Assembly (NCBI GenBank): GCA_029964075.1
Contig: CM057149.1
Span: 506,465 to 570,464 of the forward strand
From: Patiria pectinifera
Lineage: Eukaryota; Echinodermata; Asteroidea; Valvatida; Asterinidae
Length of the DNA stretch: 64,000 nucleotides
Reading direction: 5' to 3'
The notes below the pieces were generated by a model, which saw only the letters and a list, made by a program, of their open reading frames with translations, was not told the DNA's origin and searched no databases. The translations under genes were made by a program, and so were the position numbers. Within the stretch, counting starts at the first letter, position 1. The number at the start of each line of letters is the position of its first letter. Below, piece after piece: positions 1 through 64,000 of the stretch.

Positions 1-716
1 GTTTCTAAAAAAATTATCATTGATTTAAATCTAAATAGTCGCGAATGATCCACATGATGACCACTGAGAAACGACCCTTCGACCGGCGACCGCGGACCAG
101 TAAGCTGACAACCGGAGTGACATAGCGCATAATGATAATCTAAAATGCGTATTAACACCCACTGCACTGCTCGCACCACGGAACACGTATTATAGGCAGG
201 TGGTCCGTGGGTCACACAGTTTCAGTCAGCGATATCACGCGAATCGGCCACGCACAAACTTTTTCCTCCATTCATATCAGCTAAATAATAATATAGACCA
301 GTTAAAATTCCTTGAAATCAGTGGCGCGCGTAGCCACAGCGGGGCGTGGGGGCCCCGGTCCCGCTCCACTTGGACATGCAGAATATTTATGATTCTGTGA
401 CGTGCCTGACTTGTGGTGACGTAAGAATAAATTAGCATAATGTTATCGCAGAGTTGTGATACTGGCGCTACCCGTTTTTACAGTAAGAAAAAGATGGCGA
501 CCACCAGTGGCACTAACCAGTGTGAGTGTGACTGAACTTTACTTCCCGTACCGGCTCAGACTCAGCTAGGGTATGTCATTGTTGATAAATTGGCACAATT
601 GCAGAATACCCCGCCACTCGATCTATGTGTTTATAGCTTCAAAATCTATCCACCTCGTAGCCGGCTACGAGGTCACGGTTGATTGACCTCAATAAACATT
701 CTCAGCTACTTGTACA

Positions 717-752
717 CTAGCGGGATGCCGCGCTTCGCGCGGCACCCGCTAG
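717..752. repeat. Perfect-type GC-rich hairpin with CTAG ends
   Basis: The arms CTAGCGGG and CCCGCTAG enclose GCCGCGC, a TTCG-type tip and GCGCGGC, with one unpaired position on each side. It folds into a very stable 36-nt stem-loop within otherwise AT-rich DNA. A second small palindrome (CCTCGTAG / CTACGAGG) lies about 40 bp upstream. The function is unknown. It could be the tip of a mobile-element terminus. Confidence 0.7.
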
Positions 753-1052
753 ATGGGTGGAGTTGACTGTTTCGTAATAATTACTGTATACAATGAAATC
801 TCGATAATTTAAACTCTAATAACTCCAAACAACTGTTAAATCAAATAAAGAATCAGACCCTCTGCTGCACGCGAGCCTATTTGGATTCGCCATCAGTGTC
901 GCCTAAGTTGTATTTGCGTGCACATAACGTTTCCTGCGGAGATTGTGCGAGGGTCCAGGACATATTGTCAATATAGGGGAAGGGGCTAGCTAGGGTGAAG
1001 GGTGCTAGTTGGAACGCCCAATTCCCGTAAAACCCGTCAACCATGTCACCAA

Positions 1053-1097
1053 TATTTCCGGGGATGGGGAGAAATATTTCCAGGGATGGGGAGAAAT
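1053..1097. repeat. Two-copy 22-bp tandem duplication
   Basis: A G-rich unit containing GGGATGGGGAGAAAT occurs twice head to tail with one substitution (CCGGG versus CCAGG). Confidence 0.75.
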
Positions 1098-3289
1098 GGT
1101 TTTTGTTATAGAGGGGAGATGGTGATATTGAAATCGCTGATATTGTGGAGGTTTATGTTTGTGCTGGGATTCATACCATTTAAATGTTGTTTTAAATTGC
1201 GCGCCGATTAGGAAGGTCTTGCTGTCAACAGTTGAATGAAATTAAGTATTTATTGCCGACCGATTGTCTCACGCGATGTCTCATTATATAAAGCTCATAA
1301 ATAATGTTGTGCTAGAATATTGTCCAGTCAATTTGAACATTGATTTTTCAAGGTGCCAAATCATTAAGGACGTATACACCAACTGTACAAATAGGTAATT
1401 TAGACGAAACGCGGTTTGATCTTGGCCTATACAAAATCGTATCCATCGTTCTCACTACAGAGGAGAGGAGGGGGCAGCCAGTGGGGGTGGGGGTTGGATA
1501 TTGTGTGGGCGTCGCCAGGATTTTTCTAGATGTCGCAAAAGATATTTTGGCCCAAAAAATTCCTGGTTTTCTCAACACATTCTCGATTTATCAGTTTTAG
1601 AGGGGGGCAGGGACATTTTGCACCCCCAACCCAAACCCATTAAATTCACACCACTATGACTTTGCGCCTCTTTTTATTATTGTTTTTTTTTTTTCTTTTC
1701 GGGAGGGGGGGGCCCTCCTCGCGACGCCCATGCCTATTTATGTTACACCTGTGAATGGTCACATATTATATTTCCGGGGAAGTGGGCAACAATTTATATT
1801 TGTTATGGTGAAGGGGGTGTTTCTTATTAAAGTAGAAGTTAATGTCATTATAGCAGTTGGTGTTTTTATTATGGTGGTGGGGTTGTACAGCAAAGTACTG
1901 TAACACGTTCATTTGCAGAAGAGAGTAAAACTAAAAGAAAGGACATATTCGAGCACTTCATAATTATGTCAAGCACCACATGTTAAATGTATTTATTACA
2001 AAACTGTGAAAATGAAATCAGGTATACAATCAGAATTTTTTCAGTAATAATGTATTTGCAGCATTCATTACTTTACAGGGTAGAACTTCGACAAAACTCA
2101 GGGGATATAATTGTTGTCAGTTTTCGGAGCAATTTTCGCAAGGGACGTCGGTCCAGGCTTGTTTACCATAGGCACAAACATTCCATGAAAGACTTTCAAG
2201 CAAGACGGCCAAAGGTTATTGTGCAATTGCATTTTTTTTTTGTTAAAAGCTGTAATCATAAATAATGACAGTGGCATTGTAAGTTACAGGACAACATTTT
2301 TTTAATGAGTGTTGGTGAAAACTCATGAGAAAGGAGGGGTATGCGAGTATGAATATTTTGTTGTGAAATTTTAAGAGTGATTATGTAACTCGGTAATCAA
2401 AGACATTGTTTTGTTATCAAATAAGTCTGCTTGGCCAGTAATTATCGGGTAATCATTCCATCATTATTCTTGGGTACAACTAAGCCAAGGATATAATTTA
2501 AAAGGATGGACATAAAACAGCAGAAAAGAGTGATTTTTTTTGCACTATTTCATGACTTCTAAAAATGAAATTATGGCTAGAAGGAAAATGTGTTTTGAAT
2601 GGGTAAAGAGAAAAACCAGGAATCTTGCAGTTGAACTGGAAAGAATAGGTGTGTCACGTCTTCGTCTTGAGTTGAGATTCTTGCTTTGGGAACTGGTTGA
2701 AGCATGCACTGGAGCATGCTTGGAGCATGGTTGGAGCTGGTCATGTGATGTGGGTGTCATCGAGATTCCTGTGTAAAGGAGTTAGAAAGAAAAGAATAAC
2801 GACTAAGGTGAAGAAAACTTGTAAACAAAAATACATCGGCTAACAATAGCTCTTTATCCTGCTTGGGTTCATGTCTGTTGTCGAGTCATTTGATTTTCTG
2901 CCAGAGTGTATTCTCTAATATCCACTATTCTAACTGTGTTGGTTTCAGGTTTTAGTCTTTGCCTGTATTTTTTGGTTTTTGGCCTGAGGTTTGAACTTGA
3001 TCACGTCTTTAATTTTGATATGAGGGTTTCTTTATTAAGTTGGTTATTGGTCTTTGATTTGCAGTAAATTAATTTTGTTTTGCCTATGACTTATGAGTAT
3101 GAAAGTCATTTCTGTTAAAGGAAGTTTTACGTATGATTTGCCGTGTTCTAAGATTAGCACAAAGATTTAGTGTGCATAATTTGTATGGAATGAATGTACA
3201 TTTCATGGCCTATATACAAATGCAGCAGTTTTTTTTCTAGCTAGTAGTAGGCCTATAGGCCTAGGCCTAAAACAAACTAAAGCAAAATC

Positions 3290-3420
3290 CAAAAATAAAC
3301 TACAAACAAAGCCCAATTGTGAAATCAAGAGTTGGCAAAGTTCTACAAACATGTTCGGGTACATGTTCCAAGTGAGGCCTGTATTTACGGAGGTCATGCA
3401 GTAAATTGGCAACATTAAGC
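3290..3420 (+). repeat. Diverged arm of the 479-bp foldback element
   Basis: The sequence matches the right arm of the element at 7793-8271: shared AATAAACTACAAAC, AAAGTTCTACA, TTTACGGAG and CAGTAAATTGGC blocks in the same order. Several indels separate them, so this is an older partial copy. Just upstream, 3248-3268 is a GGCCTA-rich stretch. Confidence 0.6.
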
Positions 3421-3476
3421 CTAGTAAGTTAACCCACGCCACGGCCAAACTCTCGATGTCCGAGGCCTCCCCCCGT

Positions 3477-3510
3477 ACGTACAACCCTCCCCGTACAACC
3501 CTCCCCGTAC
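3477..3510. repeat. Short tandem repeat, CCTCCCCGTACAAC unit
   Basis: The 14-bp unit is repeated two to three times between 3477 and 3510. Confidence 0.7.
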
Positions 3511-3689
3511 TCACAAACTGAAACTCACAGTCACACTTTTCACAAACAACAATGGTTCTCATTGCCAGTGGCGTTCGAAAGAATACCACTTTTCACAAAC
3601 AACAATACATATCATAAGTGAGACTTACCGTTCAAAGAGAAAACTGGAGCAAGGAACAGATATACATCAACCATGTCAACAACGCTGTG

Positions 3690-3945
3690 CTGAAGAAATG
3701 TGGGGCATGCAAGTTGCATGCGCTGCATGCTCAGCGCTCATAACGAACGTATACGTGGCACGTCAATTATCCGGCCCGTACGCAAGATGGCCGGCGAGGC
3801 CCAATGGGGAAGGGAATTATGGGAAATAGGGTGGAAAATAGCCGGGCCCCGTTCCGCTTCCCCCGTAGCCAACGCGCGCGATGAGGACGGGAAACCGGTC
3901 GGGAAAATGGCAGCGCCCTCCAAATTTTCGTTATTGTAGTATAGA
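3690..3945. promoter_or_regulatory. CpG-rich, promoter-like patch with YY1-type motifs
   Basis: This is a local GC- and CpG-rich island in AT-rich surroundings. It contains CAAGATGGCCGGC (3783 onward) and AAAATGGCAGCGCCC (3904 onward), both resembling the AAGATGGCGGC element found at animal TATA-less start sites. It also holds a GGGAATTATGGGAAAT string. No downstream exon can be tied to it, so a functional promoter is only an inference. A GC-rich repeat remnant is the alternative. Confidence 0.3.
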
Positions 3946-4158
3946 TGTTGTATGTGTACTGCCGTCATGCTCCATTGCACTCCCACTTCGTGACCGTGTA
4001 GCCGCCAACTAGTCCAAGTAACTTGGACCCAACTTATCGCCTTTTTTTAACATTTGGACATGGTCTGGATCACGTTTGTAAACACATGTGCATTTCGAAC
4101 GATAATAGGAGTCGGGAACTAGCGCAGCTTTTATGGCGGATACCAGTTCAAGCTGGTT

Positions 4159-4310
4159 CCTGATGTGCAGCGGTTCTGTGGGAAAAAGCTTATGTGGGAT
4201 GGACGTTTTTGTACTTAATTAGTGTTTTGTGTTGACAACAATTTTGCGGGCTTCTGAACCTATGAGGCTCCACGGGAGCCTCATACTCATAGTTCTAGGA
4301 GTACATCGAA
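4159..4310 (+). repeat. Partial arm of the 4650-5210 foldback element
   Basis: It repeats the right arm of that element: GTGCAGCGGTTCTGTG, GGACGTTTTTGTACTT, ATTTTGCGGGCTTCT, then a TGAGGCTCC hairpin and ATAGTTCTAGGAGTAC. The opposing arm is missing. Confidence 0.65.
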
Positions 4311-4341
4311 TGTACGCTGAGTATGAAGAAGAAATCGAGTC

Positions 4342-4576
4342 GTTCAAACATTAACAGGAGTCGGAAATTTAACGTGTTCAAGATCGCGAGGCATGCGAGG
4401 GGAGCCCTCAGAATTGAACGGGAAATTTCACTTTTCTTCCGGATCGTAAGTAATTTCAGTACAACCATCTTAATCATCGATGTCTACTTGTACCTCAGGT
4501 GGCATATCTAGTAATTTGGAGGCCGTTTTGAGGGTGAAATCTGATGTTTTTTGTTGGAAAATGTTGGTTTTTGGGA
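4342..4576 (-). repeat. Dispersed repeat, inverted relative to 10954-11138
   Basis: The reverse complement aligns block by block with 10954-11138: GTTCAAAC, TCGGAAATTTAACGTG, TTCATCCGGAT-like, ATCGATGTCTACTTG, CCTCAGGTGGCATAT and GAGGCCG. Both copies are diverged and non-coding. They are two fragments of one repeat family in opposite orientation. Confidence 0.65.
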
Positions 4577-4649
4577 CAGTGACAGGATGATGTTGTCCAG
4601 CTCGCACTATAAGCTTGGACCTTACTATCGCCAGACCATGTCCGAATGT

Positions 4650-5210
4650 ACTCCTAGAACTATAGATCAAGAAGCCTGCAAAATTGCCTGCAGCACAAAA
4701 CGCTAATAAAGTACAAAAACGTCCATCAAAATGCAGCCATTTCACACAGAACCGCTGCACAGTTTGCCCCTATACTCCATCATACTTTATCTCTTGACAT
4801 ACTCACGTTATCGGGGGGTACGGTACAAGCGAAATGATAGTATGTGCATGCGTACAAGTGCTTGTACCGTACCCCCCGCGGCGCGCTCCGAGCGAACCGA
4901 AAATCATCGCTGGATCATATGCGTGCACGTTTCAAGTGTCAGGTTGGCTCAGTGCGGAAAGGGCATATTTTTCATCATTTTGGCCTAAAAACCGACAGAA
5001 TCCACCTATGTTAGTTCCGCACAAGGTACGTGAGTATGTCAAGAGATAAAGTACGGAGTATAGGGGCAAACTGTGCAGCGGTTCTGTGTGAAATGGCTGC
5101 ATTTTGATGGACGTTTTTGTACTTTATTAGTGTTTTGTGCTGCAGGCAATTTTGCGGGCTTCTTGATCTATGAGGCTCCGCTCACGCGGAGCCTCATAGT
5201 TCTAGGAGTA
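4650..5210. mobile_element. Foldback element with ~160-bp inverted arms
   Basis: The arms 4650-4808 and 5028-5210 are near-perfect inverted copies, running from ACTCCTAGAACTAT to ACATACTCACG. The right arm carries an extra 27-bp hairpin (TGAGGCTCC / GGAGCCTCA) that the left arm lacks. The loop contains a second nested inverted repeat at 4813-4877 (GGGGGGTACGGTACAAGC with its complement). No coding capacity is present. It is a non-autonomous foldback or MITE-type element. Confidence 0.75.
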
Positions 5211-5239
5211 GTCCGAATGTTAAAGAGGCGATAAGTTTG

Positions 5240-5517
5240 GTCCAAGTTACACGGACTAGTCCTAGCCCCACTTAGCTCTTCTGAGTGGAGCGTTGAATTA
5301 CGGGTACCCCTCCATACAAACGCTCCACCGATTTGCCATACTTTGGTGACGGCGTCACAGTAGCATAGTGTACATACCCACGCGAGGACAAAAAGACCCC
5401 CCAAAAAACTGGTAAAGAGAATACAAATGAGAGATACAGTTACCCTGGATTGATCTACACATTCATGACATTCCATCAGACCCCTTATATTGTTCCCAAA
5501 CAGCGACAATTTTGGAC
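5240..5517 (-). repeat. Arm-type repeat, family of 6117-7586
   Basis: It is a copy, in the same orientation as 7322-7586 and opposite to 6117-6362, of a ~250-bp arm sequence. Landmarks are GTACCCCTCCATACAAACG, TTGCCATACTTTGGTGACGG, ATTCATGACATTCCATCAG and TGTTCCCAAACAGCG. A short terminal hairpin with CCTAGAACTATGAGGC follows at 5520-5570. Confidence 0.7.
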
Positions 5518-5890
5518 AATCCTAGAACTATGAGGCTCCACTACGTGGCGCCTCATAATTCTAGGAGTATCCCCACTAGTGTGGCCGCAGTATGCTGCGC
5601 TGAACCTCTGGCCACACACCGTGGTACTGCGCACTACTGAGGGCGTTTTCATAAAAATTCAGGGCAGTTTCTTACATATAGTCGTATTCTATGATGTCCC
5701 ATCTATCACTTCTGGGATGCTTAGGTGTAATGATGTTCAATTTTGGTAGTGGATATTTTGCCGGAGGTAACGCCGGCAAACTAACGTTTACTTAAGGGTT
5801 GCCGGCGGCAATCCATATCAACAGAGGGCGCTGTACTCTTTAAGATAGGGCTGAATTATAACATGTATTAAATTCCCACTAAAGTTGTGT

Positions 5891-5964
5891 AGCACAATCG
5901 GGGCAGTGGTTAAGCAATTGCTCTAGAAAGTGGGATGTCCCGAGTGCGAATCCTGATCTCCGCC
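5891..5964 (+). repeat. tRNA-Ser-like SINE head or tRNA pseudogene
   Basis: GCAGTGGTTAAGC resembles an A box (D arm) and GAGTGCGAATCCTGATC resembles a B box (T arm). CTAGAAA sits where a serine AGA anticodon loop would be. A degenerate variable arm follows it, then CCGCCA. The acceptor stem does not close (the 5' side does not pair with CTCCGCC), so this is not a functional tRNA. A T-rich tail follows, which fits a tRNA-derived SINE head on the + strand. Confidence 0.5.
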
Positions 5965-6116
5965 ACATTTTTAAGGTTTTTTTTCCCCATCCCCAAATAA
6001 TAAGAATATTCTTCTTTTATTATTTTAATATGTCTCAAACATTTTATTGCAGAGTATGACTTTTTCTTTTTCAGATTTGTGGCTCTGGAGGATTGTTTTT
6101 AAAGTTAAATAAAGTC

Positions 6117-7586
6117 CTGTTTTTCTTCAAAATTTTCGCTGTTTGGGAACAATGTAAGGGGTCTGATGGAATGTCATGAATGTGTAGATCAATCCGGGGT
6201 AACTGTATCTCTCATTTGTATTCTCTTTACCGGTTTTTTGGGGGGTCTTTTTGTCCTCGCGTGGGTAAGTGACTATGCTACTGTGAAGCCGTCACCAAAG
6301 TATGGCAAATCGGTGGAGCGTTTGTATGGAGGGGTACCCGTAATTCAACGCTCCACTCAGTAGAGCTACCCTAGTCCTAGCTCTACTGAGTGTAGCCCAG
6401 GTGGACTCCCTTTCCTCCCTACGTAACGGAGGGAGTCCAGGGTATGAAGTGCTCAAAACCGGGCGAAAAAATGTATGACCAATATTTTCAATATTTTTAC
6501 CTTGTTGGAGAAGCCAATTTTTACGTTGTAGTATTCTATGTGTCCTTACCTATTTGGCCGCTGGGTTCAGGAATTCCATTTGCGATGCTGACCGACCTTA
6601 ATCAGGAAAATAAACTCTAAAGCAACGTTAAACTTGTACGTGTTTTGTAGACTCTTTTCATCAGTTTCTCACCGCCGAGTCTATTCTAGTCGTACATGAC
6701 GTACGTCCGTGCAGCGTGTAGTCTGGTTCCCTAGACCTGACAATTATTCTCGGCGCTCATATCACGTCTGGTCTGGGAGCCAGACTATGCAGTGTGAATA
6801 TGCAGTGCGCACGCGCGATTTGCTTAGTAACCACCCTCATGCGCACGCGCACTTACTTGAAGGCACGGTCGCTAATCCAATGACCGAGCGTGTTTTCGCG
6901 CCAGTTACCAGAAACATGTTTCGGCTTTGGCCATTGGTTGAGCGTTTTCGTGACGCCGGTTGGCTGGAGTGACATCACTGTTCCAACCAAAACTAAACAA
7001 ATGAGGGCGCTAGCTTGCGTGCTTGCTTTCGTGCGCACGTACATGACGTACGACTCGGGAATAAAACTGATGAAAAGAGACTACAAACACGTACAAGTTT
7101 AACGTTGCTTTAGAGTTTATTTTCCTGATTAATGTCGGTCAGCATCACATATGGAATTCCTGAACCCCTGGATCAATAAAGGACACATAGAAAATGTAGG
7201 CGTGGAATAAGCTTCTGTTACGAGGTAAAACGTAACAAAAATCTGGTCCAAATTTTGGGTGGTCTTATGTAGAGAATTCTCATCCTGGACGTCAGTCGTA
7301 ATGCAATGAAGACTTCGTCCAACCTGGGCTATACTGAGTGTTGAATTATGGCATACCCCTCCATACAAATGCTCCACCGATTTGGCATACTTTGGTGACG
7401 GCTTCACAGTAGCATAGTCACATACCCACGCGAGGACCAACCCCCCCAAAAAAACCGGTAAAGAGAATACAAATGAGAGAGACAGTTACCCTGGATTGAT
7501 CTACACATGATTCATGACATTCCATCAGACCCCTTACAATACATTGTTCCCAAACAGCGAAAATTTTGAAGAAAAACAGCAAAATA
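6117..7586. mobile_element. Large foldback element with ~245-bp arms, host of a nested MITE
   Basis: The arms 6117-6362 and 7322-7586 are inverted copies (from CTGTTTTTCTTCAAAATTTT to the CTGAGTGT/AGTTGAATTA end). The loop holds a second inverted-repeat element at 6534-7192. Another single arm lies at 5240-5517. No coding capacity is visible. Confidence 0.65.
6534..7192. mobile_element. MITE-like inverted-repeat element (659 bp), nested
   Basis: The ends TTCTATGTGTCCTT and GGACACATAGAA, then GGGTTCAGGAATTCC and its complement, begin inverted arms of ~160-180 bp. The arms continue through AAACTCTAAAGCAACGTTAAA and TACATGACGTACG. The middle contains another stem (TCTGGTTCCC / GGGAGCCAGA). It lies inside the loop of the larger foldback element. 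Confidence 0.7.
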
Positions 7587-7792
7587 GTCTGAAAACTTAC
7601 AGCTCAATGTGTTTGCCGAGCTCAATCCTTGCACCGACTTGCCAAATGAGGGCGTCTGAAGTGACGTCACCGTCGTTGCTCGATCGAAGAAAAACAAGTC
7701 GCGCTTTATCAACGACTGTTTCGTGTAATAATACGTCCTTCGATCCGCGCCGTACGACCGTATGGGCTTTGAACACACGCAAGTATAAGGGC

Positions 7793-8271
7793 AGCCCCAT
7801 AAATGTGGCCAATTTACTGGACCACATGTGCCTCCGTACATAAAGGCCACACTTCCATCATGTACAAAAACATGTCGAACTTTGTCAAATTTTGATTTTC
7901 ACATTTAGGCTTAGTTTGTAGTTTATTTTTGCTTTAGAAGCATACTCACTGCTCACCCTCTTTATAGGCTAATCAGAAAGTGCTGCCTTTTTCAGATGTA
8001 TAATTTTCGTGAAATTTCATGTTGAAATTTTGATTCGCAAACGTGTGCAAACAAATCTGGAAATTTCACGAAAAAAGACATCTGTAAAAGGCAGCACTTT
8101 CTGATTAGCCTATAAAGAGGGTGAGTATGCTTCTAAAACAAAAATAAACTACAAACTAAGCCTAAATGTGAAAATCAAAATTTGACAAAGTTCTACATGT
8201 TTTTGTACATGGTGGAAGTGTGGCCTTTATTTACGGAGTTAGTCCAGTAAATTGGCCACATTTATGGGGCT
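7793..8271. mobile_element. MITE-like inverted-repeat element (479 bp)
   Basis: AGCCCCATAAATGTGGCC at the left and its exact complement at the right begin ~220-bp arms that meet near 8030. The arms include AAAGTGCTGCCTTTT, CCTCTTTATAGGCTAATCAG and AACTTTGTCAAATTTTGATT. Diverged relatives lie at 3290-3420 and 8446-8699. Confidence 0.8.
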
Positions 8272-8446
8272 AGTACATGTATAAGGGTTGATTCGATCCC
8301 GATGATGCAAAGAAAATGATGAAAACAGTTCCCTTTCTGTACCAAAGCTACAGCTTGAGTTTTAACGTGCACGCGGGTGAAGCATTGTTGGCATGACGTC
8401 AGAGTCTTTTGGTCTGAAAACCGACCACAGACACCGTCTATGTTTC
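8272..8446 (+). repeat. Direct partial copy of the interior of 8701-9850
   Basis: It shares GTATAAGGGTTGA, TCGATCCCGATG, AATGATGAAAACAGT, AGCTACAG, TTGAGTTTT and GACGTCAGAGTCTTTTGGTC with 8878-9050 in the same order. Confidence 0.65.
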
Positions 8447-8699
8447 GTGAAATTTCCAGATTCGTTTGCACACGTTTGCCTCTCAAAATTTCAAGATGAA
8501 ATTTCACAAAAATTATACATCTTAAAAAGGCAACACTTTTTGATTAGCCTATAAAGAGGGTGAGTATGCTTCTAAAGGAAAAATAAACTACAAACTAAGC
8601 CTAAATGTGAAAATCAAAATTTGACAAAGTTCTACATGTTTTTATACATGGTGGAAGTGTGGAGGTAGTCCAGTAAATTGGCCACATTTATGGGGCTAC
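8446..8699 (+). repeat. Partial, rearranged copy of the 479-bp foldback element
   Basis: The first ~80 bp corresponds to the centre of 7793-8271 in reversed orientation. The remainder corresponds to its right arm, ending in GGCCACATTTATGGGGCT. A ~20-bp deletion relative to the full copy removes GCCTTTATTTACGGAGT. Confidence 0.65.
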
Positions 8700-8700
8700 A

Positions 8701-9850
8701 CTAGAACCATCTATGGGTATTACGTACATGTACGTAATACCATAGGTAGGCATATCAATGCGAACTTGCTGTATATTCTACGAATAATATGGGAGTGAGT
8801 TTTGGAGCGGCCGCTGTATATTTGTACCCCCAGACTATGCCCAGTACTTCTTGACATACTCATGTTCTGTTCGCTTAAAGTGTAAGGGTTGAATCGATCC
8901 CGATGGTGCAAAAAAAATGATGAAAACAGTCCGCTTTTCCATACCGAAGCTACAGTTTGAGTTTTGACGTTTTAACATGCACACAAGTGCACACGAAGCG
9001 TTGTTGGCGTGACGTCAGAGTCTTTTGGTCTGGGAACCGACCACAGGCACCGTCTTACGTTGAATATCAATGTTTTACACACACCTTGGTAAATAACATG
9101 AATTTTCATCTTGAAAAACAATGCCGAAATTTTCAAAAGTTTGTATCTCCACTCTTTGTGAACCGATCGACCTGGAACACACACTACGTGAAAGCATGTC
9201 TTCGGATCTATTCGGAAATGTCACGATGAAGCTCTTCAGCCAATCAGAATGCCCGGTTTCCCTCCAGGAGATTTCACTCAGAAACCGAGTGCACACGAAG
9301 TGCCGCGAAAAGCGGTGCCGGGTCATGACCTTCAAGATCAGCACAAGAACGTGATCACGAAGGACGCTCACCGCGTTACTTTTGTCGCCATAAACCCAGA
9401 TCTACATCGAATTTGCAACAATTTTGCAACAAAGTACACAGGAAATACTCAGAATGAATGTCTCCAAATTTGAATATGATCAGTTGAGCACTTTTTTTGT
9501 TATGAATTTTCAAAGTTCATGTATGTAAGGACATTTGAGACTGTGTGCATGGTTCTGTGCGTGCGTGTGTTGAGGTTTTGGTCTCCTGTAATTTGACACT
9601 CTACTGAAGTGCCTATTTCCATCAATTTTTTGCATCATCAGAATCGATTCAACCCTTATACTTTAAGCAGACTGAACATGCTGAATGTGCGTATGTCAAG
9701 AAGTACTGGGCATAGTCTTGGGTTACAAATATACAGCGGCCGCTCCAAAACTCATTTCTATATTATACATAGAGTATACATATACAGCATGTTCGCATTG
9801 ATATGCCTGTCTATGGGTCTTACATGTAAGGCCCATACATGTAGTTCTAG
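8701..9850. mobile_element. Foldback element with ~225-bp arms (1150 bp)
   Basis: CTAGAACCATCTATGGGT at the left matches the complement of the right end (TGTAGTTCTAG). The arms share TAGGCATATCAATGCGAAC, TTTTGGAGCGGCCGCTGTAT, GACTATGCCCAGTACTTCTTGACATA-type blocks and AAAGTATAAGGGTTGAATCGAT. The left end contains a 24-bp palindrome around ACGTACATGTACGT. The interior (9050-9600) has short open frames but no protein that I recognise. Confidence 0.7.
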
Positions 9851-9870
9851 GGATATTGTCACCCTGTGCA

Positions 9871-10010
9871 CAAACCCTGGACTGGTCTGAAATGTCTTAA
9901 GTGTTTTCCTAGTAAAAACTTCAATATTTTCCCTGCTAAATTTGACTTTTTGACATCACTTTCTGATGGCTGACCGGTCACTGATGGGAAAAATTAGTGA
10001 TGGCCTTGCT
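9871..10010 (+). repeat. Copy of a short dispersed repeat also at 61447-61590 and 62290-62435
   Basis: CACCCTGTGCACAAACCCT, TAAGTGTTTTCCTAG, TCAATATTTTCCCTGCTAAAT and TGACTTTTTGACAT recur in the same order. The 62290-62435 copy is inverted. Confidence 0.7.
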
Positions 10011-10953
10011 ATTTGCTAATGACGATGCGTTTTCTAAATTATGTATTTTGTTTTTGACTATGGCAAATTCGTTGGCGATTGTGTAGTGTAGGGCCCCTGT
10101 TTTGTTTTGATCAAATTTATGTCAAAAATGTTTTTTATTGCTCAAAAATCACCTTTACAATTAAAGCAGACTTTTGTCAATTCTAATGACACCCGTTTTG
10201 CAATTTTGAACAGATTCTTGGAGTAGGAATCACGATTTTCCTGCGCAGTTTGTGCCTATCCTTGCTATTCAGCGCGCCGTGCGTGCTCACGGTACATCGC
10301 GCAGTCATCGCCATCTTTATTTTCGGGTTGCATGTTGTCGCAGCGCTGTCATCATAATTTAACCCCCAAAATTGGAAAGATAGTTACAACCAGATGCTGC
10401 CTTTTCTTCATATCTGGAACTGAGAAACATGTCAAATTTTGTTAGGAAATACTTCGAAAATGTTCTTAACTCTCCATAGACATTGTACATAACCGCCGAA
10501 GTAGCGTCAGTTTGCAACATTCTTTTCCCAATCCCTAAAAAAATCAAAACCCTGCCCTCTATCTTAGTCTGAGTAACTTGTACTCAACTTATCGCCTTTT
10601 TAACATTCAGATGTGGTCTGGCCATAGTAGGGTCCAAGCTTAACCGCTGCCATCGCTCGACACAATTCTGTACTTGACACAAAAACCCAGACTGGGACCG
10701 CGAATGCATGAAAATGTGCAAAATTACTACTGACGTTTTTTTACTCACCATTCAGCTAAATTAACGCCCACACAACACGTACATCAAAATGCTATAGTTA
10801 CAAGTATGTCGCCTGGGAACGTTGAGGAAGCTGTAGTGAGTAAAAAGCTTGCTCACTGTTTCTTTTTATTGAGCACCAACTTTTGCATGATATGGAAACC
10901 TTAAGTTTTGGGACTCTCATACACAGTATTGAGAGTCCCGAATTTTCGGACTA
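10011..10953. other. No recognisable gene; unassigned sequence
   Basis: No convincing exon is visible. The CpG-rich segment 10255-10345 contains the complement of AAGATGGC. At 10570-10640 there is a piece related to 4010-4070 (ACTTATCGCCTTTTT, AACATT, TGGTCTGG). Confidence 0.4.
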
Positions 10954-11138
10954 CCAAAAACCCAACATTGCCCAACAAAAGCATCAGATGTCACCCTCAG
11001 CACGGCCTCCAAATAACTAAATATGCCACCTGAGGTTCAAGTAGAGATCGATGATTAAGATCGAGGTACTAAAGTTTACTTACAATCCGGATGAAAAGTG
11101 AATCGTGAACACGTTAAATTTCCGACTCGTGTTTGAAC
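10954..11138 (+). repeat. Dispersed repeat, inverted partner of 4342-4576
   Basis: See 4342-4576. The two copies align over most of this length in opposite orientation. Confidence 0.65.
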
Positions 11139-11299
11139 AATGCGATGTGGTCATGCCATGCGTTCATTCGATGGTCCCCGTATCCCGTATATTCCGTTAC
11201 CGAACATGAGGCTTCGATTATGATAATGAGTAGACTGGATCTCGTTTGTAAACACAAGTGCATTTCGAATGATAATAGGGAGTCTGGAAAAGGGTTTTT

Positions 11300-11440
11300 T
11301 TGTTGTCAAAAACTGCCCCTAATTTTCATATTTAGTCAGAATTCAGCATTTTCTTTGCAATTGATTACACATATGTGAAGGGGTACAAGCCTGTTAGACT
11401 GATTCTCTTACCTTACAATCCCCAAAGTCTATTGCAATGT
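11300..11440 (+). repeat. Partial internal copy of the TTAA-flanked MITE
   Basis: It shares CAAAAACTGC, TTTCTTTGCAATTGATTACA, GGGGTACAAGCCTG, TAGACTGATTCT and CCCCAAAGTCTAT with the reverse complement of 63000-63140. The element ends are absent. Confidence 0.7.
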
Positions 11441-11787
11441 TAGCTTGAGTAACTCTACCTTTAGAATTAGAAGGCTCTGTCAGCCTTCTAAGCATGGTGA
11501 TTTTCGGGGGTCAGTACGCTATGGCTTTTGGAAATGCACTTTGATAGATGAAATTCCTTTGTCTGGAATTCAAATTGCTGAATACAATCCACCCAAAACG
11601 TTGCCATGGTTGATCCATAACTCTGAAATATTTTAGAACCATTGTCATTTGGATCATGGGACAATATTTTTGGTGGAAAATCTGAGTTTTTACTCACCAG
11701 CCTTGTGGTTTCGATCTGACAAATCCACGGGCCATGTTCTTGTGTATTAATGTACGTTGTGTGTGCACTGATCTTTGTGTGACCTCA

Positions 11788-12056
11788 GCAGGTCAACCCT
11801 ACATTCGGCTGGCTGAAAACGCTGCGTTGTATGGTTACAAGTTATCAGTTTTGGTGGACTGTTTACTGATGGATATTTTCATCCCATGTTTCTGTCAAAT
11901 TTAAAAACAGTTCACCAAAACTGACAACTTGTAACCATACAGCGCAGCGTATTCAGCGTGCCAAAATGACGTACATAATAATTATATGTTGCACGATGCA
12001 AATCATACAATCCCCCTCTATCCCAATTGGTCCAGCTGAATGTAGAGTTGACCTGA
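11788..12056. mobile_element. Inverted-repeat element with an offset loop
   Basis: The inner arms 11812-11865 and 11905-11957 are inverted copies (GTTGTATGGTTACAAGTT and complement). The outer arms GCAGGTCAACCCTACATTC and GAATGTAGAGTTGACCTG also pair. About 70 bp of extra sequence (11958-12030) lies between the inner and outer arms on the right only, suggesting an insertion there. Confidence 0.6.
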
Positions 12057-12285
12057 ACTCTGCATTGTGAATTGCCCGAATAGAGCAAGTGTCTCAATGC
12101 AATTGTCATGCATGTACATGTACAAGTTATTGGAGAGTGCCCCTATTTGTAAACTACTTGTAGCTAATTTCAATTTCAAATGCTACAGGTCAATTTCAAT
12201 TTGTAGCCACTGCAGATACAGTTCTTGTTGGAAATTGAAATCAAATTTATCCATGAATAAGCAGGAAACATATGGGCGACTTTAA

Positions 12286-12786
12286 GAGAATATACAACAT
12301 TTGCAAACATCGAAAAATAAAAGTAACAAGTTTTTACGAAATACCTTACTAGGATGTTGGTAAATGACAGTCTAAAGCATCCTGTAAAATTATGGCACCT
12401 GGTGTGAAGTCATTTTCCAGAAAATGGTATTTTTGTATACAGTGGCTGACCACCGTTGGAAAAACCTGACTATTTTTAACTACAGCTCCAAATTTACCAT
12501 TTTTTTTTCAGTCCAAATTTTGTTTGCTATTGGTGATATGTTCATGAACGGGTGCAGGCCAGCTAGACTGGTTTACCTTACCTTACAATTTTCCGGCATC
12601 TATAAATTGATCCATTTCATCTTTACTGAAGTCAGGGAACTAGGCTACTTGAACATTTTTTTCCCCCAGCATTTTCGAACATAGAACTTCAAACATGTCA
12701 TTGTAACAATATTTGATGTATTATACTTACCCCTCAAATAGTTCATTTCTGAAAATTACAGCAAAAGCCAATGATGTACATTCCCT
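12286..12786 (+). mobile_element. MITE with TTAA at both ends, copy 1
   Basis: TTAA flanks both sides (12282-12285 and 12787-12790). The inverted ends are GAGAATATACAACATTTGC and the complement of GCCAATGATGTACATTCCC. The interior is non-coding. An inverted full copy lies at 62802-63313. TTAA targets are typical of piggyBac-class elements, but the ends (AGGGAATATAC) are not a classical piggyBac terminus, so the class is inference. Confidence 0.65.
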
Positions 12787-12790
12787 TTAA

Positions 12791-13282
12791 AGAAAGAATA
12801 ATGGCTCATTGTTTATTTTTGTGTCAGTAGTGTCTTTCCTAATGTAATAAATATTATGCAACAGGATGTTAGCAGATAGGATTGGGTAACCTTTTGTGCA
12901 TTTCCTGTTAATCATCAGGAAGTATTGTTTAGCTAGAAGGATCTCGATTTCCCTTTTTTTCTTTCTTTTTCATACAGTGCTTTGAACACATGCTGTTGAT
13001 CACGCATTTGGAAAATATCTGGTTATATTGTTGCGTGCACTCTACATGTACATCTCCTCAGACTGTACTAAACAAATTGGTTGTTACATGTTTCTGTACA
13101 TGTATTGTGGTAGCGTCCAGCTTGTGATTGTAGCTGAGCTGATGGCTAGAGTCCTTCTTTGAAGAGGTATGTTTATGTACAATGAATCTAGGTCTATTTA
13201 CACAAATACAAATGAAATAGCACGAAAAGTGGGCCTTAGTGATCTGTAGCAAGATGAAAGCTGCATACTCATTGCTGTTATT
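12791..13282. other. Unassigned sequence between MITE and array
   Basis: AT-rich with short poly-T runs. No exon or repeat family was recognised. It ends with TGCTGTTATT directly before the first array palindrome. Confidence 0.4.
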
Positions 13283-13348
13283 AGCTGTTCCCAATTTCAA
13301 TTGGGAACAGCTCTTGTTTTCGTTAAAGTTTTTTTTTTTCCTTTTTTT
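13283..13348 (+). mobile_element. Orphan head A (outermost element E1)
   Basis: The 30-bp palindrome with 14-bp arms AGCTGTTCCCAATT is followed by CTTGTTTTCGTTAAAG and a T-tract, then the next head. By bracket matching its body is 30462-31801, so the element has been split by ~17 kb of later insertions. Confidence 0.75.
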
Positions 13349-13404
13349 AGCTGTTCCCAATTTCAATTGGGAACAGCTCTTGTTTTCGTTAAAGTTTTTT
13401 TTTT
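13349..13404 (+). mobile_element. Orphan head A
   Basis: Same head as at 13283. Bracket matching pairs it with the headless body 16344-17681. Confidence 0.75.
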
Positions 13405-14934
13405 AGCTGTTTCGGTGTACACACCGAAACAGCTCTTGTTTCTGTTATTTTTTTTTTTCTCTTTTTTTTTTTTTTCCACTTTTTTCCCCATAGGATAACA
13501 CGTGTTTTCGTTCTACAAGTCACTTTTTGCCTTGTTTCAAATCTGATCGACTTCAAACCTGGCACACAGTTAAACTATCATCTGAAGATGTATGCCGAAA
13601 CTTTTCGTCATGCTGACGTCATCACTTGATTTATTATAGAATTTTGAATATTTAATTTTTCCCATAGACTTTGTACACAGAAATTTAAAAAAAAATGTCA
13701 ATTTTCAGAGGGCATTTTCGACACTTTGCCAGTAATTCATTTACACCAATCTTTGTCCAAGCAATGACCCTAATTCAAACAACATTGTGTAATGATGATG
13801 TCATGATGACGTCATCCGGTGTTTATTTATAGGCAATTAAATTGTGACATTTTTAATATTTAAAAATGCATAAGAAATCAACCGTACGCGTCCGCAGCAT
13901 TCTGTTGCCGGCAAGTGGTAGAGTAGGTTGAGGTCTTTATTTCATTCAGTGTGCGTGAAATCACGTGACCCTTGCTTCCGGTCGAAAAAGGCCAAAACCG
14001 GAAGTGGCTTATTATTTAAAAGTGGTAATAGATATGAACTTGCTTTTAACGGTGTTAGTCTTTTGGCTAATAGTATTCTTTAAATCATCTACCGATGACG
14101 TCATGCAATCTTCGAGCGCCTCTAGTGACAGGTTGAAAATTTTCAAAAATGTATTTTGAATAGATGTCTGTGGCGAAGTTTGTCGGAATCGCCTAAATAT
14201 TGGTGTATATGATGACCTTGACCCACTTAAGACGTGTGCGAAGTTTAAGGCTTATGACGTCATCAGACCGGAAGTTATAATAAAAAGACCCTTTTTCCTA
14301 AGAAAATTCCTGAAAAATCAACCATGGCAGTTTTTATATTAGTTTTTACTTTAATTGTTTATTTAAGGGTAGGTCTAAAATATTTCAAAGCTTCGAGGCA
14401 ATAAGCAAACTCGGACATGCTCTGCGCACGCTTAAAACTTCAGGTTGACAATAACTCTGCTTTAAAACATGCACAGGAAGTGTATGTACTTTTACATGTA
14501 CATGTACATGCACGTACATTGTACATATCGTATGTCAGTCAGCCCGCGTGCAGCGCACGTGTTGCTGAGGTCAAATCCTGTCCACAGTGACCGTTTTAGC
14601 CGATTTCCGGCTAACTTTGACAGATTTTATGTTCATGCATAGTCAAAAATTGCAGTGACGTGACGATGATGTCATCATGTGTTTTATATGAATTATTCAA
14701 TTTTTGGACCTTTTACTCATATTTCATCAATGGAACGTGGTAAATTCGAAATTCTTTTTTGCAAAAGGTTTGTTAGGTCGTAGATAGATACAGAAAATTT
14801 CAAAAATGTGTGCCGTCATCATGACGTCATGAAAAAAATGTGTTTTTTTTACATAGCATAGACACTTTTTGTATAGAATACGCATGTACATGTTCATTCG
14901 TCCTGGATGAAACTCCTTTACGGCAGTCATTAAT
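13405..14934 (+). mobile_element. B-family unit, 3' terminator deleted
   Basis: It starts with the B palindrome and has a B-type body (GGATAACACGTG, ACTTCAAACCTGGCACACA). It closely follows 31857-33434 but stops at GGCAGTCATTAAT, exactly where that unit continues into the inverted head match, hairpin and CTAG. About 45 bp of terminus is therefore missing. Without it the copy should be unable to mobilise. Confidence 0.75.
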
Positions 14935-14947
14935 TTTTTTTTTTTTT

Positions 14948-16343
14948 AGCTGTTCCCAATTTCAATTGGGAACAGCTCTTGTTTTCGTTAAAGTTTTTTT
15001 TTTTCCTTTTTTTTCTTTTTTTTTCTTTTTCCACTTTTCCCATAGGTTTTGTACACGTTTTTATTCTACAAGCCACTTTGGCAATTATTTTAAATCCAAT
15101 CAACTTTAAACTCAGCACAGTAAATAACCATCATTTGAAGATGTATGCCGAAACTTTTCGTCATGCTGACGTCATCACGTGATTTATTATGGAATTTTGA
15201 ATATTTAATTTTCCCCATAGACTTTGTACACAGAATTTTTTTTTAAATGTCAATTTTCAGAGGGCATTTTCGTCTCTTTGCCAGTAATTCATCTACACCA
15301 ATCTTTGTCAAAGCAAAGCTCCTAATTCAAACAACATTGTGTAATGATGACGTCATGATGACGTCATCCGGTGTTTATTTATAGGCAATTAAATTGTGAC
15401 AATTTTAATATTTAAACATGCATAAGAAATCAACCGTACGCGTCCGCAGCATTCTGTTGCCGGCAAGTGGTAGAGTAGGTTAAGGTCTTTATTTCATTCA
15501 GTGTGCGTGAAATCACGTAACCCTTGCTTCCGGTCGAAAAAGGCCAAAACCGGAAGTGGCTTATTATTTGAAAGTGGTAATAGATATGAACTTGCTTTTA
15601 ACGGTGTTAGTCTCTTGGCCGATAGTTTTCTTCAAATCATCTACCGATGACATCATGCAATCTTCGAGCGCCCTCTAGCGACAGTTTAAAAATTTTCAAA
15701 AATGTATTTTGAATAGATGTCTGTGGCGAAGTTTGCCGGAATCGCCTAAATATTGGTGTATATGATGACCTTGATCCACTTAAGACGTGTGCGAAGTTTA
15801 AGGTGTATGACGTCATCAGACCGGAAGTTATAATGAAAAGACTCTTTTTCCTTAGAAAATTCCTTAAAAATCAACCATGGCAGTTTTTATATTAGTTTTT
15901 ACTTTAATTGTCTATTTAAGGGTAGGTCTAAAACATTTCAAAGCTTCAAGGCAAAAATAAGCAAACTTGGACGTGCCCTGCGCACGCTTAAAACTTCAGG
16001 TTGACATTACCTCTGCTTTAAAACATGCACAGGACGTCCACAATGTACATGTACATACACGTACGTTGTACATATCGTATGTCAGTCAGCCCGCGCGCAG
16101 CGCACGTGTTGCTGAGGTCAAATCCTGTCCACAGTGACCGTTTTAGCCGATTTCCGGCTACCTTTGACAGATTTTATGTTCATGCATAGTGAGGGACGTA
16201 TTATTGATAAAAACAAATCATAGTGCGGAAAAGCCCTATCTTCTGTTGCAAACAGACATAGATCTCTACTTATATGTCTATGGGTCCAACAGATAATCAA
16301 TATTGGGAACAGCTCTGTGGTTGTTCACAACCACAATTTCTAG
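14948..16343 (+). mobile_element. Complete A-family element (1396 bp)
   Basis: It has head A, a T-tract, a body with four to six TGACGTCA palindromes, an ATTGGGAACAGCTC inverted head match, the TGTGGTTGT hairpin and CTAG. A former C-type terminus is visible just inside (GCGGAAAAGCC ... GATCTCTAC). Confidence 0.8.
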
Positions 16344-17681
16344 TTTTTTTCTTTTTTTTTCTTTTTCCACTTTTCCCATAGGTTTTGTACACGTTTTTAT
16401 TCTACAAGCCACTTCGGCAATTATTTGAAATCCGATCAACTTTAAACTTGGCATAGTCATTAACAATCATCTGAGGATGTATGCCGAAACTTTTCGTCAT
16501 GCTGACGTCATCACGTGATTTATTATAGAATTTTGAATATTTAATTTTTCCCATAGACTTTGTACACAGATTTTTTTTTTAAAATGTCGATTTTCAGAGG
16601 GCATTTTCAACTCTTTGCCAGTAATTCATTTACACCAATCTTTGTCCAAGCAAAGACCCTAGTTCAAACAACATTGTGTAATGATGACGTCATGATGACG
16701 TCATCCGGTGTTTATTTATAGGCAATTAAATTGTGACACTTTTAATATTTAAAAATGCATAAGAAATCAACCGTACGCGTCCGCAGCATTCTGTTGCCGG
16801 CAAGTGGTAGAGTAGGTTGAGGTCTTTATTTCATTCAGTGTGCGTGAAATCACGTGACCCTTGCTTCCGGTCGAAAAAGGCCAAAACCGGAAGTGGCTTA
16901 TTATTTAAAAGTGGTAATAGATATGAACTTGCTTTCAACGGTGTTAGTCTCTTGGCTGATAGTATTCTTCAAATCATCTACGATGACGTCATGCAATCTT
17001 CGAGCGCCCTCTAGCGACAGGTTGAAAATGTTCAAAAATGTATTTTGAATAGATGTCTGTGGCGAAGTTTGTCGGAATCGCCTAAATATTGGTTTATATG
17101 ATGACCTTGACCCACTTAAGACGTGTGCGAAGTTTAAGGTGCATGACATCATCAGACCGGAAGTTATAATGAAAAGACTCTTTTTCCTTAGAAAATTCCT
17201 GAAAAATCAACCATGTCAGTTTTTATATTAGTTTTTACTTTAATTGTCTATTGAAGGGTAGGTCTAAAACATTTGAAAGCTCTGAGGCAATCAGCAAACT
17301 CGGACATGCCCTGCGCACGCTTAAAACTTCAGGTTGACAATACCTCTGCTTTGAAACATACACAGGACGTCCACAATGTACAGTACATGTACATGCACGT
17401 ACGTTGTACATATCGTATGTCAGTCAGCCCGCGCACAGCGCACGTGTTGCTTAGGTCGAATCCTGTCCACAGTGACCGTTTTACCCGATTTCCGGCTAAC
17501 TTTGACGGATTTTATGTTCATGCATAGTCAGGGACGTATTATTGATAAAAACAAATCATAATGCGGAAAAGCCCTATGTTCTGTTGCAAACAGACATAGA
17601 TCTCTACTTATATGTCTATGGGTTCAACAGATAATCAATATTGGGAACAGCTCTGTGGTTGTTCACAACCACAATTTCTAG
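16344..17681 (+). mobile_element. Headless A body, partner of head 13349
   Basis: It begins directly in the T-tract after the preceding CTAG, then CTTTTTCCACTTTTCCCATAG. It ends in a normal A terminus. No palindrome precedes it. Confidence 0.75.
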
Positions 17682-17693
17682 TTTCCTTTTTTT

Positions 17694-17768
17694 AGCTGTT
17701 CCCAATTTCAATTGGGAACAGCTCTTGTTTTCGTTAAAGTTTTTTTTTTTCCTTTTTTTTTTTTTTTT
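17694..17768 (+). mobile_element. Orphan head A
   Basis: Palindrome plus CTTGTTTTCGTTAAAG and a long T-tract. Bracket matching pairs it with body 27768-29104. Confidence 0.75.
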
Positions 17769-19116
17769 AGCTGTTTCGGTGTACACACCGAAACAGCTCT
17801 TGTTTCTGTTATTTTTTTTTTTCTCTTTTATTTTTCAGACTTTTTTCTCATAGGATAACACGTGTTTTCGTTCTACAAGTCACTTTTTGCTTTTTTTCAA
17901 ATCCGATCGACTTCAAACCTGGCACACACTTAGACCATCATCTGAAGATGTGTGCCGAAACTTTTCGTCATGCTGACGTCATCACGTGATTTATTATAGA
18001 ATTTTGAATATTTAATTTTTCCCATAGACTTTGTACACAGAGATTTAAAAAAAAATGTCAATTTTCAGATGGCATTTTCGACTCTTTGCCAGTAATTCAT
18101 TTACACCAATCTTTGTCCAAGCAAAGACTCTAATTCAAACAACATTGTGTAATGATGACATCATGATGACGTCATCCGGTGTTTATTTATAGGCAATTAA
18201 ATTGTGACAATTTTAATATTTAAAAATGCATAAGAAATCAACCGTACGCGTCCGCAGCATTCTGTTGCCGGCAAGTGGTAGAGTAGGTTGAGGTCTTTAT
18301 TTCATTCAGTGTGCGTGAAATCACGTGACCCTTCCTTCCGGTCGAAACCGGAAGTGCCTAATAATTTGAAAGTGGTAATAGATATGAACTTGCTTTTAAC
18401 GGTGTTAGTCTCTTGTCTGATAGTATTCTTTAAATCATCTACGGATGACGTCATGCAATCTTCGAGCGCCCTCTAGCGACAGGTTGAAAATTTTCAAAAA
18501 TGTATTTTGAATAGATGTCTGTGGCGAAGTTTGTCGGAATCGCCTAAATATTGGTGTATAGAATAACCTTGACCCACTTAAGACGTGTGCGAAGTTTAAG
18601 GTGCATGACGTCATCAGACCGGAAGTTATAATGAAAAGACTCTTTTTCCTTAGAAAATTCCTGAAAAATCAACCATGGCAGTTTTTGTATTAGTTTTTAC
18701 TTTAATTGTCTATTTAAGGGTAGGTCTAAAACATTTCAAAGCTTCGAGGCAATAAGCAAACTTGGACATGCCCTGCGCACGCTTAAAACTTCAGGTTGAC
18801 AATAACTCTGCTTTAAAACATGCACAGTCCACAATGTACATGTACATGCATGTACGTTGTACATATCGTATGTCAGTCAGCCCGCGCGCAGCGCACGTGT
18901 TGCTGAGGTCAAATCCTGTCCACAGTGACCGTTTTAGCCGATTTCCGGCTAACTTTGACAGATTTTATGTTCATGCATAGTCAGGGACGTAGGATAGACA
19001 CTCATTGTATAGAATACGCATGTACATGTTCATTCGCCCTGGATGAAACTCCTTTACGGCAGTCATTAAGAAAACGATCGAAACAGCTCAGTGTTTGTCC
19101 ACAAACACATTTCTAG
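17769..19116 (+). mobile_element. Complete B-family element, near-twin of 29107-30461
   Basis: It has head B and a B terminus (CGAAACAGCTCAGTGTTTGT... CTAG). The body is nearly identical to 29107-30461; two spurious open frames of 72 and 63 codons have identical translations in both. Confidence 0.8.
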
Positions 19117-19124
19117 TTTTTTTT

Positions 19125-19173
19125 GGCTTTTCCGCAAAAAAGCGAAAAAGCCTTTCTTTTTGTTCTCATTTTT
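19125..19173 (+). mobile_element. Orphan head C
   Basis: GGCTTTTCCGC and a near-complement (one substitution, GCGAAAAAGCC) flank an A-run, followed by TTTCTTTTTGTTCTCATTTT. Bracket matching pairs it with 22948-25830. Confidence 0.75.
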
Positions 19174-22100
19174 GGCTTTTCCGCAAAAAAGCGGAAAAGC
19201 CTTTCTTTTTGTTCTCATTTTTTTTCTTTCTTCTTCTTCTTCTTCTTCTTTTTGTCGCCTAAATCCCATAGACTTTGTACACGTTTTTTCTACACGCCAC
19301 TTTTGACATTTATCTTTGTCATACGTCATTCAAAGTTAGCATAGTCATAGTCCTTATAGCAGAGATGTGCCCCGAAGAGTGACGTCATGATGACGTCATC
19401 ACGTGATTTATTATAGATTTTTGAATATTTAATTTTTCCCATAGACTTTGTACACAAAATTTAAAAAAAAATTGTCGGTTTTCAAAGGACATTTTCGACT
19501 GTTTGCCAGTAATTCATTTACACCAAACTTTGTTAAAGCAAAGACCCTAATTCAAACAACATTGTGTAATGATGACGTCATGATGACGTCATCAGGTGTT
19601 TATTTATAGGCAATTAAATTGTGACACTTTTAATATTTAAAAATGCATAAGAAATCAACAGTACGCGTCCGCAGCATTCTGTTGCCGGCAAGTGGTAGAG
19701 TAGGTCAAGGTCTTTATTTCTTTTAGTGTGCGTGAAATCACGTGACCCTTGCTTCCGGTCGAAAAAGGCCCAAACCGGAAGTGGCTTATTATTTAAAAGT
19801 GGTAATAGAAATGAACTTGCTTTCAACGGTGTTAGTCTCTTGGCCAATAGTATTCTTCAAATCATCTACCAATGACGTCATGCAATCTTCCAGCGCCCTC
19901 TAGCGACAGGTTGAAAATTAGCAAAAATGTATTTTGAATAGATGTCTGTGGCGAAGTTTGTCGGAATCGCCTAAATATTGGTGTATATAATGACCTTGAC
20001 CCACTTAAGACGTGTGCGAAGTTTTAGGCGAATGACGTCATCAGACCGGAAGTTATAATGAAAAGACCCTTTTTCATTTGAAAATTCCTGAAAAATCAAC
20101 CATGGCAGTTTTTATATTTGTTTTTACTTTAATTGTTGATTGAAGGGTAGGTCTAAAACATTTCAAAGTTTCCAGGCGATAAGCGAACTCGAACATACCC
20201 TGCGCACGCTTAAAACTTCACCTTGACAATACCTCTGCTTCAAAACATGCACAGGACAGGACGTCCACAATGTACATGTACATGCACGTACGTTGTACAT
20301 AGGCACATACATCGTATGTCAGTCAGCCTGCAGCGCACGTGTTGCCGAGGTCAAATCCTGTCCACAGTGACCGTTTTAGCCGATTTTCGGCTAACTTTGA
20401 CAGATTTTATGTTCCTGCATGCGCATAGACAGTGACGTATTATAGCACTTTTGGCATTAATCTTTGTCAGATATCATTGAAAGTTGGCATAAGCATAGTC
20501 CCTATAGCCAAGATGTGTCCCGAAGAGTGACGTCATGGTGACGTCATCAAGTGATTTATTATGGATTTATGAATAATTAATTTTTCTCATAGACTTTGTA
20601 CACAGCTTTCTCCACAAGTATTTCCCTATACAAACTGATATATCGTACTGAGTAGTTCTGAACTTCGGCTGAGAATTACTATGAGAAGGAAAAAGAAATC
20701 GTATTTTTTTACGCCTGTCATTTGATTGAAAATATTCCCAAGAGTTAGAATAGCAAGTAATATTTTATAAAAATGTTTCAGTTTAAAGGAAAATCACGCA
20801 TTTAAAGGTGCAGTTTTTCTGCTGTGGGATTTTTAACCTATTGACTTTCCCCCTTTTTAAGCCACCATTTTCATAACTTGGCGATCTGGAATCGTCATCA
20901 AAGTTACAGCCAAGGAAGATCCTCATACAAAAATTATGCCAAGACTACGACATCATGATGACGTCATCTTCAAGTGATTTATTATGGATTCATGAATAAT
21001 TAATTTTTCTCATAGACTTTGTACACAGCTTTTTCCACAAGTCTTTTCCTATACAACACTGATATATCTTACTGAGTAATTCTACGGAAGCTTAAAGTGA
21101 CCATTCGAGTTTCCACGTTTCGAGATAATTTATCTCGAACGACGGAATACTGAGATAAAAACATGTCTTTTCGTGATATCGCATCTCGGAAAACGTCTTT
21201 CCCGAATTCGTATCTCAGAAAGACGTCTTTGCCAAATATCACATCACGGAATGACATCTTTCCCAGAAATCGTATCTCAGAAGGCGTCTTTCCCTGATGT
21301 CGTATCTCGGAAAGACATCTTCTCCTGATATCGTATCTCAGAAAGACGTCTTTCCTTGATATTGTATCTCGGAAAGGCGTCATTCCCTGATATCGTTTCT
21401 CAGAAAGGCGTCTTTCCGACATACGATATCAAGGATAGACGTCTTTCCGAGATGATATATGAGAGAAAGGCGTCTTAAGATGTTATATCAGGTGAAAGCG
21501 TCTTTTCAAGATAAGATATTAGAGAAAGAACGTCTTTCCGAGATGAAAGACGTCTTTCGAGATACAATATCAGGAAGCGTCTTTCTGAGATAAGATATGA
21601 GAGAAAGGCGTCTTTCCGCCAGGGAAAGACGTCTTTCCGGGATATCATATCAAGGAAAGGCGTCTTTCTGAGATGATATCAGAAAGGCGTCTTTCAGAAT
21701 ACGATATCAAGGAAAGGCGTCTTTCCGAGATGATATAAGAAAGACGTCTTTCCGAGATGTTATATCAGGGAAAGACGTCTTTCCGAGATACGATATCAGG
21801 AAAAGACGTCTTTCCGAGATACCATATCAGGGAAAGACGTCTTTCCAAGACACGATATCAGGGAAACACGTCATAAATATCTTAGTAATCCATCTTTCCG
21901 AGATAAATCATCAAAGAAACGTGGAAACTCGAATGGTCACTTTAAGCTTCCGTAGAATTACTATGAGAAGGAAAAAGAAATCGTATTTTTTTACGTTAAC
22001 CATTTGATTGAAAACATTCTCAAGAGTCAGAATATCAAGTAATATTTTATAAAAATGTTTCAGTTTAAAGGCAAATCACGTATTTAAAGGTGCAGTTTTT

Positions 22101-22947
22101 CTGCTGTGGGATTTTTAACCCATTGACTTTGTACACGTTTTCAAGCCACCATTTTTATAACTTGGCGATCTGGAATCGTCATCAAAGTTACAGCCAAGGA
22201 AGACCCTCATACAAAAATTATGCCAAGACTATGACTTCACGATGACGTCATCACCTATTTTTTTTATTGATTTTTGAAAATTTACGTACATATTGTGAAG
22301 TCTTATATCTACAGAAATGTAAGTCCGATTGGGTTGAAACTTGGTATGTGGCTATACCAGGAAGTGTTATAGATTAAAAATGAGGTGACGTCATGATGAC
22401 GTCATCCTGAGATTTTATATGAATATTTATTTTTTGACCTTTAAGCCATATCTCCCGAATGCAACATGCAAAATGCAAAATTCTTTGCATTTGGTCTGTT
22501 ATGTAATAGCTATTCGCACAAAACTTGAAAAATGTGTGGCGTCATCATGGCGTCATCAAAATGCCATTTTCAAAACTCATATAAGGAAAGGTCAATTGTC
22601 ATGAAACTTGGTGGGTAGGTAGTTAATCATACTAGTATGCAAAGTTCGAAATGACGTCACGATGACGTCATCAAAAATTTAAAAATAATTGTCGATTTTC
22701 AAAGTGCGTTTTCGACTCTTGCCAGTAATTTATTTAGATCACTCTTTGTCCAAGCAAACACCTTGTACACACGCACATACATCGTATTGCCGAGGTGAAA
22801 TCCTGTCCACAGTGACCGTTTTAGCTGATTTTTCGGCTAACTTTGACAGATTTTATGTTCATGCATATTCAGGGCATATTATTGATAAAAAAAAATCATA
22901 ATGCGGAAAAGCCCTATGTTCTGTTGCAAACAGACATAGATCTCTAG
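19174..22947 (+). mobile_element. Complete C-family element carrying a palindromic insertion
   Basis: It has head C (perfect 11-bp arms), a T/CTT-tract and a C-type body starting TCGCCTAAATCCCATAG. Extra modules follow (20440-22700). The terminus is GCGGAAAAGCC, hairpin, GATCTCTAG. An 888-bp giant palindrome is inserted at 21075-21962 and is absent from the otherwise collinear unit 22948-25830. Confidence 0.75.
21075..21962. mobile_element. Giant palindromic element built from AAAGACGTCTTT repeats
   Basis: Perfect 39-bp terminal inverted repeats lie at 21083-21121 and 21916-21954 (starting TACGGAAGCTTAAAGTGACC). They extend imperfectly to AGTAATTCT / AGAATTACT. The interior is a ~30-33 bp tandem repeat containing AAAGACGTCTTT and GATATCAGG. 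It reads one way in the left half and as its complement in the right half, with the turn near 21410-21430. No credible protein is encoded. Confidence 0.75.
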
Positions 22948-25830
22948 TTTTTCTTTCTTCTTCTTCTTCTTTTTGTCGCCAAAATCCCATAGACTTTGTA
23001 CACGTTTTTTCTCAGTGCCACTTTTGGCATTAATCTTTGTCATACATCATTCAAAGTTAGCATAGTCATAGTCCTTATAGCAGAGATGTGCCCCGAAGAG
23101 TGACGTCATGATGACGTCATCGACTAATTTATTATAGATTTTTGAATATTTGATTTTTCCCATAGACTTTGTACACAAAATTTTAAAAAAAATTGTCGGT
23201 TTTCAAAGGACATTTTCGACTGTTTGCCAGTAATTCATGTACACCAAACTTTGTTAAAGCAAAGACCCTTATTCAAACAACATTGTGTAATGATGACGTC
23301 ATGATGACGTCATCCTGTGTTTATTTATAGGCAATTAAATTGTGACACTTTTAATATTTAAAAATGCATAAGAAATCAACCGTACGCGTCCGCAGCATTC
23401 TGTTGCCGGCAAGTGGTAGAGTAGGTTGAGGTCTTCATTTCATTCAGTGTGCGTGCAATCACGTGACCCTTGCTTCCGGTCGAAAAAGGCCCAAACCGGA
23501 AGTGGCTTATTATTTGAAAGTGGTAATAGAAATGAACTTGCTTTCAACGGTGTTAGTCTCTTGGCCGATAGTATTCTTCAAATCATCTACCGATGACGTC
23601 ATGCAATCTTCGAGCGCCCTCTAGCGACAGGTTGAAAATTAGCAAAAATGTATTTTGAATAGATGTCTGTGGCGAAGTTTGTCGGAATCGCCTAAATATT
23701 GGTGTATATGATGACCGTGACCCACTTAAGACGTGTGCGAAGTTTTAGGCGAATGACGTCATCAGACCGGAAGTTATAATAAAAAGACCCTTTTTCATTT
23801 GAAAATTCCTGAAAAATCAACCATGGCAGTTTTTATATTTGTTTTTACTTTAATTGTCGATTGAAGATTAGGTCTAAAACATTTCAAAGTTTCGAGGCGA
23901 TAAGCGAACTCGAACATACCCTGCGCACGCTTAAAACTTCACGTTGACAATACCTCTGCTTCAAAACATGCACAGGACAGGACGTCCACAATGTACATGT
24001 ACATGCACGTACCTTGTACATAGGCACATACATCGTATGTCAGTCAGCCTGCAGCGCACGTGTTGCTGAGATCAAATCCTGTCCACAGTGACCGTTTTAG
24101 CCGATTTTCGGCTAACTTTGACAGATTTTATGTTCATGCATGCGCATAGACAGGGACGTATTATAGCACTTTTGGCATTAATCTTTGTCAGATATCATTG
24201 AAAGTTGGCATAAGCATAGTCCCTATAGCAAAGATGTGTCCCGAAGAGTGACGTCATGGTGACGTCATCAAGTGATTTATTATGGATTTATGAATAATTA
24301 ATTTTTCTCATAGACTTTGTACACAGCTTTCTCCACAAGTCTTTCCCTATACAACACTGATATATCTTACTGAGTAGTTCTGAACTTCGGCTGAGAATTA
24401 CTATGAGAAGGAAAAAGAAATCGTATATTTTTACGCCTGTCATTTGATTGAAAATATTCCCAAGAGTTTGAATAGCAAGTAATATTTTATAAAAATGTTT
24501 CAGTTTAAAGGAAAATCACGCATTTGAAGGTGCAGTTTTTCTGCTGTGGGATTTTTAACCTATTGATTTTGTATACGTTTTCAAGCCACCATTTTTATAA
24601 CTTGGCGATCTGGAATCGTCATCAAAGTTACAGCCAAGGAAGACCCTCATACAAAAATTATGCCAAGACTATATGACATCATGATGACGTCATCATTAAG
24701 TGATTTATTATGGATTCATGAATAATTAATTTTTCTCATAGACTTTGTACACATCTTTTTCCACAAGTCTTTTCCTATACAACACTGATATATCTTACTG
24801 AGTAGTTCTGAACTTGGCCGAGAATTACCATGAGAAGGAAAAAGAAATCGTATTTTTTACGTTTGTCATTTGATTGAAAATATTCCCAAGAGTCAGAATA
24901 TCAAGTAATATTTCATAAAAATGTTTCAGTTTGAAGGCAAATCACGTATTTAAAGGTGCAGTTTTTGTGCTGTGGGATTTTAACCACATTTAGTCGTTAC
25001 CCGTTTTTAAGCCAGCATTTTTATAACTTGGCGATCTGGAATCGTTATCAAAGTTACAGCCAAGGTAGACCCTCATACAAAAATTATGCCAAGACTATGA
25101 TGTCACGATGACGTCATCACCTAATTCGTTAATTGATTTTGAAACATTTACGTACTTATTGTGAAGTCTTATATCTACAGAAATGTAAGTCCGATTGGGT
25201 TGAAACTTGGTATGTGGCTATACCAGGATGGGTTATAGATTAAAAATGAGGTGACGTCATGATGGCGTCATCCTGAGATTTTATATGAATATTAATTTGT
25301 TTGGACCTTTTAGCCATATCTCCCGAGCGAAACATGCAAAATGCAAAATTCTTTTTGCATTTGGTCTGTTATGTAATAGCTATTCGCACAAAACTTGGAA
25401 AATGTGTGACGTCATCATGACGTCATCAAAATGCGATTTTTCAAAACTCATATAAGGAAAGGTCCATTGTCATGAAACTTGGTGGGTAGGTAGTTAATCA
25501 TACTAGTATGCAAAGTTCGAAGTGACGTCAGGATGACGTCATCAAAAAAATTAAAAATATATTTGTCGATTTTCAAAGTGCGTTTTCGACTCTTTGCCAG
25601 TAATTTATTTATAATTTATTTATCACTCTTTGTCCAAGCAAAGACCTTGTACACACGCACATACATCGTATTGCCGAGAACAAATCCTGTCCACTGTGAC
25701 CGTTTTAGCCGATTTTCGGCTAACTTTGACAGATGTTATGTTCATGCATATTCCGGTCATATTATTGATCAAAAAAAATTATCATGCGGAAAAGCCCTAT
25801 GTTCTGTTGCAAACAGACATAGACCTCTAG
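22948..25830 (+). mobile_element. Headless C body, partner of head 19125
   Basis: It starts TTTTTCTTTCTTCTTC right after the preceding CTAG and has the same C body and extra modules as 19174-22947, minus the giant palindrome. It ends GCGGAAAAGCC, hairpin, GACCTCTAG. Confidence 0.75.
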
Positions 25831-25837
25831 TTTTTTT

Positions 25838-27767
25838 AGCTGTTTCGGTGTACACACCGAAACAGCTCTTGTTTCTGTTATTTTTTTTTTTCTCTTTTAT
25901 TTTTCAGACTTTTTTCTCATAGGATAACACGTGTTTTCGTTCTACAAGTCACTTTTGGCTTTTTTTCAAATCCGATCGACTTCAAACCTGGCACACACTT
26001 AGACCATCATCTGAAGATGTATGCCGAAACTTTTCGTCATGCTGACGTCATCACTTGATTTATTATAGAATTTTGAATATTTAATTTTACCCATAGACTT
26101 TGTACACAGAAATTTAAAAAAAAATGTCAATTTTTAGAGGGCATTTTCGACACTTTGCCAGTAATTTATTTACACCAATCTTTGTCCAAGCAATGACCCT
26201 AATTCAAACAACATTGTGTAATGATGACGTCATGATGACGTCATCCGGTGTTTATTTATAGGCAATTAAATTGTGTCATTTTTAATATTTAAAAATGCAT
26301 AAGAAATCAACCGTACGCGTCCGCAGCATTCTGTTGCCGGCAAGTGGTAGAGTAGGTTCAGGTCTTTATTTCATTCAGTGTGCGTGAAATCACGTGACCC
26401 TTGCTTCCGGTCGAAAAAGGCCAAAACTGGAAGTGGCTTATTATTTAAAAGTGGTAATAGATATGAACTTGCTTTTAACGGTGTTAGTCTCTTGGCTAAT
26501 AGTATTCTTTAAATCATCTACCGATGACGTCATGCAATCTTCGAGCGCCCTCTAGCGACAGGTTGAAAATTTTCAAAAATGTATTTTGAATAGATGTCTG
26601 TGGCGAAGTTTGTCGGAATCGCCTAAATATTGGTGTACATGATGACCTTGACCCACTTCAGACGTGTGCGAAGTTTAAGGTTTATGACGTCATCACACCG
26701 GAAGTTATAATGAAAAGACCCTTTTTCCTTAGAAAATTCTGAAAAATCAACCATGGCAGTTTTTATATTAGTTTTTACTTTAATTGTTTATTTAAGGGTA
26801 GGTCTAAAATATTTCAAAGCTTCGAGGCAATAAGCAAACTCGGACATGCCCTGCGCACGCTTAAAACTTCAGGTTGACAATAACTCTGCTTTAAAACATG
26901 CACAGGAAGTGTATGTACTTGTACATGTACACGTACATGCACGTACATTGTACATATCGTGTGTCAGTCAGCCCGCGTGCAGCGCACGTGTTGCTGAGGT
27001 CAAATCCTGTCCACAGTGACCGTTTTAGCCGATTTCCGGCTAACTTTGACAGATTTTATGTTCATGCATAGCGAGGGACGTATTATTGATAAAAACAAAT
27101 CATAATGCGGAAAAGCTTTTGTTGCAAACAGAATTTTTGCAAAATTTCGTAAAATATGTGACGTCATCATGACGTCATCAAAAACGTGATTTTTTTTTTT
27201 TGATTTACATATCAGGGTATGTCCGATCATTATGAAACTTGGTTGGTAGGTAGGTATAGATAAAAGCATTCAAAATCTGAAGTGACGTCATCATGACGTC
27301 ATCATCTGATTTTTTATGAATTTTTCAAATTTTAATATTTTCTTCAAATTTTCGACCGATCGACCTCAGAGAACCTGACGTCCGATTGGGTTCAATGTCG
27401 GTATGCAGATATTCCAGGAAGTGTTATAGACAAAAATTGCAGTGATGTGACGATGATGTCATCATGTGTTTTATATGAATTATTCAATTTTTGGACCTTT
27501 CACTCATATTTCATCAATGGAACGTGGTAAATTCGAAATTCTTTTTTGCAAAAGGTTTGTTTGATCGTAGATAGAAACAGAAAATTTCAAAAATGTGTGC
27601 CGTCATCATGACGTCATGAAAAAAATGGGGTTTTTTTACATAGCATAGACACGTTTTGTATAGAATACGCATGTACATGTTCATTCGTCCTGGATGAAAC
27701 TCCTTTACGGCAGTCATTAATAAAACGGTCGAAACAGCTCAGTGTTTGTCCACAAACACATTTCTAG
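25838..27767 (+). mobile_element. Complete B-family element with extra CRE-type modules (1930 bp)
   Basis: It has head B, a B body, additional modules at 27130-27640 each with a TGACGTCA pair or derivative, and a B terminus. Confidence 0.8.
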
Positions 27768-29104
27768 TTTTCTTTTTTTTTCTTTTTCCACTTTTGCCAT
27801 AGGTTTTGTACACGTTTGTATTCTACAAGCCACTTTGGCAATTATTTTCAATCCGATCAACTTTAAACTCAGCATAGTCATTAATCATCATCTGAAGATG
27901 TATGCCGAAACTTTTCGTCATGCTGACGTCATCACGTGATTTATTATATAATTTTGAATATTTAATTTTTCCCATAGACTTTGTACACAGATTTTTTTTG
28001 AAAAATGTCAATTTTCAAAGGGCATTTTCAACTCTTTGCCAGTAATTCATTTACACCAATCTTTTTCCATGCAAAGACCCTAATTCAAACAACATTGTGT
28101 AATGATGACGTCATGATGACGTCATCCGGTGTTTATTTATAGGCAATTGAATAGTAACACTTTTAATATTAAAAAATGCATAAGAAATCAACCGTACGCG
28201 TCCGCAGCATTCTGTTGCCGGCAAGTGGTAGAGTAGGTTCAGGTCTTTATTTCATTCAGTGTGCGTGAAATCACGTGACCCTTGCTTCCGGTCGAAAAAT
28301 GCCAAAACCGGAAGTGGCTTATTATTTGAAAGTGGTAATAGATATGAACTTGCTTTTAACGGTGTTAGTCTCTTGGCAGATAGTATTCTTCAAATCATCT
28401 ACCGATGACGTCATGCAATCTTCGAGCGCCCTCTAGCGACAGGTTGAAAATTTTCAAAAATGTATTTTGAATAGATGTCTGTGGCGAAGTTTGTCAGAAT
28501 TGCCTAATAATCGGTGTATATGATGACCTTGACCCACTTAACACGTGTGCGAAGTTTAAGGTGTATGACGTCATCAGACCGGAAGTTATAACAAAAAGAC
28601 CCTTTATCCTTAGAAAATTCCTGAAAAATCAACCATGGCAGTTTTTATATTAGTTTTTACTTTAATTGTCTATTTAAGGGTAGGTCTAAAACATTTCAAA
28701 GCTTCGAGGTAATAAGCAAACTCGGACATGCCCCGCGCACGCTTAAAACTTCAGGTTGACAATACCTCTGCTTTAAAACATGCACAAACCGTCCACAATG
28801 TACATGTACATACACGTACATTGTACGTTGTACATATCGTATGTCAGTCAGCCCGCGCGCAGCGCACGTGTTGCTGAGGTCAAATCCTGTCCACAGTGAC
28901 CGTTTTAGCCGATTTCCGGCTAACTTTGACAGATTTTATGTTCATGCATAGTGATAGTCAGGGAGGTTGATAAAAACAATCATAATGCGGAAAGCCCTGT
29001 CTTCTGTTGCAAACAGACATAGATCTCTACTTATATGTCTATGGGTCCAACAGATAATCAATATTGGGAACAGCTCTGTGGTTGTTCACAACCACAATTT
29101 CTAG
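27768..29104 (+). mobile_element. Headless A body, partner of head 17694
   Basis: The T-tract starts directly after the B terminus of the previous unit. A-type body and A terminus; CTAGTT then leads straight into head B at 29107. Confidence 0.75.
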
Positions 29105-29106
29105 TT

Positions 29107-30461
29107 AGCTGTTTCGGTGTACACACCGAAACAGCTCTTGTTTCTGTTATTTTTTTTTTTCTCTTTTATTTTTCAGACTTTTTTCTCATAGGATAACACG
29201 TGTTTTCGTTCTACAAGTCACTTTTTGCTTTTTTTCAAATCCGATCGACTTCAAACCTGGCACACACTTAGACCATCATCTGAAGATGTGTGCCGAAACT
29301 TTTCGTCATGCTGACGTCATCACGTGATTTATTATAGAATTTTGAATATTTAATTTTTCCCATAGACTTTGTACACAGAGATTTAAAAAAAAATGTCAAT
29401 TTTCAGATGGCATTTTCGACTCTTTGCCAGTAATTCATTTACACCAATCTTTGTCCAAGCAAAGACTCTAATTCAAACAACATTGTGTAATGATGACATC
29501 ATGATGACGTCATCCGGTGTTTATTTATAGGCAATTAAATTGTGACAATTTTAATATTTAAAAATGCATAAGAAATCAACCGTACGCGTCCGCAGCATTC
29601 TGTTGCCGGCAAGTGGTAGAGTAGGTTGAGGTCTTTATTTCATTCAGTGTGCGTGAAATCACGTGACCCTTGCTTCCGGTCGAAAAAGGCCCGAACCGGA
29701 AGTGGCTTATTATTTGAAAGTGGTAATAGATATGAACTTGCTTTTAACGGTGTTAGTCTCTTGTCTGATAGTATTCTTTAAATCATCTACGGATGACGTC
29801 ATGCAATCTTCGAGCGCCCTCTAGCGACAGGTTGAAAATTTTCAAAATGTATTTTGAATAGATGTCTGTGGCGAAGTTTGTCGGAATCGCCTAAATATTG
29901 GTGTATAGAATGACCTTGACCCACTTCAGACGTGTGCGAAGTTTAAGGTGCATGACGTCATCAGACCGGAAGTTATAATGAAAAGACTCTTTTCCTTAGA
30001 AAATTCCTGAAAAATCAACCATGGCAGTTTTGTATTAGTTTTTACTTTAATTGTCTATTTAAGGGTAGGTCTAAAACATTTCAAAGCTTCGAGGCAATAA
30101 GCAAACTTGGACATGCCCTGCGCACGCTTAAAACTTCAGGTTGACAATAACTCTGCTTTAAAACATGCACAGTCCACAATGTACATGTACATGCATGTAC
30201 GTTGTACATATCGTATGTCAGTCAGCCCGCGCGCAGCGCACGTGTTGCTGAGGTCAAATCCTGTCCACAGTGACCGTTTTAGCCGATTTCCGGCTAACTT
30301 TGACAGATTTTATGTTCATGCATAGTCAGGGACGTAGGATAGACACTCATTGTATAGAATACGCATGTACATGTTCATTCGCCCTGGATGAAACTCCTTT
30401 ACGGCAGTCATTAAGAAAACGATCGAAACAGCTCAGTGTTTGTCCACAAACACATTTCTAG
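29107..30461 (+). mobile_element. Complete B-family element, near-twin of 17769-19116
   Basis: B head and B terminus. It is distinguished from its twin by a few indels, for example GTCGAAAAAGGCCCGAACCGG here against a deleted GTCGAAACCGG in the other copy. Confidence 0.8.
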
Positions 30462-31801
30462 TTTTTTCTTCTTTTTCTTTTTCCACTTTTCCCCATAGGT
30501 TTTGTACACGTTTTTATTCTACAAGCCACTTTGGCAATTATTTTAAATCCGATCAACTTTAAACTCAGCATAGTTATTAACCATCATCTGAGGATGTATG
30601 CCGAAACTTTTTGTCATGCTGACGTCATCACGTGATTTATTATAGAATTTTGAATATTTAATTTTTCCCATAGACTTTGTACACAGAATTTTAAAATAAA
30701 ATGTCAATTTTCAGAGGGCATTTTCGACTCTTTGCTAGTAATTCATTTACACCAATCTTTGTCCAAGCAAAGACCCTTACTCAAACAACATTGTGTAATG
30801 ATGATGTCATGATGACGTCATCCGGTGTTTATTTATAGGCAATTAAATTGTGACACTTTTAATATTTAAAACTGCATAAGAAATCAACCGTACGCGTCCG
30901 CAGCATTCTGTTGCCGGCAAGTGGTAGAGCAGGTTAAGGTCTTTATTTCATTCAGTGTGCGTGAAATCACGTGACCCTTGCTTCCGGTCGGAAAAGGCCA
31001 AAACCGGAAGTGGCTTATTATTTAAAAGTGGTAATAGATATGAACTTGCTTTTAACGGTGTTAGTCTCTTGGCTGATAGTATTCTTCAAATCATCTACCG
31101 ATGACGTCATGCAATCTTCGAGCGCCCTCTAGCGACAGGTTGAAAATTTTCAAAAATGTATTTTGAATAGATGTCTGTGGCGAAGTTTGTCGGAATCGCC
31201 TAAATATTGGTGTATATGATGACCTTGACCCACTTCAGACGTGTGCGAAGTTTAAGGTATATGACGTCATCAGACCGGAAGTTATAATGAAAAGACGCTT
31301 TTTCCTTAGAAAATTCCTGAAAAATCAACCATGACAGTTTTTATATTAGTTTTTACTTTAATTGTCTATTTAAGGGTAGGTCTAACACATTTCAAAGCTT
31401 CGAGGCAATAAGCAAACTCGGACATGCCCTGCGCACGCTTAAAACTTCAGGTTGACAATACCTCTGCTTTAAAAAATGCACAGGACGTCCACAATGTACA
31501 TGTACAAGCATGTTCATTATACGTTGTACACATCGTATGTCAGTCAGCCCGCGCGCAGCGCACGTGTTGGTGAGGTCAAATCCTGTCCACAGTGACCGTT
31601 TTAGCCGATTTCCTGCTAACTTTGACAGATTTTATGTTCATGCATAGTGATAGTCAGGGACGTTGATAAAAACAAATCATAATGCGGAAAGCCCTATCTT
31701 CTGTTGCAAACAGACATAGATCTCTACTTATGTGTCTGTGGGTCCAACAGATAATCAATATTGGGAACAGCTCTGTGGTTGTTCACAACCACAATTTCTA
31801 G
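30462..31801 (+). mobile_element. Headless A body, partner of head 13283 (end of E1)
   Basis: It begins in a T-tract after CTAG and ends with an A terminus. CTAG-TT-AGCTG forms a direct head-to-tail junction with the second outer element. Confidence 0.75.
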
Positions 31802-31803
31802 TT

Positions 31804-31856
31804 AGCTGTTCCCAATTTCAATTGGGAACAGCTCTTGTTTTCGTTAAAGTTTTTTT
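31804..31856 (+). mobile_element. Orphan head A (outer element E2)
   Basis: Complete palindrome, CTTGTTTTCGTTAAAG and a short T-tract. Bracket matching pairs it with body 39376-40719. Confidence 0.75.
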
Positions 31857-33434
31857 AGCTGTTTCGGTGTACACACCGAAACAGCTCTTGTTTCTGTTTT
31901 TTTTTTTTTTCTCTTTTTTTTTTTTTTCCACTTTTTTTCCCATAGGATAACACGTGTTTTCGTTCTACAAGTCACTTTTTGCCTTGTTTCAAATCTGATC
32001 GACTTCAAACCTGGCACACAGTTAAACTATCATCTGAAGATGTATGCCGAAACTTTTCATCATGCTGACGTCATCACTTGATTTATTATAGAATTTTGAA
32101 TATTTTATTTTTCCCATAGACTTTGTACACAGAAATTTAAAAAAAAATGTCAATTTTCAGAGGGCATTTTCGACACTTTGCCAGTAATTCATTTACACCA
32201 ATCTTTGTCCAAGCAATGACCCTAATTCAAACAACATTGTGTAATGATGATGTCATGATGACGTCATCCGGTGTTTATTTATAGGCAATTAAATTGTGAC
32301 ATTTTTAATATTTAAAAATGCATAAGAAATCAACTGTACGCGTCCGCAGCATTCTGTTGCCGGCAAGTGGTAGAGTAGGTTGAGGTCTTTATTTCATTCA
32401 GTGTGCGTGAAATCACGTGACCCTTGCTTCCGGTCGAAAAAGGCCAAAACCGGAAGTGGCTTATTATTTAAAAGTGGTAATAGATATGAACTTGCTTTTA
32501 ACGGTGTTAGTCTTTTGGCTAATAGTATTCTTTAAATCATCTACGGATGACGTCATGCAATCTTCGAGCGCCCTCTAGCGACAGGTTGAAAATTTTTAAA
32601 AATGTATTTTGAATAGATGTCTGTGGCGAAGTTTGTCGGAATCGCCTAAATATTGGTGTATATGATGACCTTGACCCACTTAAGACGTGTGCGAAGTTTA
32701 AGGCTTATGACGTCATCAGACCGGAAGTTATAATAAAAAGACCCTTTTTCCTAAGAAAATTCCTGAAAAATCAACCATGGCAGTTTTTATATTAGTTTTT
32801 ACTTTAATTGTTTATTTAAGGGTAGGTCTAAAATATTTCAAAGCTTCGAGGCAATAAGCAAACTCGGACATGCTCTGCGCACGCTTAAAACTTCAGGTTG
32901 ACAATAACTCTGCTTTAAAACATGCACAGGAAGTGTATGTACTTTTACATGTACATGTACATGCACGTACATTGTACATATCGTATGTCAGTCAGCCCGC
33001 GTGCAGCGCACGTGTTGCTGAGGTCAAATCCTGTCCACAGTGACCGTTTTAGCCGATTTCCGGCTAACTTTGACAGATTTTATGTTCATGCATAGTCAAA
33101 AATTGCAGTGACGTGACGATGATGTCATCATGTGTTTTATATGAATTATTCAATTTTTGGACCTTTTACTCATATTTCATCAATGGAACGTGGTAAATTC
33201 GAAATTCTTTTTTGCAAAAGGTTTGTTAGGTCGTAGATAGATACAGAAAATTTCAAAAATGTGTGCCGTCATCATGACGTCATGAAAAAAATGTGTTTTT
33301 TTTTACATAGCATAGACACTTTTTGTATAGAATACGCATGTACATGTTCATTCGTCCTGGATGAAACTCCTTTACGGCAGTCATTAATAAAACGGTCGAA
33401 ACAGCTCAGTGTTTGTCCACAAACACATTTCTAG
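31857..33434 (+). mobile_element. Complete B-family element, near-twin of 13405-14934
   Basis: B head and B terminus intact. It includes the extra block with GATGATGTCATCATG, a decayed TGACGTCA pair shared with its twin. Confidence 0.8.
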
Positions 33435-33449
33435 TTTTTTCCTTTTTTT

Positions 33450-33523
33450 AGCTGTTCCCAATTTCAATTGGGAACAGCTCTTGTTTTCGTTAAAGTTTTT
33501 TTTTTTCCTTTTTTTTTCTTTTT
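33450..33523 (+). mobile_element. Orphan head A
   Basis: Palindrome plus T-tract followed at once by another head A. Bracket matching pairs it with 36635-37975. Confidence 0.75.
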
Positions 33524-34926
33524 AGCTGTTCCCAATTTCAATTGGGAACAGCTCTTGTTTTCGTTAAAGTTTTTTTTTTTCCTTTTTTTTTTTCTTCTTT
33601 TTCTTTTTCCACTTTTCCCCATAGGTTTTGTACACGTTTTTATTCTACAAGCCACTTTGGCAATTATTTTAAATCCGATCAACTTTAAACTCAGCATAGT
33701 TATTAACCATCATCTGAGGATGTATGCCGAAACTTTTCGTCATGCTGACGTCATCACGTGATTTATTATAGAATTTTGAATATTTAATTTTTCCCATAGA
33801 CTTTGTACACAGAATTTTAAAAAAAAATGTCAATTTTCAGAGAGCATTTTGGACTCTTTGCCAGTAATTCATTTACACCAATCTTTGTCCAAGCAAAGAC
33901 CCTTACTCGAACAACATTGTGTAATGATGACGTCATGATGACGTCATCCGGTGTTTATTTATAGGCAATTAAATTGTTACACTTTTAATATTTAAAAATG
34001 CATAAGAAATCAACCGTACGCGTCCGCAGCATTCTGTTGCCAGCAAGTGGTAGAGTAGGTTGAGGTCTTTATTTCATTCAGTGTGCGTGAAATCACGTGA
34101 CCCTTGCTTCCGGTCGAAAAAGGCCAAAACCGGAAGTGGCTTATTATTTGAAAGTGGTAATAGATATGAACTTGCTTTTAACGGTGTTAGTCTCTTGGCT
34201 GATAGTATTCTTCAAATCATCTACCGATGACGTCATGCAATCTTCGAGCGCCCTCTAGCGACAGGTTGAAAATTTTCAAAAATGTATTTTGAATAGATGT
34301 CTGTGGCGAAGTTTGTTGGAATCGCCTAAATATTGGTGTATATGATGACCTTGACCCACTTAAGACGTTTGCGAAGTTTAAGGTGTATGACGTCATCAGA
34401 CCGGAAGTTATAATGAAAAGACCCTTTTTCCTTAGAAAATTCCTGAAAAATCAACCATGGCAGTTTTTATATTAGTTTTTACTTTAATTGTCTATTTAAG
34501 GGTAGGTCTAAAACATTTCAAAGCTTCGAGGCAATAAGCAAACTCGGACATGCCCTGCGCACGCTTAAAACTTCAGGTTGACAATACCTCTGCTTTAAAA
34601 CATGCACAGACGTCCACAATGTACATGTACATGCACGTACATTGTACGTTGTACATATCGTGTGTCAGTCAGCCCGCGCGCAGCGCACGTGTTGCTGAGG
34701 TCAAATCCTGTGCACAGTGACCGTTTTAGCCGATTTCCTGCTAACTTTGACAGATTTTATGTTCATGCATAGTGATAATCAGGGACGTTGATAAACACAA
34801 ATCATAATGCGGAAAGCCCTATCTTCTGTTGCAAACAGACATAGATCTCTGCTTATATGTCTATGGGTCCAACAGATAATCAATATTGGGAACAGCTCTG
34901 TGGTTGTTCACAACCACAATTTCTAG
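33524..34926 (+). mobile_element. Complete A-family element (1403 bp)
   Basis: Head A, standard A body and A terminus, with the vestigial C-type end (GATCTCTGC here) inside. Confidence 0.8.
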
Positions 34927-34936
34927 TTTTTTTTTT

Positions 34937-36634
34937 AGCTGTTTCGGTGTACACACCGAAACAGCTCTTGTTTTTGTTATTTTTTTTTTTCTCTTTTTTT
35001 TTTTTTTCTTCCACTTTTTTTCCCATAGGATAACACGTGTTTTCGTTCTACAAGGCACTTTTGGACTTTTTTCAAATCCGATCGACTTCAAACCTGGCAC
35101 ACACTTAAACCACCATCTAAAGATGTATGCCGAATCATGACGTCATCATGACGTCATCACGTGTCACGTGCCGTCATCCTAACAGAGCATACTTTAAGGT
35201 CCTATATCTACAGAACCGGAAGTCCGATTTGGTTCAAACTTGGTATGCAAGTATTCCGGGACGTGTTATAGACAAAAATTGCAGTGACGTCATGATGACG
35301 TCATTGTGTGATTTTATATAAATTATTCAATTTTTGGACCTTTTACTCATATCTCATAAACGAAATGTGGTAAATTCGAAATTCTTTTTGTAACATGTTT
35401 GTTAGGTCATAGATAGATGCACAAAATTTGGTAAAATGTGTGACGTCATCATGACGTCATCAAAAACGTGATTTTTTGATTCACATATAAGGATATGTCC
35501 GATCGTTATGAAACTTAGTGGGTAGGTAGGTATAGATAGCAGCATTCGAAATCTGAAGTGACGTCATCATGACGTCATCATCTGATTTTTTATGAATTTT
35601 TCAAATTTTAATATTTTCTCAAATTTTGCAAAAATTATATAAAATACGGTCCGATCGACTTCAAACGTGACACACACTTATACAACCATTTAAAGATGTA
35701 TGCCGAATCATGACGTCATCATGACGTCATCACGTGTCATATGATGTCATCCTAAAAGTGCATACTTTAAGGCCCTCTATCTACAGAACCGGAGGTGCAA
35801 TTGGGTTCAAACTTGGTATGCAGGTATTCCGGGACGTGTTATAGACAAAAGTTGCAGTGACGTCACGATGACGTCATCATTTGATTTTATATAAATTATG
35901 CAATTTTTTTACCTTTTACTCATATCTCATTAATGGAACATGGTAAATTCAAAATTCTTGTTGTAACATGTTATGCAGGTGAAACATAGATGCACAAAAT
36001 TTCATAAAATGTGTGACGTCATCATGACATCATCAAAAACGTGATTTTGTGATTCACATATAAGGGTATGTCCGATCGTTATGAAACTTGGTGGGTATGT
36101 AGGTATAGATAAAAGCATTCAAAATCTGAAGTGACGTCATCATAACGTCATCGTCTGATTTTTAATGCATTTTTCAAATTTCAATATTTTCTTCAAATTT
36201 TGCAAAATTATATAAAATACGGTCCGATCGACCTCAGAGAACCTGATGTCCGATTGGGTTCAATGTCGGTATGCAGATATTCCAGGAAGTGTTATAGACA
36301 AAAATTGCAGTGACGTCACGATGACGTCATCATGTGATTTTATGTGAATTATTCAATTTTTGGACCTTTTACTCATATCTCATCAATGGAACGTGGTTAA
36401 TTCGAAATTCTTTTTTGCAAAAGGTTTTCTAGGTCGTAGATAGATACAGACAATTTCAAAAAATGTGTGCCGTCATCATGAAGTCATGAAAAACGTGTTG
36501 TTTTTTTTTTACATAGGATGGACACTTTTTGTATAGAATACGCATGTACATTCGACCTGGATGAAACTCCTTTACGGCAGTCATTAATAAAACGGTCGAA
36601 ACAGCTCAGTGTTTGTCCACAAACACATTTCTAG
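34937..36634 (+). mobile_element. B-terminus element with a modular CRE-repeat body
   Basis: It has a B head and B terminus, but the usual core is absent. Instead the body is a run of modules, each with a TGACGTCA pair or derivative, arranged as a 574-bp higher-order tandem repeat (from 35137 and 35711, then a shortened third copy). Confidence 0.75.
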
Positions 36635-37975
36635 TTTTTTCTTTTTTTTTCTTTTTCCACTTTTCCCCATAGGTTTTGTACACGTTTTTATTCTACAAGC
36701 CACTTTGGCAATTATTTTAAATCCGATCAACTTTAAACTCAGCATAGTTATTAACCATCATCTGAGGATGTATGCCGAAACTTTTCGTCATGCTGACGTC
36801 ATCACGTGATTTATTACAGAATTTTGAATATTTAATTTTTCCCATAGACTTTGTACACAGAAATTTAAAAAAAAATGTTAATTTTCAGAGGGCATTTTCG
36901 ACTCTTTGCCAGTAATTCATTTACACCAATCTTTGTCCAAGCAAAGACCCTAATTCAAACAACATTGTGTAATGATGACGTCATGATGACGTCATCCGGT
37001 GTTTATTTATAGGCAATTAAATTGTTACACTTTTAATATTTAAAAATGCATAAGAAATCAACCGTACGCGTCCGCAGCATTCTGTTGCCAGCAAGTGGTA
37101 GAGTAGATTGAGGTCTTTATTTCATTCAGTGTGCGTGAAATCACGTGACCCTTGCTTCCGGTCGAAAAAGGCCAAAACCGGAAGTGGCTTATTATTTAAA
37201 AGTGGTAATAGATATGAACTTGCTTTTAACGGTGTTAGTGTCTTGGCCGATAATATTCTTCAAATCATCTACCGATGACGTCATGCAATCTTCGAGCGCC
37301 CTCAAGCGACAGGTTGAAAATTTTCAAAAATGTATTTTGAATAGATGTCTGTGGCGAAGTTTGTCGGAATCGCCTAAATATTGGTGTATATGATGACCTT
37401 GACCCACTTAAGACGTGTGCGAAGTTTAAGGTGTATGACGTCATCAGACCGGAAGTTATAATGAAAAGACTCTTTTTCCTTAGAAAATTCCTGAAAAATC
37501 AACCATGGCAGTTTTTATATTAGTTTTAACTTTAATTGTCTATTGAAGGGTAGGTCTAAAACATTTCAAAGCTTCGAGGCAATAAGCAAACTCGGGCATG
37601 CCCTGCGCACGCTTAAAACTTCAGGTTGACAATACCTCTGCTTTAAAACATGCACAGGACGTCCACAATGCACATGTACATGCACGTACATTGTACGTTG
37701 TACATATCGTATGTCAGTCAGCCCACGCACAGCGCACGTGTTGCTGAGGTCAAATCCTGTCCACAGTGACCGTTTTAGCCGATTTCCGGCTAACTTTGAC
37801 AGATTTTATGTTCATGCATAGTGATAGTCAGGGACGTTGATGAAAACAAATCATAATGCGGAAAGCCCTATCTTCTGTTGCAAACAGACATAGATCTCTA
37901 CTTATATGTCTATGGGTCCAACAGATAATCAATATTGGGAACAGCTCTGTGGTTGTTCACAACCACAATTTCTAG
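36635..37975 (+). mobile_element. Headless A body, partner of head 33450
   Basis: The T-tract starts immediately after the preceding CTAG. Standard A body and terminus. Confidence 0.75.
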
Positions 37976-37977
37976 TT

Positions 37978-39375
37978 AGCTGTTCCCAATTTCAATTGGG
38001 AACAGCTCTTGTTTTCGTTAAAGATTTTTTTTTTTCTTTTTTTTTTTTTTATTTTTCCACTTTTCCCCATAGGTTTTGTACACGTTTTTATTCTACAAGC
38101 CACTTTGGCAATTATTTTAAATCCGATCAACTTTAAACTCAGCATAGTTATTAACCATCATCTGAGGATGTATGCCGAAACTTTTCGTCATGCTGACGTC
38201 ATCACGTGATTTATTATATAATTTCGAATATTTAATTTTTCCCATAGACTTTGTACACAGAAATTTAAAAAAAAATGTCAATTTTCAAAGGGCATTTTTG
38301 ACTCTTCGCCAGTAATTCATTTACACCAATCTTTGTCCAAGCAAAGACTCGTACTGAAACAGCATTGTGTAATGATGACGTCATGATGACGTCATCCGGT
38401 GTTTATTTATAGGCAATTAAATTGTGACACTTTTAATATTTAAAAATGCATAAGAAATCAACCGTACGCGTCCGCAGCATTCTGTTGCCGGCAAGTGGTA
38501 GAGTAGGTTGAGGTCTTTACTTCATTCAGTGTGCGTGAAATCACGTGACCCTTGCTTCCGGTCGAAAAAGGCCAAAACCGGAAGTGGCTTATTATTTAAA
38601 AGTGGTAATAGAAATGAACTTGCTTTCAACGGTGTTAGTCTCTTGGCTGATAGTATTCTTCAAATCATCTACCGATGACGTCATGCAATCTTCGAGCGCC
38701 CTCTAGCGACAGGTTGAACATTTTCAAAAATGTATTTTGAATAGATGTCTGTGGCGAAGTTTGTCGGAATCGCCTAAATATTGGTGTATATGATGACCTT
38801 GACCCACTTAAGCCGTGTGCGACGTTTAAGGTGTATGACGTCATCAGACCGGAAGTTATAATGAAAAGACCCTTTTTCCTTAGAAGATTCCTGAAAAATC
38901 AACCATGGCAGTTTTTATATTACTTTTTACTTTAATTGTCTATTTAAGGGTAGGTCTAAAATAATTCAAAGCTTCGAGGCAATAAGCAAACTCGGACATG
39001 CCCCGCGCACGCTTGAAACTTCAGGTTGACAATACCTCTGCTTTAAAAAATGCACAGGACGTCCACAATGTACATGTACATGCACGTACATTGTACGTTG
39101 TACATATCGTATGTCAGTCCGCCCGCGCGCAGCGCACGTGTTGCTGAGGTCAAATCCTGTCCACAGTGACCGTTTTAGCAGATTTCCGGCTAACTTTGAC
39201 AGATTTTATGTTCATGCATAGTGAGAGTCAGGGACGTTGTTAAAAACAAATCATTATGCGGAAAGCCCTATCTTCTGTTGCAAACAGACATAGATCTCTT
39301 CTTATATGTCTATGGGTCCAACAGATAATCAATATTGGGAACAGCTCTGTGGTTGTTCACAACCACAATTTCTAG
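37978..39375 (+). mobile_element. Complete A-family element (1398 bp)
   Basis: Head A directly follows CTAG-TT. Standard A body and A terminus. Confidence 0.8.
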
Positions 39376-40719
39376 TTTTTTCTTCTTTTTCTTTTTCCAC
39401 TTTTCCCCATAGGTTTTGTACACGTTTTTATTCTACAAGCCACTTTGGCAATTATTTTAAATCCGATCAACTTTAAACTCAGCATAGTTATTAACCATCA
39501 TCTGAGGATGTATGCCGAAACTTTTCGTCATGCTGACGTCATCACGTGATTTATTATAGAATTTTGAATATTTAATTTTTCCCATAGACTTTGTACACAG
39601 AATTTTAAAAAAAAATGTCAATTTTCAGAGGGCATTTTCGACTCTTTGCTAGTAATTCATTTACACCAATCTTTGTCCAAGCAAAGACCCTTACTCAAAC
39701 AACATTGTGTAATGATGATGTCATGATGACGTCATCCGGTGTTTATTTATAGGCAATTAAATTGTGACACTTTTAATATTTAAAAATGCATAAGAAATCA
39801 ACCGTACGCGTCCGCAGCATTCTGTTGCCGGCAAGTGGTAGAGTAGGTTAAGGTCTTTATTTCATTCAGTGTGCGTGAAATCACGTGACCCTTGCTTCCG
39901 GTCGAAAAAGGCCAAAACCGGAAGTGGCTTATTATTTGAAAGTGGTAATAGATATGAAATTGCTTTTAACGGTGTTAGTCTCTTGGCTGATAGTATTCTT
40001 CAAATCATCTACCGATGACGTCATGCAATCTTCGAGCGCCCTCTAGCAACAGGTTGAAAATTTTTAAAAATGTATTTTGAATAGATGTCTGTGGCGAAGT
40101 TTGTCGGAATCACCTAAATATTGGTGTATATGATGACCTTGACCCACTTAAGACATGTGCGAAGTTTAAGGTCTATGACGTCATCAGACCGGAAGTTATA
40201 ATGAAAAGACCCTTTTTCCTTAGAAAATTCCTGAAAAATCAACCATGGCAGTTTTTATATTAGTTTTTACTTTAATTGTCTATTGAAGGGTAGGTCTAAA
40301 ACATTTGAAAGCTCTGAGGCAATAAGCAAACTCGGACATGCCCTGCGCACGCTTAAAACTTCAGGTTGACAATAGCTCTGCTTTGAAACATGCACAGCCC
40401 GTCTACAATGTACAGTACATGTACATGTACATGCACGTACGTTGTACATATCGTATGTCAGTCAGCCCGCGCACAGCGCACATGTTGCTTAGGTCAAATC
40501 CTGTCCGCAGTGACCGTTTTAGCCGATTTCCGGCTAACTTTGACAGATTTTATGTTCATGCATAGTCAGGGACGTATTATTGATAAAAACAAATCATAAT
40601 GCGGAAAAGCCCTATCTTCTGTTGTAAACAGACATAGATCTCTACTTATATGTCTATGGGTCCAACAGATAATCAATATTGGGAACAGCTCTGTGGTTGT
40701 TCACAACCACAATTTCTAG
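39376..40719 (+). mobile_element. Headless A body, partner of head 31804 (end of E2 and of the block)
   Basis: The T-tract starts after CTAG and the body ends in an A terminus at CTAG followed by TTCTCTC, where unrelated DNA resumes. This CTAG is the right edge of the whole block. Confidence 0.75.
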
Positions 40720-40793
40720 TTTCTCTCTTAAATTGTTGGGAGAAACAGCGCTTTATAAGTGGAAAACGACATTGAAAAAGGTAATAGGCCAAG

Positions 40794-40967
40794 TATTTTT
40801 CACTGCAGGGTGTATTCTAAGATGGAATTTTGCGTCGGGGTCATGTGAATCAAATACGGTTTTGCCCTTCGGGTGATATAAACCAAAATATTTTTCACTG
40901 CAAGGGTGTATTCTAAGATGGAATTTTGCGTCAGGGTGATATAAATCAAATCAGATTTTGCCCTTCA
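40794..40967 (+). repeat. Two-copy tandem repeat, ~95-bp period
   Basis: TATTTTTCACTGCA, GGTGTATTCTAAGATGG and ATTTTGCGTC recur at 40794 and 40889. The second copy continues into an inverted repeat (ATTTTGCCCTTCACCGA / TCGGTGAAGGGCAAAA) closing at about 41056. Confidence 0.7.
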
Positions 40968-41056
40968 CCGACATTTTTTCTAACTTTCACTCGGGAGGCA
41001 ACACACTGAGTGTACAGTGTGTGAACATCGGTGAAGGGCAAAACCTGATTTGAAGG

Positions 41057-41317
41057 GTGTATTCACTAATACATATAAGTGGACACAGTAACTTAAGTGG
41101 ACGTCGTAACTAATGTTCAACTTAATTTAATTTCTCCAAAACTACAGGCAACTTGATAATATTATAGTTAGTTTACATGTTTCTATTGCCAAATGGTTTT
41201 GCTGTTTTTTACTCACGACATCACAGCACACCAGTTTAACGTTGTTAATGACGTCCACTTCATGTTAGTTAATAAGCCTACTTCTTTTCATTTTTTTCCC
41301 CCGTAATTTGATTTTAA
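41057..41317. other. Unassigned AT-rich sequence
   Basis: No exon or repeat family was recognised. Confidence 0.4.
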
Positions 41318-41727
41318 CCCTAACTCCCTAGGCATTTTTGCTAGGATGTAGCCTCAATCCTGCAAAATCCTCCAATTGGCCTCATGGAAAAATAGCATAT
41401 AGCCTCAATCCTGCAAATTCCTGTGCTATTTCTTGAATATGGTTCATGGAGGGATGACCACTGCCTGAATCCTGCAAAATCCTCCGGCTATGTCTGTCAA
41501 TAGGCTGAGGCAGAGGCAGTGACATCCTGGAGCAGTGCGGAGGATGTCAAGTATAATCAAGGACTAAATTTATGCACGGCTGAGCATAAACAACACAAGG
41601 TCCGGCCCAAGACCTTGACACAGTGCGTACTCCGAAATCAGCAACGCACTTTTGCCATGTAACCTCAATCCTGCAAATTCCTCCAATTTGCAAAAAGGAT
41701 TTTGGAGGATTCAGGGCGGTTAGAGTT
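41318..41727. repeat. Repeat with four to five CTCAATCCTGCAAAATCCTCC-like blocks
   Basis: AATCCTGCAAAATCCTCC or close variants occur near 41355, 41410, 41469 and 41665, with an inverted copy (TTTTGGAGGATTCAGG) near 41700. The outer ends AACCCTAACTCC and GCGGTTAGAGTT are roughly inverted. It is probably a short non-autonomous element. Confidence 0.55.
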
Positions 41728-43133
41728 AATAAGAAATGGATACCTTGACAAGACCAATAGAAGCCCACAATTGCCTTGTTTGGTACTTGCAGCAGACTGG
41801 GAAAATGAACACCATGTAACTTACGTTAACTGTTTGTTTTCCACTTTAACAAAGAGATGTTTCTTCCAACAAGTTAAAATTAATAGCATGTAGCTTTCAT
41901 CTTGTTTCAGATCACTAATGTTCAAAACGGGTTGGAAGTATTGTGTCCTTACAAAATACAAACATTAAATGTTTCGAGTGGTTTAGTAAAACTAGCCTCC
42001 CGAGCCAAAGCCAAGGGAAAATAGAATGCTCCATGGATCACCGAGGGAGACTAGTTTTACAACACCACGAGATAAAGCAGTCAATATTTGTTTGATAACA
42101 CCTTTCTCACAGATTCAGTTCTGCTTGATTTTAATATTTTAACTATTTAAATAGAACAGTTAACTTCTATTTCAATACAAAATTGATGGAAATGTATTTC
42201 TCTCATGCAAACCAGCCCTTCACGAAATGTTTGAACCCAACTATGTGGCGCTGGCTCTTGGGAACAACACGCACTACGCACAACGCTCAAGGCGCCCACG
42301 TACCGTACTTTAGCGTGCATTTGCACATACCGCGCCATGGAATGATACTTTGGTTGCTATGGTATAGTTCTGTGGTTGCTGCGGGTATAAGACTTTTGGC
42401 CTTGCACAGAAATATAGCAAAAGTACCATGTGACTTGCTCTCGGCCAATCAAGACACAGAATCTGCGGGTGAGGTGTTACAATTTACACTTTGGCCTGGC
42501 CTGCCGGTATGTGTGTTGAAAGCAACAGGGTCCCATAGAACAATGATTTATATTTATAAAGGCTTTTTCAATGCAGTCACCTGAATGGTTATTCGCCCAT
42601 AAGTGATTCATATTGATACTTTTCCCCTATAGGTCTCTCTCAAAGATGGCCATCTCTGTTGGAGAACTGCAACTGCATAAAATATATGCAATCAAGCACG
42701 CATTGCAAAGTGTTGAAAATGTTCCAAACACGCGCACTTGTTGCTCGAAAAGTGTTCGAAATATGACGCAGCTGATGTGCGTTATGCAAGTTGACGCTCA
42801 AAATGCCAATGCATGTTGCTGATCTGCAGGAAATGGCGTCATCTGAGAGAGACCAATTTGCCTGTGCCCACTGGTGGAACAGCAAACACAAATGCCTATA
42901 ATTTGGTTCAGCGCAACTCTGGAATACCAGCCTTAAACAGGTGTTATAAAGAAGCAACTTTGGGTTTTACATCAGGAGTAGCAATATGTCTGAATAACAA
43001 TTCACTTTAACTTAAGATTCCAAATTTGGCCATGGTGTATTGAATCAATCTTCATATTAAAGGCAGGCAACTAGCAATTACACAATTTTACATGAGGGTG
43101 GTCTATTTATTGGTTTGTATTTTGTCTCAACAG
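41728..43133. other. Region upstream of NUDT18; no certain exon
   Basis: It must contain at least the 3' part of the intron preceding the first coding exon, because CTCAACAG at 43126-43133 looks like a splice acceptor. A CpG-containing stretch (42240-42345) and an AAAGATGGCCATCT string (42642 onward) could mark a promoter or 5' UTR exon. I cannot place a donor with confidence. A GTAAAACTAG / CTAGTTTTAC inverted pair lies at 41988-42053. Confidence 0.35.
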
Positions 43134-43139
43134 CACAGT

Positions 43140-43403
43140 ATGTCTGAGATTGAGCGTTGTCTTGGCAGTCTGCTGGCAGGATCTCCTCCTTCTGTTCCCG
43201 TTCCAAAATATGATTTCTTCTTCAAAGCTCCTGCCAAGACTCATCAGCGCCCTCTTGTACTGAAAGACAACCTATCAATAATAGTTGCTGCTGTGATTTT
43301 TGATCAGGAGGAAAGAGTAGTATTGATTCAAGAAGCTAAAGCATCATGTCGTGGTCGCTGGTATCTACCAGCAGGACGGATAGAGCCCAATGAAACACTG
43401 CAG
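43140..43403 (+). CDS. NUDT18: NUDT18-type Nudix hydrolase, coding exon 1
   Basis: Residues 1-88. Start MSEIERCLGSLLAG was chosen because it lies just after a good acceptor (TTTTGTCTCAACAG) and matches the length of the family. The exon encodes the first part of the Nudix fold: LSIIVAAVIFDQEERVVLIQ is the first core strand pair, and WYLPAGRIEPNETLQ opens the Nudix box with G79 and E85. It ends at CAG|GTAATG in phase 0, so the Nudix box is split by intron 1. NUDT18 (MTH3) is known in mammals as a pyrophosphatase acting on 8-oxo-dGDP, 8-oxo-GDP and related oxidised diphosphates. Identification rests on the shared order QEAK..CRG.WYLPAGR.EP.ET in the mammalian family. The substrate in this organism is inferred. 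Confidence 0.92.
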
Positions 43404-45280
43404 GTAATGATGCAATATGTTTAATACTACATTGTACATAACCATAGCTGCCAACTAGTACGATTTTTTTCGTAATTATTACGAATTGTTTGTTAAATTA
43501 CGAAACTACGATTTGCCACTAAAACATTACGAATTTCCCATTTTCTACCTAACGAAAAAAAAAAATGTAAAGTATTGTTTTTGACCAAAAACTTCTGGCG
43601 AAATGTCGCGATAATGGATGGACTGGTGACAAGTCTAATAAGAATGCAGTCAAGCACCTGATAGACATCAATGCAGTGTTTGCAGTGGAGTACTTGAGGA
43701 CCAGACTAAAAATATTTTTCAATTGTGTGTATCATTTGTGTGCATCTCGTGGATGTGTGGTTGTGTGTACTGTACATGTATGTATCTGAGTACTTTTCAG
43801 TGACGATCGTGAGCACATTTAGTCGCTTATTGCCGGGATGAGACCCATCAGTGCAAGATTTTAATCATGGAATTTAATAAGAGTATGGTTGGAATAATTG
43901 GTAATAGAGTTTGAGTTTGTCACAACGTCCAGAAAAGATAAATCAGCATGCGTTTGCAAGGTATGTTGGCGGGATATTTCTATTGCATACGGTGGCCATA
44001 GATCATTGTGTGTAAAAACATGATACAAACTCGAAACTGAACATCGATAGCATGCATCTCCAAAAAAATATGCGCACATGTTATTGATGTTATTATTTAT
44101 TTGACTTCAACAAACAAATACAGACATTAAAAAAAAAGAATTATCTTTTGGCCTACAGTACATTATTATTTACAACAAGAAGGGTATGCACATGTATGTG
44201 TACATGTAAACCATGTACCTGTACTCGATGTTGGTAAAGCTTTTGATAAAACGAGAAGTTGAAAATGACCGCGCGGATTTATTACTAATTGGGATTTTGA
44301 AATGTTGGCAGCTATGCATAACAATGTACATGGTTGTCCAAAAAAAAACACCAAAACAATAATGGAATAACATACTCCACTACCTTGAGACTCAAACCAT
44401 ATACCAATGCATGGAGAAAGCCACACAATATCGCATTGTAGATTAGCATTTTCATTAGCGTCACTCGGCATGTTTTGACATGGGTCTCGGTATCGACCAA
44501 TGGAAGCCGGCAAAAAGGATGATATTTATCAATTAATAACTCGTGCAGGAAGCTTTTTTTCAAAATTTTCTGCACACCTTAATGGATAGGAACCTTATTA
44601 ATCAGAGATGAAACTTTCCCGATTATAATCGGAAAACCGACTTTTTGAATTTTCCAACGAAATTTCCGATTTTCTTACAGTGTGTCCCACAAAATTTGAT
44701 TTTGTAAGGATTTTTCTCACAAAATGTCATTTTATTTCAATCATAATTTTGAAGAAAAGTCGATGAAAAGTTAATGGAAATGGCACGTTAAAATCATCGT
44801 GAACGTAGTTTTAATCTCTTTCACCAGTCGTTATTGGGTGTTTCAACGGTAGAAACACAGGGCATAACACTGATCGGAGCCTTCTCCGGCTGGACAAAAG
44901 GTTAAACATTGACAGGCGACATGGAAAAATCACTGTGTCGCATATATGCAATGCGAATATGCGAATATGTAGTGGTACCAGCGTACGTACCGCACCGTGC
45001 CGTCCGCTAGCACATGGCCGGCCGGGACGGGTAGCCTTGTGAACGATCCAGTGGATAAAATCATTGTGTTGTGTGATTTTCAAAGGTTTCAAATACATGT
45101 ATAGTTATACAAAATGCAATGCTTTAAAAATCGTGATGAATATCTCGAGGATGGGGAAGAGAGCATTAGCTAAACTCCCGTGTATGTATGTATAGCTGGA
45201 CATGGGTAATTAGTACAGTACATGTAGTTATTTAAAGTGAATCCATGGGTGTGTTTTGAAAATGTTGTGTTGTTTCATAG
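43404..45280 (+). other. NUDT18: NUDT18 intron 1
   Basis: 1877 bp, GT-AG. It contains a TACGA/TTACGAA-rich stretch (43455-43545), a hAT-like element copy (44604-45185) and otherwise unassigned sequence. A minus-strand open frame at 44312-44575 has hydrophobic stretches but no similarity that I recognise. Confidence 0.8.
44604..45185 (+). mobile_element. hAT-like non-autonomous element, copy 1 (3' truncated)
   Basis: It starts AGAGATGAAACT, continues with AATCGGAAAACCGAC and CCAACGAAATTTCCGATTTT, and is collinear with 46956 onward up to the GAAGAGAGCATTAGC block. It then diverges, so the right terminus is missing. Confidence 0.7.
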
Positions 45281-45407
45281 GAGGCCATCCAGAGAGAGGT
45301 ACTAGAAGAAACAGGCCTGGAGTTTCAACCATCAACAGTGGTATGGGTGGAAAGCAACCATTTATTTGGTTACTGGATGAGATTTACTTTCGTTGGATGT
45401 ATTACAG
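45281..45407 (+). CDS. NUDT18: NUDT18-type Nudix hydrolase, coding exon 2
   Basis: Residues 89-130 plus the first base of codon 131. EAIQREVLEETGL completes the Nudix box G-x5-E-x7-R-E-U-x-E-E-x-G-U: R93, E94, E97, E98 and G100 are all present, so the metal-binding glutamates are intact. VWVESNHLFGYWMRFTFVGCITG corresponds to the substrate-side strand that reads WVRFVFLA in the mammalian protein. Acceptor TTTCATAG, donor ACAG|GTATGT, phase 1. It lies 1.9 kb from exon 1. Confidence 0.93.
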
Positions 45408-46029
45408 GTATGTGCATCTTCAGCTTCTCTATTTTTGTCACTTCTCTTTTAGGCTAAGCAATTTGAGTAATTTAATATTTGCATACTCAAATTTACAGTT
45501 GATTGGTATTGAAACATTTTAAATGGGCCAATGTGGAAATTGTGTGCGCCTTGTAAGATCTGGAGGCATGGTATGGGACCTTAGTAGTGGCACAAGCAAC
45601 AAGCAGCAAGCTGACATTTTCAAAAGTGATCAGAGTAATGGAATTTATTATTTATATCATGTTTCCAAGTAGTAAAAAATAAAGCAGTATTGAAGACTTT
45701 CGGAGAAGTACCTGGATGACTATGCAATATTGTTTTATTATTACAAAGTTGCTGTGGATTTGGCTGATTCCCGCTGAATCAAGAGCATAAAAATTCACAG
45801 TTGTCAACCAGTCAACAGAGCATAGCCATCGCACGTCAACAGAAATGGCAGATTCCAGCAGCATAAGATTCGCTTTGGTATTAAAGCATAGAAGGATACA
45901 TTTTGAGAAATAAAGATGCAAAAAATACCTTGCAAGCAACCAAGAAGGGGGTAAATATTCTGCAAGTGTGTCTGCAAAGTAGAACCTATCAACATTCAAT
46001 ATGCAGCCACCTTTATGCATGGATTGAGT

Positions 46030-49000
46030 ATCAACTTCTCAAAATGTCTTCTGTCGGCTGAAACCTGTCAGACTCTAGACTCTCTTCTGCGTCAGCCATG
46101 CCAGACTCATCATTGTCAAGGTCTAAAATCAACACTAAAGTCTCCCAAGAAAGTGAGGTGGAGTAAGTAGGCCCATACATGTATTTACTATTGTTCACCG
46201 TAACCTCAGATACATGTTGATTGTTGGTTCGGCCCCACAAACGCAACCACAGAAATGTCAAAGTGCAAGGATTGACAGTAAACCACACCCCAGGAGAAGT
46301 CCTCTGAACCTCATTCAATTGACAAGAGCCAAACCTCATACCAATCTGAATGTTAATACTTGGAACGCCAACTAACTGCGTATCAAGACCGAGATACTCG
46401 TTGATTATATAGAGAACGATGTTGAAATCATGTTCGTAACTGAAACTTGGCTTGCTGACAACGACCAGTCATTATTGGGGAATGTACTCCTCCAGGTTAT
46501 GATTTCCTTCGCATGCCCCATGGACAACCAAATCCTGGTTTTGGCATTGGTGTTCTTTTCAAAAAGCCACTCAATCTGCTCATTACTCATTCTGCTCATC
46601 ACTCATCCCGCTCATCACTCATTCCAGCCTTGAAACCCTGAACTTTGAACACACTTGCATCACAAACAAGTGAAACTCCATTCAGTTTGTAGTCATCTAT
46701 CGCCCTCCGCCATCCCGTGCTAATGGCTTCAAGACTTCAGACTTTTTGGTTGAATTTTAGAAATTCCTTGATGAACTTTCCATCCTCACACGTCAGTTAG
46801 TGCTATTGGGGGATTTTAACTTGCATGTCAATACTCCGGAAAAATGGGATGCAAAGCAATTTCTCTTGACTTTCTTTGCCTACGGTTTTCACCAACACAT
46901 TACTGGTCCCACTCACAAACATGGCCACACTCTTGATTTATTGATCTCTCACTTCAGAGATGAAACTTTTCCAATTTTAATCGGAAATCCGACTTTTTAA
47001 ATTTTCCAACGAAATTTCCGATTTTTTTACACTGTGTCCCACAAAATTTGATTTTCTAACGATTTTTTTCACAAAATGTCATTTTATTTCAATCATAATT
47101 TCAAAGAAAAGTCGATGGAAATGGCACGTTAAAATCATCGCGAACGTAGTTTTAATCTCTTTCACCAGTCGTTATTGGAGTGTTTCAACGGTAGAAACAC
47201 AGGGCATAACACTGATCGGAGCCTTCTCCGGCTGGACAAAAGGTTAAACATTGACAGGCGACATGGAAAATCACTGTGTCGCACGTGCGTGCGAATATGC
47301 AATGGTACAGCGTACGTACCGCACCGTACCACTAGCACATGGCCAGTAGGGAACGGGTAGCCTGAATTGTGAACGATCCAGTGGATAAAATCATTATGTT
47401 GTGCGATTTCCGGAGGTTTCAAAATACAAAATGCAATGCTTTAAAAATCATGATGATTATCTCGAGGATAGCAAAGAGAGCATTAGCGAAACATTTCACT
47501 TGCATTTGTTGGAAGAGAAAGACGATAATGCCTGATTTTTTCCCACGTATGAATGCAAGTGGAGTAGTGGAGTTGTGTGTTTGAATCATGGACATGATTG
47601 AAGCACCATGAACGGTGCCCTTGTCATCGTAAAATTTGGTTTGAATCGAAAATAAAGCAGGAGTTGGTGTCCAGAAATTGGGCATGAAGTGTATTGTACA
47701 TGTACATGCATGTACATGTACATGTGTGTAATGGCAGCGCGGCCCAGATTTCGGACACGTATTTTTGTTCGGCCTATTTTCCGATTTTTTTGCCATATGC
47801 CAGTTTCATCTCTTTCACTTCGACAATAACATGGTTCAAGAATAGCACACAAATCCAATTCTGTACTCTGATCATCCCATTTTCAGGTGCATCTTAAGGT
47901 ACGAGACACCACCTCCCATGAAGGTCACAAAAACATCTTGTGAATGTGAAAATATCAACTTAGAGTTGTTCCAGAATCTTCTTGATGAGCGCCTCAGGGA
48001 TAATGCACAGACTGAAGATGATCTCAATCTTCTGTCTGAAATGCACAAGTCCATACAACATCCGTGCTTGATGAGATCTGCCCTGTCACAACCAGATTTC
48101 GCACAGTCAAGCCCAGGCTACTGTGGTATGACAACACCATCCACAAAGAAAGGCGAATCCGTAGACGGCTTGAGCGCAAATGTCGCAAAAGTCGTTTGGA
48201 CAGAGACTAAGACGCATTTCTAACTCAAAAAAATAATGTACAGAAATTGATTGCTGATGCCAAGAAAGCATACTTCTCTCCAATGCCAGTTCCAAGGACA
48301 TGTACACCACAATACGGGGTCTTATTAACACCTGTCCAAAGACATTGCCAGTTTGTGACTCTGAAGCTGAACTTGCAGATAGCTCTATGTCCTTCTTCAT
48401 TGATAAAGTTGAGCAAATTTGATAACGGTTGTACCTGAAACTTCATTACAGTATGTATGTAAGTTCAGTTAGATCCTTGCATTAATCTGCCCAATTTCAA
48501 GATGCTCAACAGACCCAACATTGAGAAACTCATTAGGCAATTTGCAAGCAAGTCTGTTCACTAGACACGTTACCATCTTGGCTTGTCAAGCAATGCTTGT
48601 CTAGTTTGTTACCAATCATAACAAGAATTGTTACATCTCACTTTCATCTGGTGTTTTCCCTTAAAACTTCAAATGGTCCATCATCACCCCAGTTCTTAAA
48701 AAACCCACCCTTGATCATAACGCCCTTAAGAGTTATCGACCTGTTTCAAACATCAAGTTCATTTGGAAAGTAATTGAAAAGGCTGCGTCATTACAAATCA
48801 TGTCAACAACAACAATCTTAGTGAGTAGTTCCAATCAGCATATAAAACCCACCACAGTACTGAGACTGCCTTGCTCAAGATGAAAAGTGACATCCTGCAA
48901 TCCCTAGACAAAAACAAGGTGGTTCTCCTGGTTTTACTTGACATGTCAGCTGCATTTGATACCACTGATCATGGAGTACTTCTTGACAGACTTGAGACTC

Positions 49001-49795
49001 ATTTGGTATTACAGGTGTGACTAAATCATGATTCATGTCCTACCTCAGTGTTCGTCCTACCAAAGTGCCCATTAAAACTGTTTAGTCTTTTGAGCATGTA
49101 ATAGGCCCACAGTGCTTCACTATGTAAACCCATCCAGTTGGTAATATCATCAGAGAACGCAATCTCAATTTTCACATTTATGCAGACGATACACACCTCT
49201 ATACAGAATTTGATCCAAAGGTTGCCGGTGATTCTGATCGTGCAAGTACTAAACTTTCCACTTGTTAAGATCAATACATGTACTTGGATGGTTCATAACA
49301 GGTTGCAGCTTAATCAAGATAAAACTGAATTCTTTGTTTTTGCTTCCCCAAAGGTCGTCAACACATTATCACATCTTCAATTAAAACTTGGAGACATCTG
49401 CATTATAATCCCTCCACTGACCACTGTAAAGAATCTAGGGGTTACACTTACACTTGACTCAGCCCTATCCATGACCAATCACATTAATACAATTTGTAGA
49501 AGTGTTAATTTCCATATTCGTAATCTGTGGCGGATTCGGCGGTTCCTCACTCAAGATGCATGCCATAGTGCTGTCAGATCTTTGGTTCTTTCTCGTATTG
49601 ACTATGCCAATGCACTGATGTACGGTGCAAGGGAAGTCCACATCAGACGCGTACAGCGTCTTTAAAACAAAGCTACGCGTCTATTGTTGTTGTTTTTGTA
49701 TATAATTTCTTTGTAATTTTTCAGTAACTGTTTGCTTTTTATTGTAAGGTGCTGTGATCTTTGTAGAGCACCATATAAATGCTTGGTATTATTCC
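46030..49795 (+). mobile_element. Dead CR1-like LINE, interrupted by a nested element
   Basis: An endonuclease domain runs from about 46350 to 46955 (MFVTETWL, PPGYDFLRMPHG after a frameshift, GVLFKKPL, LLGDFNLHVN, GHTLDLLISH). The linker follows after the insertion (47822-48330: ENINLELFQ, KPRLWYDNTIHKERRIRRRLERK). The reverse transcriptase spans 48650-49670: ITPVLKKPTLD, SYRPVSN, LLDMSAAFD at 48936-48960, YADDTHLY at 49179-49202, then NRLQLNQDKTEFF and VRSLVLSRIDYANAL. Many frameshifts and stops show that it is inactive. The 3' end (GTGCTGTGATC...GAGCACCATATAAATG, then TATTATT) is typical of CR1/L2-group tails. Confidence 0.85.
46956..47813 (+). mobile_element. hAT-like non-autonomous element nested in the LINE (858 bp)
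   Basis: The ends AGAGATGAAACT and AGTTTCATCTCT are inverted. The flanks CTCACTTC (46948-46955) and TTCACTTC (47814-47821) match in 7 of 8 bases. Joining the flanks restores the LINE reading LLISHF-DNNMVQE, so insertion is well supported. An 8-bp target duplication fits hAT elements, with 7 bp exact. There is no transposase. The interior includes a repeated TACATGTACATG stretch. Confidence 0.75.
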
Positions 49796-49810
49796 ACTGA
49801 ATGCTATAAT

Positions 49811-49886
49811 AGGGCGACAGATTTTGCTAACTGCATCCACATTGGGGCGACACACCTTATAAAGGCAACATATATAACTGTCGCCC
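49811..49886. repeat. Short inverted-repeat element (76 bp)
   Basis: AGGGCGACAG and CTGTCGCCCT enclose ~56 bp. It resembles a miniature transposon of unknown class. Confidence 0.55.
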
Positions 49887-50139
49887 TTTTGTGAAAACGA
49901 CCCTTAGGACAAGGAATTTTATTGTTGCAAACCATCTAGATCGATTCCTCATGGTCCAGTTAGTAAAAATACTGAATTTCCTGGATAAAGGATAAGGTAA
50001 AATTGGGTTAGGTTACAGTTTAGGTTTGTGCACAAGTCCAAATTCCTTGTAATCGGAAGCAGACTTTTTTTTTTTTTTACCTAATAGTTGTAAAATGAAA
50101 TAAAAAAATAGAATGTTCAAAAATTGCTGAAGCCTTGGC

Positions 50140-50845
50140 CAAGGCATTCGTTATTATTCATCCGTACACGGTAAATGATCGGCGGAATATCCTCGCTATG
50201 CAGTGCATTAAAAATACAGCGCGAACAGTGACCTTGTGCGGCCACTATTTACACAGATCATTTTGATCCAGACGAAAACCTTGGTCCAATCGTCCTTGGA
50301 GGATTTGAAGGTGGTGCTCATTATGCTAATAGCCTAAGCTGACCTAAAAAGTCGTTTTCTTATTGGACGATCGTTGCGTGGAAACTTGCATAGCGGTGAC
50401 AGTTCATATAGCGATAACGTGTGACATGTACTGTACATAATACATACACACACGTTGTGTGTCTCACATTACACACAACACCAATGCACAAAAAATGTGG
50501 TTTCTGACACGTCCACAAAAGGCGAATAGCTGCAAATAATTTGAAGACGTTGGGATTAACCAAGGTGTGATTGGACACTCCACATACATGTATTAGCCCC
50601 GCCTAAACTTACCGATCTGTATTCGCATATGAGGTTGTGCGCTAGAAATCTAGCGCAAAATAAAGAAAAACATAAGCTTTCGCGGACAATTAAACCAAGG
50701 CGTTCGTCTGGATCCAAATGATTTGCATAAAATAGTGGCCGCATGAGGTTGCTGTTCACGCTGTATTTTTAATGCACTGCATAGCGAGCGAGGATATATG
50801 CCGCCAATCGTTTACCGCATACGGACGAATAATGACGAACGTCTT
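50140..50845. mobile_element. Foldback element in NUDT18 intron 2
   Basis: The arms 50140-50288 and 50690-50845 are inverted copies: CATTCGTTATTATTCATCCG-like ends, TGCAGTGCATTAAAAATACAG, AGTGACCTTGTGCGGCCACTA, GATCCAGACGAA. The loop contains a smaller perfect palindrome TGCGCTAGAAATCTAGCGCA at about 50638-50657. Confidence 0.7.
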
Positions 50846-50968
50846 GACTATAAGATTTTCAGAAATATTACTTTGACTTTTACTTTTCACAATGAGCATT
50901 ATGTTGAATGCTGAATAACTGGCATACATGTACCTTTCACAGGTAGATCGCATTTGTTTTTTTTAAAG

Positions 50969-51068
50969 GAGGAAGACTCAAAACCTTAGAAGAAGCAGAT
51001 AAAGAGTCCTTACAGGCAAGGTGGATGAGCATTGAGGACATACAGGGCCAAGTTGGCATCAGATTGAG
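50969..51068 (+). CDS. NUDT18: NUDT18-type Nudix hydrolase, coding exon 3
   Basis: It encodes GGRLKTLEEADKESLQARWM then SIEDIQGQVGIRLR, with the first codon shared with exon 2 and the last with exon 4. The EAD-ESLQA-W block is the conserved post-Nudix-box segment of NUDT18 (GGILKT..EADAESLQAAW in mammals), which forms the end of the Nudix fold. Acceptor TTTTAAAG is weak in pyrimidines next to the AG but sits in a T-run; the donor is GAG|GTATGA. Confidence 0.9.
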
Positions 51069-52276
51069 GTATGAACACGTTTATTTTGACCAGTGTCACA
51101 AAAATAGGGAATACAATGCTATTTTTAAAATCAGTTTATTCAGATATATATTTGGCTTCAATTCTGTTGTAAGCCCAAAGTAACATGAAATGAGACTGAT
51201 TACAGTGGAACATCACTATACCAAACACCACTAGATTGTCTACTACATTGTCCTTGGCTCCCGATTTTTGTGTACAAAACCAACCGAATATTGTTGTTGA
51301 AAACCATCAACAGAAGAGCGACAAGTGGCTATTATTTCCTGAAGGCATGGAAGGGGAAAGCCGCCCTTCAATGTAGGTAGTAAACTCAAAACTATGTAAT
51401 TACATTATTCAATTGTCGGCACGTGTTTGAAGTCGTCTTTCAGTAACTACATGTACCAGGGCGTGCAGGGTGACGTTATGAAGGGCGCCATTTATTGAAA
51501 AGTGAGTACCGGAGCACCAGCAGCTTAAAATCGCTATACTGTACAATCGCTATTACGAACATTTTCTGTGGATCCCGCGATGTTTGTTATAGCGGTGTTC
51601 CACTGTATATTGTTACAAATCTTAAGTAGGGTGCATGACAACAAACACCTGTACAAATTTCAACTGGATGGATACTATGCATTTTGAGGAAGCAGAGAAA
51701 TTGTTCAAACCTTTTTGGGGGGATTTGCAACCGATTGAACCACCTTACTTGTATTTTTCTTCCAAAGATACTGCAACAGAAAATGTGTGTAGCGTTTTTC
51801 TTCTTTCTTTTGTATTTGTCGCCGGCACCTCTGGTGTGGGTAGGCTATACTGCCAGTATAGTTGATTGACACTTAGGCATGCCAACCTACTTTTTGTGGG
51901 CCAGAAAATAGATTCTCAAATGTGTCTCTGTTATTCAGCTAGCGTGGGAAGGGTTGGCCAGACAGTAAAGGCGGGTCCGGCGAGGTAATGCAATAAGTTC
52001 AGTCGTGAGTTACATGCTGTGGAGTCAGCTGTGGTTTTGTTGTTGGAGTTGATTTAGCAGAACTGTGTCAGAGAATCTCTGTATGCGTCCCCTCTTTGGC
52101 ATTTGGCGAGACTAGGAGGATCACTAGGGATCACGTTACAATAACATTTAAAGTTGAATAATTGTATTAGGGTATTTGATGCCAGTGCTATTTTGACTTT
52201 TGAGCTATCTGTCATTTAATTGGTAGATACATTTATGTTTTTTCTATGTATGTCTTTTTTATTCTGTCCTATTCAG
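51069..52276 (+). other. NUDT18: NUDT18 intron 3
   Basis: 1208 bp, GT-AG. It contains a pogo-like MITE at 51203-51605. The remainder is unassigned. An open frame at 51635-51865 is not recognised and is probably chance. Confidence 0.8.
51203..51605. mobile_element. Pogo-like (Tc1/mariner-type) MITE, 403 bp
   Basis: The ends CAGTGGAACATCACTATA and the complement of TATAGCGGTGTTCCACTG are inverted and flanked by TA on both sides (51201-51202, 51606-51607). CAGTGGAAC-type ends with TA duplication are known for pogo/Tigger-class elements. It is non-coding. Confidence 0.75.
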
Positions 52277-52417
52277 AGCCCATGATGTGATGTACTTGAT
52301 ACAGACAGCCTTGGCATATCTTCAGAGGGATGCTAGTCAGAGACACGCTGCTATCATGCCTATACTCAACCCACATAAGCACATGTGCATCAGAGTCATT
52401 CTTATCAAACGTCTACT
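52277..52417 (+). CDS. NUDT18: NUDT18-type Nudix hydrolase, coding exon 4
   Basis: After the split arginine codon it encodes AHDVMYLIQTALAYLQRDAS then a basic-hydrophobic stretch ending HMCIRVILIKRL. RAHD, then a hydrophobic helix, matches the start of the C-terminal domain of NUDT18 (RAHDILHLVELAAQYRQ in mammals), and CIRVILIKRL matches the LVCQRLVA-type strand. The ACT|GTGAGT donor is strong and must be used: reading on would hit TGA within two codons. Acceptor TCCTATTCAG. Confidence 0.9.
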
Positions 52418-52430
52418 GTGAGTGGAACCA

Positions 52431-52586
52431 ATGGGAGACTTTTGAGACAGTGGTGGTAGCAAACATACCGGTCCTTTTACCATTGTTTGCGTCATATTGA
52501 GCGTGCACGCTTTAGCTTAAACGTGACGTAAACAATAGAAAAGGACCGGTGTGTTTGCTGTCACCGACGTCTCAAAAGTCTCCCAT
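52431..52586. mobile_element. 156-bp hairpin MITE next to the exon 4 donor
   Basis: ATGGGAGACTTTTGAGAC and its complement at the other end begin ~66-bp inverted arms that cover most of the element (AAACATACCGGTCCTTTT with AAAAGGACCGGTGTGTTT). The loop is only ~25-30 bp. Confidence 0.8.
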
Positions 52587-52619
52587 GGAGTTGTTATATT
52601 ATTGATAAGTCTAATTCCC

Positions 52620-53105
52620 AGACTGTACCTGGTATAGCCCCAGATATAAGACGAAGTGCAGCATGTAAGACAGTCGCCAGCACCAGACTACAGATGAACA
52701 GCTTCCTCTATTTGGTCATGTGCCTGCATAGAGTCAGCTTAAATCCAGAGGTAGCTTTGATCAGAGTGTAGCACCTCTTTAAGAAGTAAAAAAAAGTTGC
52801 GCCAGAGTCACCTTATGGAAAGAAAGGTTTGCCAAGCTTGAATTGGAAATGCATGACCAGACTGCGGACTGGCACAGGACGCTCTAAGGTGACTCTTCAC
52901 AGGTGGGGATATGTGGACAGCGAAGATGTGACATGTGAATGTGGTACTGAACCACAGACTATGCCACATTTGCTGAGCTGCCCTCAACTGGAGCAACTGT
53001 GCACAGCTGAAGACTTCGCAGTATATAATGGTAGTGCTAAGCACTGCATTCAGCTTTGGCTGAACTGTGTTTAGCCTGTGTGTGGATACAATAAGAAGAA
53101 GAACA
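52620..53105 (+). mobile_element. LINE 3' fragment, C-terminal reverse-transcriptase region
   Basis: The broken frame reads IAPPDIRR-like, then LPLFGHVPA, QLKSRGSFDQSVAPL and finally WKCMTRLRTGTGRSKVTLHR with CECGTEPQTMPHLLSCPQL. The C-x-C...H....C knuckle and RLRTG.GR.K...H.WG pattern are common at the C-terminus of several non-LTR families. An AAGAAGAAG-type tail at 53091-53103 marks the 3' end. It is 5' truncated and inactive, and of a different family from the LINE at 46030-49795. Confidence 0.7.
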
Positions 53106-53600
53106 TAGATATTGGCTCTGTGAACAAGTACCCCTTCAACGGCCAGAAAAGGAGAGTTAGGGGAGACCTAGACTGGTTCCCGGTCCATCCACTGCATTTT
53201 TTGAATGATCCAAAGTTACTGGGGACAGGGATTAGTCTGGGAGACCATAGCAAGATGAATTTGAATGTACCCCCGCACTGACGATGCCTGATGCTCACAG
53301 ACACTGTGGCTAATAGCTTCAGGAAGTCGTGTGTACTTTGCATGCGAACCAGTAGAGTACAGTACATGCAGACACTTTGTGACCTGTCCAAGGGGCTCTC
53401 AGAAGTGGTAAAAATGCGCCCTCTTTGTTGGTGCACGGAGCCCATAATGGATGTTTTCAATGTCTTGAATTTGTTTTCAGACCGACTTTAATACTGAATA
53501 TACATTGTACAATGTTGATGTCCCCTAACATGGCAAAACCCTGAACTTGGGGCACTTTTTTGGATCAAGCTCCCATATGGTAGCAGCGTTAACTACTATA
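53106..53600. other. Unassigned intronic sequence
   Basis: Open frames on both strands (53078-53281, 53071-53460, 53291-53491) show no similarity that I can name. The one at 53071-53460 (-) is 129 codons but lacks a recognisable domain. Confidence 0.4.
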
Positions 53601-53950
53601 CAGTGAAATGTCGCTATAATGAACATCGTGGGATCCACAGAAATTGTTCATAATAGCGATCTTTCGGTATAGCAATTTTCGCATATTAGTGGCGCCCTCT
53701 TTTGACCAGTGTTATAATGTAGTTGGATTTACAAACCACACGCGGAGTAACCAATTTTGTCAATTCATATTTTCAATTTTGCAAGAAAACTTTTGCAATG
53801 TACTGTATGCCCAGGTACTCGCTGAAAGAGGACTATGAACATGTGTGACTATTGAATCGTGTAATTACAGTATTTGAGCTTACACGGGTGGCTTTTTCCT
53901 TCTATTCCTTTGGGAAATAATAGCCATTTGTTGCTCTTCTGACTAGACTA
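53601..53950. mobile_element. Pogo-like MITE, second copy, opposite orientation
   Basis: CAGTGAAATGTCGCTATAAT after TA matches the end of the 51203 element. GATCCACAGAAA and an inverted match to its interior (GGAAATAATAGCCA, TGCTCTTCTG) follow. The far end is not clear. Confidence 0.6.
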
Positions 53951-54073
53951 TCGAACAGGTTACCCGTGTGCTTGTCTACTATGCATTCACTTAACCCCAA
54001 TCCCCTTGAGAGTGATTTTTTATTAGGAACCGTCTGAACCTTCTTCACTTTTGCAAAATCCAACACCATTTGC

Positions 54074-55325
54074 AGAGATGAAACTTTTTTTGATTTTAAT
54101 CGGAAATCCGACTTTTTGAATTCTCCAACGAAATTTCCGATTTTCTTACAATGTGTCCCACAAAATTTGATTTTGTGTAACGATTCTATCACAAAATGTC
54201 ATTTATTTCAATCATAATTTCGAGGAAAAGTCGATGAAAAGCTGATGGAAATGGCACATTAAAATCATCGCGAACGTAGTTTAAATCTCTTTCACCAGTC
54301 GTTATTGGAGTGTTTTAACGGTTGAAACACAGGCCATAACACTGATTGGAGCCTTTTCCGGCTTGACAAAAGGTTAAACATTGACAGGTGACAGGGAAAA
54401 ATCACTGTGATGCACGTGCGTGCATATGCACAAAGATGTATGCAATGGTACCAGCGTACGTACCGCACCGTCCGCTAGCGCATGGCCGGTCAGGAATGGG
54501 TAGCCTCGTGATCAATCCAGTGGATAAAATCATTATAATGTGCGATTTTCGGAGGTTCCAGATTTAGTTATACAAAATGCAATGCTTTAAAAATCATGAT
54601 GATTATTTCAAGGATAGCGAAGAGAGCATTAGCGAAACATTTCACTTGCATTTGTTGGAAGAGAAAGACGATAATGCCTGATTTTTCCCCACGTACGAAT
54701 GCAAGTGGAGTAGTGGAGTTGTGTGGTTGAATCATGGACATGATTGAAGCACCATGAATGGTGCCCTTGTCTTTCGGACTTTTCCCTCAACTTACTCAAG
54801 GAAGAATTGAACTTCTTTATTGATGACGCCATTACTCTTACCGTAATTCAGGCATTTTATGCAATGAAAACACTGACCTTTTTTTTTTTTTCATCATAAA
54901 ATTTTGTTTGAATCGAAAATAAAGCAGGAGTTGGTGTCCAGAAATTGGGCATGAAGTGTATTGTACATGTACATGCATGTACATGTACATGTGTGTAATG
55001 GCAGCGCAGCCCAGATTTCGGACACGTATTTTTGTTCGGCCTATTTTCCGATTTTTTTGCCATATGCCAGTTTCATCTCTGTCACTTCAACAATAACATA
55101 GTTCAAGAATAGCACACAAATCCAATTCTGTACTCTGATCATCCCATTTTCAGGTGCATCTTAAGGTATGAGACACCACCTCCCATGAAGGTAACAAAAA
55201 CATCTTGTGAATGTGAAAATATCAACTTACAGTTGTTCCAGAATCTTCTTGATGAGCGCCTCAGAGATAATGCACAGACTGAAGATGATCTCAATCTTCT
55301 GTCTGAAATGCACAAATCCATCACA
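54074..55325 (+). mobile_element. Second copy of the hAT-in-LINE segment
   Basis: 54074-55080 is collinear with the hAT-like element 46956-47813, with a ~120-bp extra insertion at about 54771-54892. It then continues without a break into the same LINE linker sequence found after the nested element at 47814-48057 (ENINLQLFQNLLDERLRD). The left flank is not LINE. The transposon-LINE junction was therefore duplicated as one piece. Confidence 0.75.
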
Positions 55326-55326
55326 A

Positions 55327-55395
55327 CAAGTCCAGATTTCGGACACATATTTGACGTATTTTCCGATTTTTTTTGCCATATGCCAGTTTCATCTC
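55327..55395 (+). repeat. Additional 3' end of the hAT-like element
   Basis: CCAGATTTCGGACACATATT, then TATTTTCCGATTTTTTT and TGCCATATGCCAGTTTCATCTCTG repeat the last ~70 bp of the element a second time, directly after the duplicated LINE piece. Confidence 0.65.
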
Positions 55396-55664
55396 TGCAT
55401 TTGGTAACTCTAACCCCAAACTGTTGGACTCTAGTTATGGTGGTATGCCTGACCCCATGTAAAGCATTATCAGTACTCACTCCAACAGAATCAAATAAAA
55501 CATGCAGTTGGATTTTGAAGGGTTGGGGATGATCAAGGTTAACAAGCAGTCATGGAACTAGTGCATGTCGGTAGTGTACACGCATGAACACCACCCTAGC
55601 TACATGAAAGGGTTGATGGCACACAACGTTTTGTAAAGAAACATAATGAATGACTTTTCTGTCT

Positions 55665-55812
55665 AGCTGCCACTTCAGATAACATTTCCGACTGCACAGA
55701 CTTGTTGGTCCGTACACTGCAAGACCTAGGTTTCTCCATGACCTTCTCAAAATCTCAATCAACTTCTCCAACCAAGTCACTCGGACTACATTGGATACAC
55801 CATAACTGTTGG
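55665..55812 (+). mobile_element. Possible DIRS-like or LTR-element reverse-transcriptase scrap
   Basis: The frame reads CTDLLVRTLQDLGFSMTFSK then SQSTSPTKSLGLHWI. L.....LGF...F.KS...P.....LG..W resembles the segment after the YxDD box in DIRS/Ngaro and gypsy-type enzymes. It is only ~50 codons, with no other domain nearby. Confidence 0.45.
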
Positions 55813-55899
55813 AAATTCCAATGGCCTTCCTTTCATCAATTTGTTGCGTGTGTGTACGGCTCCCTGTTCCTGTTACAAACTTTAAACAGGGTCTGACCT

Positions 55900-58200
55900 A
55901 GAACAAATTGCATCAGAGTTTATTTTAATGCTATCACCCTAAGGAAATATCACTATTTAACATACTGAAAATCTAATTTCATCAAAGGAGTGGAAAAGTG
56001 CTTTTATTCACTTTTTCGCTACTAATTTTTCATCATCCGTCAACAGTCGAATGGAGGGCATCATTTTTTATGTGGTGTCCGTTACCCGTCAGAAAATCCG
56101 TTCACATCACATATGAGACTTCGCGAGACACGACTGATCACAGCAGACGACTTTTCTATGTCTACCAATTATTAAAATATATGGTAATTAACACTGTCGC
56201 CAAATACTATAGGCTATTTTCTTTAAAAAATATCAAGAAATTTGAAAACAAAATTTTGGCCGAATTATTTATTAGTAAAATAAATTCGCTTTGTGGTCAA
56301 GAAACCATTTGTTGCAGGGAAAATCTTTGCATAAACAGGTCTACTTGAAATAAGGCCGGGCAATGATATACCAAATGATATCCATTTTAAGTTAAAATTG
56401 AAGTGTCTACGCTAATATGCCGGAGTTCAATTTTAAATGTTAGTGAAAATATCCAAAATCCAAGATTCGTGTGTTCATTTTGTGATGAATTTAGGTCATT
56501 GGCATAACTTATAAGTATCCCATATATTGTCAAAAAAATTAATGTATACTCAAAACTACCTTAATGAAGACAAATTAACTGGATTAAAAGATTGCAGCGA
56601 ACATTTAGCTGAATTCTGGGCTTTACAGAAAAGAAATATAGGCAGATTGACAAGTGTATTACCTCTAAAAAATAATATACGTGCCCCCAGATTGACGCCT
56701 TAGGCCAGGGGAGGGGGGTGGTTTGTGGACCATGCCATTTAGATCTTCTTTTTTTTTGGAAGTAATAACAACGCGAGGTCTGTTCCATCCAAAGAATAAT
56801 TGCGTCGGGACTCCAGTATACTTTTCTGGAGTAGGCCTAGTGCATTTCACTCTTGACAGTTTATACATGTACAAGCAGATGTCTCAATCAATTTTCATAC
56901 CTCGATCTGGATCTTCACAATTTAGCTGTTTAAATTACAAAATGTACTCATGAAAAATGTGTTACATACATGCAAAGCTCATGTACAGAACAACAATAAT
57001 CTTTAAATAAAATTTTTTCGCTTTACTTTCAAAATAGTTCATGCATGCACTGACCAACCATTTTTCATCCGTGTATAATTAAACATGATTTTTAGAAATC
57101 CCTTTTAGCAAATTATCATATCTCGTCTGTGGACTTATTGCACACTTTAGGCAGAAAATCAGCCACTCTATCCATAGGTGCCCTGTATAACATTTACTGA
57201 AACAGACATATTCCCGTAAAAAGTAGAATTTTGAGCCAAGTTAAAAACATGTACTGCTCTTAATATAAAACTCACCAAAAACATGTACATAAAAAGCAAA
57301 ACGAAGTTGTATGACACACATAGAAACCTTTTTCCCCCCTCAGTTCCACAATGTCCTCTGCTGCAATCGCACGTGGTCATGAATCCTAAACATTAGCATA
57401 TATTGGCATGCAATCCGAAGCTAGTCACCAGACGATTTATTTGAGGACAAATGTCCCAACTTTTAATCTCAAAAAATGCTTGAAAAAACACCCTTCCACT
57501 CCATAGAATCAATAGATTTTTCACATGTTGTTCGTGTATTTATTTGAAGTTGTTTGATGATTGAACAGTTTCTATTGCAACTTGTTCTGGGTCTTTACTT
57601 AAATTGACCAGACTAAAATAGTTTCTCATAAAAACTGTCTTATCGTGTCTCCCAGGGATATATTTTCGTGTAAATCTGGAATCCCATGTGCAAGGCACAT
57701 ACAATGAGCACATAAATATTCAGGGACCTGACCACTGATTATGATGACTTTTGTTATGTCGTCTGCACTTCTTTTCACCGTTTTTGTCTAAATTTTCAGG
57801 ATGAAAGACTAAAAATCCAGCTTGGTATCCTCACTGTTTGAATCATTGCCTGTCAATTAGGGAACTTGTGAGTTACATGTTTATAAACAAAAACACCTCT
57901 TAAAATGTAAACAAAAATATTTTAATCTGGCCTAGACTATTATGGGCCAATTACCGGTAGTTATTAAATGACTATCCGGTGTTCCCAAAATGTTAATGGT
58001 GCTACATACATGTATTCCCTCTATTAGTATTTTATTTGTACTCCCAAATTTTTCCCCCAAACATCAACGTTTTGTGGACATGTATCTGGCATGTTGTTAT
58101 TAAAGTCCCAGCTCAATCCCCCACTTCTCCTCACAGTAGTAACATTGAAAAGTTGAAAATGCCATAAGCCTACATGTTTAATTGTAACTCCAATCATAAT
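55900..58200. other. Unassigned part of NUDT18 intron 4
   Basis: No exon, RNA gene or repeat family was recognised. Several short open frames on both strands are compatible with chance in AT-rich DNA. Confidence 0.45.
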
Positions 58201-58236
58201 TGTGACTGATTCATAATTTCTCTGTTTCTACAATAG

Positions 58237-58336
58237 AGATGAAGTTCACATTTTGCTATGCATGGAAGATAAACCACATTTTCCAATCATAAAGGGAACA
58301 TCCATTGCAGAGGAGGCATTACGTACATTAGATAAG
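58237..58336 (+). CDS. NUDT18: NUDT18-type Nudix hydrolase, coding exon 5
   Basis: After the split leucine codon it encodes DEVHILLCMEDKPHFPIIKG then TSIAEEALRTLDK. This aligns with the VWVLVGTVGMPHLPVTACG and following helix of the mammalian C-terminal domain: the hydrophobic strand, the PHFP turn and an EEALR helix are kept. Acceptor CTACAATAG, donor AAG|GTATAT, ending in phase 0. Confidence 0.88.
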
Positions 58337-60262
58337 GTATATACAAATGTTGAAATTAATTAAAGAGCAAGCAAAGGTACTTGGTATACAATGTAATTAT
58401 CTCAAATTAGAATACACAAAATACACACTGAAATGTTGGCAGACTTTCAATGTCATTTATGGGCTAGCTTTTGAGAAACATGTACTTTACAATCATTTTA
58501 TTGAGATTCAGAGATACAAGTTCACATTTTTTGTGTGTGGTAGGTTTATATGGGTTTTCAAAAGTAGAAGCTGGACATGGTAAAAGCAGTTGTATGTTAG
58601 GGATACAATACATGTACATGAATATTCTATCTATAAACAATGGAGATAATAGGTATTCCCTGCCAAATGTATCAAACTAACTTTCAAATCCATTTTCATG
58701 TGCTTGTATTAAACAAATTTTGCTATTTGAAGGCAGTTTTTCCTGCTGACCATTTTTGAAAAATCACTCAAATTAATCAATTTCCCACAGTGCTGATTCC
58801 TGGGGCAGCGGAACACCCCTCCCCCTCCCCCCATTTACCCTTCTTGCAGACATACATGTACCCCCGAGCATAAATGTACAGCCTTCGATAAAAACAAAAG
58901 TGCCCCCCAAAATTCAGATAATTTGTTTACAGCAACCATTTCTCAAAATGGTATGTAGAGAGTTCTGATATGAACAAGGAATATGAAAATCAAGCCCCAA
59001 AACCCTTACAATGCACTCTAAAAATGGGCACATAATGCGTAGTTTGCATAATGGTCAGTTTTGAAGAGTGGCCCGTATTTTTGAAGATGGTACCAGCCCC
59101 CCAACCCACTATTTAAATTTACAGAGGCCAAGTGACCAGGGAAAATAAACATGTCAACATTTCAGCAAGGATTGGGCCCCCCCCCCCCCAAAAAAAAATG
59201 CTGGATATGCTGCTGCACCGAAGATGCATTTTACTGAGCAAGTGCCCCTTTTTGATGATCCCCCCCCCCCCAGTTTGAAAACAGTTCCGTTGCTGCTAGG
59301 TGATTCAAATAGGAAAGAGAATATGCGAATAATTCTGCCCAAAATTCAGACCTTACATCAATATATGTATTAACATATACAGAGTTCCACATCTACATAT
59401 AGGGGAAGAATGTTGTATACGACAAACTTGTAAGGATTCTAACAAGTCTTGTCTAAAGTATTAAAAGTAAAATTTGAATCACAAAAGTTTGCCCATAAAC
59501 GTATTTGCAAAACTGACAATACACTGTGGAATGCCTTGACAAATTTAAATGCATTTTGGGCTTGAATTGAATACATATTGTTTTAATACGCAAGATACAA
59601 TTATCTCAGTTGCATACTTCTAAATGAATTATAATGATTATCTCAGTAAATATAATTTTGATTTTAAGCATCTTTCAATTTTGTGCAAATTTTGTGCTCA
59701 TGGCAGAGTACTCATGCGGATACTTGTGCTCATGGCAGAGTACTCATGCGGATACTTGTGCTCATGGCAGAGTACTCATGTGGATACTTGTGCTCATGGC
59801 AGAGTACTCATGCAGATACTTGTGCTCATGGCAGAGTACTCATGCGGATACTTGTGCTCATGGCAGAGTACTCATGGGGATACTTGTGCTCATGGCAGAG
59901 TACTCATGCGGATACTTGTGCTCATGGCAAAGTACTCATGCGGATACTTGTGCTCATGGCAGAGTACTCATGTGGATACTTGTGCTCATGGCAGAGTACT
60001 CATGTGGATACTTGTGCTCATGGCAGAGTACTCATGCGGATACTTGTGCTCATGGCAGAGTACTCATGCGGATACTTGTGCTCATGGCAGAGTACTCATG
60101 CGGACACTTGTGCTCATGGCAGAGTACTCATACTAATGGAAATGTACTCGTCTACAACGCTTACTCTTCACTTAAACATTTCTGTACATTTAGTTTTGTC
60201 AACTTGTATTAGGGTTTGTTCCTAATTTGATAATAACCAGTTTGTTTTTATTTATGTGCTAG
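58337..60262 (+). other. NUDT18: NUDT18 intron 5
   Basis: 1926 bp, GT-AG. It has C-runs (around 59177 and 59262) and a 32-bp minisatellite (59695-60129) close to the acceptor. Otherwise unassigned. Confidence 0.8.
59695..60129. repeat. 32-bp minisatellite, about 13.6 copies
   Basis: The unit TGCTCATGGCAGAGTACTCA + TGCGGATACTTG repeats with few substitutions (TGCGGA, TGTGGA, TGCAGA and TGGGGA variants, one GGCAAAG). It lies ~130 bp before the exon 6 acceptor. 32 is not a multiple of three and the unit has no forward stop, so all three forward frames stay open; these are not genes. Confidence 0.95.
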
Positions 60263-60493
60263 GAGACTTTCAGTGCTAGCAACGGCTACTTTTTACGTGG
60301 TTTATTGTGTATTGAACATCTTGGTCGACCGCATGGCTCTGCTGATGGGGTATGTCTGAACCTACTTGCTGTAACTGACTTCCAGAGGGACCTCAAGAAC
60401 CCCAATTATATGTGGCATAATATAGCAAACCCTGAAATCAAAACTGCACTTCACAATCGAACACAACAGTATCGTAGTTTGAAGTGCCCATAG
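60263..60493 (+). CDS. NUDT18: NUDT18-type Nudix hydrolase, final coding exon
   Basis: It encodes ETFSASNGYFLRGLLCIEHL then GRPHGSADGVCLNLLAVTDF and ends in ...QQYRSLKCP and TAG. G-LL-I-HLGR-H--ADG-CLN-L is the strongest C-terminal signature of NUDT18 ([21 protein letters not shown] in mammals). With exons 1-5 the total is 963 coding bases, 320 residues, close to the 323 of the human protein. Splice phases agree at every junction, and no frame disruption is seen, so the gene looks intact. Acceptor TTTATGTGCTAG. Confidence 0.93.
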   Translation, partial: ETFSASNGYFLRGLLCIEHLGRPHGSADGVCLNLLAVTDFQRDLKNPNYMWHNIANPEIKTALHNRTQQYRSLKCP

Positions 60494-61075
60494 AAAAGTA
60501 ACACTAGGATGTATAACTCTATAGATATGACATACAAATAACAAGCAGGTTTATAGTTTGCATATAAACAGTTGAATATTTTTTTATAGAGACATCAAGT
60601 TCCTTGCACTTGACCTTCTTATTACATACATGTACATGTATATGGTGGCAATATTTTATTTTAGTAAAGTTTGTTCCAGTGTTTGTTGTAAATATTAATT
60701 TTGAATGTGTAGAAGTTTAAAATATGCTGGTCAAGAGCATTGAAATGTTCATATGGACTTGCTTAGATAAAAAGTGTTGTGGTCAGTTTTAACTTGTGTG
60801 TGTTTTGTTAATATGGTATGCTGAAATACATCTTTCTTAATGGCAGTGTGTATACACGTATGAAATCATCAGTTCGTTCATCTAGTGCATGGGCCAGGAC
60901 CCCAAAATTCACCAATGGGTACCACCCGAGTTGGCAAAATCTAGGTGCTATTTTTGGATTGCTGTTCATCTCTATATTTTGATATGATAGCCTTTTCAAT
61001 GCGGTAACTTATTATTGGTTATCACCGCTTGAATGTCCAGACCCATATTAATAAAGTTATCATCCTATGGGTATC
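60494..61075 (+). other. NUDT18: NUDT18 3' UTR (probable)
   Basis: Non-coding sequence after the stop. AATAAA at 61050-61055 is the first canonical polyadenylation signal that I noticed downstream, giving a ~560-base UTR. It is inferred from sequence only. Confidence 0.5.
61050..61055 (+). promoter_or_regulatory. NUDT18: Candidate polyadenylation signal AATAAA
   Basis: Canonical hexamer ~557 bases after the NUDT18 stop codon. The cleavage site is not determined. Confidence 0.45.
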
Positions 61076-61416
61076 AGGAGGCCACAACCCCCACAAAATG
61101 AAACTTTGTAACTCAAGTAAACTAAGTACTGTACTTGATAGGCCTGGGCAAAGAAAATACTGAGCTCTATCCAAAACAATTGCACATATTCATGTTTTAA
61201 AACACACAAAAATGACAAAGGTAACTGAACTGGTTGCCATGGTAACAGTTGTACCATATTGGGCCCTGGTAGAAGTTTGGAGTGATCGCTGAATTTCCTG
61301 CAGATCAGCCGAAGCATTCAGGAGTAATTATAATACGTAGCATTTTGGGGAGGTCGTGGCCCCGCTCCCTGACAACCATAGGGTTTAGGTTAAAAAGAGT
61401 AACTGCATCAAAAGAT

Positions 61417-61620
61417 GGAAAGATTTCCATATACGAAGTTCACTCAACACCCTGTGTACAAACCCTATTAGATTGGACTGAAAAATTCTAAGTGTTTTCT
61501 AAGAAAATGCTTGTATTTTCTTACTGCTCAAATTGACTTTGATGACATGAAATTGCTATCTGGGGGCTTGTTAGTCAATACAGAGGAAAATTAGTGAACT
61601 TCGTATATGGAAATCTTTCC
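61417..61620. mobile_element. 204-bp MITE with perfect 8-bp target duplication
   Basis: The ends GGAAAGATTTCCATATACGA and complement (27-bp arms) are flanked by CAAAAGAT on both sides (61409-61416, 61621-61628). A related empty site lies at about 63418-63436 (GCATCAAAAAGATGTAAGCT). The interior is shared with 9871-10010 and inverted 62290-62435. An 8-bp duplication fits hAT-type transposition. Confidence 0.8.
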
Positions 61621-61854
61621 CAAAAGATATATGCTACTCATTACAAAAGGCTATCATATAGATTTTCACTTATAGTGATGAAACAAAGAAATTAACTCCA
61701 TTAAAGTTTTGCCACCTCAGGTGTAACCAACATCTGGTCTTGCCCATGGACTAATCATAATACTATGATATTGTAGATTATATTCATCGTTTAAGTTATG
61801 GTTGCCAGTCTGTGACAACACACCAAATAGGCCTTCAGAATATGCACCTTTAAT

Positions 61855-62072
61855 GTGACGTCACGTGACTCGTGATGATGACGTCAATATTGTCAGACAT
61901 TTGCAGATGCTGGTCTATGTGTGTGCCAAGTCTAAAGGCAATCAGATTGATTTTGGTGTCAAAATTGCTGGGCACTATGAAAATGTGTGCAAATGCTGTG
62001 GACAAAAGTCTGAAAGAGAAAAACAAAACATTAATGAAAACAAAGGCTGTTTCGGCAAGTTGCGGAAACAGT
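61855..62072 (-). mobile_element. Diverged minus-strand relative of the array elements (5' part)
   Basis: On the minus strand it reads a head palindrome (CTGTTTCCGCAA / TTGCCGAAACAG, one mismatch), CTTTGTTTTC, a T-rich run with TTTTCTCTTTCAGACTTTTG and GACTTGGCACACACATAGAC. It continues with CATCTGCAAATGTCTG and TGACGTCATCATCACG. This is the same order as in B-family units. It is strongly diverged and lacks a terminus. Confidence 0.65.
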
Positions 62073-62289
62073 CTTTTAAAAGGTTCTGAGTTGTCAGCTG
62101 CTGCATAGATATTCTGTTTCAGCTGTGGAGTCAATGGTAGTGTTTTGTTGAAAAGAATGTTGGTGCAAAAGTATGTAACATGAAACCATTCTTTGGTTCT
62201 TTGGAGATGCTGTGCTGCTTCAAACCATAGAGCAAGATTAAAACGGCCTGTTTTAAATGGTTTCCAGAAAGAATTCCATACAAGGTCAC

Positions 62290-62435
62290 TATTTTCCTTG
62301 TAGTGACCTGTCAGCCATCAGAAAGTGATAATGTCCTAAAACGTCAAATTTAGCAGGGAAAATATTGAAGTATTTACAGAGAAAACACTTGGATTTTTCA
62401 GACCAGTCTCATAGGGTTTGTGCACAGGGTGTCAA
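62290..62435 (-). repeat. Inverted copy of the 9871-10010 / 61447-61590 repeat
   Basis: The reverse complement shares CACCCTGTGCACAAACCCT, CAGACCAGTC-like, TCAATATTTTCCCTGCTAAAT and TGACGTTTTAGGACAT-like blocks with 9871-10010. Confidence 0.7.
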
Positions 62436-62801
62436 GTGATGTCCAGGTAAGGATCTCCTTCCCAGTTTCCTTGTTAATAAAAATGTTCTACTCTGTGAGC
62501 ACTGAATACAGAGTATGAAAATAAAATGCTTATGTTATTGGGATGACAGTCTGCACTATTGAAGTGTAGTTGTGGCTGCTATGTCTGTACTGGATCTGGG
62601 GGTATGCTGCTATAAAGCATAGGATAATAAATTGTCCCCATCTTCAGACCGTATTCTCATTGTGTTCTCGTAACATGGCCCTTTGCCATGTACAAGTTAG
62701 ATGTGGCTTGTGGTGTCATATTTTGTCTTGCAGTATGTTTAAGCTCACCTCTTGGAAAAAGAAGTACTGATTATCATTTTACATAATGTAAGCGTTTTTA
62801 A

Positions 62802-63313
62802 AGGGAATATACAACATTTGCTTTTGCTGCAATTTTCAGAAAAAAATGGATTTGGAGGATTAGTATGTTACAGCAACTATTGTCAAACTGACTTGTTTAA
62901 CGTTCTGGGCTTGTAGATGCTGGAAAACCAAGAAATTCAATCATGTTCTTGTACTTTGGTTCCCTGACCCCATTTAAGATTAAACGGAGCAATTTATAGA
63001 CTTTGGGGAATTGTGAAGTCTTAGAATCAGTCTAGCAGGCTTGTACCCCTCCACAGGTGTGTAATCAATTGCAAAGAAAATGTGAAATAACTAAATATGG
63101 AACATTAGGAGCAGTTTTTGAAAAAAAGACAAGTTTCCTCCAATGGTGGTCAGCCGACCAGCAGTGGAAAAAATTAAAAAAATTCTTGAAAATGTCAGCA
63201 CACCAGGAGCCACGATTTTACAGGACCTTAAAGTATCCCTCACAATCCAGTAAGGTATTTCGTGATAATTTGATCATTTAATTTTTGATGTTTGCAAGTG
63301 TTGTATCTTCCCT
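62802..63313 (-). mobile_element. MITE with TTAA at both ends, copy 2
   Basis: TTAA at 62798-62801 and 63314-63317, ends AGGGAATATACAACATTTGC and complement of GCAAGTGTTGTATCTTCCC. It is an inverted full-length relative of 12286-12786 (512 versus 501 bp). The open frame inside (63057-63281) is not conserved in the other copy. Confidence 0.7.
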
Positions 63314-63317
63314 TTAA

Positions 63318-64000
63318 GAACACTGTTGGGTAAAGTAAATATTTTATACTAAGTACACTGAAATTGAAATGACTTGACAAACAAGGCTGTCATTGCTTCT
63401 CTTCACCCAGGAGTAACTGCATCAAAAAGATGTAAGCTACTCATTTCGAAAGGCTATCATATATTTTTTTCACTCACAGTGATGAAACAAAGAAATGAAC
63501 ACCAACCTCAGGTTGGACACCAATTTCCCATTGGTAGCATGAATTCCTTATGAAAATATTGCATAATCTCTAATGCACTGTTCATTAACCAAAGTCGCTA
63601 GTGCTTTGTACAGCACAAGTTACACGATGGATTGCAGTGGGAACTGCTAAGTTTCAGAATCAGAAATCAAATATCCCGGCTTTTTAAAAACATTTTTCAT
63701 TCAAATTTATTAACACTAACACTCAACTTCATCTGAGAAAAATTTCACACACTAATAACAAACCAATTTAGTCATTTACCATTCAATTACATATACTGTA
63801 TATATTTTTTAATAACAAGGTTTGGCGTGGACGAGCCAAAATCAAATTCTCCAGGGGGAAAGGTGTGCTCATTGTTGAAGTTGCTTGAACTGAATTTGAA
63901 ATTGCCTGACAAAAAATGAAACGAACTGAAACATTGGAAGAGCACTAAATTGTTGTTGCTGGACGAATTTGAATATTAGTAATGGTGAAGTTGAATGATA
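63318..64000. other. Unassigned sequence at window end
   Basis: 63410-63500 repeats the host sequence around the 61417 MITE (AACTGCATCAAAA, AAAGGCTATCATATA, GTGATGAAACAAAGAAAT) without the insertion. The rest is AT-rich with no recognised feature. Confidence 0.45.

Follow-up and report, generated by a model that had tools for sequence, protein, structure and literature searches.

The window, a stretch of 64,000 nucleotides of Patiria pectinifera DNA, contains at positions 13283..40719 a block of about 27 kb made up of probable mobile elements of three families, which we call A, B and C. The block has 16 5' ends or heads (8 A, 6 B and 2 C) and 15 3' ends or tails that close in CTAG (8 A, 5 B and 2 C). 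All lie on the plus strand, and none of the five end motifs tested has a match on the minus strand. Some copies are complete, but others are present only as an orphan head with the left part of its T-rich tract, or as a headless body preceded by the right part of such a tract. The coordinates of heads and body ends in an earlier note on this DNA were correct, as was its list of six orphan heads and six headless bodies, which match by type (5 A and 1 C) and close when parsed as a stack.

The left part of the block opens with two successive orphan A heads, one with left tract T11CCT7 (13283..13348) and one with T10 and no CC (13349..13404). By counts, the first is the outermost host, with body 30462-31801, and the second hosts body 16344-17681. 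Behind them stands a B element with head and body (13405..14933) that stops at CATTAA (14933), with no arm copy, hairpin or CTAG, and is followed by T14; next come a complete A element (14948..16343, tract T11CCT8CT9CT5) and a headless A body (16344..17681, right tract T7CT9CT5). The isolated A-tract fragment T3CCT7 (17682..17693) separates the CTAG of this body from a new orphan A head with left tract T11CCT16 (17694..17768), whose assigned body lies at 27768..29104 (right tract T4CT9CT5). This host encloses a complete B element (17769..19116), an interrupted C element and the longest complete B element (25838..27767). The C host consists of an orphan head with one arm mismatch and a left tract ending in CAT5 (19125..19173), and a headless body (22948..25830, right tract T5CT3(CT2)4CT5); between the two is a complete C element (19174..22947), into which an 888-bp foldback sequence is inserted at 21075-21962. 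A complete B element (29107..30461), separated by TT from the preceding CTAG, and a headless A body (30462..31801, right tract T6CT2CT5CT5) end this part.

The right part begins with the second outermost host, an orphan A head with left tract T7 (31804..31856) assigned to the headless body at 39376..40719 (right tract T6CT2CT5CT5). Within it are a complete B element (31857..33434), the isolated fragment T6CCT7 between CTAG and the next head (33435..33449), and an orphan A head with left tract T11CCT9CT5 (33450..33523) whose body is 36635..37975 (right tract T6CT9CT5). This inner host holds a complete A element (33524..34926, tract T11CCT11CT2CT5CT5) and a complete element with B ends and a body mostly unlike those of the other B copies (34937..36634). 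Behind it follows a complete A element with the deviating tract (A)T11CT14AT5, which lacks CC (37978..39375).

Anatomy and classification of the elements

All three families follow one plan: 5' hairpin, T/C tract, body, 3' copy of the hairpin arm, 3' hairpin, CTAG. The A head is 46 nt long and identical in all eight copies. The palindromic 5' stem spans 13 bp in A and B and 11 bp in C, and the folded heads (one copy per family) have energies of -13.8 (A), -14.7 (B) and -13.4 (C) kcal/mol. An arm copy is found in 8/8 A tails, 5/6 B elements and 2/2 C tails, the exception being the B element at 13405, whose tail is missing. In one tail per family, it starts 42 (A), 38 (B) and 45 (C) nt before the 3' end and stops 29, 28 and 34 nt before it. 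The 3' hairpin has a stem of 8 bp in A and 7 bp in B, finishing 8 nt before the 3' end, and is imperfect in C; compared with shuffled sequences its z is -2.9 (A), -1.7 (B) and -2.3 (C), for one copy each. CTAG closes 15/15 tails, the 5' ends read (T)AGCTG or (T)GGCTT with no 5' TC, and TT precedes every head (16/16) and follows every tail (15/15).

This plan is consistent with non-autonomous Helentron-like elements (HINEs) whose CTAG end resembles that of Helitrons. As defined in the extracts of PMC4067079, HINEs have a 12-15 bp palindromic 5' subTIR with an inverted copy ~38-60 bp from the 3' end, a 5-10 bp palindrome 8-35 bp from that end, and a T-rich insertion site with at least TT on each side and no target duplication; their autonomous partner encodes Rep/helicase and an endonuclease and has matching ends. 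The 5' subTIR, 3' arm copy, 3' palindrome and TT-flanked T-rich sites are all found in the block, the arm-copy distance falling within the HINE range solely if taken from the far edge (one tail per family). From the same extracts and those on the HINEs of C. gigas (PMC7492417), HINEs and DINE-1 also share with the block a microsatellite-like stretch behind the 5' end, a variable number of T's at the borders and no clear target duplication. Unlike HINEs, the block elements end in CTAG, a type of end that the PMC4067079 extracts give for canonical Helitrons (CTRR) and proto-Helentron-Pi. The hairpin followed by CTRR (here CTAG) recalls canonical Helitron1, but membership in that group was rejected on both the 5' TC, which is absent, and the A/T insertion site, since the flanks are T-T throughout.

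Three ORFs of 100 aa or more overlap the block. None of them matches a Pfam family at E 0.01, which leaves the block with no evident mobilising protein. BLAST of the window with eight queries chosen from the 16 elements or bodies found no copy outside the block: for five of them the matches spanned just 28-35 nt and lay at two palindromic, microsatellite-like spots, and for three there were none. Exact-word searches, which carry little weight with one word each, gave no match for a head word in a viral contig collection or for a body word in a prokaryote contig collection from which the source genome is possibly absent; four head words had no match in literature text.

Breakpoints and rejoined tracts

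Each of the 12 breakpoints lies inside the T-rich tract behind a head: 6/6 orphan heads end there and 6/6 headless bodies begin there. Since heads are parted from bodies always within a T-rich run, newcomers likely kept landing behind older heads. As counted from the parse, all 14 nested insertions, distributed over six hosts, are in tracts. The tract holds only about 33% of the T4/A4 sites of an A element (three copies) and 6% of those of a C element (one copy), but about three quarters of the T6/A6 sites (three complete A copies), so that an arrival would usually part head from body. The two lone A-tract fragments, at 17682-17693 and 33435-33449, are remnants to be expected if a single tract was entered repeatedly.

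The host at 31804 is a clear case. Its pieces, T7 + T6CCT7 + T2 + T6CT2CT5CT5, rejoin to T13CCT15CT2CT5CT5, which is the tract of the complete copy at 33524 plus exactly two T per insertion for three insertions. Likewise, joining the C head at 19125 to body 22948-25830 gives CAT10, where the complete C copy has CAT8, a gain of two T for one insertion. A strict rule of two T per insertion, exact under the nest parse for these two hosts, was rejected because it fails at the others: the excess is 27 T for host 17694, which rejoins with the right landmarks but many extra T's, and 22 T for host 33450, far above two per insertion. Taken together, the tract breakpoints, the rejoining at 31804, the lone fragments and the TT flanks give good support to the proposal that newcomers enter the T-tract behind older heads.

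Bracket order is a poorer guide. Any balanced string of same-type brackets can be parsed as a nest, which makes order alone weak evidence; given the counts, 792 of the 33264 orders of the 12 tokens (2.4%) balance, and we therefore rejected count-based balance as proof of nesting. The CC landmark in the tract provides a finer test of pairing. Under the nest parse it occurs once in hosts 17694, 31804 and 33450 (the last with one extra single C), twice in host 13283 and not at all in host 13349. The CC of head 13283 suits body 16344-17681 better than its counted body, and the tract of head 13349 would suit body 30462-31801. The pairing of these two heads looks crossed, or 12 nt may have been duplicated, a candidate duplication lying around 13349-17681; the outermost pair has probably been disturbed.

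The earlier note had called the block perfectly balanced, closing without remainder and with a nesting order that never fails. Nested self-insertion is supported, but the wording was too strong: six B heads face five B tails, and although the stack parse closes, the CC landmarks conflict at 13283/13349. Of the two outermost elements it named, 31804-40719 is borne out by its rejoined tract, whereas 13283-31801 is contradicted by the landmarks. The block records its own insertion history in part, as a partial order, because brackets of the same type do not pair with certainty.

Origin and age of the cluster

We consider it likely that this 16-element cluster, probably of non-autonomous Helentron/Helitron2-like (HINE-type) elements, arose as most of its members inserted between the T's behind older 5' heads. 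This reading starts from what is directly visible, namely the anatomy, the single orientation, breakpoints confined to tracts, and isolated tract fragments. We hypothesize that the elements are mobilised by a rolling-circle enzyme made elsewhere, which has a preference for long T-runs on one strand; with a strand-specific target, all copies would point one way. An arrival would usually land in the tract, part head from body and add about two T's.

Other histories have to be weighed against this. Multi-headed units, running from an outer head to the first tail or from an inner head to the outer tail, might have been built in nests elsewhere and have arrived as blocks; some of the orphan heads would then have lacked a body in this place from the start. 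Extracts of PMC5148889 explain Fusarium Helitrons with multiple 5' termini in this way, and such transposition could help account for the crossed landmarks at 13283/13349. The B elements at 13405 and 31857 are 99.4% identical over 1448 aligned columns. Each has an orphan A head directly in front of it and a further A head behind, the arrangement expected of copies of a two-headed A-B unit, and this pair may share a composite origin or stem from the copying of a block. The tract pieces before them differ (T10 and T7), however, the tract pieces of host 31804 fit together exactly, and the headless bodies would need a second cause, so we regard composite transposition as an improbable main source of the block. 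Duplication of blocks was rejected for the near-identical B copies at 17769 and 29107 (99.5%, 1265 aligned columns), whose different hosts and neighbours favour independent insertion; the case is less clear for 13405 and 31857.

Slightly less probable still is a tandem array produced by rolling-circle read-through, by missed termination or from a circular intermediate, in which deletions between T-runs later removed some heads and some bodies. Tandem Helitron arrays formed by bypassed termination are known from bat and silkworm, and HINE clustering is noted, in the PMC4067079 extracts; the single orientation, the T-runs flanking every head, and three junctions that read CTAG-TT-AGCTG would all suit such an array. 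But A, B and C alternate and the A bodies differ pairwise by 2.3-5.9%, which is not one replicated unit, and random deletion predicts neither equal, type-matched orphans, given the rarity of balanced orders, nor isolated CC fragments between tail and head. An assembly artefact, with near-identical copies collapsed or mis-joined, seems very improbable: 16 similar copies with homopolymer junctions are difficult to assemble and the first two heads seem swapped in their tracts, but most bodies differ at many sites, CTAG and heads are exact at the junctions, and landmarks carry on across long inserts.

Divergence bears on read-through as well, since its independence of depth would suit such an array. 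The prediction that outer bodies would be more diverged failed (Spearman rho 0.0 between depth and distance to consensus, eight A bodies), and depth is likewise unrelated to singletons (rho 0.23, p 0.58, eight A bodies); hosts differ from the consensus by 2.65%, leaves by 2.38%, and all by about 2.5%. Independence of divergence from depth, which the earlier note took as favouring tandem duplication, thus holds in form, but there is no valid clock here. The last 50 nt of the A tail are, like the A head, identical in all eight copies, although about 20 changes would be expected in the ends at the divergence of the bodies, and we rejected the depth clock on this ground. Identical ends on bodies about 2.5% off consensus suggest that most body divergence likely predates insertion, and that the nest is likely young. 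Dating such insertions by body divergence can therefore mislead.

By bringing along the very target it prefers, a mobile element could draw related copies onto itself and spare host DNA. Large clusters of one orientation could grow in this way, their history legible in part. It also complicates annotation, because orphan heads and headless bodies may be the halves of one interrupted element.

Related cases of self-insertion and the possible birth of families

Alu elements land in each other's poly-A tails, and MITEs form multimers. As in those cases, the homopolymer or target motif that an element of the block carries is available to its relatives, but the enzymes are different, and because the T-tract lies behind the 5' head, newcomers cut head from body.

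Self-insertion as a principle is not new, since extracts of PMC5148889 describe it for the Helitron2-type FoHeli elements of Fusarium. They report a single nested pair, a copy inserted 2 bp away from another, short 5' duplications, multiple 5' termini for one 3' end with the first 31-85 nt repeated, and a three-copy tandem in Metarhizium. Like the block elements, FoHeli elements repeat a 5' arm near the 3' end, show self-insertion and can have several heads in succession; FoHeli1 and 2 also have a hairpin at each end. The block differs, as far as those extracts go, in its six hosts, in 14 insertions all within the T-tract and in the presence of matching headless bodies; FoHeli1/2 favour TNAT sites rather than T-runs. 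The microsatellite of the block, unlike that of HINEs, is a T-tract and so the preferred target itself, and a nest of 14 events in T-tracts is not described for HINEs in the extracts of PMC4067079 and PMC7492417. Among the matches listed for Helitron nesting, self-insertion and T-run landing, a set of titles and abstract beginnings with subscription papers mostly outside it, there was no comparable block.

The A copies suggest that new families arise when one element becomes wrapped in the ends of another. All eight hold a C-type tail just upstream of their own A tail with its CTAG destroyed (CTAC in six, CTGC in one, CTTC in one), and the head arm of each family matches its own outer tail. 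We tentatively propose, as a possibility we rate somewhat below even, that the T-tract acts as a landing strip whose matryoshka nests form a family factory, A and B being C-type elements that acquired new shells of matching head and tail. Nesting followed by T-tract recombination would exchange the two ends of a rolling-circle element in a single step, beyond what end-bypass could achieve by itself, and a composite from a nest that kept its outer ends and lost its inner ones could found a new family. If true, such shell replacement would explain both the joint change of the two ends of rolling-circle elements and the birth of new non-autonomous Helentron-like families. The longest B element, at 25838..27767, also has a partial dead C tail inside it, with a C arm at 27107.

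Probable repeated insertion behind the heads

The cluster of related mobile-element copies at 13283-40719 (the block) contains 16 exact or near-exact hairpin heads, all on the plus strand and belonging to three families by end type: A at 13283, 13349, 14948, 17694, 31804, 33450, 33524 and 37978, B at 13405, 17769, 25838, 29107, 31857 and 34937, and C at 19125 and 19174. Six heads are orphans and six bodies are headless, and all 12 breaks fall in the tract, the T-rich run behind the head. We propose, with good confidence, that newcomers inserted into the T-tracts behind the heads of older copies. Two CC-bearing tract fragments, T3CCT7 (17682-17693) and T6CCT7 (33435-33449), each sit alone, with a CTAG before and a new head after, as predicted by repeated insertion into one tract and not by head loss. 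When the host (an older copy split in its tract) with its head at 31804 is rejoined, T7+T6CCT7+T2+T6CT2CT5CT5 gives T13CCT15CT2CT5CT5, which is the tract of the complete A copy at 33524 (T11CCT11CT2CT5CT5) lengthened by two T's per insertion (three insertions), on the proper side of the CC. The C host at 19125 likewise shows two additional T's for its one insertion; its CTT repeat number is four, versus six in the complete C copy.

The parse yields 14 nested insertions, of which A hosts received 13 and the C host one, all in tracts. If T4/A4 is taken as a site, tracts hold ~0.33 of the sites in A and 0.06 in C; for T6/A6 the shares are ~0.75 and 0.14. Under equal site use the chance of 14 out of 14 is then ~4e-8 or ~0.003, respectively, and by this arithmetic a preference for long T-runs may nearly suffice by itself, so that a special attraction to the head need not be assumed.

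For three A copies the point of entry into a tract is the same, after CCT7 (13348/13349, 17693/17694 and 33449/33450), and three junctions (29104, 31801 and 37975) read exactly CTAG-TT-AGCTG, a hint that positions in the tract are fixed. Among the papers listed we did not find a block of this kind, most subscription literature lying outside the search; in the accessible text of PMC3630058 three nested Helitron insertions are counted in a blowfly sequence of 600 kb, and a different element hosts two of the three.

Exceptions to a balanced order

The earlier note had described a perfectly balanced nest of self-inserting elements. The nest is supported by the breaks in tracts and the stranded CC fragments; the perfect balance is not, as the B copy at 13405 has no tail and 15 CTAG-ending tails (8 A, 5 B, 2 C, all plus strand) face the 16 heads. 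Balance alone is modest evidence because 2.4% of random orders balance, given five A pairs and one C pair. Crossings are invisible from brackets of the same type and detectable by landmarks.

In the nest parse CC occurs twice in host 13283 and never in host 13349. Pairing 13283 with the body at 16344-17681 and 13349 with that at 30462-31801 instead gives every A host one CC, and the 13349 tract becomes T10+T3CCT7+T2+T6CT2CT5CT5 = T13CCT15CT2CT5CT5, identical to that of 31804. These pairs cross, which insertion alone cannot produce. Possible causes are a duplication of 12 nt (TTTCCTTTTTTT) combined with loss of the 13349 CC along with the tail of B13405, an exchange of tracts between these identical heads, which lie 66 nt apart, or the arrival of a multi-headed unit; movement of such units is described for Fusarium in the accessible part of PMC5148889. 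As a broader explanation, composite transposition, in which multi-headed units moved in as blocks, seems to us unlikely. Two B pairs are nearly identical, B17769/B29107 at 99.5% and B13405/B31857 at 99.4%. In the latter, each member follows an orphan A head and is itself followed by a further A head, so this pair may stem from a shared composite; the neighbours of B17769 and B29107 differ.

Returning to insertion of newcomers into tracts, hosts 17694 and 33450 exceed the complete A copy at 14948 (T11CCT8CT9CT5) by 27 and 22 T's, the latter also having one extra C; therefore either tract lengths drifted or insertions bring variable numbers of T's. T number at borders is variable according to the accessible text of PMC4067079. 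The tract of the complete A copy at 37978, T11CT14AT5, deviates and has no CC.

Age of the nest and origin of its families

The bodies have a common core, with identities of 94.1-97.7% within A, 87.4-90.7% between A and B (B34937 left out) and 85.3-87.1% between A and C. When 15 of the 16 bodies (first 1200 letters each, B34937 omitted) are placed in a tree, C is separate and A and B form two groups, with support of 91/91 for A, the weaker, and 100/99 for B. The expectation that outer bodies would be more diverged was not borne out: nesting depth and distance to the consensus in the eight A bodies gave a rho of 0.0, with 2.65% for hosts and 2.38% for leaves (copies without an insertion). The A heads (46 nt) and the last 50 nt of the A tails are identical in all eight copies, and pi is 0.000 over the last 57 alignment columns, versus ~20 changes expected at the ends at body divergence (21.0 for 46+57 nt). 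Therefore, unless homogenisation kept the ends alike, the bodies mostly owe their differences to having come from different source copies, and the nest as a whole is probably young; the near-identical B pairs agree with this. Two versions of the A tail exist over the last 60 nt and five over 80 nt.

All eight A copies carry a dead C tail (arm, hairpin, ATCTCT) directly inside the A tail, with CTAC (6), CTGC (1) or CTTC (1) in place of its CTAG. B25838 retains part of the inner C tail, which an arm search did not detect in the five other B copies, and in every family the arm of the outer head has its counterpart in the outer tail. A C-type element may have entered the tract of an A-shelled copy and then lost its head between two T-tracts, which would leave a C tail inside an A tail; we found no intermediate in the window.

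B34937 (34937-36634) is another mosaic of shell and filling. Its head is identical to those of the other B copies over 36 nt and its tail over the last 36 nt, while its body is mostly different (51.5-52.6% identity to A), consisting largely of repeats that also occur in the inner C and in the 3' part of B25838. The C copy at 19174-22947 repeats parts of its own core in two diverged copies (125-283 with 1273-1431; 1165-1247 with 3610-3693). C may thus itself stem from two joined bodies, and A looks like C's first body joined to the tail of its second. Within this copy lies an 888-bp foldback element (21075-21962) whose terminal inverted repeats are perfect over 20 bp and whose internal ones are long and imperfect; the sister C body (22948-25830) lacks it and has ~28 nt at that place.

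Element class and surroundings

In one copy per family, heads fold into 11-13-bp hairpins and tails into short hairpins 8 nt before the end, which surpass shuffled sequences by no more than a modest margin (z -2.9 A, -1.7 B, -2.3 C). The right arm of the head is repeated at the same family's 3' end (A-A, B-B, C-C), starting 38-45 nt from the end. Hairpin head, tract behind it, and arm copy and hairpin at the 3' end are the plan of HINEs, non-autonomous Helentrons as defined in the accessible text of PMC4067079; the block elements differ by their CTAG-type 3' end, which that text assigns to Helitrons and proto-Helentron-Pi. Canonical Helitron membership is ruled out, neither a 5' TC nor an A^T target being present. 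None of the three ORFs that overlap the block and span 100 aa or more had a Pfam match.

With eight of the 16 copies as queries, the remaining 36.6 kb of the window, in which 46 T-runs and 30 A-runs of six or more occur, gave only 28-35-nt microsatellite-like matches. An exon with a NUDIX match (43092-43421; Pfam PF00293, 33.2 bits) is likely part of a host gene right of the block; together with the repeat content it points to animal DNA. Two copies of a very roughly 1-kb repeat (47419-48223 and 54568-55532), ~7.3 kb apart, have similar translations from both strands. A minisatellite-like repeat at 59624-60212 is open in three frames, its translation repeating VLMAEYSCGYLCSWQSTH. Several palindromic stretches with CTAG in their arms (4290-5580, around CCTAGAACTATGAGGCTCC) are possibly another mobile family.
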